NCBI GenBank assembly: GCA_963969365.1
Contig: OZ017759.1
Coordinates: 2,046,001-2,110,000 of the forward strand
Source: Asterochloris sp. CNOR1
Taxonomy: Eukaryota; Chlorophyta; Trebouxiophyceae; Trebouxiales; Trebouxiaceae
Reading direction: 5' to 3'
DNA: 64,000 nt
Shown: positions 1-64,000 of the stretch, piece after piece
How the letters are laid out: the number at the start of each line of letters is the position of its first letter
How positions within the stretch are numbered: position 1 is the stretch's first letter
Made by a program: the position numbers and the translations under genes
The notes under the pieces: generated by a model
What the model saw: the letters and a program-made list of their open reading frames with translations, nothing else
The model's database searches: none
What the model was told of the DNA's origin: nothing

Positions 1-750
1 GTTGTAGCGATGGGGCTAGTGCCTGCCATACTGAGTCATTCACATCTGACAAGCTTCCGCTGAGCTGCTCAAGGGGCCAAACGATCTGCATGATGGCGTG
101 CAGCTGGGTGCAGAACACGCCAGTGGAGACAGCTGCATTGCAGGAATTTGCATAGGGTCACACTGGGCAAACTGCAGCCTTTATCTGCTGCAAGCATATC
201 TGCAGCGACACAGAACGCATCATGCCCGCCACCAGTGCACACAATGTAAGGCATCAAGCATTGCAGCAGGGCAAGCCATATTCATCGACTGTGCTGCAGC
301 CTGCGCACATGGGATTACACAGCCAGCTGCTGCTTGCTCTGCTACCTGAGATATAGTAGGGTGGGGACAGGCGAGGGATCTCTGCGCAGCAGCTGACCCC
401 AGTATACTGACAGTGAGCTGGCAGGGCTGAGATGTCTACGCCAGGGGTGCCCGCGCCAGCTGGATAAGTCTGAGTGATTGTCAGGTTCTCTAAGGGGTAG
501 CCACTGAGTGCAAGCCTCAGCTCAGCAATGGCTGCACCCTGCAATGCCTGCAGGTCAGAGTGAGATCAGTGGAGCCTTGAAAATGGTGAACTCTCATCTC
601 ATGAGATTGGCCCTGCACAATCCCCAGGGCAATCAGTGTGAAGAATGCACCTACCTGGCATGTGTCATTGCAGACCTGGCCATCCACAGTCCGGCCAATA
701 CTGAGAAGCCATACAATCATGCCAATCAGGGGAGCACGGGCCGGCCTCAT
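1..750 (-). CDS. Putative small secreted protein (5' exons)
   Basis: I do not recognise this gene. Two exons join in phase: 655-750 (32 codons from the ATG at 750) and 398-538 (47 codons). The first 24 residues look like a signal peptide: basic start MRPAR, hydrophobic core LIGMIVWLLSIG, possible cleavage near TVDGQ. A cysteine pair (VCNDTC) follows, and the second exon encodes an acidic and polar stretch with one more cysteine. A cysteine-rich piece ending in PCCNA and a stop lies at 254-300, but I could not join it in phase. The gene may also run past the window start. It is downstream of, and on the same strand as, the TTC7-like gene. A secreted or cell-wall role is inferred only from the signal peptide. 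Confidence 0.35.
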
Positions 751-1074
751 CCCGTTGCCGGCGAGGGCGAGCACACCAAGTAGAGGCTTGACAATCAACG
801 CATGACAAGCCAACGGTTTGCGGTGTTCGGGGAGTCAGGTAGGTGGGCAGTCTGTTGTCAAGGTTAGTGTCTCGACAACAGACGGATGATCCTATCAGGA
901 TCAGCTGTTGACCAAGCTGCCAGGACTTAGCGAGAATTCAGGTCTGAACTTCAAGTCGTGGGGTGCACTACATAATCAAGTAGTTCATTAACCAGCCCAT
1001 CATTTCAACGGCAGGCGGTGAAATGTCTGGTCCAGAGCTGAGTAGCTAAGCCTGGTGTGCAGACTCAACACTGA
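751..1074. other. Short intergenic stretch
   Basis: This lies between the stop codon of the TTC7-like gene and the start of the putative secreted protein, both on the minus strand. It would hold the 3' end of one and the promoter of the other. I see no other feature. Confidence 0.5.
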
Positions 1075-4000
1075 TCAGAGCAGCCGGGCCAGCTTGCCAA
1101 AGGACATCACTGGGGCAGTCAGGCCCAGCCCCACTGCGGTGCGCAGGCACTGCTCAGCCTCGTCTGGGCGTCCCTGCAGCTCATGCACCCTGCCTAGGCT
1201 GTACCAGCCATCACGCCGGTGGGGCTCATAGCGCAAGCCATCAACCAGGTACCCCTGCAGCAGTGGCAGGCAGCAAAAGCATAAGCAGGCAGCGGCAGGG
1301 ACACTTCACCAGGGCAAGCTCACCACCATGTGGGCCCACAGGTGGCAGGAATTCTTGCCAGCAGTTAAATGATCACCGATCCTGCCTCAACACCACGGGG
1401 CATGAGCAGGCAGCAAGGGCAGGTAGGCACACTGTAAGCTCAGGGACTGTTGGTTGCAGGAGAGGTTCAGCAGAAATCATACCCACACCACTACCCGTGA
1501 TGCTGCGCCGACCGCCTCCTGCCTCTACTAGCCAGTCGTGAAGCATGGAAAGGGCCACTCAGCTGTGCAGGGTTCCCACTGAGGGCATTCTGCCAGGCCA
1601 TGCAGGCCTGGTTCGCAGCCAATTAGCACGGACATGGGCCACCAAGGTGTGCTGATTCTCACTGACGGCAGACTGCTAGGCTGTAAGGGCCCACCAAACC
1701 ACTGTGCTTTCACTGCTGGCATGCTGCTGACGACTGAGACCCCTGTCTCTGCGGCCCAGCCAGGAGTACCCACATACATGGCAATGCAGAGTGGCCCTGG
1801 TCTGTGCTTCCGCCAACAAATTAGGCACTCTGCTGCAGTGACCAGCCAGCTGGGCAGTGGTCACCTTGAGGCTGTGGCTTGTGCACAGGGCGCTTGAGTG
1901 TTCCCACTGCACAGCTCAATGAGACACTTGGCTTGCACTGCGGTTGCCTGCCACCACAGGCTGGCTGCCAAACTCACCTTGGCAATGCCAGGCCTCTGTG
2001 CAAAGAAGCCCACTCACCAGCGCATTGCGCGGCTGATCAGCACTCATACAGACAACGACGCTCAGCACCCCCCACCTTGGCAATGGTCAAGTCGTGCTGT
2101 GCCCCTTGCATTAGGTAGATTGCCCCCAGCTGTAGGGCAGCCTTGGAGTAATGCACATCAATGGCCAAGGCCGTCTCGTAGCTCTGGATGGCTGCCGACA
2201 TGTTGCCCTCTGCCTGCATTCAGCGCAAACAGCATTTCTTACTTTCACAACTTGCAGGTCCACCTGATCTGACTTGCAGCACAGGTAGGCACACACCAAC
2301 CCCATAGGCACGATTCTAGAGCACCACGACTATCCCAGACAGGCTGCCTGGAAGGCAAAGATCAAGAGGCAGAGAGCACAGGCAGGCAATGCAGTGGTCT
2401 TTGGCATGGTTGCCGGCAGCAGCGCCCAAGAAACATGCTTAGAAGCTCAACGAGAGCACGATTGCATACCAGCAGCCACACAGACACGCGGATCTCCCAC
2501 AGACAGGCCGATCTGCCGTACCCGCCCACTTAAGAGCGGGGGCTGCAGAGGAGCGTTGATAGAGCCAATGAAGTTGCATGTGGCACAGGCACGCTCACCC
2601 ATAGCAACCCTCCTGCCAACCAGCAGGCGGCACCCACCAGCATGCAGATTGCCGCACCAAGGCTTGCCCTGCAGGCAGGCTGACCTGCAGCACCTGTTCT
2701 GCCATGTGGTGGGTTTGTGACACTCACTTTACAAAGAGTCACATGACCATGCTGCACAGGCAGGCTGACCTGCAGTACCCGCCCAGCCATGTGATGAGCT
2801 GCAGGAGACCAGGGTGTGCCATTCCTGGCCTGGCGCACGCAGAAGCGGGCATCATCCAGCTGCTGCTGGGCCAGGAAGATGCGGGACAGCTCGAGCCACA
2901 GCTGCGGGCAGGAGGCCATTGTTCAGCCAGGCACTTGAAGAGCTGCTGCTGGGCTACAGACATATAGGGCAGCTGCAGCCACAGCTGCTGGCAGGGAGGC
3001 GTTCGTCACCAAGGAATCAGAAAGAGGTAGGGCACCTCCGTCCACAGTTGCACTCAAAGCAAGGCAACATCAGCAATCAATGGTGCTGCTGCGTCAGAAA
3101 GGTGTGCAGCAGCTCCAGCCTGAGCTACAGGCAGGACGGCAGATGCCAAGCATTGCAGCTGCTGCAGAGACAGAACGATGCAGGACAGCTCTAGTCACAG
3201 CTACAGGCAGGGAAGCATTATGGGGGATCTGGAAGTGCTGCTGAGCCAGCAAGACACTCCAGCCACCAGGGAGACAGCCTGAGCAGCTGTGCATTCAGGA
3301 GCTGGTGCAGGGCACAAGCCGCACAGCAGGACACACACGAGCTGCTGCGGGGGCCAGGGAGATGCAGACACCCCTGCAAAAGCAGCTAGAGCAGGAATAG
3401 GGCCCTTACATGGCATTGACCAACCACTTCCACCATGTCGCACATCACTTGACTGGCGAGTCAACCATCTGTCCATTACAGCCAGCAACAGTTTTATCAG
3501 TGCAGCAGATGTGACGTGGCTGTTTGTCAATTACAATGCCGCCTGTTCAAGTCCTTTTGATCGCACCACGTACAGCGTGGAGCCCTTTCAAAAGCATACG
3601 ACCCCCAAGCAGGTAGACCCTGAGACTGCACGCTGCTGAGTACATCGTGACGGTGTGGCAGGGTAGTGCTAAAGTGCGGTGGGACACCTCCCGCACTCAG
3701 TAAATGAGAGCTGCAAAGCTCTAAAGGCACTCACATCAGACTCCTGCAGGCGCAGAGAGTGCTGCTGGGCCTCGGTGTGCTGCTCCGTGTGGGGCGCCGC
3801 CTGCTGCACGCGAGCCATGAGATGCGCCAGGCTCTGCAGAGCAATGGCCCCATCCCCTTCTGCCAGGTGCAGTCGTGCCTGCAGCACCAGTGAGACATGA
3901 GTGAGCATGCAGCAAGCAGCATGCACGCCACCAGGTGGGCTCAGCACTGTCCACTCCCAGATGCCTGTGGTGCCAGGAGATTCATTATGAGCGTACCGCT

Positions 4001-7000
4001 GCGCGCACAAAGTTTGGATGGGCCAGGCTGCTCCCCACAGGGCCAGAAACCTTTCAAGTAATACTTGCTGGCCTGCCCCGCATGGGGCGCTGCCTGCAGC
4101 ACATTGCCATGCTGTGTGCGAGGCTCTGCAGTGCAGTGACTCTGTCACCTTCTGCGAGGTGTAGCCATACCTGCTGTGCTGGTGAAAAGCCGATGAGCAT
4201 GTTGCATGCTGCATGCATGCCAGAAGAAGAACAGGGTTCTCGTCTGTGTGCAGACACGCCTGCAACACCACAACATTCCGTGAACATATTGCTGCGCATG
4301 CAACACCAGAGGGGCCAGGGTGCTCCCCACAGGACCAGAGATTTTCACAGGGGCCCCTCCTGGCCTGCTCCGTATGGGGCGCAGCCTGCAGCACACGTGG
4401 GCGCGGCTCTGCAGTGCATTGGCTACGTCTCCTGCTGCCAGGGGTTGCCACACCTGCAGTGCCATTGAAAAGCTGATGAGCGTGTTACATGCTACATGTA
4501 TGCCACCAGGTGACCACAGCAGGGTCCCATGCCACCAGATGCACCTCGCCTGCATCAAAGCGAAGGAAATGAGCTGCTCAGATGTTCACGCAGGCGATGG
4601 AGAGGCGCAGCCCGTGAGAGAAGCTGAGACTGAATCCAGCATTCTCACAAAACAGCTGACAGGCCAAAAGCCATTCAACAAGCACCCACCTTGATTTTGA
4701 GCAGCAGCGGGCTGTAAGTTGGCCCTGCCTGGCTGAAACCAGCCTCAGATGCTGCCAGTGCCTGGGGCAGTTCCTGCTGTGCAGACAGCACAAGGGCAAG
4801 CAGTGCCCATGACGGGCCGTGCTCCCCCTGGGACGCTGCCAGGGCCTGCTGCGCGTGCTGCAGGGCGGCAGGCAGCTGGCGGGCCTCCGCCTGCAGACGC
4901 AGGTCGGGCATGTTGGGCATGCAAGCATGCGTGTGCTGGCGTGTGGACCTGGTCTGCTTGGTGGAAGAGCGGCAGGTAGCCAGCAGGCCCCTGCCTGTAC
5001 GCCTGTGCAAACTGTGCAGAGGGGCTCTTGGGCTCAGGGCTGCTGTGCAGTGCAGGTGCAGAGCTGAGACTCTGCCAGGGCCTGCTGCAGGTTGGCACCA
5101 ACAACCACAGCTGGCAGGAAAATATGCTGTCAGCCTGTGCTGCAGGGCAGCAGGCAGCTACCGGGCCTGAGGCTGCAGGCGGACAGCAACGAGGGCTCCA
5201 GGAGTACTGTGCACGCCTTTGAGTGCACAGATGATTTTGCTGGGCCCCACAGGCAGGCATTGTTCAGCGAAACTGCTGGTCACCCTTTAGCACGAGTGGT
5301 TCGTGCCATTTTTGTGACCTCCTACAGATTAGTAAAAACACCAGCAAAGCCAGGCGGCTGGTGCCTGGACTACCTCGCCACCAGCAGGTCACACAATCAC
5401 GTGACAGTGTGGGTCGGATGTGTACCCTGCAGCTGCTCACTGCAGGCAGTCCTAGCTTGATCAAACACCTGCATTTCTGTGTCAAACACCAGGCTTGCAG
5501 ACAGACAGCTCCCTGACTGTCGCCTCGGGCGGCCCAACACTGTGCATCAGCCTGTCTGCCTTCCAAGGATGCGGTGCCAGCACCTTCCCTCAGACTTTGG
5601 GCAGGATATACACGTGCTAGGGGCGCCATGCCCAGGCCATGCAATGCGCACCTGTCAAGATGCGAAAGAGAGCTGCCCACCTCAAGAACTCCAAGGTTAT
5701 AGAGCACGTCGGCGTCCTGGGGGTCAATCTCCAGGGCCTGCCTCAGGTGCAGCAGGCCCTCGTCTTGTGACGCAGCACGCTCCGCCTGGGGCAGCCCTGG
5801 CTGGGCTGCGGCCGCCCCCAGCACCACACCCAGAGCCTTGTGGGCACGCGCCTGCTGCACCAGGGACTGCTTGCGCGTGGTCTTGACTGCCCGCCTGCAG
5901 CGGTCCAAGAGCCACGTCCTGGGCCGGCAAGCAGTTATACCTTGCTGTGATTGATCTGTGTTGGCCAGGTGTCATACAGGGCTGTGCGTGGTCCTCACTG
6001 CCCGCCTGCGGTGCAGTGCGGTCTTCTTGTGCCTTTGCGACTGGGTCCTTGGGCCTGCTGCCAGTGGCTTGTCTTGTGTGCTATCAACAGAGCAGCAGGA
6101 CTGGTGGCATGGCACCATCCTTCAGCAACCAAACAGCACTCAGGTATCCCACACAGAAAGCCACCAGCGCCACAACTGCACCAGCATTCCCGGCTGCAAG
6201 AGCTGGTGAGCAGAAGATGCGCCTTTGGGGGGAAGGTGGGCAGCCGCCGCCTTTGGGGCAAAGATCGGCACCCAGTTTTGTGCAGGCAGAGCTGGCGGGC
6301 CCGTTCAACAGCCGCAGCTGCCACCTGCTGCCCCACCTGGCCATGATGACTGCGTCCTGGACAGCCACAGTGCTGCCTGTCTGTAACAGCGCCTTGGTGA
6401 GCAACAGCAGTGTGGTGGCATTGCTCTTGTGCTCATCTAGCAGCACGCGAAGCGCCAGCGTGGCACGGGCAGCCTCCCCTGCAGCCATCAGTGCCTGCAG
6501 AGCCACGGAGCGTCTTTGTTGGGCAATCAGTGGGACTGAAAACAGCATGAGCTGCTAGCCTTGCTGCACACAACCGCCTGCGCAGCTGCCTGTGCCTGCA
6601 GACGCATTCTTTTTCTGGTGCGACTGTGACTTGCAGGCTTCGGAACAATATGAGCAGCGCCAGTGCTGCTACAGGAGCCACCTGATCAGGGACAGTAGCC
6701 TTGCTATGCAATCAGAAGGCCTGGTCACAGCGTCAGTGTTCCTTCAACATGCACCTAAGCTGGACGACAACAGCCTTTGCCATGCAATCAGCGGGAGATG
6801 AGTACAGCAAGTGCAACGTCAGCACTCAACTGCAGTCACTGGCACCTGCAGGTGCAGTGTTGCCCTGGTTTGACTGTCAGTTGCATGCTCAGCTCTCGGC
6901 GTCCGCTAGTGTTATAAGCCAACAGAGGCCAGCAGCCTGGCACATTGCCTGCACGCACAGCGAGCAGGAGTGGCAAAGCCAGCAGATGAGGGCGCCTGTT

Positions 7001-8028
7001 GGGACCTGGCTAGTCATGCCATACGGCTGTGGCATCTGACAAGCTGGATGAGTCTACCTCAGCGCTGGCTTGCCACTCCATGGGGCTGTGGCGCTCTGAC
7101 AGGGTGGCCTTGGCTAGAGCCTGAGCCAGGGCACTGTGGCGCCGGCAGAGTCCCAGCGCCATGCAGAGGTCCCAGCACAGCTCCTTCTCTGCAGCAAACT
7201 CCTGCAGCGATGACAGCATTTCTGGGTAAGAGGGCACAGAGAAGTGGGTCTGGTAGCCAGCACTTCAAAGGTGTGTCCACCCAACATGAACATGGGGTTG
7301 AAGTGCATGAGGTGCTGTGCAAGCCTCACGTGCACAGACAAGGACGCCGCAGCAGCAGTCCATCATTGCGTTAGGCACAAGCATGAGCCACAAGTGCCCA
7401 CCTTCGGGGTTGCCTCGGTGCTCAGCCGTAGGCACAGAGCTGCCTCCTCCAGAGCACTCCCCGGAACATAGGTGGCGGCCTGCAGATGGCCAGGGGCAGG
7501 GGTGATGATGGAACAGCTGCACGTAGGGCGACTGCAAAGCTGGTCACAGCTGCACGTGCAGCAAGCATGGCTGAGTGTGCAGGCTGACAGCCATTTTGAG
7601 TGTGCCCACTTGTGCTGCAGACCCATCCATACTTGCGCATGAGCTGCTGCTCGCAGAAAGAGCTACCTCACACTGACTGGCAGAGGGCTGCTGCGAGGCC
7701 AGGAAGTCTCTGCGCGCTGCAAGTCACCTGCCAATGAGTGCAAGTTTGGCTGGCCTGGCCCTGCACAAAGACTTCACAAGCAGGACACTCGCGTTCTGAA
7801 ACAGCCAGCACTCATGCCTGAGCTCACGTTGAGCGCGCCCCCCCAACCTCCAAGGGCAGTGTAGTCGTGCGGGGGGCAGTAAGTTAGCAACTTCCCCAAC
7901 TCCTTGAATGCGCCGCGCTTCAGCCCCAGCCCGCTGCTGTAGGAGTCCTTCAGCTCTGAGCGCAGCTGCTCGGTGCGGGCTGCCAGCGCCTGGTCCAGGC
8001 TTGGTGGCCCTAAGAGCTGTGCTGTCAT
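1075..8028 (-). CDS. TPR protein, TTC7/NPG1-like
   Basis: Nine exons join in frame: 7828-8028, 7058-7201, 6337-6494, 5681-5894, 4690-4890, 3735-3878, 2770-2901, 2076-2213 and 1075-1254, giving about 503 aa. The start ATG at 8028 has an in-frame stop four codons upstream. The protein is almost all tetratricopeptide repeats, for example ALEIDPQDADVLYNLGVLE, WLELSRIFLAQQQLDDARF and an AIQSYETALAIDVHYSKAAL repeat. The C-terminal repeat (GWYSLGRVHELQGRPDEAEQ, then a short hydrophobic tail) matches the end of TTC7 proteins and plant NPG proteins. In the known families these scaffold the phosphatidylinositol 4-kinase complex at the plasma membrane; in plants NPG1 also binds calmodulin. At 503 aa it is shorter than typical members (about 700 aa), so an N-terminal exon may be missing. 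Its introns hold many exon echoes. Confidence 0.75.
2475..3285. repeat. Exon echoes flanking TTC7-like exon 2770-2901
   Basis: Degraded copies of both borders of exon 2770-2901 surround it. Donor-edge copies, marked by CAGGCTGACCTGCAG and CATGTG, lie near 2490-2530 and 2670-2712. Acceptor-edge copies, resembling GACAGCTCGAGCCACAGCTG, lie near 2935-3010, 3095-3143, 3154-3215 and 3235-3285. All have the same orientation as the exon. Confidence 0.75.
4085..4470. repeat. Two echoes of TTC7-like exon 3735-3878
   Basis: The segments 4085-4175 and 4375-4470 each repeat most of the first half of exon 3735-3878. Shared landmarks are GGGGCGC(C/A)GCCTGC, GGCTCTGCAG and (T)TCTGC(C/G)AGG. The copies are about 300 bp apart and lie in the intron upstream of the exon in transcription order. 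They carry indels and cannot encode the repeat in frame. Confidence 0.8.
5065..5195. repeat. Echo of TTC7-like exon 4690-4890 edge
   Basis: This segment repeats the acceptor edge of exon 4690-4890. Compare GTGCTGCAGGGCGGCAGGCA near 4855 with GTGCTGCAGGGCAGCAGGCA near 5138. It also repeats flanking intron (about 230 bp offset). Confidence 0.75.
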
Positions 8029-8528
8029 GCCTAATGACTAGCTGGCCTCAACGTGGTGGGCCTGCAGGGCCGCAGGATGTGCAGCTGGCTGCCTGCAGGA
8101 CCGCACCCCCAGCCAGACCCTTTTGATTGGCTGTTTACCGGCGCTGGGTATTGGTGTGGCAGCACTAGTGGTTGGCCGGTGGCAGAGATGCTGCTTGTAG
8201 TCACTGGAGAGACCTGCAGACATCAGACATGCCTCAGGCTCATTGCTGGCATGCTTTTGCTCAGCTGAGCGTGAGATGCCCTGCATGGCATGCCGAGCAC
8301 ACTAGCAGGGGAAGCACTCGGCTCGTTGCAGCAGCAGTGAGTCCAGCATCTGACATGATCCATAAAAATGAGCACACAATCACCTTGCTCCCACTTCTGC
8401 ACTGCAACGCCCAGACTAGATGGCTGCGAGGCAGGAGGGGATGGCCAGGCTGCCTATACGCGGAAGACAGTAGCTGACACGAAACAGCCTTGTTGTCAAC
8501 GCTGCTGTGTGCGACCGTCAAAGCCAGC

Positions 8529-9064
8529 TTGACCGGGCCGTTTAAGAGGGAACACCTCGGACAGCTGAGTGGAGTGATCTGCACGGAAGGACCATACATT
8601 GCAGCCGCTGGCCAGGAGCCCGCTTGAGCACCTCATCCAGAGGAGCTCATGGGTGACCAGGCTGCTCTCCAGCAGCAGCAGGCTGCAGGTAAGGGCTGGC
8701 GGGTTGTCATCGTCAGCCTGAGCTGTCATGTCAGCAGCACCCTTCATGTACCACCCCAGCTGGGTATTTGGTCAAGGCAGTGGGCAGCTGTTGACCCCTG
8801 GCTGGGGAGCAGCACCTGCACTGGCGGTCCAAGGGTTTCTGGGCGCTGTTCGTGCACATGATTGGTGGCCCCTGCATAGGATCATGGCAGCTGATTCAAC
8901 CCCCGTGGTCAAGTCAACGCTGGGGGCTGGCATCTTTGTGGCTTGCAGTGTGTGTCAGAGTGAGGGGCACCTGGCACCTTGTTCTTGCCCAATCAGCCAA
9001 CCCCCATGCTTTGTCAGCATCCGCCTCTATTATTTTGTCAGGTCTGCTGTGTGGAGCTGGTCAA
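8529..9064. promoter_or_regulatory. W-box cluster upstream of WRKY gene
   Basis: Five TTGACC hexamers lie within 536 bp: + strand at 8529-8534 and 8791-8796, and - strand at 8770-8775, 8907-8912 and 9059-9064. An extra TTGAC core lies at 8913-8917 on the - strand. TTGAC(C/T) is the core of the W-box, the known binding site of WRKY factors. By my estimate about 0.5 such hexamers would be expected by chance on both strands of this length. The position upstream of a WRKY gene suggests autoregulation (inference). Confidence 0.45.
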
Positions 9065-9381
9065 CCGCAGCCCCTGAAACGCCTCACACAGATGCTAGGC
9101 TGGCATGAAGCTCCGCTGCCTCAATACCTTTGCCGCACACAGGAAGGCTTGCTGCCACACAAGAGGGCCTGCCCACTTTGCTCCCGCCCCAGCAGACCTT
9201 GCCCACTGGTGACGAGGCTGCCCTCAGCACCTGGGCATCAGCCTGTGGCAGGAGAAAGCTGCACACCCCGCTCCCCTGCGTTCTGCATGACTGCTGCTGA
9301 TCAGCAGCTGGTTGAAAGTCAGCCTGCCTGCCTGGCATCTTCGCGCAACCCTCGGCCGTTTTTTGAGGGTACCTATTCTGC

Positions 9382-9595
9382 TCTGCAGCCACGGCAGCTG
9401 CTGCCCGAGGCCCAGCACTGGCACCTTGCTGCCTGTCCTGCAGGCGTGGCAGCCACGGGGGCTGCTGCACACCCTTTCTCCAAGCATGCGCATTGCCCGC
9501 CCTGCTTCCCACATGATTGCTTCCCTGCCTTGCAGCCGTATGAGCCATGCTGCCGCAGCTCAGGCCCTGCCCCGGCACCGGCAGTTGGGGCCTGC
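9382..9595. repeat. Two echoes of WRKY exon 1
   Basis: The segments at 9382-9420 and 9530-9595 resemble the start of WRKY exon 1 at 9763-9830: CTGCAGCC, then (ATGG)CAGC(C/T)GC and a GCTCAGG run. They lie upstream of the chosen ATG. The second copy also has an ATG in an Ala/Gln-rich context, so the true start could be affected. Confidence 0.6.
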
Positions 9596-9770
9596 CTGTC
9601 ATGGACATCTGCATGCCTCTCTGTGCAAGACCTGCCAAAGTACAAGTGTGCACCGTCCTGCAGCGAGTGGCAGCTGCAGCAGATGTCCCAGCGCTTGCAA
9701 CTGGTGCCTGCCGCACATGTACACCTGCCTGACATGCCAGACAGAAACACTGTTGCTCTGCCCTGCAGCC

Positions 9771-12700
9771 ATGGCAGCCGCAGCAGCCGCTCAGGCTGCG
9801 GCTCAGGCTCAGCACCAGCGCCCCATGTTGAACAGCCCCTACGAAACAGAGTATGCTCACCAGGTAAGTCCAATCAGAGTGCAAGTCACCCATCAATGCT
9901 TCAGCCCTGAAGTCTGGCTGCACTGAGTCAGAGCAAAAGCCGTGTGGTGGACAGCAGCCTCTCAGCAGGGAATGTGGTGGAGCAGCTGGCAGCAGGTGCT
10001 GGCAGCCTCCGCACTGGGGTGTGCCTTGGGGAACATTGAGGCTGCCAGCGCTTTCACTGCACACTGGCATGGTGCTGCTACACCCATTTCAAAGCCAGCG
10101 CTGCCAACATGGGGCGTCCAGGAGGAGCATACAGGCCTGCCATGCAGCAGGTATTTGCAGCAGGTTGCACACAGAGCGTCAGGTGACTGCAAAAGTCTGC
10201 GCTCAGACACACACCCTGCCTGGCGGCAGTGGTGCTTGTCTTTATGGCCACACTGCCAGGCGCTGTACCCTGGCAGCACGACTGTGCAAGCCCAGCAGTT
10301 TCCAGATGCTGTCATGCAGATGGGTGGCATGGGGCACCCCGGCGGCGAGGGGGACATGCACGCAGGCATGATGGGGTATGACGGCGGCTACGCTGCTGCC
10401 CGGCGGCCCCCCCACGAGAAGCGCAAGGCCACCAATCAGGCGGGGCTGCCGGATGATGGGTACAGGTGCGACTCTGCTGCTGGAGCATAAACTTGTCGAC
10501 TGGGGCGGGGGTGCAGGTGTCTCACAGCACAGAGCAGGGCTGTCTCGGCAGCAAGGTCAGGCTTCCTGAGCAGCGCAAGGTCAGGCAGGTGTCCAAGTTA
10601 TCAATGGGGTACAGGTCACCTTGCCCCATCAATCAGGCCTTGCCAATTCATTGATGGGTACAGGTGAGCCTCGTCGATCTGTTGATGGGGCACAGGTGGG
10701 CCCTTGCCTGATTTTTGATGGGGTACAGGTCAGCCTTGCCTGCTGGAACACAAGGGTGTGCACCAGGGCGAGGTGTGCCTTTTTCAGACGCACACACGCC
10801 AAGAGTTCCTGATCAGCGCGTCTGGGCCACCAGCCAGGCGGTGCTGGTTGACGATTCATGCAGATGGCACACCCGCGGGAGAAGCCGCATGCTTGCTGGG
10901 TGCCACACTTGTGAGTGTCCAGATCCAAATCTGGATCAGGGGAAAGCATCAACATGAGGCTCTTGGGCTGTCCAGAAGCCGCCTCTGCAACAAGTTGGAT
11001 GGTACACTTTCTGCTCCAACGAAGGACTGAAGGGGTGCTGGTCGAGTCAGGTTTCGTGCAGGCACAGAGTTGCAAAACTCACTTCAACAGCCAGGCAGAC
11101 CACTTGCTGCTGAACTTCCCTGCAGGTGGCGCAAGTATGGAGAGAAACCCATCGGCAAGCGCCTGCCCGACTCCAACCCTAACCCAAGGCAGTACTACCG
11201 CTGCAGCTCGCACGAGGGGTGCCCTGCGCGAAAATATGTGCAGGTGCGTGGCAGCCACGGCCTGGGAACCTTAGCGCTCAGTGGTTGACACTAAGCTAGC
11301 AGTACAGCTGGCAGCTCCCTCGCTGGTTTTGGTGCATGCCTGATCATGCGGAACTGGAGCAACCAGAATGAAGGGGAGAGAGTGCGGCAAGGATGCAGAG
11401 GAACATGCCTTGGCTGTTTGGAATTGAATCAGCCAGGGGTGCGTAAAAGAGTGTACGAGGATGCAGAGGCACGTGCCTGGGGCTTTCAGATTTGGAGCAG
11501 TTGCCAGATGACTCGCACAGGTATGCATTCCTGCTATGCTGTTGACAATGTCTTGATAGAAAGGCTGGAGCTGACTGGCACAGGCAGGCTCTGGGCTGGG
11601 TGGTAACAAGCATTGGTACCATCCTGCGGCCTGTTCTTGCCTGCACCTTTGCCCGTGAGCCTTGACATGTGGCCTGTGCCTCAAGCCAGACGCCAAACAA
11701 TTGGCCCTATGACCAATCATACTGTTCTGAATCAGTTGCTGGTCTCCCAAGCTCTGTGGCGTGCCTGCAGCTGGCGGCGGACCACTCGGGTAATGTGGAC
11801 ATCAAGTATGAGGGGGAGCACAACCACGACGGGACGGTCCAGGCCAAGCCGCGCCAGGGCCGCAAGCGCCAGGCCTCGCCTGAGGCGCCGGGTGAGGCTC
11901 CCTGATCGCTGGAGCCTCTGCTGGCTGCCCCCCTAGGGTGGGGGCCAAGGTTGATGGGCCTGGGATGCGCGTCACCATGTCGGCGGCCAGTGCTGACTGC
12001 CTTGTCTGCAGAGCGTTGCAGCCTTTGTATTGTCAAGGAGGGTGGCAGTGCTGCTGCACACTGCAGCGCTTCCGTCTGGAGGTCACTGCAGGCAGGCCGT
12101 TACACAAGTCCATTTCTGTCATGTCTAGGTCATAGATGACATCAGCCGCCATATTTCTGCGACGCCAAAACCCCCCGACTGGTACCACTGACACACCTTG
12201 TGCGACGGCAACAAGCACTTGAGTCCTTATGGCTGCGCAGCGGGAGGCTGCCCCCGAGGGGACCCAGCCCACCAGCTGGACTGGGTGCCCGGCTGTGCGG
12301 CACCACGATTACCAGTCCTCAGCCTTGTCTTACCGCAGTGCGGGTTAAAATGCGGTGCCAGCGCAGCCTCTGAGGCCTTTTGCAACCGAGGTTTGTGTCC
12401 AATCACCGTTTGCGGTCACCCTGCGCGCTGACGCAACACCGCTGACCCCGCAGTGCGAGCCGGAACGCGGCGCCGTCGCAACGCTGCCCCAGAGGGCCCA
12501 CAACCAACCCAGGCCCCTGACCTGCCGCCGGAGGCGATGCAGCAGATGACGCACGACATGCAGTATGCGGCTGCTGCAGCCGGACACTCTGCACCCCTGT
12601 ATGCAGAACAGGTGAGGGTGAGTTCTGAGCTGACTCAACGTTGACTGCTGTGTGTGGCTGAGTGGCCCCTGCATGTCGCCAGTTCTGGCAGTCAACATGG

Positions 12701-15700
12701 CAGCTGGGGACTCTGCAGCCTGTTGTGTTTGATGGTGGCCTCTGACTTCCCCACTGAGATTGGCAGCTGTTGTGGCAGCTCATGTGCTTGATGGCTGCTG
12801 TTGAGGTGCGTCTCTGTGCACTTGACATCAATCATGGTCGGAAGCTGCGACGACCACCATGCAGCTGGCGTACATGGAGTGAGACTGCGCCACTGCTGTG
12901 GTGGTGCACCCCTTCTCACAAAAGAGCCCTTGCTGCTGATAGGTGCACCACCATGGCAGGCAGCGGGGTGACCGGTACAAGGCAGCAGGAGGCGCCTTGA
13001 CTGCACTCTTTGCTTGACAGTCCCTCCCTGTTGCAGTCCTAGTCCTGATGTAGCACCCTGTTCTCAGCTCACAGGTGCACCACCATGGTGGGCAGCTGGA
13101 TCACATGAAGTGTGGCTGCGCCACTGCTGTCGTGGTGCACCCCTTCTGACACAAAAGCCCATGGTGCTGACAGGTGCACCACCACGGGGGGCAGCTGGAG
13201 CATATGGGCAGCGGGCGCAGCGAGGAGCAGCGGGAGCAGGACGCCGGCCTGCTGCTGCACCTCAGCAAGGTGGGCTGCCGCTGCATCCCTGCTGAGGGGC
13301 CTCAGCAAAACTTGTCCAGGCTGCTGCTTGTGTGCGAGCCTGACATGTCAGCACATGCTTTGGGGCAGCAGGCTCTGCATGATAGTTACCAATGTGCCAC
13401 ATTCAGTGGCCAGCCCTGTTGTTCTGAACATGTACCTGGCCTGCCCGACGCCCCCACTGGTTCAACAGCAGGACACTGCAGTTGTGACAGGCACAGGCTG
13501 CAGCACAGCCCCAAGCCTGCCCCTCAAGATGCACTGGATGGCCCACAGCAGCATGTGTGAGCACTGCCAGATAACGCTCTGTGCCCCACAGGTCAACCCT
13601 GACGGCACTGCGCGAACGCTGGCGCCTGACGAGCCTGGCTTTCAGGACCAGGTGCTGGAGGCCCTGCAGAGCGTGCAGCAGGCCTACATGGCCTCCCAGG
13701 TGAGAAACCTCAAGGGTCCTACTGAGGAGTCACTGTGCTCGTGTCAGTCTCTGTTGCATCTTGACAAAAGATGCAGCGGTCGCATTGTGCTGGAGGCTCT
13801 CAGACAGAGCGTGCAGCAGGCCCACCTGGCCTCACAAGTGATCTGCGAGAGGTGCAGCAGCAGCTGGAGGAGGTCAAGCTTAGGGCTGACCTGCCACCTT
13901 GCATGTCAGGCAACCCATAGCCAGAGCAGCCCACTGGCGGGCAGAAGGTGAGAGGGATCAAGCTGCCACCCTGTTGTAGTGCTTTAATTCATCTCATCAG
14001 CCACAACTGTCATGCCAGTAGCAAATACCAGCAAGCTGAATGGTGTTCTTCAGGTAGCAGCATTGTTTTCCAGTGTGCAGGAGCTGCAACAGCTTGAGGA
14101 GGTCACCCAGGACAGTATTGCCATCAGTCTGCATATCAAGCAAACAGAGTCAGAGCAGCAGCCCCCTGGTGTGCAGGAGGAGCTGCAGCTGCTGAAGCAG
14201 ATCACCTTTCGGCTGGGTTGCCCCCCTAATCTCAGGTATCATCAACTGAAGCCCGAGCAGCAGATGCGCCCCTCTGATCTGCAGGAGGAGCTGCAGCAGC
14301 TGAAGGAGGTCAACTCGGGGCTGGAGGCACAGCTGGCACAGACGCTGGGGCAGGGGAGCAGTGGCCAGGCCAATGGCCTCCCGGGCGACAGCAATCCCAC
14401 GCTGCAGGCAGCTAATCTGGAGGTCAGTGCTGCTCTTTCATCCTTTCTAACTGGGGTGGCTCAGTTTTCAGGGGCCGCAAGCTGGTCAATGGCCTCCCAG
14501 GCATCAGCGACCCCAGAAACGTACAGCCAACTCAAAGTGGGCATTGCTTGTGACTTCTAAACTGTGTAGAACAGCTTGCAGGGGCAGTGGGTGGGCTCAA
14601 ATGATTTTGGCAGGCACTTTGGAGGTGGTCCCTCTTTCTACAGGCAGTGGCCACCCTGAGTGCATTGCTGCAAACATCACTTCATCATGTAGTCGCAGCA
14701 GTGTGGCGGAACTGGCAGGCAGGTGGCCACCCAGAGTGTGTTTATGGAACTGACATAGCTCAGCCAGTTGATGTGCTTGGCCCAGCTACTTAGTCAGGGG
14801 GCAGGCCATCAGCTTGTTGGTCAGGGGGCCAGGCCATCAAGCTCCCAGGTGGCAGCAACCCTGCGCTGCAGGTTGCTGAGCTGTGTGTGGGTGCCTGCTT
14901 ACCTCCTGGGTTGGACATAGCTGCAAGACTTTGCCTGTGATTGCTGCCTTGGGCTGCTGCTCTATGGTGCTGCTGCGTCTTGGCCCTGCCGGAACTTGGC
15001 TGTTTGTGCAACATTGTGGGTCCGTGGGAGGCTTCAGACTCTTGAACCAGCAAAAGTTGGGCGGTTGACAGGTCCCTTGCCACCATCTGTGCAAGTTTCT
15101 CTCTCGCTGTAGCTTTGTCTATATGCAGGCCTGCAATCAGGCCCAAATGCTGTGCAGCTGCTGCGTCGCACTGCATACCAATATCTGCCTGCTGCCCTAT
15201 GGCCAAGCACCTTCAGCTTTAGCCAGATATGGTGCTGCTGAACAGTTGCCAACATTAAAGTCTTTCTGTAGGCCAGCAACAGGGAGCTGGAGACTGTGCT
15301 GCTGCATGAGCGCCAGCGGGCAGAGAATTTCCTTGGAGACCTGAAAGCCTGTGTGCACAGCTTCCAGGCACATGCAGGTAGGTCCTGGCTTGTGGTGCGG
15401 GCCGGGCTCAGTCCCCACATCTGGAAGGGGTGTCTGCCTGTGTCTGGAAGAGGCGTCTGCTTGTCACTAGCATTCCAGGTGCATGCAGGTAGGTCTTTGT
15501 GGTTGCCGCGGGGCGGACATGCACACAGGTATGCCTGCATTGCAAGCGGTGTGTGCAGCCTGCGTCTTGAAGAGGTTGCTCCTTGCCACCAGCCTTCCTG
15601 GCAGATGCAGGTGGGGGCTGGTGTATGGGGCCAGGCATGCTTCTGGGTGCTGGATCTCCACCTGCGTTTGATGGAGGTATCTGCTTTAACCCCAGCCTGG

Positions 15701-16231
15701 GTGTTGGCAGACAGGCCAGCAGGCATGCGAGTGGGCGCTAGGCCTCGGTCTGCACTACAAAACTGCCAAGCAGCGCTGGATCTTCGCCTAGAATGCGAGA
15801 GGGGGCTCGAGTCTGCCATTAACCTGTGCCCTGAGGCCAGCAGGCATGCAGAGGTTGGCTTCCTCATTGAACCAGCATTCCATGATGCGAGGTGCTGCTG
15901 TCCTGTGAATGCTGGGCAGGGGGACCCACACAGCCAATGGGAAAGCTGGCCAGCTTGTCAGCCTGAGCTGCCAGTTTCTGAGCGGGCAAGCTGTGCCCAG
16001 AGGCCACAGAACGCACTGCATGCAAAGGTGCACAGACATGACGACTTGCATGTGCTGATCAGCATGCACTTCTGCTGTGCAGATATGGAGAGCCCGAGCC
16101 ATGAGGGGCTGCTGCAGTTGGTTGACTTCTGGCAGCAGCGCCTGCAGGCATATGAAGTGGGGGGTGTGCAGCCGCAGGCCAGTCCTGTCAACCAGGCTAT
16201 CGCGGGGCCCCAGGGTATCAAGCCTGAATAG
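9771..16231 (+). CDS. WRKY transcription factor
   Basis: Ten exons join in phase: 9771-9863, 10296-10465, 11126-11243, 11771-11891, 12454-12611, 13174-13269, 13592-13699, 14285-14422, 15272-15377 and 16083-16231, giving about 418 aa. The DNA-binding core [17 protein letters not shown] is followed by a zinc finger C-X5-C-X23-H-X1-H ending in GEHNH, the spacing of group II plant WRKY domains. The heptapeptide is WRKYGEK rather than the usual WRKYGQK. A basic stretch (KPRQGRKRQ) follows the finger and could be a nuclear signal. The N-terminus is Ala/Gln- then Gly/Met-rich. The C-terminal half is Gln/Glu/Leu-rich ([39 protein letters not shown]) and likely forms a coiled coil for dimerisation. 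It should bind W-boxes; a cluster lies upstream. The ATG at 9771 was chosen because it opens the first exon that joins in phase. Confidence 0.85.
11126..11891 (+). other. WRKY domain split by two introns
   Basis: The domain is encoded by the end of exon 2, exon 3 (11126-11243, 39 whole codons) and exon 4 (from 11771). One intron cuts the Arg codon just before the WRKY motif. The other falls directly after KYVQ between the two cysteines and the HNH histidines, at or next to the conserved VQR-type intron position of plant WRKY genes. Confidence 0.85.
12851..13105. repeat. Echoes of WRKY exon 13174-13269
   Basis: A unit running from the preceding intron into the acceptor side of exon 13174 is repeated upstream at about 12851-12970 and 13074-13105. 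Landmarks are CGCCACTGCTGT, GTGGTGCACCCCTTCT and AGGTGCACCACCA. The real acceptor at 13173 is the third such site. Confidence 0.8.
13787..14500. repeat. Echoes of WRKY coiled-coil exons
   Basis: 13787-13845 repeats the end of exon 13592-13699 including its donor (GTGCTGGAGGC, AGCGTGCAGCAGGCC). The segments near 13852-13880, 14076-14110 and 14175-14210 repeat the acceptor edge of exon 14285-14422 (GAGGAGCTGCAGCAGCTGAA). 14460-14500 repeats its tail (GGTCAATGGCCTCCCAGGC). Another tail-like copy lies near 14785-14880. Confidence 0.75.
15470..15625. repeat. Echoes of WRKY exon 15272-15377 donor edge
   Basis: The exon ends in TTCCAGGCACATGCAG and then GTAGGTC. Near copies occur at 15474-15495 (TTCCAGGTGCATGCAGGTAG) and 15595-15615 (TCCTGGCAGATGCAGGTGGG). 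Confidence 0.7.
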
Positions 16232-16654
16232 TGTTGTTGGCAACAAACCCCTCAAATTTGTGGATGTGGATGCCCCTGTCGCCCTTACTCTGCATGATCT
16301 GCTCACTCAACCTCTCATTGTTGAGTTTACATTCCCTGGCAAAGAAAGCAAAGGGATACACAAGCCAGAATCACCGTTGCTGTTCTCTCCAAGCTGACAT
16401 TGCCGTCTGGAGTAGTTGACAACCAGGTCAAAGAGGGCAGACATCATGATGTGCAAGGCGAGCTGGGGCTTTGTCTGTGCTCGCCCATCTGCCCCTTTGG
16501 CTGAGCTGCTGCTGTGTCAGATCGTGGGGCGTGCTGCACTGCGCACGCTGAGCTGTTCCTGCCTTCATTTGTCATGTTGAAGTCAGCATGAGCACTTCAG
16601 GTCTCACCCACGGGCGGGTATGCCTGCACTACGCCAGGCCACTGGGTGTCGCGC

Positions 16655-17582
16655 ATGAGCACCTTCATGTGTAAACAGCACACACCCCTGCACCCGCAGC
16701 ACCTCAGCTTCAGGCGCCCTGCAGACGCCGCCTCAGCAGCCCATGTTGGCTGCATCATATCGGTGCCTGCTATCCCCTCAGATTGCCAGCTTACCCACAA
16801 ACGTCGGCCGTTGGCTGGCTCTCCTGCTCAGCTGCTGGTGGCAGCCAGCTTCGTGTTGGCCCGCATCCTGATCACCCCTGGAGGACTTTTAGCCCGTTGC
16901 ATGTGCAGGCTGTCTTTTGCGCGCCACCATCAGCAGCCTGCCATATGCTGCTGGCAATGGCCCAGATTGAGCTGCACAGCCCCTGACTCCCGGACATGCA
17001 GCTCAAATTGAGCTCCTTCCCACCTGCAGGCTCTCCTGCAGCTGCTGGTGGCAGCCTGCCTGATGCTGCTCGTGGTGGGCCAGGCCAGCAACCTGCCCCC
17101 TGCACAGCCCCGAAGCCCCAACCCCCAGTACAAGACTGGCGAGCATGAGCCATATGCACCCAAAGATGTGGCTGTCACGATATCCCATGGCATCAGCTTC
17201 AAGCAGGACCCTGGCGCGGGTGAGCTCTGCACAGCTCTGCTGTTTGATCAGCGTGTGTCATTGCCTGTAGTCAGGGCCTTATGCCTTGGACTGCCTGTAG
17301 TTGTGGTCTGGCACATTTAAGGAACAGCCACACTGCTTTCTCAAGATCTTTGTTGCCATCAAGACCTTTGCAGCAGGCGTGCTGCACTCAACTGTTGTTT
17401 GTGCCCATGACCATAACGATGTCTTGGGGCTTCAGTCTTATCCAGGACCCTCAGCCATCTGTGCATGTCAAGCTTTGCTCTGTGCAGTCACTGTTAAGTG
17501 CAAGCTGCTGCTGTTGCAGGTGTTTGAGCATGCTGCAGTCAGCTCACAACTGGAGATGCCAATTGCTTCTCAGCAACGCTGA
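16655..17582 (+). CDS. Small membrane-anchored or secreted protein
   Basis: I do not recognise this gene. Exons 16655-16762 (36 codons from ATG) and 17030-17219 (63 codons plus one base) join in phase. Together they give a basic start, a hydrophobic segment (ALLQLLVAACLMLLVVG) that could be a signal anchor or signal peptide, then a Pro-rich linker and a polar stretch containing YKTGEHEPYAPKDVAVTISH. A third exon probably starts at 17519 after a CAG acceptor. In phase it reads GLSMLQSAHNWRC and stays open past 17582; a different frame stops at 17580-17582. The C-terminus is therefore unresolved. Echoes of exon 2 lie at 16820-16870 and 17405-17460. A TGTAA motif follows at 17634, and the gene converges on the glycosyltransferase. 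Confidence 0.45.
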
Positions 17583-17633
17583 GCGCTTTCAAGATTGTGG
17601 GGTTCCATCAGACCCTTTGAGATTGCACAATCT

Positions 17634-17638
17634 TGTAA
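17634..17638 (+). terminator. Candidate TGTAA polyadenylation signal
   Basis: TGTAA lies just 5' of the end of the convergent glycosyltransferase coding region. Green algae use TGTAA a few bases before the poly(A) site. Confidence 0.4.
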
Positions 17639-17654
17639 ACTTCAATGGCTTGTG

Positions 17655-20600
17655 CTAGACAATTTGTTTGCGCCAGAGCTCATAAGCGTTGGAGATGGCC
17701 TTTATCATGCTAGCTGAGGCCTCAATGCCATGCACAGCTGACCTCACGTGGGTGGAAACCATGTGGCGTAGCAGGACCTGCAGTACAAATGAGGGATAGG
17801 CTCGGCAGACCTGTATTGAGCATCAGTCACAGCAGTCTTGCAGCATCACGCACTGCAGCAAGACCATCTTTGGCATCAACAGAGTTGTGTAAGAGGTAAG
17901 CACTCCTGGGAGGTGAGCACGCAGCCAGAGCCAAAAGACAGGCAAGGAGTGAATGTCACTGTCTTGCCTGGGGTCAGGGGCGCCCTGCCACAGCAGACAC
18001 GTCTCAGCAAGCACCAGCGAGTGGCCGTGCAAAGGGGCAATGCAGCCCACCTGGCAGGAGGGATCACATCTCTTTGCCAGGGCCTCTGTAAGGGCATACA
18101 GCAGATGGCGTCCCTCGGCGCTGGGGGAGTCAAACATGCGGAGGTCACTGTGATAGAAGCTGAAGCCTGGGTCAGACACTGCCACGCCCAGCTGCCACAG
18201 GCAGATCATGATCAGTGCATCGCCGCCTGCAGCAAAGGGAGCGAGGATGTGTGGCAGCTGCGACATGACGCCCCTTGCCATCCAATCAACCTTCTGTTGG
18301 GCTGCTGCAAGATTGCAGAGCGGCAATCAAGCTTCTGTTTGGCTGCTGCAAAACTTCAAAGCGGGGCCCTCCCTGGGCTGCAAGTTTAGGGCCTTGAAGA
18401 CGCGACTTTTGTCGAGGCCGAGCAAGCATGAGCAGCCCATCATCAAGCATGCACGCACTCCTTGCCTGGAGCGCCCTCCTCGCTCTGCAGGCAAGCCTGC
18501 ATCTGCTCTGGGCTGATCCGCTCCATCAGCCCCACACTCATGATGACACCTGCAGACAACACGGCATTGTAGCCTAGGGCACGGCGCCTGCCAGCATCAC
18601 CAAGTGTATGCAGGCACCACCCTTGTCCTCCTGAGCATTCAATTATGGTTGGGGATCCAGAACGCAGCCTCCAAGCAGTTGGACAGCGCCCCTTCAGCTC
18701 ACCAGGCAACCTTACTGAGTAGCTTGGGCCTCACATGTTTCATTGTCAGGCATTCTGTGCAATCTCAGCCAGAATACCCAGACCTCAACTCATGCATCTC
18801 TGAGCTGAGGTCCTGTGTCCACACCTGCACCGCCGTGGATGCTGTGGGTGCAATGACCCCAGAGCAAGGTGCAAGCCAGTGCCGCCAGCTGGCAGCACAC
18901 CAGCACGGCTGCTCATTCCCCTATGGTCTCCAACTGTACCACCAAAGATGCTGCAGGCGCACATTCAGAGGGGCAGGGATGGCACCTGCACTGGGCAGTC
19001 TACCTGGAACTGCTGTCTACCAAACAGCATAGCAGGGGACGCTGGCAATGCAAGCTCAAGGGCTGGCCATGGCACCACCTCAGATTAGCAGGCAGCCAAG
19101 AACATTGCTTGAAATCAGCTTTCCTACCTGCACCGCCATGGATGCTGTAGGTGCGGTCCCCATGCCGCGGGATGGCGCAGGTCTCTGAGAAGAAGTGCTT
19201 GAGGTCTGGAGCCCCACAGAGCAGCTCAGGGGTGCAGGGGCAGCCCACCGGTGCGTCAAAGGGCCTCCAGCCGTCCTGGGCCATGAACTCTGCAGGGGAA
19301 CGCAGTGGGTGACCAGGCTGGCCCAGAAGTGCAGGGGGAGCCGACAGGCGCGTCAAGAGGTCCCCAGCTGTCCTGTGCCACGCAATTGGCAGGGCAGGGC
19401 ATGTCTCTTGCCAACCTAGGCCACACCTCAAGCAGGTGGCCCATCAGTGACAAGGAGAGCTGCACATGATGCGGCTGCACAGGTGGGGCTCAAGGAGGGG
19501 CTTCTGCCACGAGATGTCAGCAGGCTGCTGTGCATGACATCTGGCTAGAGAGAGAGACTGCCAGCGATTTGCTTAGCTAAAGTGCTGTACCAGCCTAGCC
19601 AAAAACATGGACCGCTGACCACAACAGCAACGGGGGGGGGGGGGGGGGGGGGGCTGATGGCTGCAGATCTGAGGTCTGGGTCAACATGCTTGCCACCTTC
19701 TGGTTTGTGGCCACACGGCAGGCAGCGGGGGGCGTTCAGGTTAGGCTGGTTGCCCACAGCTCCCTGCACATCACTCCACCAGAGGTTGTCTGCAGGCAGG
19801 CACTGACTCTGTGAGGCTGCAGTGTTTTGGGAATTGCAAAGGTGGGTGTCATGCAGCCAACATCAGGCACAGTGCCAGCAGTCACTGCCAGAGGCCCTGG
19901 CCCTGTCTTGCTTGACCTTGGCCTCCACAGTGCTCCCAGGCTGGACATCAAGTCATAATGGAGCCAGACACAGCTGACAAAACCTCTCATGCAGCAGACA
20001 AGGGCCGCCCACCTGAGATGAAGTAGGGCATGCCAGGGTCCAGATCCTTGACCAAATCAAGGACTCCATCAACAAACCAGAGAGTGTCATCATCGCCATA
20101 CAGCAGCCACTTGTATGGCCTGTCTGCGAAGGCCTGCACAAGGAGGCACTAGCTCACTCAGCAAGCAGCGGCTGCAGTGCAGCACTCAGGGCTCTCCATG
20201 GCTTGCCAGTGCAGGCCAGCTCAAGCGTGTGCCCGCCCGTGACCGCTGCTGCAGTCCTGGAGACGGCTTGCCGTCAGCAGCTGTGTCAGCATGTGACACG
20301 CTGCACTAATTGAAGGAGCATGTGGGCCAGTGGACGCTGCTGCAGTGTTGGCTTGCGGCCAATGGCCTGCACAGGTGGACAATATCTCTTGCTGCACAGC
20401 AAGGAGGCAGCTTGTCGCAGCGTCAGGGACTTGCAGCTGTCTCAGCAGGGAGCAGCCCTGCAGGCTGCGTCATCAGAGGCGGCTGTGCTGCCCACAGGTG
20501 TTCTGCAAATCAGTGCCAGCTGCATGGCCTCAGCCAAAGCTCCTGATACACATCCAAGCTGCCATGTCCAACAGGTTGATGCAAGCTGCGTTGCTAAGTA

Positions 20601-22208
20601 GCCTGCACTGGGTGCCATCTGCTGTCCAGCAAGCAAGAGCTCTGCATGATCTGGTGCATGGGGGACTGGGCTGGCCTGCCGCAACGCCATGTAGTAGGCC
20701 TTAGGCGCTAGGGGGGGCAGAACCATTGCACGTGGTGAGTACCTTGCCTCAAAGCCTGGTTCTAATGGGGGTGGGCTAGAAGGTGAGGGGCAAGCAGACT
20801 GCAGCCCTTCAGGGGGCCTCTGGCCGCCGCTGCAGGGCTCCCCCGAAGTGCCAGGTCACGCAAACAGCAGCAAAGTGTCTCCCAGATCACTTGCTTGCAC
20901 CATGACTCTGCCATTCACCTGGTGTGTCAGCCAAGCGGCATGGTTTTCACAAGCGCTATCTGTACAGGATGATCAAGTGCAAGGGCCATGCAGTGCCGTA
21001 GGGCAGCACGTGGGTCACCGGGTTGCTTGGCTGGCTTGTTGATATGTGATGCACCTCACCTGGGTGGGCTAGCTGTGGGACGGCACGAGCACAAAGGCTG
21101 CCCATGCGTCCTGTGGGTGCTTGGCGCGACAGCTGGCATGTTGCTGCGTGCTGCAAGTCTCACCTGGTGGGCCAGCCAGGGCACAAAGGCTGCCCGTGTG
21201 TCTCCAAGGTGCTTTGCTCGTAGGGGCACGTCATCTGGGTAGGCCACCCAGTACTCTCCAAACATGGCTCCCGTGCCCTGCTGCTGCTGTGCGAGGGCCT
21301 CGTCATTCACAGCCACCAGAGTCCTGATGCCCTGCAGGCAGTTGATATTGTTCTCCATTCAGGCAGTCTTGAGCCTGTCACACAGGTGTCTGCAGTCCTG
21401 AGACTGACACAGGGGATCTGCCTGACAACCTGATCGGGTGTTGTGTGCTGCCAATGCCACGGCTCAGGAACACTCTAGAAGTCGCCAGCATGTGGACTGC
21501 CAAGCTGTGCATGGTGCAGGCAGCAGCAGCCCAAACATGCTGTTGCTAGATCTGTGAATTTGCAAACAGTGCTTTTCATTTTGCTCGTTTGAGCCCTGCA
21601 ATGGCAAGCAGCAGCAACATATGCATACGGCACTCAGGAAGCGCCGGCCACCGGTGCCCAATTGGCAGGCACATGTGCTGCACCACTTGAACACTCTGCA
21701 GGCAACTCCGAAGCCTGCAGCTCACGCTGTGAGTCCCGCGCCACTGGCGCCCCGCGGCCACCACGGGCACATGCGCTGCATCAGCTGGCAGCGCGACCAC
21801 CAGGTCCTGCCTGGACACAGGGAATGCGCCAGCTGGCTTGCTCTCCTGTCCAATCACTGCTGCCTCTCCTGTGAACGAACCCTGAGAGCCTGCCGTGCCT
21901 GATGGATCGCTTGCCGCACTGCTCACAAGATCAAGCGGCTTCAGGCTGCTGTCCCCTGGGCCTTGGCCAGGCTGTTGCAGGGACTGCTGAGTTGCAGGCA
22001 CCTGATCAAATCTCTGCAAGAGCAGCACCTGCAAAGTCAGGGGCTTATCAACTGCAGGAGCCGGCGGCAGCCTCAGCCTGGCTTAGTGTCAGGTCATCAT
22101 CAAGCTTACCGAGAATCGGCCCAGTGCAAAGCATGTGAGTGCCACCACGGCGATCAATGCAATGTTGTACCACGGACTCTGCTTTCGCAACTTCACCCTG
22201 GGCAGCAT
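17655..22208 (-). CDS. Fringe-like (DUF604-type) Golgi glycosyltransferase
   Basis: Eight exons join in phase: 22110-22208, 21726-22028, 21164-21331, 20013-20133, 19128-19289, 18466-18549, 18051-18226 and 17655-17777, giving about 411 aa. Exon 1 encodes a type II signal anchor (MLPRVKLRKQ, then NIALIAVVALTCFALG). A Pro/Ser/Gln-rich stem follows in exon 2. The catalytic region contains KWLLYGDDDTLWFVD with the DDD metal and nucleotide-sugar motif, a GGAGG turn, and a GDALIMICLWQLGVAVSDPGF segment in the position of the conserved acceptor/acid region. This order is that of fringe-like transferases of plants (DUF604). It should transfer a sugar from a nucleotide sugar in the Golgi lumen; donor and acceptor are unknown. 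The junction between 18466 and 18226 fits best as a GC-AG intron. Confidence 0.8.
18812..18870. repeat. Echo of glycosyltransferase exon 5 donor edge
   Basis: This segment matches the exon 5 end at 19127-19160: ACCTGCACCGCC, then (G/A)TGGATGCTGT(G/A)GGTGC. It lies in the following intron in the same orientation. Confidence 0.75.
19330..19405. repeat. Echo of glycosyltransferase exon 5 acceptor edge
   Basis: This repeats 19225-19297 (GTGCAGGGG, GCGTCAA, CCAGC(C/T)GTCCTG, GCAGGG landmarks), lying about 105 bp away in the upstream intron. Confidence 0.8.
19632..19653 (+). repeat. Poly-G tract of 22 bases
   Basis: An uninterrupted run of 22 G lies within a glycosyltransferase intron. Its length is likely to be unreliable in any assembly. 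Confidence 0.95.
21055..21130. repeat. Echo of glycosyltransferase exon 3 donor edge
   Basis: The stretch CTCACCTGGGTGGGCTAGC, then GCACAAAGGCTGCCCATG and a TCC..GGTGCTT tail, copies the exon 3 border at 21158-21235 (CTCACCTGGTGGGCCAGCC, GCACAAAGGCTGCCCGTG). Confidence 0.85.
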
Positions 22209-22525
22209 CTGATCATCTGACACTGCACATGATCGTAGCTCCAGGGCGAGAAGTTTGACCGTCAAAGATGATGCAGCTCACAGTTTCCCAGCCAGGCCAG
22301 CTCCATGCAAGGAGGCCTGAGTTTGCCCATGCGCCCGCATGGCAGCACCTGCCTTTGCACAGCAGGATGGCACATGATCTACGCCAGCAGCCCTGGCCAG
22401 CATCCTCTCATCAGCGAACTCCAGTGTGCTGCTGCACCTCCCAGGTTGGTGCTGAAGTTCGTTAGTTACTGAAGCTGTGCCTGTAGCCATCAGGATTGTC
22501 CTGCAGCCTCAGCTCGCCGGCAGCC
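22209..22525. promoter_or_regulatory. Shared divergent promoter region, 317 bp
   Basis: This sits between the start codons of the glycosyltransferase (- strand) and the small conserved protein (+ strand). It must hold both core promoters unless the small gene has an upstream 5' exon. No clear TATA box is visible. Confidence 0.45.
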
Positions 22526-24091
22526 ATGTCCCTCCCTGCCCTGCAGGGCGCCGCAGATGTCGTGCCTGCTGCCGCAGAGCCAGAGAACATCTTGCTGTCT
22601 GAGCAGCCTTCCACAGAGGAGCTTCAGGCAGATGAGCAGTACCTGGCGGGAGCCATTGCAGAGTGGCTGGACGATGAGTGGACGCCCCTGAATGTGCACA
22701 GGGAGCTGGGCATTGCTGCTGGGCAGGTGTGCAGACTTGATTGTGTATCTGAGTCCCTGTGTGTCCTGTGGGCAGGGTGGCTACGCCCTGTGGGCAGGAG
22801 ATGCAGTAGCAGCACCTTCAGGTGCTGTTGGAGGCATAGATAGGCGAAGACGTATGTAGCAGGCCTGGCCAGGCCAGAATTGGGCAATTGAGGGTCAATT
22901 TGGGGCATTGCACATTGCCATCTGAGTCCTACCCCTACGTGGGCCAAGCTAGGTGTCAAGGGCTTTGCGTGCTGCAACAGACACACAGCAATAAAGAGCC
23001 GTAACACACACTGTGTAATGTCAGTCACCTGCTGCTGGGCAGGTGAGTGAGGCTGTGTGCAGCAGCCACGTGGTAAAGAGCAGCAGCATGGCAACTCTGC
23101 TGGCAGAGCAAAGCACAAAGTCATTTGGATGATGGTGGACAGGTGAGTGAAGCTGCATGCAGCAGCACATTGAAGACAGCAGCTGTTTGGAGTCCTGCTC
23201 TCAGTTCGGTCATTTGCCATGGTGCAGATGGTGCAGGCAGCCGTCAGTGACAGCAGGGGGCACCGCATTGTTGTCCAGCATGCTGGCAACTGCCTCAAGA
23301 GCTGACTTGCCTCTTGTGCAGCAGCTTCATCGTGCCGGCCCGCAGCTAGGAGCCAAAAGGGACGGACTTGCTGGGACTGCTGAGAGCAGCGCTGAGCACT
23401 GTGCTGTTGCCTTGCTAGCTGCCCATTGCCTGGCAAGCCTTCTGGCATGCAGCCAGAAGGCTGCGTGCAAAGTGGGCAGGCGTGCCATCCGCCAAGGTGC
23501 AGCTTTCCAGGGTGCTGCACGGGCCCACAAGAATTGTGCAGGCCCATGGTGCTGACTACATTAGGAGCTGCAGATGTGCCTGCCTTCAACATTGTCAGGC
23601 ACATTCATGGGAAGGCATGGCTGCCTGCTCAGACCTGAGGATGCGGCGCTGCAGGCATACACTCAAGTGAGAAGAGGAGGCGAGAGGGAACTGGGAGCGG
23701 TGCTGCTGGGCATCACAACTGAGCTTCTCACCTTTGACTTCAAAGAGACATTTGTGGATCCTTTTGCGGTGAGGCCTCTCCCCAGGGCTTCAGCTTCTTG
23801 CACACTGGGCATGGCCTGCTGTGCAGCCATGTGCAGCCCAAATCAAGCAAACCCCGACTAGATTGTTGCTCCTCATGTGTGGTCGCCCTGATTGCTCGAA
23901 GCCTTTGCTGTTTTGCGCAAAGAGGAGCAACTTACATCTCCTGCTCAGCTTGTTTCGTCCTGATTGCTGGAGACCTCCCATTCATGTCCAGAGACACAAT
24001 GTGCCGGCAGCCTTGTCACCTGCAGGTGGGCAACAAGGCTGCCGCCCTCCTCATGGAGCGCATGGGGCGTGAAGTTGCCAAGTGCGGCTAG
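22526..24091 (+). CDS. Conserved small protein, unknown function
   Basis: Three exons join with phase 0 borders: 22526-22726, 23655-23768 and 24026-24091, giving 126 aa. Central sequence features are an acidic N-terminus (PENILLSEQPSTEELQADEQ), a segment AIAEWLDDEWTPLNVHRELG, then ERELGAVLLGITTELLTFDF and VGNKAAALLMERMGREVAKCG. The protein looks helical and soluble. The pattern of a Trp-rich WLDDEW motif followed by a helical domain reminds me of a small plant protein family, possibly plastid-targeted, but I cannot name it. If it is plastid-targeted, a transit peptide would need an upstream exon, because the frame is open upstream of the ATG. It is divergent from the glycosyltransferase. Confidence 0.65.
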
Positions 24092-24362
24092 ATGCTGTTC
24101 AGTGCTTGCGCATGGAGGCAATGCGCATGGAGGCAATGAGATGGCCGTGCAACAGTCCTCAGTTGTCTGATGGTGGGGAGGCCAGCTTTGTGCCAGTTGC
24201 TGACCCAGTACCAAGAATGAAGCTTCAGCAACCTGGTCCACAGGCAAGAACAGACGTAAAATCATTGTCTATAACATTAAATTGTGAGCTCTGAGCGCAG
24301 GAGATTACTGTCAAAGGGTTCCGGATGGCTCAATGATTGGCTTCTATATGAATGCAGTATCT
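24092..24362. other. Intergenic, left end of segmental duplication
   Basis: From about 24190 this matches 26975-27075 (AAGAATG(A/C)AGCTTCAGCAACCTGG and following). It is therefore the 3' flank of the first F-box/LRR copy and marks the left breakpoint of the duplicated unit. Confidence 0.6.
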
Positions 24363-26060
24363 TCATTCCAAATCGCAAGGAATTGTGAGGTAGCGGAGCT
24401 GTTTGCAGAGCTGCTTTAAGCAAGGGATTAGCATGCGCAACACCAGCTGATGAATGCGTTTGACTGGCATACAGTTGCTGACGACAAGAAAGTTACCAGT
24501 GCTTGAGAGAGTCCTGACCTGGGCGGCGGGCATCTTGCCTGTTATTAATGCACTTCGGCAAATCACAGTGAGGGGTTGGGGGCTTTGCATGCGGTCAAGG
24601 ACAGAGGCCAGAATGTCAACATGTAGCACAGGCTGGGTGCAAGACAGAACACTTATACAGTCCTGGGATATGATGAGGATGTTCAGCAGGGGCACAATGT
24701 GTGCTGGGAGAGCCCCAGCCAAGGCATTGCTGCAAACTGCAAGCACCCACAACTGATGCATTGGCGCAAGCCAATGGATCAGCAAAAGGGAGCTGTCTGG
24801 CAGACTGAGGTACAGCACCTGAAGGCATGACATGTGGAAGGCAGCAAAGCTGTTGGTGAAGTCATGAGTGAGGACTGTCTGTGAGTTCACCATGAGCACT
24901 CGAAGATTCACTAGGCGTGTGAGGCCAGAGTCAAGTGATAGGGTGCTCATCTCCACAACATTGTCCCTCCACAAGAGCCTGGAGCTGTGTTAGCCGCGTC
25001 AAGGGTGGCAGAACTACAGGCGCTGCGGTCCAGTCGGCGTGGAATTCCGAGTAGAGCAGTTTGCTGAGATTGGAGACGCCAAGTGGCATGTTGGGCACAG
25101 ATGAGTGGGCAAGCCTCAGCTCCCTAAGCTGCCGCAGCGCTGAGAGTGGGCAGAGACCGTTGGGATCAATAGAGCCAGCCCACACCTCCTCTCCCTCTGA
25201 GTTGACTTCGCGATCAGAGTCCTCTGTCATGTTCAGGCTCAAACTCGTCAGCTGTGTCAACCTGGTGAAGATGTCCAGGTGCATACAGTGCAGGCTGATG
25301 CCAAATTTCAGCCTGGTCAATCTGGGCATTCCCATCACCATCCAATACCATTGTCGGAAACTGGAGGATTGCCCTGTCATGATAGACTCAACAGCTGTCA
25401 GCCATGGCCCCAACGCCTGTGGCAGCAAGGGGTTGTAAGCACAACTATGCCTCTGTCAATGCGCTGTGGCGGCCCAGGAGCTCGGAATGGACACAACAGG
25501 CACACTGCAACCGCAATGGACAAGCAGGCTTACCATCAGCCAGTCATCACTAAAGCCACGGCCAATGATCAGCTATAAGCTAACAAAATCTCGATGCCTG
25601 ATAGCCCAGGCCGCCATCAAGCCTTCCTTCCCCACGATGCCGATGCTGGTGTAGAGGCGCTGGCTCAGGCTGAGTGTTTGCCAGGCAGCCGCAGCAGCAG
25701 CCGCAGTGTGCAGCTCCTTGTTCCATGCACGACAAACTTGATCCAGACGCAGCCTGCATGCCAAAGCAAATGACTGAAAACAGCAATGAAGAGGAACAAG
25801 TTGCTTTTGTACAACAGACACCCAAGACGCTGCCAGCATGCCATCCGCTGCTGTTGATCCTTCTGAAAGACATTTGGCAGTCCTGTTGACAAAGCCAGAA
25901 GTTGATGCTGCCCTGCTAGGATCCAATCAACATCAACGCCAACCCAGCCAGTCACAACCCCTCACCAATCACACACCTCCACCCCAGCAAACACCTTGCC
26001 CAGCAACTCTGGGGGCAGGCTGTGGATGCTGGCTCCTGATGCCTTCAGTTGACATGGCAT
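24363..26060 (-). pseudogene. F-box/LRR protein, copy 1 (decayed)
   Basis: Exon 1 is 25966-26060 (ATG at 26060) and encodes an F-box-like start, SIHSLPPELLGKVFAG. Exon 2 (25534-25753) joins in phase and continues LRLDQVCRAWNKELHT, the second half of an F-box. Exon 3 starts at 25416 and encodes leucine-rich repeats (LTRLTQLTSLSLNMTEDSD, LSALRQLRELRLAHSSVP). In exon 2 an in-frame TAG falls at 25573-25575, where copy 2 stays open. Near 24960-24980 the LRR frame shifts relative to copy 2. The last open part ends at 24363. The intact form would act in an SCF ubiquitin ligase; this copy probably cannot make the full protein. Confidence 0.7.
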
Positions 26061-26720
26061 GTCTGCAATACAAGTAAGACGCATGCTTAGCGTACTGAGG
26101 GTTGCACAGCACGCGGTCGCAGAGCAGGCTGGCTGCCCCTTGCGCTCAGCAGTCCAAGAGGGCTGTGTGGGAGCTGCCTGCTGATGAGCCTCAAGCTGCG
26201 TATTTTGCTGTCTTCGAGCTCAGACCTGGCTCATGGCGGCCAACAGGCCCTCTCTGAGGCTTTGTTCCTGAAAAATCTGCTCCTTCAAGCTTACTGCGGG
26301 GAGGCCTGTAGCTGAATCACGCTTGGCTGTACTGGCGAGCCTGAAGGCCGCTTGATGGGCATCACATTCAAGCTTGCCTCCAATTGTCCCCTTTGTCGTA
26401 TTGAGTCTTCCCATCCATAGAGTGAGATCACAATGATCAGGAGCTTATGATGCAACGCAGAGCCTCACTCGGACCATGCAGGATCATTAAACCTCTCCTC
26501 ACGGTTCCTTCAACGGGAAAAAAGTACACCTATCAAAGGACTTTGGAGGAGCAGGAGCTCATAATCTAATGCATGGGCCTCACCCGCACAAAGCAGGATC
26601 ATAAAGTATATCACTTTCCATGTTTCCTGCTCAACAGACAGACTGGCCCGTGAGATCCCAGGAGGTTTTGAAAGGAAATCTAGACAGGCAGGTCAGATGT
26701 TATTGCAACATAACAGGTGC
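26061..26720. other. 5' flank of F-box/LRR copy 1
   Basis: The part around 26221-26400 matches 28985-29235, the 5' flank of copy 2, and 26655-26715 matches 29385-29455. These are parts of the same segmental duplication. No separate gene is supported here. Confidence 0.55.
26436..26605. repeat. Local tandem duplication of about 115 bp
   Basis: CAGGAGCTTATGAT(...)GCAGGATCATTAAA near 26438-26490 is repeated as CAGGAGCTCATAAT(...)GCAGGATCATAAAG near 26551-26605. Confidence 0.7.
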
Positions 26721-27075
26721 TAAAGCCCCACGCCATGCTTCCCATCCTGTACAGTATCTCCCTTGCCCTCTATCAGGTCTGTGCCATTTTCACCTGCCTG
26801 CACAGCACACGCATGGTGCTTAGACATGACAGCACAGCACTTACACCACCCAGGTGCTCTGCTCAGCATGTGCCAGGAGCCCAGCTTTGCAGCTGCCCAG
26901 CAAGTGCATGATGCAACAACAGCTTCAGCACTGGTGAGCAATCACTTCTGCAGCCCTGAAGCACGGTGCAATGCTGCTGGCCATGTGCCAAGAATGCAGC
27001 TTCAGCAACCTGGTCGCAGGTCAAGGCAAATGCAAAAACATTGTTCAGAATAAGCACTTATGAACTCCTAGCGCT
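26717..27075. repeat. 3' flank of F-box/LRR copy 2, repeated at 30065-30310
   Basis: The segment 26730-26965 matches 30070-30310 over about 240 bp: CATGCTTCCC, ATCTCCCTTGC(C/T)CTCTATCAGGTC, CTGCACA(G/A)CACA, TGATGCAAC, CAGCCCTGAA. The right part, 26975-27075, matches 24190-24290. Confidence 0.8.
26841..26845 (-). terminator. Candidate TGTAA polyadenylation signal
   Basis: TTACA on the + strand (TGTAA on -) lies about 270 bp 3' of the end of F-box/LRR copy 2. The matching place in the third fragment near 30190 does not have it. Confidence 0.3.
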
Positions 27076-27116
27076 AGATAACCCTTTTGCAACAAATCAA
27101 GGATTGTTTCAAGCAG

Positions 27117-28843
27117 TCAGTAAAATTCAAGGTCCAAAACACCTGGAATTGTGAGGTAGGGGAGCTGATTGCAAAGCTGCTTCAAGCCAGGGCCTAGCAT
27201 GTGTAGCACCAGCTGATGAATGCGCCTGACAGGCATATGTTTGCAGATGACAAGAAAGTTACCAGTGCTTGCAAGAGTCCTGACCTGGGCAGCTGGCATC
27301 ATGCCATTCAACAATGATTCTTGGCAGACCACAGAGAGGGGTTTAGGGCTTTGCATGCGATCGATGACAGAGGGCGGAGTGTCAACATGCAGCACAGGCT
27401 GGGTGCAGGGTACATCATCCTCCCAGTCAACAGATATGATAAGGATCTTTAGCAGGGGCATAGTGTGTGCTGGGAGAGCCCCAACTTAGGCATTGCTGCA
27501 AACTGCAAGCACTTGCAACTGATACATTGACGCAAGCCAATGGGTTGGCAACTGGCAGCTGCCTGACATACTGATGTCCAGCACCTGAAGACATGACATG
27601 TGGAAGGCAGCAAAGCTGTTGGTGAAGGCTTGATCAGGGCCAAACCAAGGCTCAGCTGACTTTGAGTCCACCATAAGCACCCGAAGATTGACTAGGCATG
27701 TGAGACTTGGATCATGTGATAAGGTCCTCATCCAGGCTCTGGTATGCATGCCCCTCAGGACAACAGCCTGCAGCTGTGCAAGCTGCGTCAAGGATGGCAT
27801 CACTGCGGACCCCGGGGACCAATTGTTATGAAACTCCAAGTAGAGCAGATGTTTGAAGTTCAAGATACAAGGTGGAAGTTGGGGCACAGATGAGTGGACA
27901 AGCCTCAGCTCTCTGAGCTGCCGCAGCGCTGAGAGTGGGCAGAGGGCACTGGGATCAATGCAGTCAGCCCACTCCTCCTCTCCCTCAGAATTGACTACCA
28001 TGTCTGAGTCCTCTTCCATGTTCAGGCTCAAGCTCGTCAGCTGTGTCAACTTTGTCAAGAATTCCAGGCTCATGTTGTTCAGGCTGATGCCCAGCTCCAG
28101 CCTGGTCAACCTAGGCATTCCCATCATCACCCAACGCCATGCAGGGACAGAAGAGCGCTACCCTGTCACAATGGACTCAATGGCCAGCAGCCATGGCCCC
28201 AAGGCCTGTGGCAGCAAGGGTGTTGTCAGCACAACATTGCCTCTGTTCATGCGCTATGGCTGGCCAGGGAGCACAGAGAGGACACAGCTGGCACACCACA
28301 CTCCTTCAAGGTCAAGCATGCTCACCGCCACCCAGTCCCTGTTGATCTCCTCGTCAATGATGAGCTCTTTGACAAAGTCTCGATGCTTGATAGCCCAGGC
28401 CGCCATGCAGGCTTCATCTCCCTTTGAGCCGATACTCTTGCGGACGTCACGACTCAGGCTGACTGTATGCCAGGCGGCTGCAGCAGCAGTGCCAGCGTGC
28501 AGCTCATTGTCCATGCACGGCACACTTGATCCAGACGAAGCCTGCATGCAGAAGCTTGGACTGAGAACAGCAATAAACAGGAACAAGTTGCTTTAGTACA
28601 ACAGACAACCAAGACGCTGCCAGCTTGCCATCTGCTGCTGTTGCCTCTTCTGAAAGACGTTTGCCAGTCCTTGTCGACAAAGCCAGAAGTTGATGCTGTC
28701 CTGCTAGGTCCAATATCAACGCCAACCCAGCCAGTCACAACCACTCACCGGTCATACACACTCACTCCAGCAAACACCTTGCCCAGCAACTCTGGGGCCA
28801 GGCTGTGGATGCTGGGCCCTGATGCCTTCAGTTGACGTGGCAT
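27117..28843 (-). pseudogene. F-box/LRR protein, copy 2 (decayed)
   Basis: This has the same three-exon plan as copy 1: exon 1 at 28749-28843 (95 nt, as in copy 1) with SIHSLAPELLGKVFAG, exon 2 from 28539, and LRR exon 3 from about 28200 to 27117. Exon 2 lacks one base relative to copy 1 just after VCRAW, near 28510, which shifts the frame. The LRR exon has in-frame stops after ESIVTG (near 28187) and after AVCSNA (near 27486-27488). Between these defects the frames are long and well conserved with copy 1 (LSALRQLRELRL, FAAFHMSCLQVL, TGNFLV), so inactivation looks fairly recent. It could also be an expressed divergent locus if cryptic introns remove the stops. Confidence 0.7.
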
Positions 28844-29489
28844 GACTGCAGCACAAGTGACACGCATGCTCAGCGAACCAAAGCAGAGGGTTGCATGGTA
28901 GGCTGGATGCCCCTCATGCTCAGCAGTCAAGCACTTGGGTGTGAATTGAGCCTGCTGATGTAAGGGCAAGAGGCACACCTTGCCGTCTATGAGATCAGAC
29001 CTGGCTCATGGCCTCCGACAGGCCCTCTCTGAGGCTCTGCATTTGGTCAAACTACACCAGACTGTATGTGCTGCTTCAAGTCTGCTGCAGGACGGCCTGC
29101 AGCTGGATCGCAGCCCCTAAGCAGCATGGCCTTGAGGTGTCAGGTCTGGATCAGCCTCAAGGGCTCTTCATTGTGGTCACTTACCGATGTCACATTCAGG
29201 CTTGCCTTCGATCCCTCCCCTTATTTTCTAAAAGCTTCTTCAACAAGCAGAAAGCACATCGTCGGGAGCCTCTGATCCAGAGCAAGGGCTTCAGTCGCAA
29301 GCAGCAGTGCTATGAATATTTATTTGCTGATGCTTTCTGCTTAGCATGTAGTGCTCAGGTGTAAAGGTTCCAAAATGCTTTGAAGCACATGGAGACAGGC
29401 GGGTCAGATGACATTGCATCAACAACATGTGTTGCACGTGCCATGGTGAAGCGCATGGTAGTACAGCAGACATGGACTGGGAGGGCTAC
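28844..29489. other. 5' flank of F-box/LRR copy 2
   Basis: This matches 26070-26720, the flank of copy 1. It should also contain the 3' untranslated region of the MsrA gene. No further gene is supported. Confidence 0.55.
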
Positions 29490-32400
29490 TCAGAACCTGA
29501 GTTCAGGGCAGCCAGAAGGCCGTAGGCGCCCATCTTTCAAGAAACTCTCCCGTAGACCCTGGGTGTAGGAGCTTGGGTAGGCCTTGCCAATGCCGTTGTG
29601 GAATTGGTGGTACACTTCAGCCTTGTAGGCTGGCAGCTCACTGGAGTCAACAATGTACACTGCAGCAGAGTGACGTGCTTGGGTGAGCAGATGAGCACCA
29701 GCATTGCACCACGATGCAGGCAACCACCAGGAAACATGGTGGCTGCAGGCTGCAGGCAACATGAGGCTGCTCAAGGCCTGCCCTGAGCTACATCCACACT
29801 GCAACATGCTCCTCTCTGGGTGCCACAAATGCTCAGCATCCAGCAAAGCCATGTCGCCGATTGCAGAGATAAGCCACAAGATGCAATGCCAGCTCGTGCC
29901 TGAGCAGGCAGCAAGCACCCACTTCGGCACTGGCCTCAGGACACGTCAATAAAAGCATGACGTGGCAGTGCATTGTGCAATGCAGTCATGCAGGACAGTG
30001 CCTCTTCAAAGCCCAAAGCCAGTCACAGGCCCCAAGCAGCCGAGCATCAGCGCTTGCCTGTGTTGACTTTGTCATTTTCTGCATGCTTCCCGTTCTGCAC
30101 AACATCTCCCTTGCTCTCTATCAGGTCCATTCCATATTTGTTCTCTGCCTGCACAACACATGCCTGGTGCCCAGACGTCACAATGCAGCACTTGCTCAAC
30201 CCAGGTGCATGTGTCGAGAGCCCAATTGTGAAAACATGCAGCAACTGCACGATGCAACTGCAGCTCTCACTTCTACAGCCCTGAAACATGATGCACATGT
30301 GCTCAGCAGGGCAAGTCAGGCATCAGAGACACATTCTAGCCCTGTCAACCTGCGCTATGTCAGACAGACAAGCCATGTTGTGAGGGATGTATTGGGTATC
30401 AGATACACAGCCCATACCAGGCAGGGCTAGCCCACCTGCAGGACTTTGAAGAGGGGGCTCCTGACGCCGCCTGGCAGGCCAACCACCTGCAGCAGAGGAA
30501 GCAACAGGTTCATGCAGGGCTCAGTGCAAGACCAATCAGTCCCAATGCAAGTTGCCCATGCCTGTCACCACCATAGACGGCAGTAAATAGCAACAGCTGA
30601 GCCGACTGCAAGTCACAGCAAGAGAGACCAGCTCTGAACAGGACAAATGTCAGCAGCACACTACATGTCACTTCTGCAGCTTCTAAAAGCAATGCTCAAC
30701 AGAAGGTGTTGTAGCACATCTGCACAACAACAACCTTCATAGCGTATGTGAGCACCTCTCGAGAGATGTCCTTAAAGAAGAGTCTCAGGTGCGTCACAAC
30801 ACAGCTCAATATACTACCTGTCTTAAAGATAGACCGCTGCCGGCATGTGTACCAATGCAGTCTGCAACCTGTCACACCTCATACTTTGAGCAGCTGTATC
30901 AAGATTCAGAGCTCCTCACATTTCTGTAGGCTGGCCCCATATCCTGGGGGTCTGAGCGTATCATGCCAAAGGGTGTCTTCCGGAACTGCTTGAAGTAGGT
31001 GTCTGCAAAGGCCTGCATGCAGGACAGATAGGGCTTGTGATGCAGGGTCACCCCATGCTGCATGCTGAGTGTGGAGGCTGCCTGAAGCAAGTATCAGTGC
31101 AGGCCGGCCTGCAGCAGAGCAGCACGCAGGCATGTGCTGCATGGCTGGCCGCATGCTGCTGCCAGAATGCTACAGGAGCGACCCCGAGCGCTTGAGATTT
31201 CTTCCTGGCAGCTGTCAAGCACTGGTGGCCCCGTGCTGCTGCGGAGTTCTGCAGCACGGGCTGCAGGTGCAGCCTGGCCGCCTGACATCCCCTGGAGCGT
31301 GCACTTGCTTTGTGGGCCTATATTTGATAAGCAGAAAGCGCGAGAGCTCACCCGCATCTGCTCCTCAGCTTTCCTGGAGCTGCCCCTGAGCTCCATGGAG
31401 ACCACCTCTGCATGCCCCAGCTCCTCATACACTGCATCGTTGCCATAGTAGTAGCAGACCTTGTTTCCAGGCCCTGCAGGGGACAGCAGCAATCCCAGGC
31501 TCAGCTAATGGCCACAGCAGAGCAGCTGTCAAAAATTCCAGCTGCCTGGCCCCCTACAGGCCCACCACATACGTGCTGGCAGCAGTCCCAGGGTGAGCAG
31601 ACTTGCTGCCTGGCTCATCCAAAATGCGCAGGCCGCTTCCATTAGTGGCGGGGACAGCTGTCTGGCCCTTGACAGGCCCGCAACATCAGCGGAGGGCCAG
31701 ACCAGGTGGCAGATATGCCCGATTAGCCCGATGCCGGGGCCAGCACAAAGCGGTGAACACAGGATCAGCAGATAGTTGCGGGCACAGCTGCGCCACGCGA
31801 CCAGTGATGGCGTCGCTGCGCACTTTCGATCAAGACGTCTGCTCACCTGCCCCACTCTGGCCGCCTGCATACCTGCAGGCAGCAATGATTGCAGTAAAAG
31901 CTCTGGACATGGCGAGGTGGCAGTGCATATCTGAGGAGGCATCAGTGGCCGCCAGCCAAGCAAAAGGAATCTCATTACACGGCAGCAGATGTGCCACCGC
32001 TTTGCACGCTCTCCTCTGGCTATCACTTTGAGAGTCAGAAGCACTCCACTCACGCTGCAAGAGACGACAGCGTGGTTGGATCCCTGCCAAGCTTCTTCTC
32101 GGTCTCGATGAAGTCATGCTGGCGCCCTGCAGGAGGCTGACACACCTAGACCTTCTTCTTCAAGTGCACAACTGAAGCAGGGAAGTCCCCAACAGCAGCA
32201 ATGAATTGACTATTGGTGTGCCTGCCCTGCTTGTTCTGCACATATCTCGTGTGCTCCTGTACGGGCTCTCAGAAGCGGGCAATGCATGCATGCCAGTCCT
32301 GGATGTGCCAACCACAACATTGCTGGCTGGTTCAAAGTAGTTGCCTCTCACCCCAGAAGCAGCCGTTGCCAAAATACACTGGCGTGACCTCTTCTGAGCT

Positions 32401-32526
32401 GCCGCTGACCTCAGGTGAGGCCTGCTGCGGGGCAGGTAGGTCTCGTGCCAGAGCTGCGTGTGGCCAGGTGGCCACTGCAAAGGCTGCTGCGGCTGCTAGC
32501 AGATTGCAGCTCGCCAGCACATGCAT
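29490..32526 (-). CDS. MSRA: Peptide methionine sulfoxide reductase A
   Basis: Exons: 32352-32526, 32054-32126, 31847-31872, 31352-31473, 30920-31012 and 30436-30486, all in phase, plus a last exon ending at 29490. The catalytic motif GNGCFWGRQ carries the active-site cysteine. LGHAEVVSM and YHQFHNGIGKAYPSSYT are further MsrA landmarks, and the end GCPELRF is typical. The enzyme reduces Met-S-sulfoxide in oxidised proteins using thioredoxin. An N-terminal stretch with a hydrophobic core and AALA-RD could be a plastid or thylakoid-lumen targeting signal; the frame stays open upstream of the ATG at 32526. The 26-nt exon at 31847-31872 encodes YAGGQSGA, where MsrA proteins usually have GYAGG. 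The start of the last exon is not resolved: the frame VYIVDSSELP needs a phase that the exon at 30436 does not supply. Confidence 0.8.
30065..30310. repeat. Third partial copy of F-box/LRR 3' flank inside MsrA intron
   Basis: This is homologous to 26730-26965 in the same orientation. It lies between the last two placed MsrA exons. No F-box/LRR coding sequence accompanies it, so only the flank was copied or kept. Confidence 0.75.
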
Positions 32527-33171
32527 GGGCCTGCAGCTCACAGGCGCAATGCTGGAGGCCCAGCCTTGAAACCGGCAGACATGAGCACGCTTGTCATACC
32601 TGTCTGCTGTCTTGTAGCTTCCAGATTGCTGAGCCAAACAGCGTTGCTGCAGACGAATTTTGTGTTGAAAACTGAACCAGGCCAGCAGATGAGAGCAGGC
32701 TACAAACTACAAGCTGCTCCCACCTGCGCCCGTCTTGTAATCCCCTGGACCTCTCTCCGAGGCAATGACGTGCCGCAGGCCCACTTGCCTGGTCCCAAAA
32801 CTGCTGGTGCCGGCAGGGAGCTCATGTGCAATTTTTCTGTCAGTCCGGATGCGAAGGATGAAACCAGAATAAGGTTTTCCGGTCAAAGCCTGGTGTCAGA
32901 GCGTTCATCCTGGCCGTCCTTGTCGCCCTGCAGCTACAACCTTCGACCGGTCCATACATCAAGAGGCATATCTTCTCTCATACGGGAACTCACTTTCCTT
33001 TCTGCGCAGTTCAGGCACTGCCGGCGACCTGCCGCCTCTGAAGCACCGGCTATGCATCAGGTGGGTACCCAAGCGTGGCTGGTCGAACTGCGAGCTAGCT
33101 CAGCGCAACATGCTTCATGATCGGCACCTTGGAAAGAAGGGTGATCTGACAGGACACTGCTCTACTTGCAG
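32527..33171. other. Divergent region, MsrA / membrane protein
   Basis: This is the upstream region of both genes and probably holds 5' exons of each. A plus-strand stretch near 32890-32935 reads GVRAFILAVLVALQ before a CTGCAG and could be part of a signal peptide exon. I could not link it to a start codon. Confidence 0.4.
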
Positions 33172-36100
33172 GCACTCACCAGCTTCATCGTGCTGGACCT
33201 AGCAGCAGGCATCCATTGCTGCACCAGTAAGGGCCGTGGCCATGCCAGGCTAAGTCTGCAGCACCAGCCGATCTTGAGCTCCACTGGCTGGCTGCAGGTG
33301 GAATCCACCTGCTGGCGCCGCCCTGGCTTAAAGGTGTAGGGCAGCATGTGCTGACAGGCCCTCAATTGCTGCCTGGCCACGTCGTTGCTGCCCCGGTGCC
33401 AGGGGTGCCCCCCCAACACCCAACTCGGCTAGACCACACAGCACCCCTGGACGCCTCCAGGTCCACGCTTTTGCACATTGCCCAGACCAGACCCCTAGCC
33501 TTGGCTGCACCGGCCCCTGCAGAATGGACGCCAGCACTTGTGCCTGCCCAAGGCACATATGGTCAGGCACCCGTTGCCAGGGCCAGCCGCTCCGCAAAGC
33601 TGTTGTTCAGGCTCATGGGCAGTGCTGGCCAGCTGCGCGCAGCCGCCGTACACCACATCAAGGCACTGGCAGCAGCCTGTGTCACCAGCAGCGGCAGCAG
33701 CCACTCTCAACATAGGCTGGCCCGCAAGCTGCGGCAGTGGGGCCTAAGTCACCTGCACCTGACTGCAGCTCCAGATGACAAACAAGCAGCGCTGTACTCC
33801 AGGAAGCTGCTGCAGCAGGATGCTGCCTCCCCAGCAGGCAACAGCCATGAAGCACAGTTAGCAGACAACCGTGACGCTGGCAGGGCATGGGCGCCCTCAG
33901 GGCCGGCGTCAGCAGCCGCAGTGGGGACCTCAGACAGCACTGCTACCAGCAATGCACAGCAGCCAGGCACAGCAGCTGCTGCCGCCGTGTCGCCGGCCAA
34001 CAGCACTGCGCCACCCCAGGCCCCAGACAGCACTGCCAGCAGCAGTGCATGGACTGCCCTAGAGCCAGGGCTGGCAACTGCAGCTGGTGCACTGGCAGCC
34101 TCCAGCATGCCTGCAACGCCTCTACCAACCAACCCTGTAGCGTCCCAAAGCCCCAGCAGTCTGTCACTGGGCCTCGACATGGAGGTCCGGCAACACAAGC
34201 AGATCCTGATTGTCATAGGTGAGCAGTCTGGCATGAGTACATGCTGCTTTGCATGCATGCCTTGCTTGATGCTGTTCAGTCATGCCTTGGCAGAGCCACA
34301 ACGCTTCTTTTCAGTTGTTGAGCTGGGTGCCTTGGGTGAAGAGGGAGGGCCTGAGGGGAGGCAGCAGGCCATCAGTGCTTTAGGTCATCAGTCAAATGGT
34401 CTGTGTGCTCTGCTTCAAAACAGCTGCTGTCTCTAACACCATGCCTCTAGGCTGCAGACAGGGCTTGATGCTAGAGATTGGTAAACCTGACGGCGCTGCT
34501 TTGCTGCAGACTTGTCTGCAAGACAGTCCTGGGGGTGTCTGCTTCTGCCCTCGTTGTGCTGCTGCTCAACTGCAGACATCGATGTAGGGTACATTTGCCA
34601 CTGAGAGGCCAAGAAACGAGCTTGTGCTGCAAGTAAAATTGCCACCTAATCTGCCCTCCAGACAGGCACACATGCAGACTCTGATGCTTCACACATGCAG
34701 GCTTTGTCTTGGGGACAGTGATTGGCACCATCGTGGTGCTGTCTGTGATCTTCATCTGCCGCGAGGACCGCTGCTGGTGGCTTCTGTGCTGCCGGCCGCG
34801 TCCTCACAGGCCTCACAGCCTGCCAGGCCAGGCTGGTGAGCTCTACACACCCAACCTGTGGTTGCGCTGCTGGTCTCTATGTCAGCAAGCGCAGCCCCCA
34901 CCAGCCCTACAGGCTGCTAGAGCTGACTCTCAAGTCACCGGGTCTTCCTTTTGCACACTGCTGCCGGCCAAGTCCTCGCAGGCTCCACAGGCTGCCAGGC
35001 ATGGCTGGTGGGCTGTGGGGGCTCAGTACTGGGCTGCTTGCTCAACTTGTGTTCAGTGGCTTGCTGACGCCCTGCACAAAAGTCTTTCAGATTTTCAGGT
35101 CAGAATGCAGGCTTTGACTTTGCAACGGGCAGAAGTGTTGCAGTTCTTGACTTTGCAAGGGGCAACAGCGTTGCAGCAAAAGGGGGATCCCAGAGTAGCG
35201 GCATCAGTGTGGTCTAGCTGTCTGGACACCCCCTGGCTTGGAAACAGGGTACCTGGAGTAGCGCCGTCTCCGCATCCTGACTGCAGGCATCCTGCTGCCC
35301 TCATGCTGATGTGCCAAACCCTTCATAATGCGTTCAGGTCCCCTGGAGCAGCGGCGTATACGCAACATGGAGGCAGGCATCTTGCTGGCCTCCAGCCCCC
35401 GTGCAGCCAAGCCCCCCACCCTGGTGGTTCAGCCCGACAACGGGCTCGTCTGTGCCCGCAAGCTGAGTGCTGTGGTGGGCGGCGGGTGCAGCCCGCAGGG
35501 GCTCTGCCTGGCACCGTCGCCACAGCGGGGCATCCCAGCACTGATGCAGCACCGCGGGGCCCTGGATGCGATTGGGCCGCAACACCTGCAAGGTGAGGGT
35601 AGACCACCACCTTTTGACGCGCTGCAATGTTCAGGTTTGATGAAGGGCAGGCACACAGCACTCCAATGTGTTCGGGGATTGCAACATGGTGTTTCGGTTC
35701 TGGTTTGGAAGCCCTGCGCTTGGCAACAGGTGCTCATCTTAGCCTTAAGAGGATTGGGAGGCACCTGCTGCATCAAGCCTGCCTCTGTAGGCGCCACACT
35801 CTGAGTGCCCGTGATCTTAGTCAGCTTGCTGCACATACACTGCTGCTCTTCACGCTGAGTATTTGCTGCACATCTTGAGGTTACTGCCTTGGGCGGAGGT
35901 CGTACATTTTTGGCAGGCTTAAGGATGCAGTGTCTGGCCAGTTTGCTGCTTGTAAGGCCAGGTGGCTTAAGCAGTATCAAGGCAGTTGATCACCGGCCTG
36001 CTGCATGTAATGCCCATCATAATGATTCCTATGCCTTGCTGCAGGCCAGGCTGAGTGGCTGGAGCTGGACGTGACTCAACTGATGCACAGCCAGCCCAGT

Positions 36101-36403
36101 TGGACTGAGGACGATGACAGCATCTGTGCTGACTTCACCAGCAGCCCCTCAGAATGCCCACCCAACCCCCACCCAGCAAGCAGCAGCTCTGCTGCAGTTG
36201 CTCACCAAGGAAGCAGGCTAAGCAGTGATGGAGGCAACTCCTCAACTGCCTGGCATGCCACAGGCAGCACTGCAAGTTCACATCCTGCCAGGCCTACAAT
36301 GGTCAGCAGGTTTGCCGGTGACCGGGTGCTGCTCTGGCACTGTGGGTCTGATGTGACCCAGAATGGGCCAGGCACATGCAGCATCGAAGTTCACAGTGAA
36401 TGA
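33172..36403 (+). CDS. Single-pass membrane protein, unknown
   Basis: I do not recognise this gene. Exons: 33172-33226, 33298-33333, 33358-34218, 34701-34835, 35338-35592 and 36045-36403, all joining in phase, about 566 aa. The true start lies upstream. The first placed exons encode a hydrophobic piece (ALTSFIVLDLAAG). A long Ala/Ser/Thr/Pro-rich region of about 290 residues follows, likely extracellular or lumenal. Then comes one membrane helix (ILIVIGFVLGTVIGTIVVLS) immediately followed by a Cys/Arg-rich CREDRCWWLLCCRPR. A cytoplasmic-type tail of about 240 residues rich in Ser, Pro and acidic residues ends the protein (stop at 36401). The CC/CWW cluster next to the membrane could be palmitoylated. 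A cell-surface or receptor-like role is possible but not shown. Confidence 0.6.
34955..35325. repeat. Echoes of membrane-protein exons 4 and 5
   Basis: 34960-35010 repeats the end of exon 34701-34835 (TGCTGCCGGCC, TCCTC(A/G)CAGGC, CTGCCAGGC). 35245-35325 repeats the start of exon 35338-35592 (CCTGGAG(T/C)AGCG and GCAGGCATC(C/T)TGCTG). Confidence 0.75.
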
Positions 36404-36604
36404 GATCAGTTTATGATGTATAACTCAGATATGAAGCACTCTGTACAAACTCAGGTGACTAGCAGTCCTGCAATAGATATTGTTGATGGTCACCCATTTC
36501 CCAGCAAAATCTCCGCCTGTATGGTCCTTGCTCTTTCAAATGGATAGTGCTCAATTTTGAGCACCAGGGTCAGGTGCCACCTCTCAGGGAACAGCTTGCC
36601 TGCA
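36404..36604. other. Convergent 3' region
   Basis: About 200 bp separate the stop codons of the plus-strand membrane protein and the minus-strand Gln-rich gene. No exact TGTAA is seen in it. Confidence 0.4.
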
Positions 36605-38165
36605 TCACAACTGCAGCAGCCGCTCCACACGCTGAGGCAGGCCTGATGTCGGCTTCGCAGCACTGCCACTCTGCCGCTGCAGCCACGCGTCCATCCTGGC
36701 TTCTGCTGTCAGAGCGTGGCTGCTGTGGACGAAGGCCTCCATGTGACGCTTCTGGCCTCGCGGGGTGACAAGCGCTGGCACCGGCAGGGGACCCTGGGCT
36801 GTGTGCGATTGCAGGGACCGCTTGTGGGCAGCTGCTGCAGCCATCCCTCGCTCTGCACTGCGCTTGGTGGCCTTTTCCATGATTGCAGTGCTAGCTGCCA
36901 GGTCACTCTGCTGCAGCTCGCCAACCATGGTTGTGGAGGTTCGAGCAGCACCGGCAGCAGGGCTGCGCTCCAAGCTGCTCTCCTGCAGGCCGCCCTCCAA
37001 GGCAGGCTGCACCAGGTCGGCAGCAGCGCTGCCCTCCTGCTGCAGGCTGCCGCCTGGGCTGGCGCCGCGGTGGCCCTGCTGCTGCAGCGGCTGCAGCGCA
37101 GCTGTGCCTGGCCGCTGCATGGTCCCCACAGCAGTGTGCTGCAGCGTGGCTGTGCCAGGTCGCTGCAGGGCCCCCACATCTGGGAGCTGGTGCTGCCCAG
37201 ACAGCGCTGCCACAGCTGTGGCCTGGCTTGTAGCGCGCCCCTCGGGCTGCTGGTGGGCAGTCGGGCCCTGGCTTGCAGCGCGCTCCCTTGGCAGCTGCTG
37301 AACAGGCAGGCTGTCTGCTGGCGCCTGCTGAGGCTGCTGCAGGACACCGCTGCGGGCTGCTGCAGCACCTGCCACCTCTGCTGCGCCTGCAGGAGCAGCG
37401 GAAGCGCGCCCGCCTCCCAGAGGGGCGTCTGTCTGCCCCTTCTTCCAGGCACTTCCTCCCGCTGCCACGCCAAGCTCCTCTGCTGCCCGCTGCCCCTGAT
37501 TGACCCCGCTCTGAGGCACCCCACCAGCCAGCAGCCCCTGCCCCTGCATGCGTGGTGAATGTTGCCATACAGCGCTGCACACACAGCAGCGACCAACACT
37601 GTGAGCCCCATCACCTCATTTGCCTGGCCCCCTGTAGGCGACACAGGCGCAGCAGGGTGCTCCATTGGCATCTGCCAGAGCTGTGAAACAATGCAGACAC
37701 GCTTGCCAAGACATGTCTTGAACCTTCATGTGTTGCACCTTCATGCTGCAGGCAGCGCAGGGGTGCACCTTGTCATGAGCCCAAGCGGTCAACATGAGTC
37801 AAGCACACTAATCTTCCTTCAGGTCACCTGTGAGGCCCTGAATCCGACACAGAGGGCTGAGCTGCTGCTTCAGAGCCACCAGGCAGATGCTCAGAGCAGC
37901 TTGTGCTGGACAGTGCCGGGTTGAGTCACCTGCGGGTGCCCTGTCGGCGACACAGACGCGCTGCGCTGCTGCTCCAGGGCCAGGGGGAAAATGCTGCTGC
38001 TGGTGAGACAGCGGGCTCCAGCTGCAGCCCGGCCGACGCGATGGGCTGAAGTGTGCAGACCGGCCTGGGAGGCTGCGCTGTAGCGGGACAGGCTGGTCGG
38101 TGCGGGGCCGGGGGGGGCGTCCCTCTGTGGGGGCGGCCACTGCGACCTGCAGAGCAGATGGGTGG
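36605..38165 (-). CDS. Gln/Ala-rich protein, C-terminal exons (unresolved)
   Basis: I do not recognise this gene. A long open frame ends at 36605. It is rich in Gln, Ala, Pro and Leu and finishes with a basic helical segment (EKATKRSAERGMAAAAAHKR, then TPRGQKRHMEAF and AEARMDAWLQRQ). A second long frame on the same strand (36709-37671) overlaps it; its first part contains a possible membrane helix (GLTVLVAAVCAALYG), and the two may be joined by an intron near 37380-37520. An upstream exon at about 37925-38146 (CTGCAG acceptor, GTGACT donor) carries ALEQQRSASVSPTG. The motif VSPTG recurs at 37630-37650, so one of the two may be an echo. Function unknown. Confidence 0.35.
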
Positions 38166-38984
38166 CATGGACAGGCGCAATCCGAGGATGATCGGCAGGG
38201 GCTGAGCATTTCATGCAAGCACTGAGTAACAGTGACACCAGGCCTCCCCGGACTTGTTCCAAGTCTGCTTGTGTTCCGCTTGATGGCTTGGGGTGGCAGC
38301 CACCACCGCCTGCAGCAACTCCAGATTGTGGGTCAGGTGCTTATTAGACTGTCTGCGGTCAATTGCCTGGCGGGGAGGTGCGGGGAGCAGCCACTGAGAC
38401 CTGCAGTGCATAAGGAGACAGGCCGGTGGGTCTGCTGGCAGTGAAGATGTTTACTGTACAGATTTGGGCAGCTGGGGCAACATCCAGGTACTCTTGACGA
38501 GATAGACTGCAAAAGCTTTGGCAGGCCTTGCTGGCTCTGCCAGGATGGGTCCTGTGGAGCTCTGGGGCATGGCTGGGCCTGAATCGACAAGCCGCACAGG
38601 ATGCATGGGATCCTCACATTGCTTGAGCACCTACTGGCTCAGTCACAACTCACAGCAAGCAGTGGCGCAGCACGGGGGCAAGTGCAGATGCCAGGCGTGC
38701 TGCAGCTGCAAACCATGCTCAGACCTGACATTGCTCAGGGCCAGCCAATCTAGCCATGAGGAGCAGAATGTATCACAAAGCTGGCCAGGCTAACTGCCTA
38801 TGTGCTCATAAATGCTTACCTCAAGACATCAGGCTCAGCTAGAATGAGCAGAGGGTTGCAGCGCAGCAATGTGCGAAGGCAAGTACAGCGTTGCATGGCT
38901 CTGTGGCCAGTTCTTGCCTTGCCTCAGAGCCCGCCAATCGACTCTAAGGACTACTCGTTGAGGGCCATCTGTCATGTGAGATAC

Positions 38985-39215
38985 CTCTGACCTCCTGCCA
39001 GATGTTGCTACAGGACGAGCTGGCTTTGCTTGAATCAGCAGGGAGCTGTGATTTAGCACTTTGAGAAGTCAGGTGTACAAGGTGCAAGTCTGTGTTTTTA
39101 AGTCCTCACCTCGCCTCAGGACCAGCTGGCTCCGCTGGGATCAGCAGAGAGCGATGCCGTAGCTCCAGCCGCTCATCCCCTGACCAGGCGCCTGAGCCAA
39201 ACATGCCCTGCACAC
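38985..39215 (-). other. Possible exon with adjacent echo
   Basis: 39111-39206 reads GMFGSGAWSGDERLELRHRS on the minus strand between a CAG acceptor and a GTGAGG donor. 38990-39055 is a degraded copy of its donor end (CTCCCTGCTGATTC, AGCCAGCTCGTCCTG). The echo supports that this is a real exon, but I could not join it to neighbours in phase. Confidence 0.4.
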
Positions 39216-40009
39216 ATGAGTTGAGCAGCTCAGGCTTGATCAGTCTTCCATGTGGTTTGCTGGTGCACAGCCGGCTTCCTGGCGCTATGCACATGGCACT
39301 TGCAGCTTAACTGAATTGCTGGTGCACAGGCCCCATCCAGGCACCTGCGCTAAACATAGCTTGCAGAACGAGTGTTACGGGTGCTGCAGAGCTATCATCA
39401 CAGGTCAAGGATGACTGCAACAGCGACAGGCTGCTGCAGGACCTGAGCAGTATCGCATCATGGCTATCCCAGCCCTGCATATGCTATACCCATTGAGAAG
39501 CTGGGCGCAGGACCACAGCCCTGCAGAGCCCTCTCAAGGCGTTCGTTCCCATGGTACTTCCAGTCAGGCCAACAGGGTGACAAGTCAGGGCTGTGCCAAT
39601 GCATCATTCCAATTGCCAGCAATCAGCAGCTGTCGCCATTGCATTCTGGGAGCCAGCAGTCAAGCAGCACAGCAAAGAGCTGATGCTGTGTGCCTTTCCC
39701 ACCCAGTGCTACTCCTGTGGCTGCGCGAGGGGCCTACAAGTGCTAATGGTTTTGGACCAGCATGACTCATCATGTCCCTCTACGCTGGCGTTCCCCGTGC
39801 AGCCCTGCGTGCCCATCATAGACCACGCCAAGCAGCAATGGCTGGAGCAAAGACTCACGCTGTGGGCGTCCCCCACCCAGCCCCACTCCTGTGGCAGCGT
39901 GGCGTGCAGCATGCGCTGGTCCCACCCAGCCACAGTCCAACGCTGCACAGGCACAGGCACAGGGCAGCTGCCTGGCCCTTGCAGACGCCGAGCTGCATCC
40001 CTAGGGTTC

Positions 40010-40260
40010 CCAGACCCTGCACACAGTGAGCAATGAGTATGACTGACATCAAGCTGCCACCCTGAGGCTCCCAGACCCTGCACGTGTTGAGCAATGAGCA
40101 TGGCTAGCATGCGCTGCAGTTCGTGAGGGCCCCAGGCCCCCACATGGTGAGGACGTTCGTGGTAATTGAGCAATGAGTATGGCTAGCACACGCTGCAGTT
40201 CGTGAGGGCCCCAGACCCCCCACATGGTGAGGACAATTGTGGTAAGTGGCATGAATGCTG
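40010..40260. repeat. Tandem repeat, unit about 65-75 bp
   Basis: Three to four imperfect units share GAGCAATGAG(T/C)ATGGCTAGCA, GCTGCAGTTCGTGAGGGCCCC and CCACATGGTGAGGAC. They may be echoes of an exon of the minus-strand gene that I could not place. Confidence 0.8.
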
Positions 40261-40600
40261 ATGGAACCACAAGTGCCGGCACTGCAGCAACATGTCTGCA
40301 AACATGAGGTCTTATGTTGAGAAATTTTGTCTTTCGCCATCTGCTGATCTCTGAAGCCCAGGTACCCTGCATCAATGTCACATTTGCAGAGAGACAGATA
40401 GGCAGGCGCTGCCCAGCTTGTTGGTTGAGCACTGGTTGATGCCAGGGAGGCACCTTGGACACAGAGCAGCGCGGCTGCATGGGATGTGGCTTCCAGGCCC
40501 TTAATGCACCCAGCACATGGAAGGCCTGCCTGGCTCCTCTGGGGGCCACATGCCACATCTGTCAAAGCCAATCACATGAATGTCGTCAGTGTCAACTGAC

Positions 40601-42349
40601 CTGCGCGGGGCCCTGCAGAGGGTCGCCTGCTGCCGCACGCAGTCCCTGGCGGCGCAAGGGACGACCCATCTGGCCTGCAGCACAGCAGCGCATGCTGTGG
40701 GTGCAATGAAGAGCAGGCGTGCTGCAGCGAGTGAGGCCCTGCAAGACTGCCACCCACAGCAAGTGCAGGCGGCAGCACCTGGACAGGAGCGGCTATGCAG
40801 GCATTCAATCCCTGGCGGGCACCGTGCCCAGCTGAACAGCCAGCCAGCTGAGCCTGCAATCGTGCCTTCACAGGCAGGTTGCTTGTCTGACTTTGAGCAC
40901 AGGGTGACAGCCCTCACCAGCAGCAGCAGCCGACCTGGCCTCGCCCAACATGTCCGCCAGCAGCAACCTTTACAGGAACTGCAACCCTTTTTTGTATGCA
41001 ACACAAGAGCAAACAGAAAGCAGCAAGACCCCATCTGGCCTTGCCGTACACGTTCAGTACCAGCATGTGTGCAGGAGTTGCAGGCCCTGTCTGCGAAGCA
41101 CAAAAACGCAAGCAGAATGCAGCAGAAATCAACCCGGCATTGCCCCACATGTCCGGCGGCTGAGAGGATGCAGCTGCACAGCGGCATCGCACCCCCTGCT
41201 GGCAGCCGTGTTGCAGCCATGGGCAGACAGCACCTCACTCAACTCTGCGTTGCCCCACATGTTCAGCAGCAGTGTAGGTGCGCCCAAATAGCTACGCTGT
41301 AGCAAGTTTTGTCCATAGCCCTACTGCAGTTTAGGCAGTGACCTGGCCCACCTGACATCGCCCCACATGTCCAGCAGCAGGGGGCTGCGGGGCGCTGACG
41401 AGCCACCACAAGCGCTGCTGAGGCGCTCTGAGGCCTCTGGGACTGTTGCTCTCATCAAAGCACGCGACAGGCTGGCACATGTGACCTTGGGGGAGGAGGC
41501 CCGGGGGAGTGTGTACTTTCCTGCATGCAGGACGAGAGAGCAGGATCACTCATCAGAACAGGTGAGGGGCTGGCAGGCGTCAGCTTGGAGGGGGCCCCCC
41601 TGGGCAGCAGACAGCCTTGCAACTGGGGCGCACCTATCCACAGCGACGGCTTGTGGGGGGCCAGCCAGGAGCGACTCGTCTGGGAGTCATAGGTGGCTGG
41701 GCCCACCCACTCGTTGACCATCCCCACTCCCAGGTTGCCCTGCATCTGACGGATGCGTGTGGACTGCTGGCCCCGGGTCAGGGGGAAGGGGCCGTCCAGT
41801 GCCTGCGCGGTGGGCCCATGGCTCAGCTCAGACATGTCTGGCTGCAGCACCACAGGCTGCGGCCTCCCATCGACATGGAGCCAAGCTCCTGCACACAGTG
41901 GCTCCCTTGCCATCTCACTCCACTGCTCCACACATCCTGCTGTTCATCCCGGCAAGGATCTGCTGCAGGTGCTGGTGCAGCGCCACACCTGTGCTGCAGG
42001 GCGCCTGAAGTCTGATCTGCTGGGTGGCATCCAACTGTCATACTGCCCAGGCCCCACGTTGGCATCGCTTCGTGCATTCAGCTCCTCATATAGAGTGCAC
42101 GACACCAGAGGAGCTGTCGTGGCACGCTGGGGCACCAATGCCAGCCCGTGCACCTGGACCAGGTGGCAGAGGTGGCAGGAGTGCCACATCTCGTACAACA
42201 GGGAGGCGTGAGCTCCAGGTCACCTGGGAAGCCCGAGAGGAGCGATGTGCTGGGGCTGCAGATGCAGGTGGGCCGATGCCCATGTCTGGTGCGCCCAGGG
42301 GGGACCCCAGCTCATTGCGCTGGGACTTGTGACGCCGCTGGCCCCTCAT
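40601..42349 (-). CDS. Protein with PG-rich (STPGR-like) motifs
   Basis: Exons join in phase: 42224-42349 (ATG at 42349), 41989-42153, 41634-41922, 41352-41520 and 40601-40674, about 250 aa so far; the 3' part to the left is not resolved. Two segments, NVGPGQYDSWMPPSRSDF and EWVGPATYDSQTSRSWL, plus GKYTLPRASSPK, resemble the PGP(x)Y repeats of sperm-tail PG-rich proteins found in axonemal and microtubule-associated proteins. That match is short and could be chance. The rest is Ser/Ala/Pro-rich. The gene may continue into exons near 39110-39206 or even to 36605. Exon 41352-41520 is followed by a regular array of its own echoes. Confidence 0.45.
40940..41275. repeat. Four-unit array of exon echoes, period about 105 bp
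   Basis: The donor end of exon 41352-41520 contains CCCCACATGTCCAGCAGCAG (+ strand) at 41361. Degraded copies follow at 41253, 41143, 41044 and 40943, spaced 108, 110, 99 and 101 bp. All are in the same orientation and in the intron downstream of the exon in transcription order. Confidence 0.85.
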
Positions 42350-43319
42350 GCAATACAGCCTGTCAACTGCAGCTGCCTTGAGACATGACACCGCTTGCAC
42401 AGCAGAGCAACGGCCAAGCTTGTCCGGCCAGGCGCGTTTGGCAGCAGCAGTCTAGATGGCACTGTGGAAAGTGGACACTAACCCACAGTAAAGGCACCGT
42501 GTCACACTGTGCCTGGCCACAATCAACATTGGAATACTGCATCAAACAGGGTCATGCTCCAGGGCCTTCGCTGGCCTGGGGGCGACCATTTTCATCATCC
42601 TCAGGATGGGGGTGTGACCTTTCTAGGCGCGGCACCTTGTCTCCCCTTGTGATAGAGCAATCACTTGGATCAGCATGTGTTCTGTGAGCTGCAGTGGGCA
42701 GGGGGTCAAGATGTGCTTGGCTGCAGACCAGGCCTGCGCTTAGCCTGCAGCTCGGCTCTGTCTGTCTGGGCGGGTTTTGGTGTACAAAACCACCAGGTTT
42801 CCCTTCAAGATGTGCCCTGCAACTGCCATAGAAGGGTTTGCCAGGACACTAAATCTGATGAGCTGCCATGTGTGATAACACCATGACTCACAAGAAGTTC
42901 GCAGATATTGACATTAGTGCATGCTGAAAGTGCAATTAGTCGCGCCAGGCTGGACCTTGCTGCGATGTCAAACTCTGACGCAAACCTTCGCTGCTGCATG
43001 ACCAGGGAAAGTGATCTGCTGCGTGCCGAAGATGCTTGTGGGACTGCAAATCTGTCTCCAGAGAATAGGTAGCACACTGGAGTAGCCAATGCATCACACG
43101 AGAAGGGTCGAATGGAGCCTCACCTCATGATGCGCGCTGAAGGGGAGAGGTGTCTGCACCCTGAACTCTGGACGAGCCGCTGGCACTTGAAGGGCATGCT
43201 CAGCAGCTGCCCAGGCGCTCTGTTCCAGTGGCCCTTCAACAGAACAATGTCATGCTCTTTTTAGAAAGCCATCCCGCTGCAGTGGGTCTTCCTCAAGCCT
43301 TTGTGTGCTGTAAGGAGCC
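42350..43319. other. Intergenic stretch
   Basis: This is about 970 bp between the start of the PG-motif gene (- strand) and the first unknown paralogue (+ strand). A minus-strand frame at 42805-43089 is open for 94 codons but has no recognisable features. I see nothing else. Confidence 0.4.
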
Positions 43320-43994
43320 ATGCCAATGCTGCAGCACAGCTGTGGTTGCACCCAATGTGAGCAGGCATCCAGGGCATTGAAGGCACAGGCAACCAGCCAC
43401 ACGGATGGCTATTCAAGACAGCCTTACATGTACAGCCTGTTTGACTGCAGCTCCCGTAAATTCTTTGACCAACATTTTGCCTGCACGAGTGGGCTGCAAC
43501 TGCAACTGCACATCTTGCTGTGGGCATCAAGACAGCGGTGGCATCACCCAATTTACAGCATGACCTGGGGCTGGTCCAAAAGCACAGCCGAGCCCCTGCT
43601 GGGGCTGGAAGATGGACACAAGGCTCAACCTGGCAAGCAGAAGGCTGAGCAGCACAGCTGCGCGGCTGCAGCTCAGCTGGTGGCACATGTAGAACCGCTG
43701 GAGAGAGCACTGTTAGCCAAGACGGAGCAAATTGCCACGTACATCCTTGAGGCAGCCAAGACAAGTGTGAAGCTCTCTCATGTGGATTCCACCATTACGC
43801 ATTGGTATGCAGTAGTGCCAGCAGAGAGAGGTCACGGCGTGCTGAAAGCAGAGGTGCATGCCCATGTGAAGCAGCTCTGTGAGGGCAGCGGCATGAAAAA
43901 TGTTTACCTCAGGTATGATCTTCTAGAAAACAAATGGCACCTCAAGTTTGCAACAGCCAAAGCTGTTGCTGAAGCTTTTGTCACTGGTCAGTAG
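43320..43994 (+). CDS. Unknown protein, tandem paralogue 1
   Basis: This is an unrecognised protein. The reliable part begins near 43557 with YSMTWGWSKSTAEPLLG and runs to the stop at 43992-43994, about 145 residues. It includes the helical stretches LLAKTEQIATYILEAAK and HGVLKAEVHAHVKQLC, and ends in NKWHLKFATAKAVAEAFVTG. The open frame extends upstream to 43320 but that part is not shared with paralogue 2 and may be intron or 5' untranslated. The mix of helices and the W-rich end suggest a small soluble domain. TGTAA follows 81 bp after the stop. Paralogue 2 lies 1.4 kb downstream. Confidence 0.5.
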   Translation: MPMLQHSCGCTQCEQASRALKAQATSHTDGYSRQPYMYSLFDCSSRKFFDQHFACTSGLQLQLHILLWASRQRWHHPIYSMTWGWSKSTAEPLLGLEDGHKAQPGKQKAEQHSCAAAAQLVAHVEPLERALLAKTEQIATYILEAAKTSVKLSHVDSTITHWYAVVPAERGHGVLKAEVHAHVKQLCEGSGMKNVYLRYDLLENKWHLKFATAKAVAEAFVTGQ

Positions 43995-44678
43995 TGCGGG
44001 CCTCTTCATCACACATGAGCTTGCACAAATAAAGTATAAATTGCCTCAATATGAAGCCTGCTATGTTAACATTCTGTAAACAGCGAAATTTGTGATCAAC
44101 TTACACCATGTTGCAACAAATGAGGCAGGTGGCTGCCAGCCCGACATGTGGACCCGGCCAAGATCTTGCTGCTGGAGCCTCTGCTAGGCTAGCACAGGGT
44201 GCTTCAAGCTGCAGCTAAAGGGCTACTCTGGACAGGATAAGCAGTGCGACGCAGCTGCTGCTTCGAATGTGTGTGGGGTCAGTTGCAATAACTTGTCTGG
44301 GTCTGAAGGATACTGATGTAGTAGCAGGGAGACTACTCAGGAACAGCATGCATGTGTGGCAATGCAGAGCTTTGCCAGAGTGTCGCACTTCTTTTGTGCA
44401 CTGCCCTCAAGGGCAAGCTTGCAGCACCTCAGAGATCATGAGGCAGATGTGCATATTGCCCCATTTCTGCTGCCAGCTGGCTGCCGCTTGATGCGAGTGC
44501 TGGCCATGCCTTTCTGATTGAATATGCTCTGTCCCAGCAGCAGCCTTGTCCCTCAGCCTGAGAACATACACAGACCAGGCCAGAAACCTTGTTGCCATTT
44601 AAAGCTGCGGCCAGGCTGGCACAGGTGGAAGAGGGCTGTACCTGGCCTGATTGACCTTGCAGAGATGGCACCCATCAG
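43995..44678. other. Spacer between tandem paralogues
   Basis: The left part is the 3' untranslated region of paralogue 1. The stretch 44125-44235 is repeated at about 45565-45675, after paralogue 2 (GCTGCTGGAGCCTCTGCT against GCTGCTTGAGCCTCTGCT). It belongs to the 1.4-kb duplicated unit. Confidence 0.65.
44075..44079 (+). terminator. TGTAA polyadenylation signal
   Basis: TGTAA lies 81 bp after the stop of paralogue 1, in an AT-richer 3' stretch that also carries AATAAAG at about 44029. Confidence 0.55.
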
Positions 44679-45389
44679 GTGACTCAGCACTGCAAAGCCC
44701 AGAGGGGCTGGGCATGGGTGGGCAGCCCCATTGCAGATGGCTGGCATGATGCAGCGCAGGCTGCAAGAGAGTTGCATCTCAAACATCTGAACACACCAGG
44801 CAACAGAGCACAGCTGAGTGAGCATCTGCAACGCAGGTGGCCAACCGGCTGCTGTACAGGCACTGCCATAGGTCAAAGCAATCACGTTGACCAAGAGCTC
44901 TCCACTCAGACGAGTGGCCTGCGTCTCTATGTCTTCAGCCAGATACTCGCTGTGGGCACGAGGACCGTAACACCAGCACGCGGGAATTACAGCATGACCT
45001 GGGTTCGGGTTGGCAGTCCAGCCGAGCCACTGCTGGGGGATGCAGCTCAGCCTGGCAAACCGGAGGCACAGCAGCATGGCCGCATCGCTGCAGCCCAACT
45101 TGCGAAAAACATACGTGTGCAGGATAGAGTACTGAGGGATAAGGCATGGCAAAAAGCTGTAGACATCCTTGTGGCCGCCAAGAGATTTGTGGAGCCACTG
45201 AGCATGGATGGCACCGCTTCGCGCTGGCGTGCAGATGTGCCAGAGCCAGATCACGAGGTGCTGATAAGCCTGGTGAAGGCCAACCTGGAGCAACTCTGTA
45301 AGGGCACTGGCCTGGAAGCCTTATCATTCGGTGTCAACCATGTACAGGCAATGGCAGCTTACATGTACAGTGGCCAAATCTGTTGCTGA
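44679..45389 (+). CDS. Unknown protein, tandem paralogue 2
   Basis: This is a paralogue of the protein at 43320-43994. Shared blocks are YSMTW(...)AEPLLG, QPGKPEAQQHGRIAAAQLAK, DILVAAKRFVEPLSMDG and LEQLCKGTGLE. Homology starts at about 44990. The open frame ends at 45389 with YMYSGQICC. In the next frame the sequence aligning to the end of paralogue 1 (VAKSVAEAPLADQVMDA) runs on to a TAG at about 45438-45440. A small frameshift has therefore changed or shortened the C-terminus. It may be a pseudogene or a divergent functional copy. It converges on the ABCG gene. Confidence 0.45.
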   Translation: MTQHCKAQRGWAWVGSPIADGWHDAAQAARELHLKHLNTPGNRAQLSEHLQRRWPTGCCTGTAIGQSNHVDQELSTQTSGLRLYVFSQILAVGTRTVTPARGNYSMTWVRVGSPAEPLLGDAAQPGKPEAQQHGRIAAAQLAKNIRVQDRVLRDKAWQKAVDILVAAKRFVEPLSMDGTASRWRADVPEPDHEVLISLVKANLEQLCKGTGLEALSFGVNHVQAMAAYMYSGQICC

Positions 45390-46171
45390 AGCACCCCTCG
45401 CTGATCAAGTGATGGACGCAGACCTCAGCATCACTGACTAGCATGCACAAATAGAGCCATATATTGCCTTGAAGTGGAAGCCTCAAGATCCCTATAGGAG
45501 AGATAGGAGAGATAGCTATCTGGGGCCCAAGATGTAATAACACGAGACAAAGATGTTGACACAAAAGGCTGCCACCTCAACCTGGCCACGGCTTTGCTGC
45601 TTGAGCCTCTGCTGTGTATGGCACAGCTTACAAGGCCCTTCAAATTGCAGCTGAAAGGCCCAGCCTTCGGCAGGATGTTCAGCATGACAAAGGTGCTGCT
45701 TTGCACCTCTGTAGTGTGCCAAATGGCAATACTTCCTCGCAAGATGAATATAGCTTTTGACCATAGTAAAAGTGGCCCTAGCTATGTCAGCAGGCAGTGC
45801 AAGTCCTGCATTACTCCTCGGCAAGAACATCGCACAGGCACCTCATGTTGCCCTGACATGTGCATGTAGCGTATGATATCTACTGTACATCTGCAGCATG
45901 CCGGCCGCCGCACTTTGTGCCCTTTTTGGGAAGACTGCTGTTACAAAAACAGGAGCATTGGGTAAAGGATTAGTTTGCGCAGGCAAAGGCCTCTAGGCAG
46001 GGTTAATCATCACATAATTCTGCAGCATGATTGCAATGTTGCACTTGGTTGATGCGGCTCAAAACACGATGAAGCTGCTACTGTTCAATGTGCAAGTTGT
46101 AAGGCGGGTCGAGAACAAGAGTGGCACGGTCAGCTCTAGAAGCCATCCTGATGTCACACGTTCTCTTCTGG
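45390..46171. other. Convergent 3' region of paralogue 2 and ABCG gene
   Basis: This contains the duplicated 3' flank of paralogue 2 (about 45565-45675), the direct repeat AGGAGATAGGAGAGATAG near 45497, and a TGTAA for the ABCG gene. No gene is supported. Confidence 0.5.
45941..45945 (-). terminator. Candidate TGTAA polyadenylation signal for ABCG gene
   Basis: TTACA on the + strand lies about 230 bp downstream of the ABCG stop codon. Confidence 0.45.
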
Positions 46172-49100
46172 CTACCTTTTTTGCTGCAGCACAAGAGACT
46201 CACTCAAGATGATGCCTGTTAAGGTAGAAAGCAATGCAAGAGCACATCGCAGAAGCATATGATGTAGCCTAGGGCTCTGGGAAGAGGTGGTGCACCCAGA
46301 ACAAGCAGCGTCACAGAGTTGTGCAACCAGACAACACGCAAGAAGACTCACGAAGTTGACAAACTTGAGGCAGACAATGGCCAGCCCAGCAAAGAAGATG
46401 ATGAAGCCAAACATGATGCCGACGATGGGCCCAATGAAGGACAGCTGGTAATCATAATTTTGGTTGAGGTATTGCTTGATGGTCATCACAGGCTGCCCAA
46501 CTGCACATGTGAAAGGAGGTGGTCATTGTAGGGCGCAGAGAATGAAGTCCAGAGAGCCATCACCCCTCTGCAAGCCATGCTTTCTGCAGCTTGCCACATG
46601 CGATCTAGTCCCTGTTATGCATGATGCACAGGCAATGCTTATTAGTTGGGGGCAGATGCTAACCCTCCCCTCTTCTTTCTACAAGCTGCAGGCTATGCTG
46701 ATGCTCCTCATGCCAGGCTACAGACTCCAGCGCGGGCAACAACCCACCTCCTGTGCTGATGAGGTTCTCCTGGTCGCCCAGCTGTGTCACAATGATGCCG
46801 TACAGCGTCCATGACAGAGGGTTGATGTAGAAGAACCACTTCCACCTGCAGGGGAATCGGGAGAGGTGAGCCAGATCGGCGCAATTGTATGCAGGAAGCT
46901 GGAAGCAGGATGGGCTGGACAGCAGACGGCAGGATGCGCGACATGCAGCAGGTATCAAACAAGTTGAGCAGAAGGCAGCGTGGGCAAGTGCAGGCGGCAA
47001 CAGCCGCATGAGGCAGGATCTCTGCTGAGAAGAGGTCTGTCACTGAGGCAGCTGTGGGTGTCCTCACCAGGGGACCATCTGGGTGACAGGCACCAGGAAA
47101 CCCCTGCAAAACAGACATCACTACAGTGTCAGGGCCTGAACAGCAGAATGCTGCAGGCCAGACACAGATGTGCTGCAGGTCTGAGGGCATGGGGCCAGCA
47201 TGACAAGAGCTGGCCCTGCAAACTGCAGGCCAGCCAGGATGCACCTGCTCCGCAACTTGAAAGCGCCAGAGGGGCAGGCCTGGCAAGCGGTGGCATGCAG
47301 GAGGCACGAGACTCACGTGAACAGATTCCAGAAGCCATAGAAGAAACTGCTCAGCACAGAGGCGATGGCCAGGTCGGGAGTGACATAGACGCCCATGATG
47401 CCTGCGGGGATAAATGCTTGATCGCTGTCACACTGGCAGCCTGTCAGGGTGGTGATGGGGGATGCAAGAGGTCCTCGTGCACAGTCGCAGTTGGGTGTGG
47501 GTGGTTGCACAGCTTCCAAGCTGAATCACAAGCTGGCGCCATGCCACCGTGCATATCACTGGCGATCAACACGCACCGTAGAAGGTCATGAGCAGCAGCG
47601 TCATCCACACGACAAAGACAAACCTGCAGCAGCATGGCGCCAAAGTGCTGAAGCCTGGGTATAACATAAGCTATCTTGAGCCAGCCTAACATTCTTGGTA
47701 CTGCGAGTCAAGAATGCACCTGACAGGCCCAATCAACTTGCTGGCACATGCTGTGAGGAAAACGCAAGTCACTACATGGGCGCTGCCAGCTAGGAGCTCT
47801 GCGTGATAATGCCTGGTAGGGCAATGCAGGACAGTGAGCGCAGTACAAGCGTAGACGTCAGGTGGACATTTGCACTGGGTGGAGCCCAGCACTGGGTGGA
47901 GCCCTGCCTCAGTTGGGCAACAGAGACGCCACTGCCAGCACCACAGGACTGAACCATCAGAGAGCATGTGTGGGCCTTGTTGATTGCACTCACCAGAAGA
48001 ATTTGCCAGCGTCTGCGTCAAAGCCCATCATCCAGTAGGCGCAGGCTGAGAAGAGGATGTCCTGCCCAAGGGTGTAGGGGATCTCGATGAAGCACTGGGC
48101 CAGGGCAAAGGGCAGCTCGTCGTACCTGCAGAGGCAGGTGCAGACGGCAGCATGAGTAGCAGTAGAAGAGAGAGGTCACGGTCTGCAGGCTTCACCCGGC
48201 AGAGCACCACCTCAGGGCTGCTGATGTTAAGCGCAGGCCTGGACTTGGTGAACAAGCTTGTGCACTGCAGGACAAATGAAATTTGTGCAGGGACCACGCT
48301 GCATCACAACTGAGGTAAAAAGCATGCCCAGGGTGGTGCTTCGCAGATGGGCCTGCAGCATTGCACACACAGACAGACACAGGTAGGTGCAGTGCAGCAT
48401 CGAGGTCCATCTGACACCTTGCCATCATGCAGGAATGTGCCCATGCCGCTGACCAGGACACAGCATTAGGTAGGGGCAGGCCCAACAAGATCGCCTGCCA
48501 TGCTGCACAGATGGGCTCGCACTGCTGGCCACCAGAGTTAGGCAGGGGATAGCACGTGGTGTCTTGACAATGGCAGGCTATGCTGCAGACTCACATGCCG
48601 GCAGCGCGCTCTCGGTACATGACTGCCCGCTCTGTTGCAGCCACCGGCTGTACAGTCATGGAACCAATGATGCCTGCAGGCACATGCATAGTGCCCCTCA
48701 GAAGCTGGTCAGCCTGTATTGCTGGCTGCTGCTTAGTGACAGCGGCAGCGAATAGCCTGCAGCCGCACACGGGAGGTGACACAAAGCACTGTCCGCACTG
48801 CCCTGGGCTACGACCTCTGACCATGTCAGCACTGCTTGTATGTGGAAGGGGTCAGGGGCGGATTGCTGTCAAGCTGCTACTGGTATCTGACTTGCCCAGT
48901 GCTGTGTGCAGAGATGAGATAGTGGGCTGCATGCACGCAGGGCTTACCCAAGAAAAGCATGGCGATGTAGAGCGCTCCCAGAATGTTGCCCAAGTCCTGG
49001 GAGTTGGTCCTACAGCCACCAACAGCAGTACTGCAGCATTCGGCTGGGCTGACTGGCATTGAGCACTGCCACTCAATGATGTGGCCTGCTGAGCAACATG

Positions 49101-50768
49101 GAATAGGGTGCACTTCATCCCAGCAGCAGCCATTCCCCTTGGGGTCAGCCTCTATTTCTCATATATATATGTATGAACAATGCTGCAGCGTGCCATCACC
49201 TTAGAGGCAGAGGGTGCAAGCACAGCAGGCCACAGGAGAGTGACTCCCTGCCGTATGCTGGCACAGACAGAGCAAGGTCTGACCTCTTGTGGTTGACCTT
49301 CCAGAGAATGGCACCCATCAGCAGGCCCAGCACAGCGCCAAACAGGAAGCGTGTGGAGTTGTAGGCAGGGTTGCGCCTGCAGGCAGGGTCATCGCAATCA
49401 AATTCAGGGTTGATTGCTGCTGTCCAGAAAGGTTGGGCGCAAAGGCAGGCAGGCCTGCCTTTTAAGTTGTGAACTTGCCGCAGCAAAAGATTACTGCCAG
49501 CCCTGGGCCTGCAGTAGTATGCCAGCAGGCAACAACGCCGAGCGTATAGGCAGATGCCGGCTTGTTAGCAGGTCTGTCCTAGCAGACAGGAGCCTAGCTC
49601 AAGAGCCACTGCCACACCCATGGCGGAGGCACATGTGCATGCTGGCCTGGCTCTGCAAATGCTGCAGAGACCCTGTGGGGCATCAGAACAGGGCTCACCA
49701 GTAGCTCTGCCAGAACTTCCAGAAGACCATGTAGAACTGGGTGAGGTAGCCCTGAGGGTACTTGCTGCTGAACTGAAGGGGCTGAGAGCCCTCGGCAGGC
49801 ACCTGCAGCTTCTTGATCAGCTCCTCGTTGCGCCTGCAGCAGGGCACATCCAGTCTATGAGGGAAATAGGACTTAAATAAAAGCAGACCTGTCAAGAGGG
49901 ATCTCAGGGGGGTCAGGCTGCCCCCCATTTGAGAGCAGCAGACATCCCCTGAGGCGTGGTGCCACAGAGCAGCCCCAGTTGCAGGCACACTCTACATTGT
50001 GGAGCACACAGCCAATGAGGCAGCTTTGCCTAGCAGTACCCAAAGTGAGCAGCTGTGATGAAGCGACCACACCACCTGTACGCAGCGCCTGTCAGCCAGA
50101 CTGTGAGATGCTCGACTAACAGTGCCAAAGCTTATGAGCTGCACGCGGTGTGACGTTGGCAGCTGCCGGCTGCACAGCAATATGCCATCCGACAAAGAGA
50201 CGAGATCCAATTGTGCGCTCGACAGCAATATAAGGGTGCATGCTGGCAGCATGCCAATGACGCTGTACAAGGCAGAAGCTCACAGGTACAGCTTGCTCTC
50301 CCGGTACTTCTTGGCGAAGTCCACCCCAATGTTGGCCTCCATGCCAGGGGTGGACACCTGCACACAGGCAGCGCGCAGGTGGGATCGGCCCTGGTCAGCA
50401 ACTTGGCTCACAAGCCTGGTGTCCCTGTGCCATTTGCGCAGCTGGACGCTGCGCACAAGCTGCTGTATGTGCCTCAAGGGCAGCAGTCTGCATGTGTGCC
50501 ACCGGCAGGGATGGCGGCCATTGCACAAGGCCAAGCAGCATCCACCATCACCCCAGGCAGCTTACAAGGCCAGACGGCAGCCGGCAGAGCATGCCAATGT
50601 TCGCCTATAGCTGCCAGCATGCAGGTGGCAGACCTTGCAGGAAACGGCAAAGTGGGCACTCACTTGCAGCATCCAGGTGGCTGGGTTGAGCCCGGCTTGC
50701 AGACGGGGCACACCAGGGATGGCCTCAAAGTACTCAATCAGCCTGCGACTCTGCTTGCCCAGGTGACC
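46172..50768 (-). other. ABCG TMD2 and C-terminus
   Basis: Exons: 50664-50768, 50284-50357, 49699-49833, 49284-49376, 48948-49009, 48595-48673, 47994-48125, 47577-47623, 47317-47401, 47068-47103, 46748-46845, 46352-46500 and 46172-46183. Landmarks are [54 protein letters not shown]-like [15 protein letters not shown] and the last helix [18 protein letters not shown]. Exons as short as 36, 47 and 12 nt occur. Confidence 0.9.
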
Positions 50769-53700
50769 CTGTAGACAAACGGATCTTCACGCGGATGGCT
50801 CGACGGTCAACTTTTGCAGGATGTGCCGCCAAGGGCACAGAGCGAGGGTCGGAGCAGCAGGGCGGCATGAGGGATATGCAGCAGCCGAATTTTGACAGGG
50901 GCTGGCTGCCAGTACAATACCAGCCACAAATTTGCGGCCTCAAAAGACCATGGGAGAACAACAAGAGCTGCAGAGAAGCCTGTGCGGGTGCTCACGTGGT
51001 AAGTGACATAGCCTCCAGACTTGAGCAGCAGCAAGTCATCAAAGGCCTCAAAGATGTCAATGCTGGGCTGGTGGATGGTGCACACCTGCAGGGAGCAGTG
51101 CAACCTGAGTGAGCCACATGCAAGGATGGCTGCAAGAGCCAGTGAGGACATGTAAACCGCAGACACGTTTCCAGAAGCATGGCTGCGTCTTGTCAGCTGT
51201 GCAACAGTGAGGCAGACATCCACAGGACAGACATGGGTTGGGCATGCTGTGCAGGGCTGGTTATGACTGAACAGAGTGGACTGGACAGAGTGAAAAGCAC
51301 TGAGCTGGGTCTGCTAGTGCTGAAATGCACATGGTGGCTAAAACGGCATGCTGCTAGTGCTGATATGCACATGATGGCTGGCATTGCATGCCACGTCACG
51401 GGCAGCGATCAGCGCTCGACAACGCTCTGCGGATGCAGCAGTCCTCATCTGCAAGTGACTTGTTGATGTTTGAGCAGGCTGTTGCCCTTACCACTGTGCG
51501 GCCGGTGTTGACGGTGTTGCGGACTGTGCGCATGACAATGGCAGCAGCACGGGCGTCAAGACCTGCAATGGGAATTTGCATGCTCAGCCAGCTGCGTAGC
51601 ACAGGAAGCCAAGCCGCAAAGGTTGCTCATGATCCCCAAGAGGCTAAGGAGTACAAGCAACCTCGTGCTGCTTCCAGTGTACGGCCTGCTGCTGACAACA
51701 GGCCGGGCCAAGCTGTGCATGCCGGTAGACAATTCGCACCTGAGGTGGGCTCGTCCATGAACACAATGGAGGGGTTGGCCACCTGCAAGGCAGAATCTCT
51801 GACTCTGAGATGGGCATCGACCATATTCAAGCAGGAGTGCAAGCTGCGGCAGTCGCCAGGCAGCCAATGCAAGACCTAGCTCATGTTAGCAGCCATGGTT
51901 CAGGGGAGGACAGCAGGCAGATGCTGCTGCACTCCTCACATGGTGCTGCCAACAACTGAGAGCAAGGTGTCAGGCTGCATCTAGGCACTTCACACACTGG
52001 CAGAATACAGCTTGAGAAGATTGATGAGCACAGCGCACACCAGGCTGTGCCTCAAATCGCTACCCAAATCATGACAAACGCTCACAACCCAGAGATGAGA
52101 ATGGAAGACAAAGCAGGCGCCCTCAACCCAGGCAAGCTTAGGTCGTAGCTATATAGTGCAGCAGGAGCAGGCAGCATCAGCTAATTCACCCTTTTCACTG
52201 CAAGCCGCAGAGCTGTGGCCACTGCCCGCCACCCCTACAACAAACGCCAGATGTCGCAGCAGACTTTCGTCAGCACACCCGTCGCATCCAACTCACCAGC
52301 TCAACAGCAATGGTGAGGCGCTTGCGGGCCTCCACGCTGAGGCCGGTCAGGCCTGGCTTGCCCACCAAGGCATTGGACAGGGGCGTCAGCTCCACCAGCT
52401 CCTCAACCTGTGAGCAGCCACATTCAGCATGAGCATGGAGGCATGAGCTGCATGCCTGAAGGCATGCAGGGTGGAACAGGAGCCACCGTGGGGCGGTGCT
52501 GCCATGGTGGCCATACGCAGCAAGACCACAGAAAAAATGCATAGACTCTTGAACAACATCAATGCGTCTCGACTTGAGTCAAGCAAGGTCAGCAGCTCCA
52601 CTGCAGGTTGCCACATCATGAGGCAGGCAACCCCACAATGACCACATTGCGAAATATCTGCTGGGGCAGCAGGCTGGGGGCAGCAGGGAGGTGGCAAGGT
52701 GAGGTGGCAAGGTGGGCTGAGGCAGACCTGCTCCCCAAATGGCAGTTAGTTTACTCAGGCCAGTGCGCATAGTCTGCACACTCATCTGTGCAGGTCAGCG
52801 GGGTGAAGCCCACAGCCGACCTACTCCCCTGCATGTCTCACCTCATTGACGAAGGCGTTCACTGTTGCCCTGTCCACATCTGTGCTAAAGCGCAGGCGTG
52901 CGCTGAAGATGAGGGACTCGTGCACAGTGATGAAGGGGGAGTGGATGTCCGTCTGCTCACAGTAGCCTGCAGCCAGGGCAAGCGCAACTTGAGCAGATGT
53001 TGTCATGGCCCTTGTTGGCAGCTGCCAGTTTGTCCATGGCTTGCTGCACACTTGCAGCAGGAAGGTGCTGGCAGCAGCCACTTCATACAACTGTTGCTGC
53101 GCAACTTCAGCAGGATTTTGCTGGCCGCACAAGCGCTGTGAATTTTGTTGATGACATGTTGCAGGCTCTGCAATGGCAACACCAGGTGCGCAGCAAGTGT
53201 GTGATGGCAGGTTGCGCACCAGGCAGTGTGCAGTGCCTCAGCACACACAGCCAAGCAGATTCCACTGTGCTCACCCATGACACGCGCAAAGGTGGCCTGC
53301 ACCTTGGGGTGCCCGCTCACTCTCACATCGCCCGTGATCTGACCGGCTGCAGGGCCCAAGAGACGTCAGCATATCGTCCGCTCAGGGTGACTTGACCTGC
53401 CTGGCACTGTGCTAAGCGCAGCAATTGGAGGCACTCTGCATGGTGTGTCATGCACTTCAATGTGCAGAGAGGGCCAACAGCCCTGGGCTAAATGTGCTGC
53501 ACTTGCAAAGGGTTGTGCATTTCATGGGCAATTCTCTCAGCGTGCGCAGGTGACAGGCACGCGGGATGCTGCAGGTTGCACCCACAGCCAACACTCTCTG
53601 GCATGCACAGGGCTGCCCACGGGTCCTGCTCATGGGTCCAGGACGACCCAGCTGTACATCCAATCTCATGCAGTACAACACAGGCGTCCAGGAGCACGCT

Positions 53701-56700
53701 GCTTATTGATCCAGCCCAAACGTCCCTTTCAGGTGAAGAATGCCCAGCTGCGCCAAAGGTGATCATCCAGTACATCACAACCTTTGTCGCGCTGTTGATT
53801 GCTGCCCCTGGACACGTGTTGGTAAGCATGCTGCAGACACGTGCATGCCCAAACTCAAGCTCCCATCTCCTCTGCCCACCCCTCTCCACACCATTGCCCG
53901 TCACACTTTGCATGGGAGACTCACTGGTCTTGCGCCCCGCCAGCACGTCCATCAGCGTAGTCTTGCCAGCGCCCGAGCTGCCGACGAGGGCAGTCAAGAT
54001 GCCCGGCCGGAACGCGCCGCTCACATCGTTCAGCAGCTGCAGCATCTTCTTGCCGCCCACATCCGCCGCGCGGGGACCCAGCTTCTCAGGGTCCGTGCTG
54101 ACTTCCTGCAGGCACGTGGGAGCAGCCCAGTTCAGCCTTTGCCAACTTGCTGCTGGCTGGCTGGGTCCCAGCAAGCTCTGGGCTGCCCTTCTGCAGGGGG
54201 CTCTTCTGCAATACACATAAAACCAGCAGACTGAGGAGCTGAGATGCTGCAGTTAGATGAGGCTGTTGGCATTGACCGGCGGCACCCCATTCATACTACA
54301 GTGAGTCAGACGCACACATATGTGCATGAACGGGACCAGCATGGCTGCACCCCCTCTGCTGCAGTGCCTTGCAAGCCCTTGGCAGCTCTACTGCACCTGA
54401 CAAGGTGGGCAGGGCAAGGCTTGGGCCAGCTCAAATGACAATTTGAAGTCCTGTCACTGCTGAGGAGATGAGATGTCAAATTAAAGGTCGAAGGTTGCCC
54501 GCTGGCCCCACCTTGGTAGGTCAAACGGCGCGAACTTGATAGAAAGCAGAAGCCCATCAAGTCACAGGTATGCTCACCTTGGGCAGGTCCACATAGTAGT
54601 TGAGGTGGTGGAAGGTCAAATCGAGGGGGTTGAAGGGCAACACCATGCCCTTCCCGCCAGCAGGAATGTGGCTGCCAGACATCGTGCCCGACAAGCGTTG
54701 GGAGCCCAGGCCCTGCGCAGAGCCACCAGCCTGCAGGCAAGAACCACATTGCTGCCATATGAAACATGCGGACTTGTGAGCGGACAGCAATTTGGAAGGA
54801 ACTGCTGTGCGCAGCAACATGGTTGCCAACCTGTAGGCAGGCAAATGGGTGAGTCCGGCACAGCCTGTGGCTGCTGGCAGATCATGTGTCAAGTTTTTGC
54901 CGTTGCTGACAGCAGGCAGAGAGCAGCAGGTTGAGTGCAGGGCATTCAAGGGGCATTCAGACAGCAGATGGCCAGCCAGCAGTTGCAGGGCCAGATCCCG
55001 CTTAGGAGCTGGCAGCAGATGCTGCCTTGAATCAAGGGTCAAGGTAACTGTGTCCTACCTCTAAATGACGTTGCAACACACATGTAGCATAGGAAATATG
55101 ACTTGAAACTGCAAGGCCTGCCCAAAAGCTGTCACAGACGTGCTCACAATGTACAAGCCCTATGAAACGTTGTATGGCCTGCTGCCGCCCACAGAACAAC
55201 AAAACCGGACACAATGCTGCACAGCCTCGGACGAGTGACTTGCTACAGGCTGCACTGCGACATCAACTCAGACAGGTTGGCCCTGTTGTGGCTGACACTG
55301 TCCACCATATCAGCCGAACATGAGGACTGCTGTGCAGCCTGGCAAGACGAAAGCAGTGCTGATCCCACCTGCAGGCTGCGCTGCGACATGAGCTCTGACA
55401 GGGTGGCCCCTTTGCGGCTGCCACCTCGGCTCCCCAGGCTCCTGCGCGAGGCATTCTGGGCAGGCTGCGTCTCCCCGCCCTGCACGCCCGGGCTGGCCAG
55501 AGGGCTGAGTGGTGGGTTTGCAGGCTGCTGGGACCCCACCATGGCCTGGCCCTCTGCAATCTCACCTGCAGGGGGAGGACAGGCAGCACGTGAAATCGGG
55601 GCAGCAGACACAGCAGAGGACTGCTCACAATGATGTTGGGCACTGTGGGGTGGCCTGAGGGTGCCGGCATGATCCAAAGCATCGACAAACCCCCAGCAGG
55701 ACGCCATACGGCGACTCCTGCTGCAGAGAATCACGCTCCATGTGCAGACACCGTACCCCAGACAGGTGGTGGTCAGCACAACCCTGCCTGGCGATGCGAA
55801 AGGGGCAAGTCGGTCTGCTTTGCTGACGTGTGGCATGCAAACTCTGGGGCCCCTGAGATGTCACAACCTGCACAACCTCACCTGGCAGTATGAAGGGGTG
55901 CTGGCTGCTGCAGGGACTGATGGGCACTTGGCATGCAGATCCTGTGACTGCAATATGGCAGCGCCTTCACAAACTCACCTGGCAGTGTGGCGTGGACTGC
56001 TGGCTGCAGGGACTGGCGCTTGGCATGGCCAGCCAGAATGGTCTCCTCTTCAGGGGACAGGCGTCCACCCTCACCAGCCTGCACAGGAGGCGCACCACCT
56101 GTAATTGCCCTGCCCATTGGGAGATGCTCTGCACTCTGCTTTGTCAAACCTGAAGCGTTGCAGGCCCGTCACAGAGCCTGGTGTGCTGGTGACCCAGGCG
56201 GCGTGCATCGGTTCAGGATGGCCAGACCCTCACAGGACCCTCAGGCGCTGGCAACACCCGAGCAGGCAGCACCCTACTTCATGCATATTGCCAGCAGCAG
56301 TGCACAGATGCAACGCAGCTTGTACAAGGTGTGCCTTACAGCCGCTGCAGGTGTCAGCCTTGCAACACAACACGCACCACAATATGAGCCTTGTGCTCCA
56401 GAGCAGCTATCTCAGCCTTGGTGGGGATGACTACAGTCAGGCTCTCATTGCGGCTGGCTGGGGCGCTGGTCAGGGGGTGGGAGTGCACATTGCCGTTGGT
56501 ATGGGGGGTGCCATCGCCATTGCCCAGGGCCTGCAGGGCATGAGGGATTCTGTGGTTCATTTCAGCCTGTGGTGCAAAGCCTGACACAAGGCATGAGTTG
56601 CATGTTGCAGGCTACATGTATTGTACTGCCGCCTACGTCTCCTGCTTGCCCTGCGTGCTGAAGAAGTTCACAAGCCCACTTGTGCAGAAAGGACTGCTCA

Positions 56701-59700
56701 GGCTCTGACTGGCAGTCGCACATTGACCATCACGCGGCCAAGTCTGCTGCTTGCTCTGCACGGTGCGTCCACCAAGACAAGCACCAGCAGTACCGTTACA
56801 TGCTGATTTTTTGACTGGCCAATGCAATCTGCCTGCTTGGCAGCCTGTCCTGCTGAGTTTTGAAGCAGAAGGCGCAGGGTGTGTGCCTGATGGCACAACA
56901 GCAAAAGGCTCATCTTGCGACAACAACTCACCTTCTGGTTGGCGGCCCCATCTTGGCCGTTCTGCAGCCCGTTCTGCTGCACACCGCCCTTTTCGATCCC
57001 CTTGGCATTCTCGGCCTTTGCCTCCTCCTCCTCCTCAGTGGGGCGCAGTGTCACTGAGGGCGACTCCAGAGCTGCAGGGGCAGAGTGTGAAACTTGCTTG
57101 AGGGAATGCAGCCTGACACAAGGTGCCTGAAGGGCTTCCTAGGGTGAAGGGCAGCTTGTGAAGCTTCAGCACTGCAGTTGTGGGTGAGATGTGACTGAGA
57201 TTGAACCCAGGCCTGGCAAAGCATGGGGGTGTGCGACACATTGGCCTGTGGCTGGGGGGCGCAGTGTCTTCTTGGGGAGACTCTCTGACTTGGCTTTGGG
57301 GTATGGCAGTCTGTGAACTGTTATTTCTGCAGAAGGCAGGCCTGTCAGCACCTGTGAGGGTCTGCTGCTGTCGGCTGCAGCGTTGCTGAAGTGGACTCAA
57401 GGAGCGCAGGGCAGTGTGTACGCTAGAACTGTTTGGCCGCCACATCATGACTAGGGCTGCTCAGTGCAGGATGAGGTGCACCAAGTTTGCCAGTAGTCTG
57501 GCCAAATGCAGAGCAGCCACCTGAGCAGTTCACAACCAGTCACAAGCTGACGTGCACAGCCATAAAAGCAGCAGCAGCTACTCACGGTTGAGGTAAGCAT
57601 GGCACAGCCATGCCGTGATATTGAACAGGATGTTGAAGAAGACCATGGCGGCCACGCCAATCCAGATCCAGTACTCATCCTGGGGCACACCCCTGCCGCC
57701 AAGGATGGAAGCCTGCAATCAAATGGAATAGGCCCTCAGAAGCGTTGGAGTGAGGGCAACCTCTATTCTGCATGCAGCTTTGGACATTGACCTGTCTTCT
57801 GAGCAGTGGCCCCCAGTGTTGCTCACAGACTGGCACATGTGGATGTGCAGGACAGGTTGCCAACCTTGCAGCCAGCCTGCGCAGGTACCTGTCCCTGCCC
57901 TCAATAGCTGGCTCAGACCCCTGCTGGCCTCAAGGGGTGGCTCAGAAGCCTGTGCACCTAGCTGAAGACCTGTGCTCCTAACTAAAGAACATCTTTGAGC
58001 AAAGACATGCACAGCAAAGACAGGCACAGCCCCACTCACGGAGACAGACTCGCCGCCGATGTACAGATTCTTCCACCGCGGCGCTGCGAACTCGTTGATG
58101 GCGATGGCGCGCTGTATGTACATGATAGGCTGCAGGGGCACAGAGTGCCGTCCAGCCAAGGACAAAGCAACACAAGGGGCGTGTCACTCGCACGTCATGC
58201 ACAGCAGGAGAGGCACAGTCCCAGGCAAGGCAATCCAGCACAGCACACAAAACATGAAAGCAAGCTTGGAGGTCTGTCTGCCCTGGACACGCACAGCAGA
58301 CATACACCTTGCCCAGTGCCTGTAATAGGCCTGAAAGGGGCAGGACCCCGACTCACATTGGCCCAGAACACCCAGACCGTCCAGGGGTTCATGTCCTCTG
58401 CAGAGCAGACAGCAGCAGGCTGTTTGTCATGCTAGTTGACATTGCGCTGTACATTGGGCAGGCACAGCCTGCAGCGCTATGTGGCCTTGCAGGCGTGCAG
58501 GCCAAGCAGCCAGCAGAAAAGATGCCACCGGGCTGTTACTCGCAGCATTTGAGTGCCAACTGTGCCTCTGAGTGCTGTACAGGGCAGCACCAGGTAAGCC
58601 CGCAGTGGGCATAACGAAATCAAAACAGCCTCAGATCTGGCCAGCAGGACGCGTCCTTGCACCAGCGAGGCAAAGGGTCCAGTTTTGCGAAATCGCGCAG
58701 GCAAGAGGGGGAAGGCTTCTTGCTGGAGGGCATCAGACAGTGTGCAGCCAAAGAGACTCACGCTTAGCAAGCAGGAAGCCTCCCAGCAGCAGCAGGACGA
58801 GGAACAGGAAGGAGCCGCCAGTGCTGGCAACTGTCTCGTTCCTGGCAAGGGCGCCAATGGTGCGGAACATGGCAATGCCCATGCTGTGCACGAGGGCCAG
58901 CAGCAGCACGAAGGTGAAGAATCGGGAGGCCTCGGGGGCACAGCCAGTCTGCAGGCAGCCGCACTGGAGCAGGTGAGAAGCAGGTGACAGACAGGGCTTC
59001 AGGTTGTGTCAGTCGCGTGTTCAGGTGCTGAGAGCTTCAGCCTTAGCTGTGCGCTGGATGTGCCAGCTGACACGTGGACAGACCTGGTGCAAGCCTCTTC
59101 AAACAGCTGATACAAGACGCTTCTCAGCGCGGGAAGGATGAGCGGCAAACCGCATCAGTCCTTTGTGCACTGCTGCAAACAAACAAGCCTGGGGCCCAGC
59201 ACTGAGCAGCACACAACCCATGAAACTCTGAGGCATTCCCACGGGACAAGTGAGGACTCACTGGGTAGTATACAATGGCAGCCCAGAGGAAGGCAGCACC
59301 GATGGAGTAGGGCAGTCGCAGCAGGGTTGTGGGGAACACATAGGCCCACGCTGGATAGAAGTTGTTGTCTCGCTGCAAGCCACACACAGCGATGGTTCAA
59401 CAAGCTTGTGCAACCATCACTGCTGTGGGCGGCTCAGCCGCAGCCAGTGGTCTTCGACATTCACTGAAATGGTAGTGAGCAAAACAAGATTGCAAGACTG
59501 CCGAACCTGAGCAGAACATTGCTGCCGTAAGTGTGACAGAGAGCTCTGAGATCAAGTGTTGGCTTGAAATTCTCATGCTCTGAGACACTCTGCAGAGCCA
59601 GCTGCTGCAGGCAAGCACTGATGCCAGGGGTTCCTGCACATGTGTGGCCTACCTGCTTGTACCATCCGGCCAGGCGCAAGCAGGTGAACGTCATCTCAGC

Positions 59701-62700
59701 AAACCCTGCAGAGCAGGGACCATTGTAGGCCAGGTAATAAGTCAAGAGCTCAAGTGTGAATGGGGCTAAGGCTGCCAGCATGCAGCCGCCATTCAGGCTT
59801 TGCCATGAGGCTGCGATTTTCAAAAGCAACATGAGCACGCATGCAAGGCCGTTCCTGCCGAGCCATACTGCGCGAAATGACCAATGAGTGTGCAGAAATC
59901 ACGCAAACCCTTCAAGCCTGGGTCCTTACCATCGAACATGAGCATGATGAGCGAGAAGAAGACAACAGAGAAGTACTGCTGGGCAGCCGCCAGCGAATTT
60001 GGCTGGAGGTTGGTGCGCAAAAACAGGGTTGCCTGCACGGGTACACAGCGTGATGACTATAATTTGTGCCATGAGTATCTCTACCCGTCCAGGTGCTTCT
60101 GCTGGCCACCCTTGTCTTTGACGGCAGCTGTGGCACAACAACAGCTTGTCTTTAAGGGCACGTGCGCACTGTGACGCCACAACAATTGCTTGTCTTTGAG
60201 GGCAGGTGCACAGAGCTGTGGTACAACAACAGCTGGCGCATCTACAGGCGAAGCTTGCCAAGACACAGCCAAGACAGAGCCTGCGCTTTGCCTGTTCCAA
60301 GATGAAGGCCCAGACTGACTGAAGCACAAGCTGTTGGCATAAGGAACACAGGTGCTCACCACGACAATGGCGATCAGAGTGAGCAGAAAGAATCGGAAAA
60401 TGTAGAGGAAGGCATTCCTCTTCACCAAGGTCACCTCACGCTGTAGCCAGGACACAAGACCTTTGAGGAGCCTGTTTGCTTTGATTGCATGGTCCTGACA
60501 GCCGTGTCGCTCATTCTCCTGGACAGAAAGGCTGGTGCAGGCTACGCCCTGCACCTCCAGCCCACAGCTCCAGAGGAACCTGCCAGAATGATTACAGCTG
60601 GGTGCTAGGTCAGAGTTGCCTGTAAGCCCCTGCAGCGCTCTCCTGGGCTCACGTATTGGCCAGCACAGGGCAGAGCAAGGCAGCCTGCTGTTGCTCCTGC
60701 TGCAACTCAACATCACACCCGCACTTTAAATGGTCCTGCACATGTCTCATGCAGCCAGCACATTGACCTTGTCATGAAGGGGCATACAAGCAGCACCCTA
60801 TGTGCTCAGCTGCCACCCCACCTCCATGCAGGCCTTGCACATCTCCCAGGGCCCTAGCGCGTAGGGTTTGCTGACGAGGGTGTCGCTGTTGGTGCCCTTG
60901 CCCTTCGGCGGCAGCTCCTGAGGGGGTGGCGGGGTTGCAGCCAGCTCTTCCAGCGTTTCCCTGCCAACCTGCAGCAAGCAGCGACAACCCATTTGCCACT
61001 GGCAGGGTTTGCAGAGCCTGCCAAACAACAACAACAACAACAACAAGCAGTTAATGGGTTGTCAAGCAGGCTTGGCAGAGCCTCTGACGCCCCATGCATA
61101 TGCCCAGGATGGGAAGTAGGCAGCAAGCCCGTATGAATGGCTGCCAGCAAACATGACAGCGTCCACGTTGGGCATACTCACCTGACAATCGGCGTAGTGA
61201 CTGGAGGGACCACCTTGCCTGAGTCCCTCAGGCGCACAGCGGACAGCAGACAGGGGCTGAACTCTGCAGACAGGGACTGGGTCTTTGCAGTTCAGAAGCC
61301 CACCTTAAACTTGCGGAAGTGGTCAGCAAAGCTCTGCACGCTGATGTAGTGCCATTGCCCCGCCGGCCCCATGAAGTATTGCTGCAGGGCAGACAGGTGC
61401 TAGCTGGTCAGCTGGCCTTGCATGCATGAAGAACAGCACTTGTGACTGGCAATGGCAGCCATGCAAGCCAGGCCAGCGCGGTCAGCTGCTGCCCCAGGCA
61501 CTTGGTAACGACGTGCACCAGTGGCCTGCACCAATAGGTAAGTACGGGGCGTCTCTGTATTGACTCTGTGGTGTCAGCCAGCATACTGGCAGCCTGGCTG
61601 GCAGGGCTGAAACAGTTCTGCCAGCAGTGGCCTTGCTGGTATGATGATATGATTGCATGAAGCCAGTGTACTTCTGCTGGCCAGCAGAGTGCTGTGAACA
61701 TGCATATATAGTGCAATATGTATGCAGCCAGCCAGCAAGAGACGCCCCAGCACAGGGTCATAGACATCTATTGTCTGTTTGCAGACTGACGCACAAGGCA
61801 AGGCTAACCTCCTGGTCCCGGCGACTGGTGACCTCCTGCAGGAAGTCTGCAATGCCCTTCCGCTCTGGACACGCGAAGCCCTGCAGGCGTGCCAGACAAG
61901 GGCAGGTCAGCCTCTGTGAATGTGTGCCAGCTGGCACTCTGAAGGCTGCTGCTGCAGAAGAGTGTACAGCAGGCTGCATAATGCATTGAACCCCATGTCG
62001 CAGCATGCACAGGCTGCTCCAGCAAGGAGCACTCCATCCTGACTGGTGTTCCAAGCAGTTGTCTCCACGCTCACTCATGATGACCGCAGCTGTGAAAGCA
62101 GCCCTGCCTGCTGATGCTTGATGTGCTCTGTCTGCAGCTATTGCTCACCAGGCTCTCAAAGAAGTCCATGATCTGCTCTCGAGGGCCGTGGTACACCAGG
62201 TAGCCTGCAATGCAGCGCAAGAGGTGGTGTCAGCAGACGCGCCGACCACATGCACTGCCCAAAGGTCCAGCCTTGTGTCTACACAAACAAAGCTTTGGGC
62301 CCACTATGTGCTCTGCCCAGGGGTCAGTATATGCAGAGACGGCAGTGAGCACATAGTGGGCACAGCAGCAGCGAGGAGAGGCTCGTCAAGGCTGAGCTGT
62401 GGACCCATCAAACAAATTGTGTCCTTTAGGGCCTCTTAGCCCGCCGGAGCATGTGCTGCGGTGAGACCGACACCAGTCGGATGAAGTGGGCGATGTTGAG
62501 CAATGGGGCAGCACAACCTCCTTAGACTCTGCAGCCCCGCTGTAGCTGACCAGAATCAAGTCCACAGCAACAGGGCCTCTCAGCCATAGCCCTTAGACAG
62601 CAGCATGATGGTCCCCGCCAGCATGCCACCCAAGACAGAAGGAGGATGAGCTTCCACAGAATCAAAGCAGCTGCAGGGTGCAGGCTAAGCCTCCTAGGTC

Positions 62701-64000
62701 TGCTCTCATGCAAGCATGTGCAATGTGACAGGCAATCAAGACTATGCAGGGACACATGCTGCAGGAGATCTCACTGCAGCACTCACCCTCAGACAGTAGC
62801 AGGATGTCATCAAACAGGTCAAACGTCTCTGGTGCTGGCTGCAGCAGCGCGATCAGCATGGTGTAGTGCAGGGAGTGGGCGGTGTCCCGCAGCCACTTGC
62901 AGATGCTGTACGTTGTGCTGCTGTCCAGCCCTGTGCTGATCTGCAGGAATGATGTGGCAGGCTGAGACTGCATGCTCTGCCTGTGCAGCCAGCATGAGAG
63001 CAGGCTGGGAGAGCGCAGAGCGTTATGGTGCTGATGCAGGTGTCATGCAAGCTGAAATGTCAAGGCCTCTGCAAAGCTGAAAGGTGCTGCAGCAGCCTGC
63101 CGTGACTGTGGTGATGAGCTGCTGTGAGCAGAGGCAGGCAGCAGCAGCAGCAGACATGGCAAATCACAGCAAACAATGAGACCCAGACAGGAAAGCAGCA
63201 GCAGGCAGAGATATTGAAGGTCTTGCAGGAACCCACCTCGTCCATAAACAGCACCCTCTTAGGGCCCACCAGCATCTCCCCTGCAGGCCACAGGGCACAA
63301 GTCAGACTGCCAGCTTACAGCAACATTGCGCATGGCCAGTTCACATCCGCACAGCAACTCTGCCAGTGAAGCTTGGCGCCTGGGGTCAGACACATGCCTC
63401 TGGCAGTTCTGGCAACTTAGCATGCTTGCCCTGCTACCACTGAATGGCTCATGTTCGAGGCCGGCAGAGCTGCTCTCAACAGCATACGAGCTAATTGTGG
63501 ACCGCATTGAGCGCCTGGCTTGCAGAGGCAGGGTTCTGGGGCCCCATTTGACGCCCAGCTTTGTATGTGGAAGGCTCTGGCCAACAGTCAGTTGCCAGGC
63601 TTCAAGGATCAAAAGGTGGAGAAGCGCCGCTGGCATCCTGAGATACCAAGGTGCTAAGCAGAGCTTTCAATCCTGGCAGGTGCAGGCCAGATGAGCCTCC
63701 AGCCCAGCATGAGCCTTCCTCCACACGATGTCAAGCGCTGGCTTTGGCCACAGCTGAAAGCCGGCAGCCTGGCATTCCTCACCCTACACAAGAGCTTCAC
63801 CACTCAGCACAGCCGGCCGTACCTGAGATCACCCAATGCTTCTGATTGCCATCGATGCCCTGCCTTACGGCTGTGCCCACCCCGCGCCGCCTTTCATGTG
63901 CTTACAGCCGTCGAGATCTCGTCCACTCAGCACAGCCACACTGCAAGAGCTAGGGCCTTACCTGAGGTCACACGCTTCTTCTGCCCGCCGCTGATGCCCC
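46172..64000 (-). CDS. PDR-type ABCG transporter (5' truncated by window)
   Basis: Forty exons join in phase and encode about 1,330 residues; the N-terminus, including the first Walker A, lies beyond 64000. The order is end of NBD1, TMD1, long linker, NBD2, TMD2, as in full-size pleiotropic drug resistance transporters of plants and fungi (about 1,450 aa). Such proteins are ATP-driven plasma-membrane exporters of lipids, terpenoids, hormones or toxic compounds; the substrate here is unknown. Family landmarks throughout: [117 protein letters not shown] and the end KFVNFQKR. The final exon is only 12 nt (46172-46183). Exon coordinates are given in the domain entries below. Several introns carry exon echoes. 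Confidence 0.93.
47869..47908. repeat. Short direct repeat in ABCG intron
   Basis: GCACTGGGTGGAGCCC occurs twice in a row (18-bp period) within the intron between exons 47994 and 47623. Confidence 0.8.
50996..54730 (-). other. ABCG NBD2
   Basis: Exons: 54578-54730, 53925-54105, 53275-53346, 52842-52966, 52297-52407, 51740-51782, 51492-51562 and 50996-51085. Walker A is GSSGAGKTT, the Q-loop is in [11 protein letters not shown], the signature is LSVEARKR, Walker B is SIVFMDEP, the D-loop is SGLDARAA, and the H-loop His is in CTIHQPS. All catalytic elements are present. Confidence 0.92.
51313..51385. repeat. Short tandem duplication in ABCG intron
   Basis: GCTAGTGCTGAAATGCACAT and GCTAGTGCTGATATGCACAT start two copies of a unit of about 42 bp. 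Confidence 0.75.
55246..55300. repeat. Echo of ABCG linker exon 55369-55565 donor edge
   Basis: CAGGCTGCACTGCGACATCA, then GACAGGTTGGCCC(...)GGCTG, copies 55371-55425 (CAGGCTGCGCTGCGACATGA, GACAGGGTGGCCCC). Confidence 0.85.
55369..57071 (-). other. Expanded low-complexity linker of ABCG transporter
   Basis: Exons: 56932-57071, 56374-56566, 55979-56098 and 55369-55565, about 217 residues, plus about 28 more at the start of the next exon. The segment is acidic and Gly/Asn/Gln-rich ([28 protein letters not shown]) and then Ser/Pro/Gln-rich with [18 protein letters not shown], a likely phosphorylated region. This is clearly longer than the linker of plant PDR proteins. Confidence 0.8.
55778..55900. 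repeat. Two echoes of ABCG exon 55979-56098 donor edge
   Basis: CTCACCTGGCAGTATG at 55878 and a weaker CCTGCCTGGCGATGCG at 55788 copy CTCACCTGGCAGTGTG at the real donor (55975). Confidence 0.65.
57586..61880 (-). other. ABCG inter-domain segment and TMD1
   Basis: Exons: 61809-61880, 61304-61381, 60822-60968, 60360-60440, 59930-60032, 59653-59705, 59262-59372, 58762-58948, 58357-58397, 58040-58129 and 57586-57712. Hydrophobic helices include [83 protein letters not shown] and [15 protein letters not shown]. Six helices match the ABC2-type membrane domain. Confidence 0.9.
60115..60245. repeat. Intronic tandem repeat, unit about 50 bp
   Basis: Two and a half units share ACAACAA(C/T)(A/T)GCTTGTCTTT(A/G)AGGGCA(C/G)GTGC, within the ABCG intron between exons 60360 and 60032. 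Confidence 0.8.
62149..64000 (-). other. ABCG NBD1, C-terminal part
   Basis: Exons: 63962-(64000), 63237-63280, 62787-62940 and 62149-62204. The signature is ISGGQKKR, Walker B is RVLFMDE and the D-loop is STGLDSSTT. The switch segment [15 protein letters not shown] lacks the H-loop histidine, as is normal for the first NBD of PDR transporters. [19 protein letters not shown] closes the domain. Confidence 0.9.
63815..63865. repeat. Echo of ABCG exon 63962 donor edge
   Basis: GTACCTGAGATCACCCAATG, CTTCTGATTGCCATCGATGCCC copies CTTACCTGAGGTCACACGCT, TCTTCTGCCCGCCGCTGATGCCC at 63957-64000. The upstream flank CACTCAGCACAGCC is copied too. Confidence 0.85.

Follow-up and report, generated by a model that had tools for sequence, protein, structure and literature searches.

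Several described processes copy short stretches of genes in place, and each resembles in part what is reported here. A rice study by Vaughn and Bennetzen in 2014 reportedly described 'patch-mediated' duplications, and a 2009 survey by Gao and Lynch is said to have counted duplicated exons and introns among internal gene duplications, some of them with whole introns. Small tandem duplications arising from break repair (CST/Pol alpha-primase, end-joining) are, in the excerpted reports, likewise same-direction duplications of short local segments. In tandem exon duplication with alternative splicing, the copies keep their splice sites and coding sense. Excerpted accounts of a potato RdRp gene and of Drosophila near intron pairs have a duplication across exon and intron sequence bring splice signals along (PMC4974935, PMC2891723). 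Introners, as the excerpted source presents them, are a case in which many introns are affected by one process (PMC9860276).

Here, we describe introns of the lichen alga Asterochloris in which degraded copies of the neighbouring exon edge, many of them with its splice site, lie in the same direction as their source. These exon echoes differ from small tandem duplications of break repair in being, as known here, mostly old, decayed and situated at exon edges. Unlike the internal duplications of the survey, they are partial exon edges inside introns, and unlike introners they have no shared family sequence among the sampled introns, edges matching only their own intron. Whereas the AGGT model of tandem duplication yields a new intron, the usual outcome here is that an existing intron is lengthened. 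Among the literature matches listed, as excerpted, relics of this kind are not described in an alga. The echoes were followed from a window of 64 kb, the whole stretch of DNA first analysed, into a sample of 328 kb (328,160 bases; 33 sequences) of the 56.4-Mb genome; exons and introns are gene finder predictions made for this analysis, and these models contain errors. We consider it probable that the echoes are relics of short tandem duplications spanning exon borders, mostly old, in which the outer copy decays as intron.

Local direct repeats are abundant in the sample. At a score of at least 46, 182 near pairs were found in the 328 kb, as against 3 at a spacing of 2 kb (a control spanning 304,000 of the 328,160 bases) and 0 in the complement control; the pair counts of the banded search are too low, as weaker pairs close to strong ones are in some cases masked. 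Of 12-mers spaced 50-300 nt apart, 771 were direct and 55 inverted, which bears out the same orientation claimed in a sequence-only reading of the window. When exon edges of at least 40 nt were compared with introns of at least 100 nt, a score of 38 was reached against the own intron in 65 of 950 tests, on the donor (26/471) as on the acceptor side (39/479), as that reading had proposed. The two comparisons suggested with it both set the own intron apart, since the same score was reached in 0 of 2850 tests against sampled introns of other genes and 0 of 950 against dinucleotide-shuffled own introns; reverse complements of own introns gave 1 of 950. That CTG/CAG-rich coding edges match CTG/CAG-rich introns by chance, or that protein repeats spill over, is hardly credible: CTGCAG-like words are indeed common to splice signals and coding ends, and one gene in the window encodes a TPR protein, but the other-gene, shuffled, far and complement controls reject this explanation. 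Exon-intron pairs have spacing quartiles of 91, 136 and 217 nt, in agreement with the expected distance of 80-300 bp. Echoes occur at 76 distinct borders and in 22 of the 33 sequences, and so extend beyond the window; short duplications across exon borders are widespread, as supposed, in much of the sampled genome, and 11.4% of intron bases fall within a recognisable local pair. Within the window, 11 of the 12 stretches that had been named carry a nearby direct repeat of a predicted exon or of its edge; the banded search recovered 10 of them, and separate alignments 5065-5195; at 63815-63865 only a weak pair was found (score 44, partner 63954-63999), outside the gene models.

The TPR gene, on the minus strand, carries several echoes. 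The donor edge at 2757-2796 is repeated at 2672-2711 (85% over 40 nt), and its peptide HHMAGRVLQ corresponds to HHMEGRV in Myrmecia and Trebouxia. The acceptor edge of exon 2839-2901 is echoed at least four times in an array at 2941-3396, where the nearer copies lie about 66-77 nt apart; the peptide of this exon, LWLELSRIFLAQQQLDDARFC, has close counterparts in all three homologues. Exon 4690-4890 has its acceptor edge (source 4855-4899) copied at 5137-5181, with 38/45 positions identical. This pair was missed by the whole-window banded run and recovered by a run on a short region, we think because it is masked by a strong pair close by whose diagonal almost coincides with its own. Alignment with the three homologous proteins identifies 3735-3878 as a real exon and the source of whole-exon copies: two decayed copies of it and of flanking intron occupy 4064-4534 at a spacing of about 290 nt (pairs 3771-4233/4064-4516, score 318, and 3747-3959/4330-4534, score 130). 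At birth such copies would resemble tandem exon duplication, but these are decayed and, in the one gene checked, missing from homologous proteins (3/3). The gene finder had called pieces of 4064-4534 as exons; these were rejected, the added 35 aa being absent from all three homologues. Echoes may in this way be annotated as false exons. For the TPR and glycosyltransferase-like genes, independent proteins confirm which of the copies is exonic.

Other genes of the window present both single echoes and arrays. On the plus strand, a gene with a WRKY domain has its acceptor edge at 9769 echoed several times at 9377-9682, and an echo together with intron-intron copies precedes acceptor 13195 at 12853-13107 (pair 12853-12967/13079-13198, score 148; 13067-13107 and 13166-13206 are 88% identical). 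The donor edge 13652-13703 is echoed at 13787-13841 (88% over 52 columns) beyond 83 nt of unrelated sequence, and the acceptor edge 17026-17068 at 16814-16858 (86%). One intron holds echoes of both its edges, that of donor edge 34787-34842 at 34959-35014 (84% over 56 nt, ungapped) and that of acceptor edge 35335-35392 at 35245-35302 (76% over 58 nt). On the minus strand, the echo at 18823-18851 matches donor edge 19126-19154 at 27 of 29 positions, and the source peptide TYSIHGGA is TYSMHGGA in two Trebouxia homologues and one from Apatococcus. Acceptor edge 19224-19304, peptide FMAQDGWRPFDAPVGCPCTPE, is echoed at 19321-19401 (74% over 81 nt, ungapped); homologues have close counterparts of PFDAPVGCPCTPE. 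Donor edge 21132-21220, whose peptide also has close counterparts, has a first echo at 21030-21128, a second about 94 nt beyond it, and then weaker, irregular matches. The acceptor edge 30986-31061 is echoed at 31078-31159 (75%) in a gene which we take to encode a peptide-methionine sulfoxide reductase, and for which a Pfam search gave no hit. Donor edge 39846-39899 is echoed at 39671-39725 (81%), and four echoes of donor edge 41346-41388 at 40919-41272 have a period of about 100-110 nt (intron positions 80, 192, 289 and 389), the array matching 41019-41380 at a shift of 100 nt with 66% identity. The echo at 55243-55298 (82% over 56 nt) copies the donor edge of exon 55369-55565 of a PDR-type ABC transporter, an exon that must be called predicted only, as the public Astpho2 gene model lacks it.

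Exon-intron pairs are more numerous than under chance placement (79 versus 54.0 ± 5.8) and intron-intron pairs less so (33 versus 44.8 ± 5.1), which amounts to a roughly twofold relative excess; when duplication is modelled as ending at a divergence of 0.15, the value is 1.99. A hotspot of duplication at borders was considered and rejected: the border-intron excess (65 versus 36.4 ± 5.1) is about matched by simulated conservation of the exon copy, so attraction to splice sites is unneeded. Mismatch frequencies by codon position (.213,.222 and.273) agree with an exon copy under selection. Repeat-induced mutation was likewise set aside, as exon-to-intron differences have no C-to-T excess (C>T.115, T>C.146, A>G.137, G>A.091).

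The copied splice sites decay neutrally. Among the echoes, 30/49 donors still have GT and 29/49 acceptors still have AG, where the squared pair identity predicts 0.588 and 0.576; the idea that each duplication copies a working splice site is only partly right. Most are no longer strong sites: the 25th percentile of real sites is reached by 23 of the donors and 16 of the acceptors, out of 49 each. The consensus proposed for real sites fits fairly well for the CTGCAG acceptor (67-100% per base), whereas the donor GTGAG is a majority form rather than a near-universal one. Selection for echoes as regulators of splicing, acting as decoys or as alternative exon edges, is very improbable. Homology is highest around the border itself, where the three nearest positions give a donor match of 0.80-0.88, and the 5th percentile of real sites is still reached by 27/49 echo donors, but GT and AG are retained at the neutral expectation, unlike in tandem exon duplication, the interior of introns already has, per kb, 14.6 sites that look like donors and 9.8 that look like acceptors at the 5th-percentile threshold, and the echo-derived TPR segment is missing from all three homologues.

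The geometry of the echoes bears on their origin. Among 109 rows with an exon part of at least 15 nt, placement is outward across the copied border in 103 and inward in 6 (chance, 48.0 and 22.4); each row is a pair x border, so arrays are counted more than once. Arrays have a period of roughly 70-110 nt. In 62 outward pairs with at least 30 nt between the copies, a match at score 28 between the intervening segment and the flank outside the echo was seen in 25.8% of cases (controls, 6.7%), as tandem units predict. A clean case is a NAD-kinase exon (L024), on the acceptor side of which 8631-8758 is repeated at 8761-8888 (128 nt, spacing 130, 91%) with sharp ends; on the donor side the repeat spacing is 96, with 77 of 82 positions identical over 9020-9101. 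NAD-kinase homology stops at the first copy, and splicing to the outer acceptor would insert a further 130 nt and cause a frameshift. The outward geometry, the arrays and this case suggest that short stretches spanning exon borders were duplicated in tandem. Each echo would be born as a duplication of border-spanning DNA, the source of which, judging from the literature, is likely fill-in and end-joining of staggered breaks. The inner splice site, beside the remainder of the exon, would stay in use, leaving the mRNA unchanged; the outer copy would turn into intron, add length and decay without constraint. The exon copy would be maintained by purifying selection, and border-spanning duplications would for that reason stay recognisable longer than intron-only ones.

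One expectation of tandem duplication, a unit length equal to the spacing, is seen in the NAD-kinase case and suggested by the arrays, but most echoes above 80% identity do not show it. Pairs above 80% are mostly non-adjacent, with a median length/spacing of 0.29 (28 rows) compared with 0.51-0.91 in simulated tandem duplications, and the halves of the presumed unit match at score 36 in 2 of 22 such rows with at least 30 nt between copies, both from one border (L027). The intron flank beyond +8 can be aligned in 10 of 29 pairs (exon part at least 25 nt, identity at least 0.8), versus all in a simple simulation. Adding indels, repeated rounds and lucky-survivor selection to the simulation narrowed this gap and did not close it. 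Local templated insertion, in which template switching during break repair copies an exon-edge fragment of about 40-80 nt to a spot some way off in the intron, would account for the unrelated sequence that separates many high-identity pairs, and for homology that often breaks off at most a few bases from the splice site, which is rarer in simulated adjacent duplications. We nevertheless regard it as unlikely to be the general origin, since it predicts neither outward-only placement, nor the scarcity of inverted copies, nor regular arrays, and the best-resolved young case, the NAD-kinase exon, is adjacent. Such copying of short fragments into the nearby intron may account for part of the set.

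The supposition that the genome is full of intermediates is not supported by the long pairs: identities cluster at 64-84%, and in pairs of at least 45 columns 84% is reached by 2 of 93 exon-intron, 2 of 39 intron-intron and 4 of 94 exon-exon pairs. At all lengths the figures are 17/119, 10/53 and 9/105, most of these identities belonging to short pairs. In a constant-rate simulation, 84% is exceeded by 40% of exon-intron pairs and by 49% of those between introns; the model ending at 0.15 places 9% of exon-intron pairs there, compared with 2% observed, a shortage somewhat overstated because averaged identities mask young units within long arrays (L024, L031). Copies born already diverged, which may yet contribute to the rarity of young pairs, were simulated too, and proved unneeded once the model ending at 0.15 roughly fitted both classes. 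Most long visible copies probably date to an older period of frequent duplication, with few young ones, and simulation with assumed rates puts neutral divergence since then at about 0.15 per lineage. We advance only tentatively, and with some doubt, the wider proposal that a genome-wide wave of tandem duplications of about 100 nt built at least one tenth of the intron DNA of the Asterochloris lineage before mostly coming to an end, so that exon edges remain as datable fossils of past intron growth.

The sequence-only interpretation is, taken as a whole, partly supported. Introns with an echo have a median length of 446.5 nt and those without 229 nt, consistent with the lengthening it envisaged; the creation of new introns is weakly indicated. 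Intron length equals the duplication spacing, donor junction onto acceptor junction, in 7 of 747 introns (null 1.82 ± 1.25, maximum 6 in 100 shuffles), and some of these seven candidates are, we think, doubtful gene models. Intron lengthening can rarely be observed, as both copies of a duplicated piece of intron decay; where a duplication spans a border, the conserved exon is a reference by which the event can still be identified, oriented and dated after a long time. If the pattern holds in relatives, exon edges would be a general record of duplication history. An apparent depletion of duplications between genes (N-N 1 versus 12.1 in the first signal; 5 pairs at score 40) was dropped because the stretch at 24-28 kb, intergenic according to the gene finder, has F-box/LRR-like frames on our reading of its translations.

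The echoes, diverged same-direction copies of an exon's own edge located in the adjoining intron, are best explained as short tandem duplications across exon borders, most of them old. Exons and introns were predicted by a purpose-written, self-trained gene finder, retrained on 328,160 bases that comprised the window (bases 2,046,001-2,110,000 of contig 14; the genome is 56.4 Mb in 21 contigs) and other sequences of the same genome. It yielded 747 introns with a median length of 229 nt and a mean exon of 125 nt; predicted acceptors read CTGCAG (per-base agreement 67-100%) and donors AG/GTGAG, with weaker agreement. The gene finder is imperfect, as it called some echoes as exons and overlooked F-box/LRR-like frames at 24-28 kb of the window. 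Of six window proteins run against Pfam, three were supported (TPR, WRKY and PDR transporter), and a glycosyltransferase-like gene had no Pfam match but has Trebouxia relatives. The best protein match of the PDR-type ABC transporter was Astpho2/5114, a label that we take to denote Asterochloris, with 182/182 and 325/327 identical residues in two stretches and 638/717 in a third, where differences fall mainly at places where the gene models disagree. The A. glomerata genome article describes a 56 Mb draft with a mean of nine introns per gene, GC of 56-62% across 98% of the assembly, and 151 scaffolds assembled from 454 data (PMC6652019); the sequence analysed here is therefore a different assembly, from the same species or a closely allied one.

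Local repeats in the same direction show strong enrichment at spacings of up to some 300 nt. At score 46, a banded aligner found 182 local pairs; a control at 2 kb spacing, covering 304,000 bases, gave 3 and a complement control none. The sequence-only reading, which had linked the echoes to tandem duplication, would have failed if exon edges matched their own introns no better than unrelated ones. At score 38, 26/471 donor and 39/479 acceptor edges matched within their own intron, versus 0 of 2850 comparisons with introns of other genes; shuffled own introns gave 0/950 and their reverse complements 1/950. The echoes are a real feature of the sampled alga, being present in 22 of 33 sampled sequences. 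At least 25 nt of local copy was found in 171 of the 708 introns of at least 60 nt, and recognisable local copies cover 11.4% of intron bases in the sample.

The geometry of the copies was counted at exon edges with at least 15 nt of exon in the match, each row being one pair at one border. The echo was on the outward side of the border in 103 rows and on the inward side in 6 (76 distinct borders carry an echo), versus 48.0 ± 6.4 and 22.4 ± 4.4 upon random relocation of the same pairs; the outward side is where a tandem duplication over a single border necessarily leaves its outer copy. Arrays occur in several introns: four copies with a period of about 100-110 nt at the donor at 41352, two copies about 94 nt apart followed by weaker irregular matches at the donor at 21164, and three strong and three weak matches at the acceptor at 2902, of which the nearer follow one another at 66-77 nt. 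A clean case is a predicted exon of L024, a sampled sequence from contig 4, that matches NAD kinase (Pfam, 1.9e-14; six PDB sequences, best 1.7e-12). On its acceptor side, 8631-8758 and 8761-8888, the latter spanning the acceptor at 8841, are 91% identical at a spacing of 130 with sharp edges, the match falling to background before (9/31) and after (4/32). Further out, the same acceptor edge has two additional copies, of 55 columns at 91% and 63 columns at 81%. Splicing at the outer acceptor would include 130 extra nt and disrupt the reading frame. On the donor side, the last part of the exon is copied downstream at a spacing of 96, with 36/40 and 41/42 identical positions in two stretches. 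Homology to NAD kinase extends to residue 88, or 89 in one of the PDB matches, ending shortly after the first copy, and the second downstream copy, which the gene finder called an exon, thus lies outside the conserved protein.

Exon-intron pairs exceeded random placement (79 versus 54.0 ± 5.8) and intron-intron pairs fell below it (33 versus 44.8 ± 5.1), a relative excess of about 2. Conservation of the exon copy would keep exon-intron pairs detectable for longer. Simulations that assumed an exon rate of one quarter of neutral, with indels at a tenth of substitutions, gave a relative excess of 1.39 when duplication ran at a constant rate, and of 1.51 or 1.99 when it was an episode that ceased at divergence 0.10 or 0.15, respectively; under this model, therefore, duplication need not target splice sites. 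The splice sites of echoes are neither preserved nor purged, since GT is retained in 30/49 donors and AG in 29/49 acceptors, where squaring the pair identity predicts 0.588 and 0.576. Mismatches at codon positions 1-3 of the exon copy (.213,.222,.273) are as expected if some of the differences arose as synonymous substitutions in the exon, and 35 residues from echo-derived pseudo-exons in the minus-strand TPR model are absent from three of three homologues.

Simple adjacent duplication falls short of some details. In the 28 outward rows whose identity exceeds 80%, the matched part amounts to a median of 0.29 of the spacing, versus 0.51-0.91 in simulated adjacent duplications, and intron flank was alignable in just 10 of 29 pairs. 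In 62 outward rows with at least 30 nt between copies, the presumed unit halves matched at score 28 in 25.8%, versus 6.7% of controls; in the 22 of these rows above 80% identity, the halves reached score 36 in just two, both at one border. Indels and repeated rounds explain part of this gap, and short templated insertions, consistent with the limited coverage of the spacing and the few alignable flanks, may account for the remainder. Tandem duplication is an event type already known, and among the titles and abstract openings listed none matched the density, the outward geometry or the reading of exon edges as fossils that can be dated; how remarkable the echoes are hinges on whether other genomes share the pattern.

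For pairs with at least 45 aligned columns, identities in bins 0.04 wide from 0.64 to 1.0 numbered 9, 23, 23, 22, 14, 0, 2, 0 and 0 (exon-intron) and 5, 10, 10, 6, 6, 1, 0, 1 and 0 (intron-intron). The fractions above 0.84 (2% and 5%, respectively) are nearer to a simulated episode ended at 0.15 (9% and 3%) than to a constant rate (40% and 49%), a scarcity to which assembly collapse could contribute; no N occurs in the 29 sampled sequences checked. Short pairs are richer in young ones: with all lengths counted, identities of at least 84% are seen in 17/119 (exon-intron) and 10/53 (intron-intron) pairs. Three exact repeats of at least 40 nt within 1 kb, at two places in 328 kb, indicate that duplication has not wholly stopped. 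L031, another sampled sequence, carries a young array within a predicted exon (3536-3850): three tandem units of roughly 96-105 nt that share 86-90% identity and include an 83-nt exact stretch.

Echoes probably lengthen introns, as the sequence-only reading had proposed: introns with an exon-edge echo have a median length of 446.5 nt versus 229 nt without, and the share with echoes rises from 1/139 (60-120 nt) to 33/104 (at least 450 nt), differences that support but do not prove the point because longer introns also offer more room for echoes. In seven of 747 introns the duplication spacing maps the donor onto the acceptor, versus 1.82 ± 1.25 under the null (maximum 6 in 100 shuffles); several of these seven are, in our view, doubtful gene models. 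In L025, also sampled outside the window, a 66-nt pair (1900-1965/1994-2059, 91%) maps the donor of predicted intron 1921-2008 onto its acceptor, a doubtful candidate for intron-like duplication whose flanking exon is just 6 nt in the model.

Other repeats were seen in the window. Three tiny predicted exons at 55882-56078 lie in and beside a tandem copy with a spacing of 94 nt; they are probably an echo misread as exon, because the IFRNVVI segment that they add is absent from the public Astpho2 protein. A long exon-like frame at 36605-37543 has several internal repeats (spacing 40-290 nt), and 43553-44046 recurs in direct orientation at 44987-45469, over about 500 nt at 65% identity, with a spacing of 1434 nt. 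Finally, 24198-26264 and 26975-29039 are the two copies of a direct duplication of 2.1 kb (identity 77% in blastn, about 79% in another alignment) that carries the overlooked minus-strand F-box/LRR-like frames and has a divergence similar to that of the echoes.
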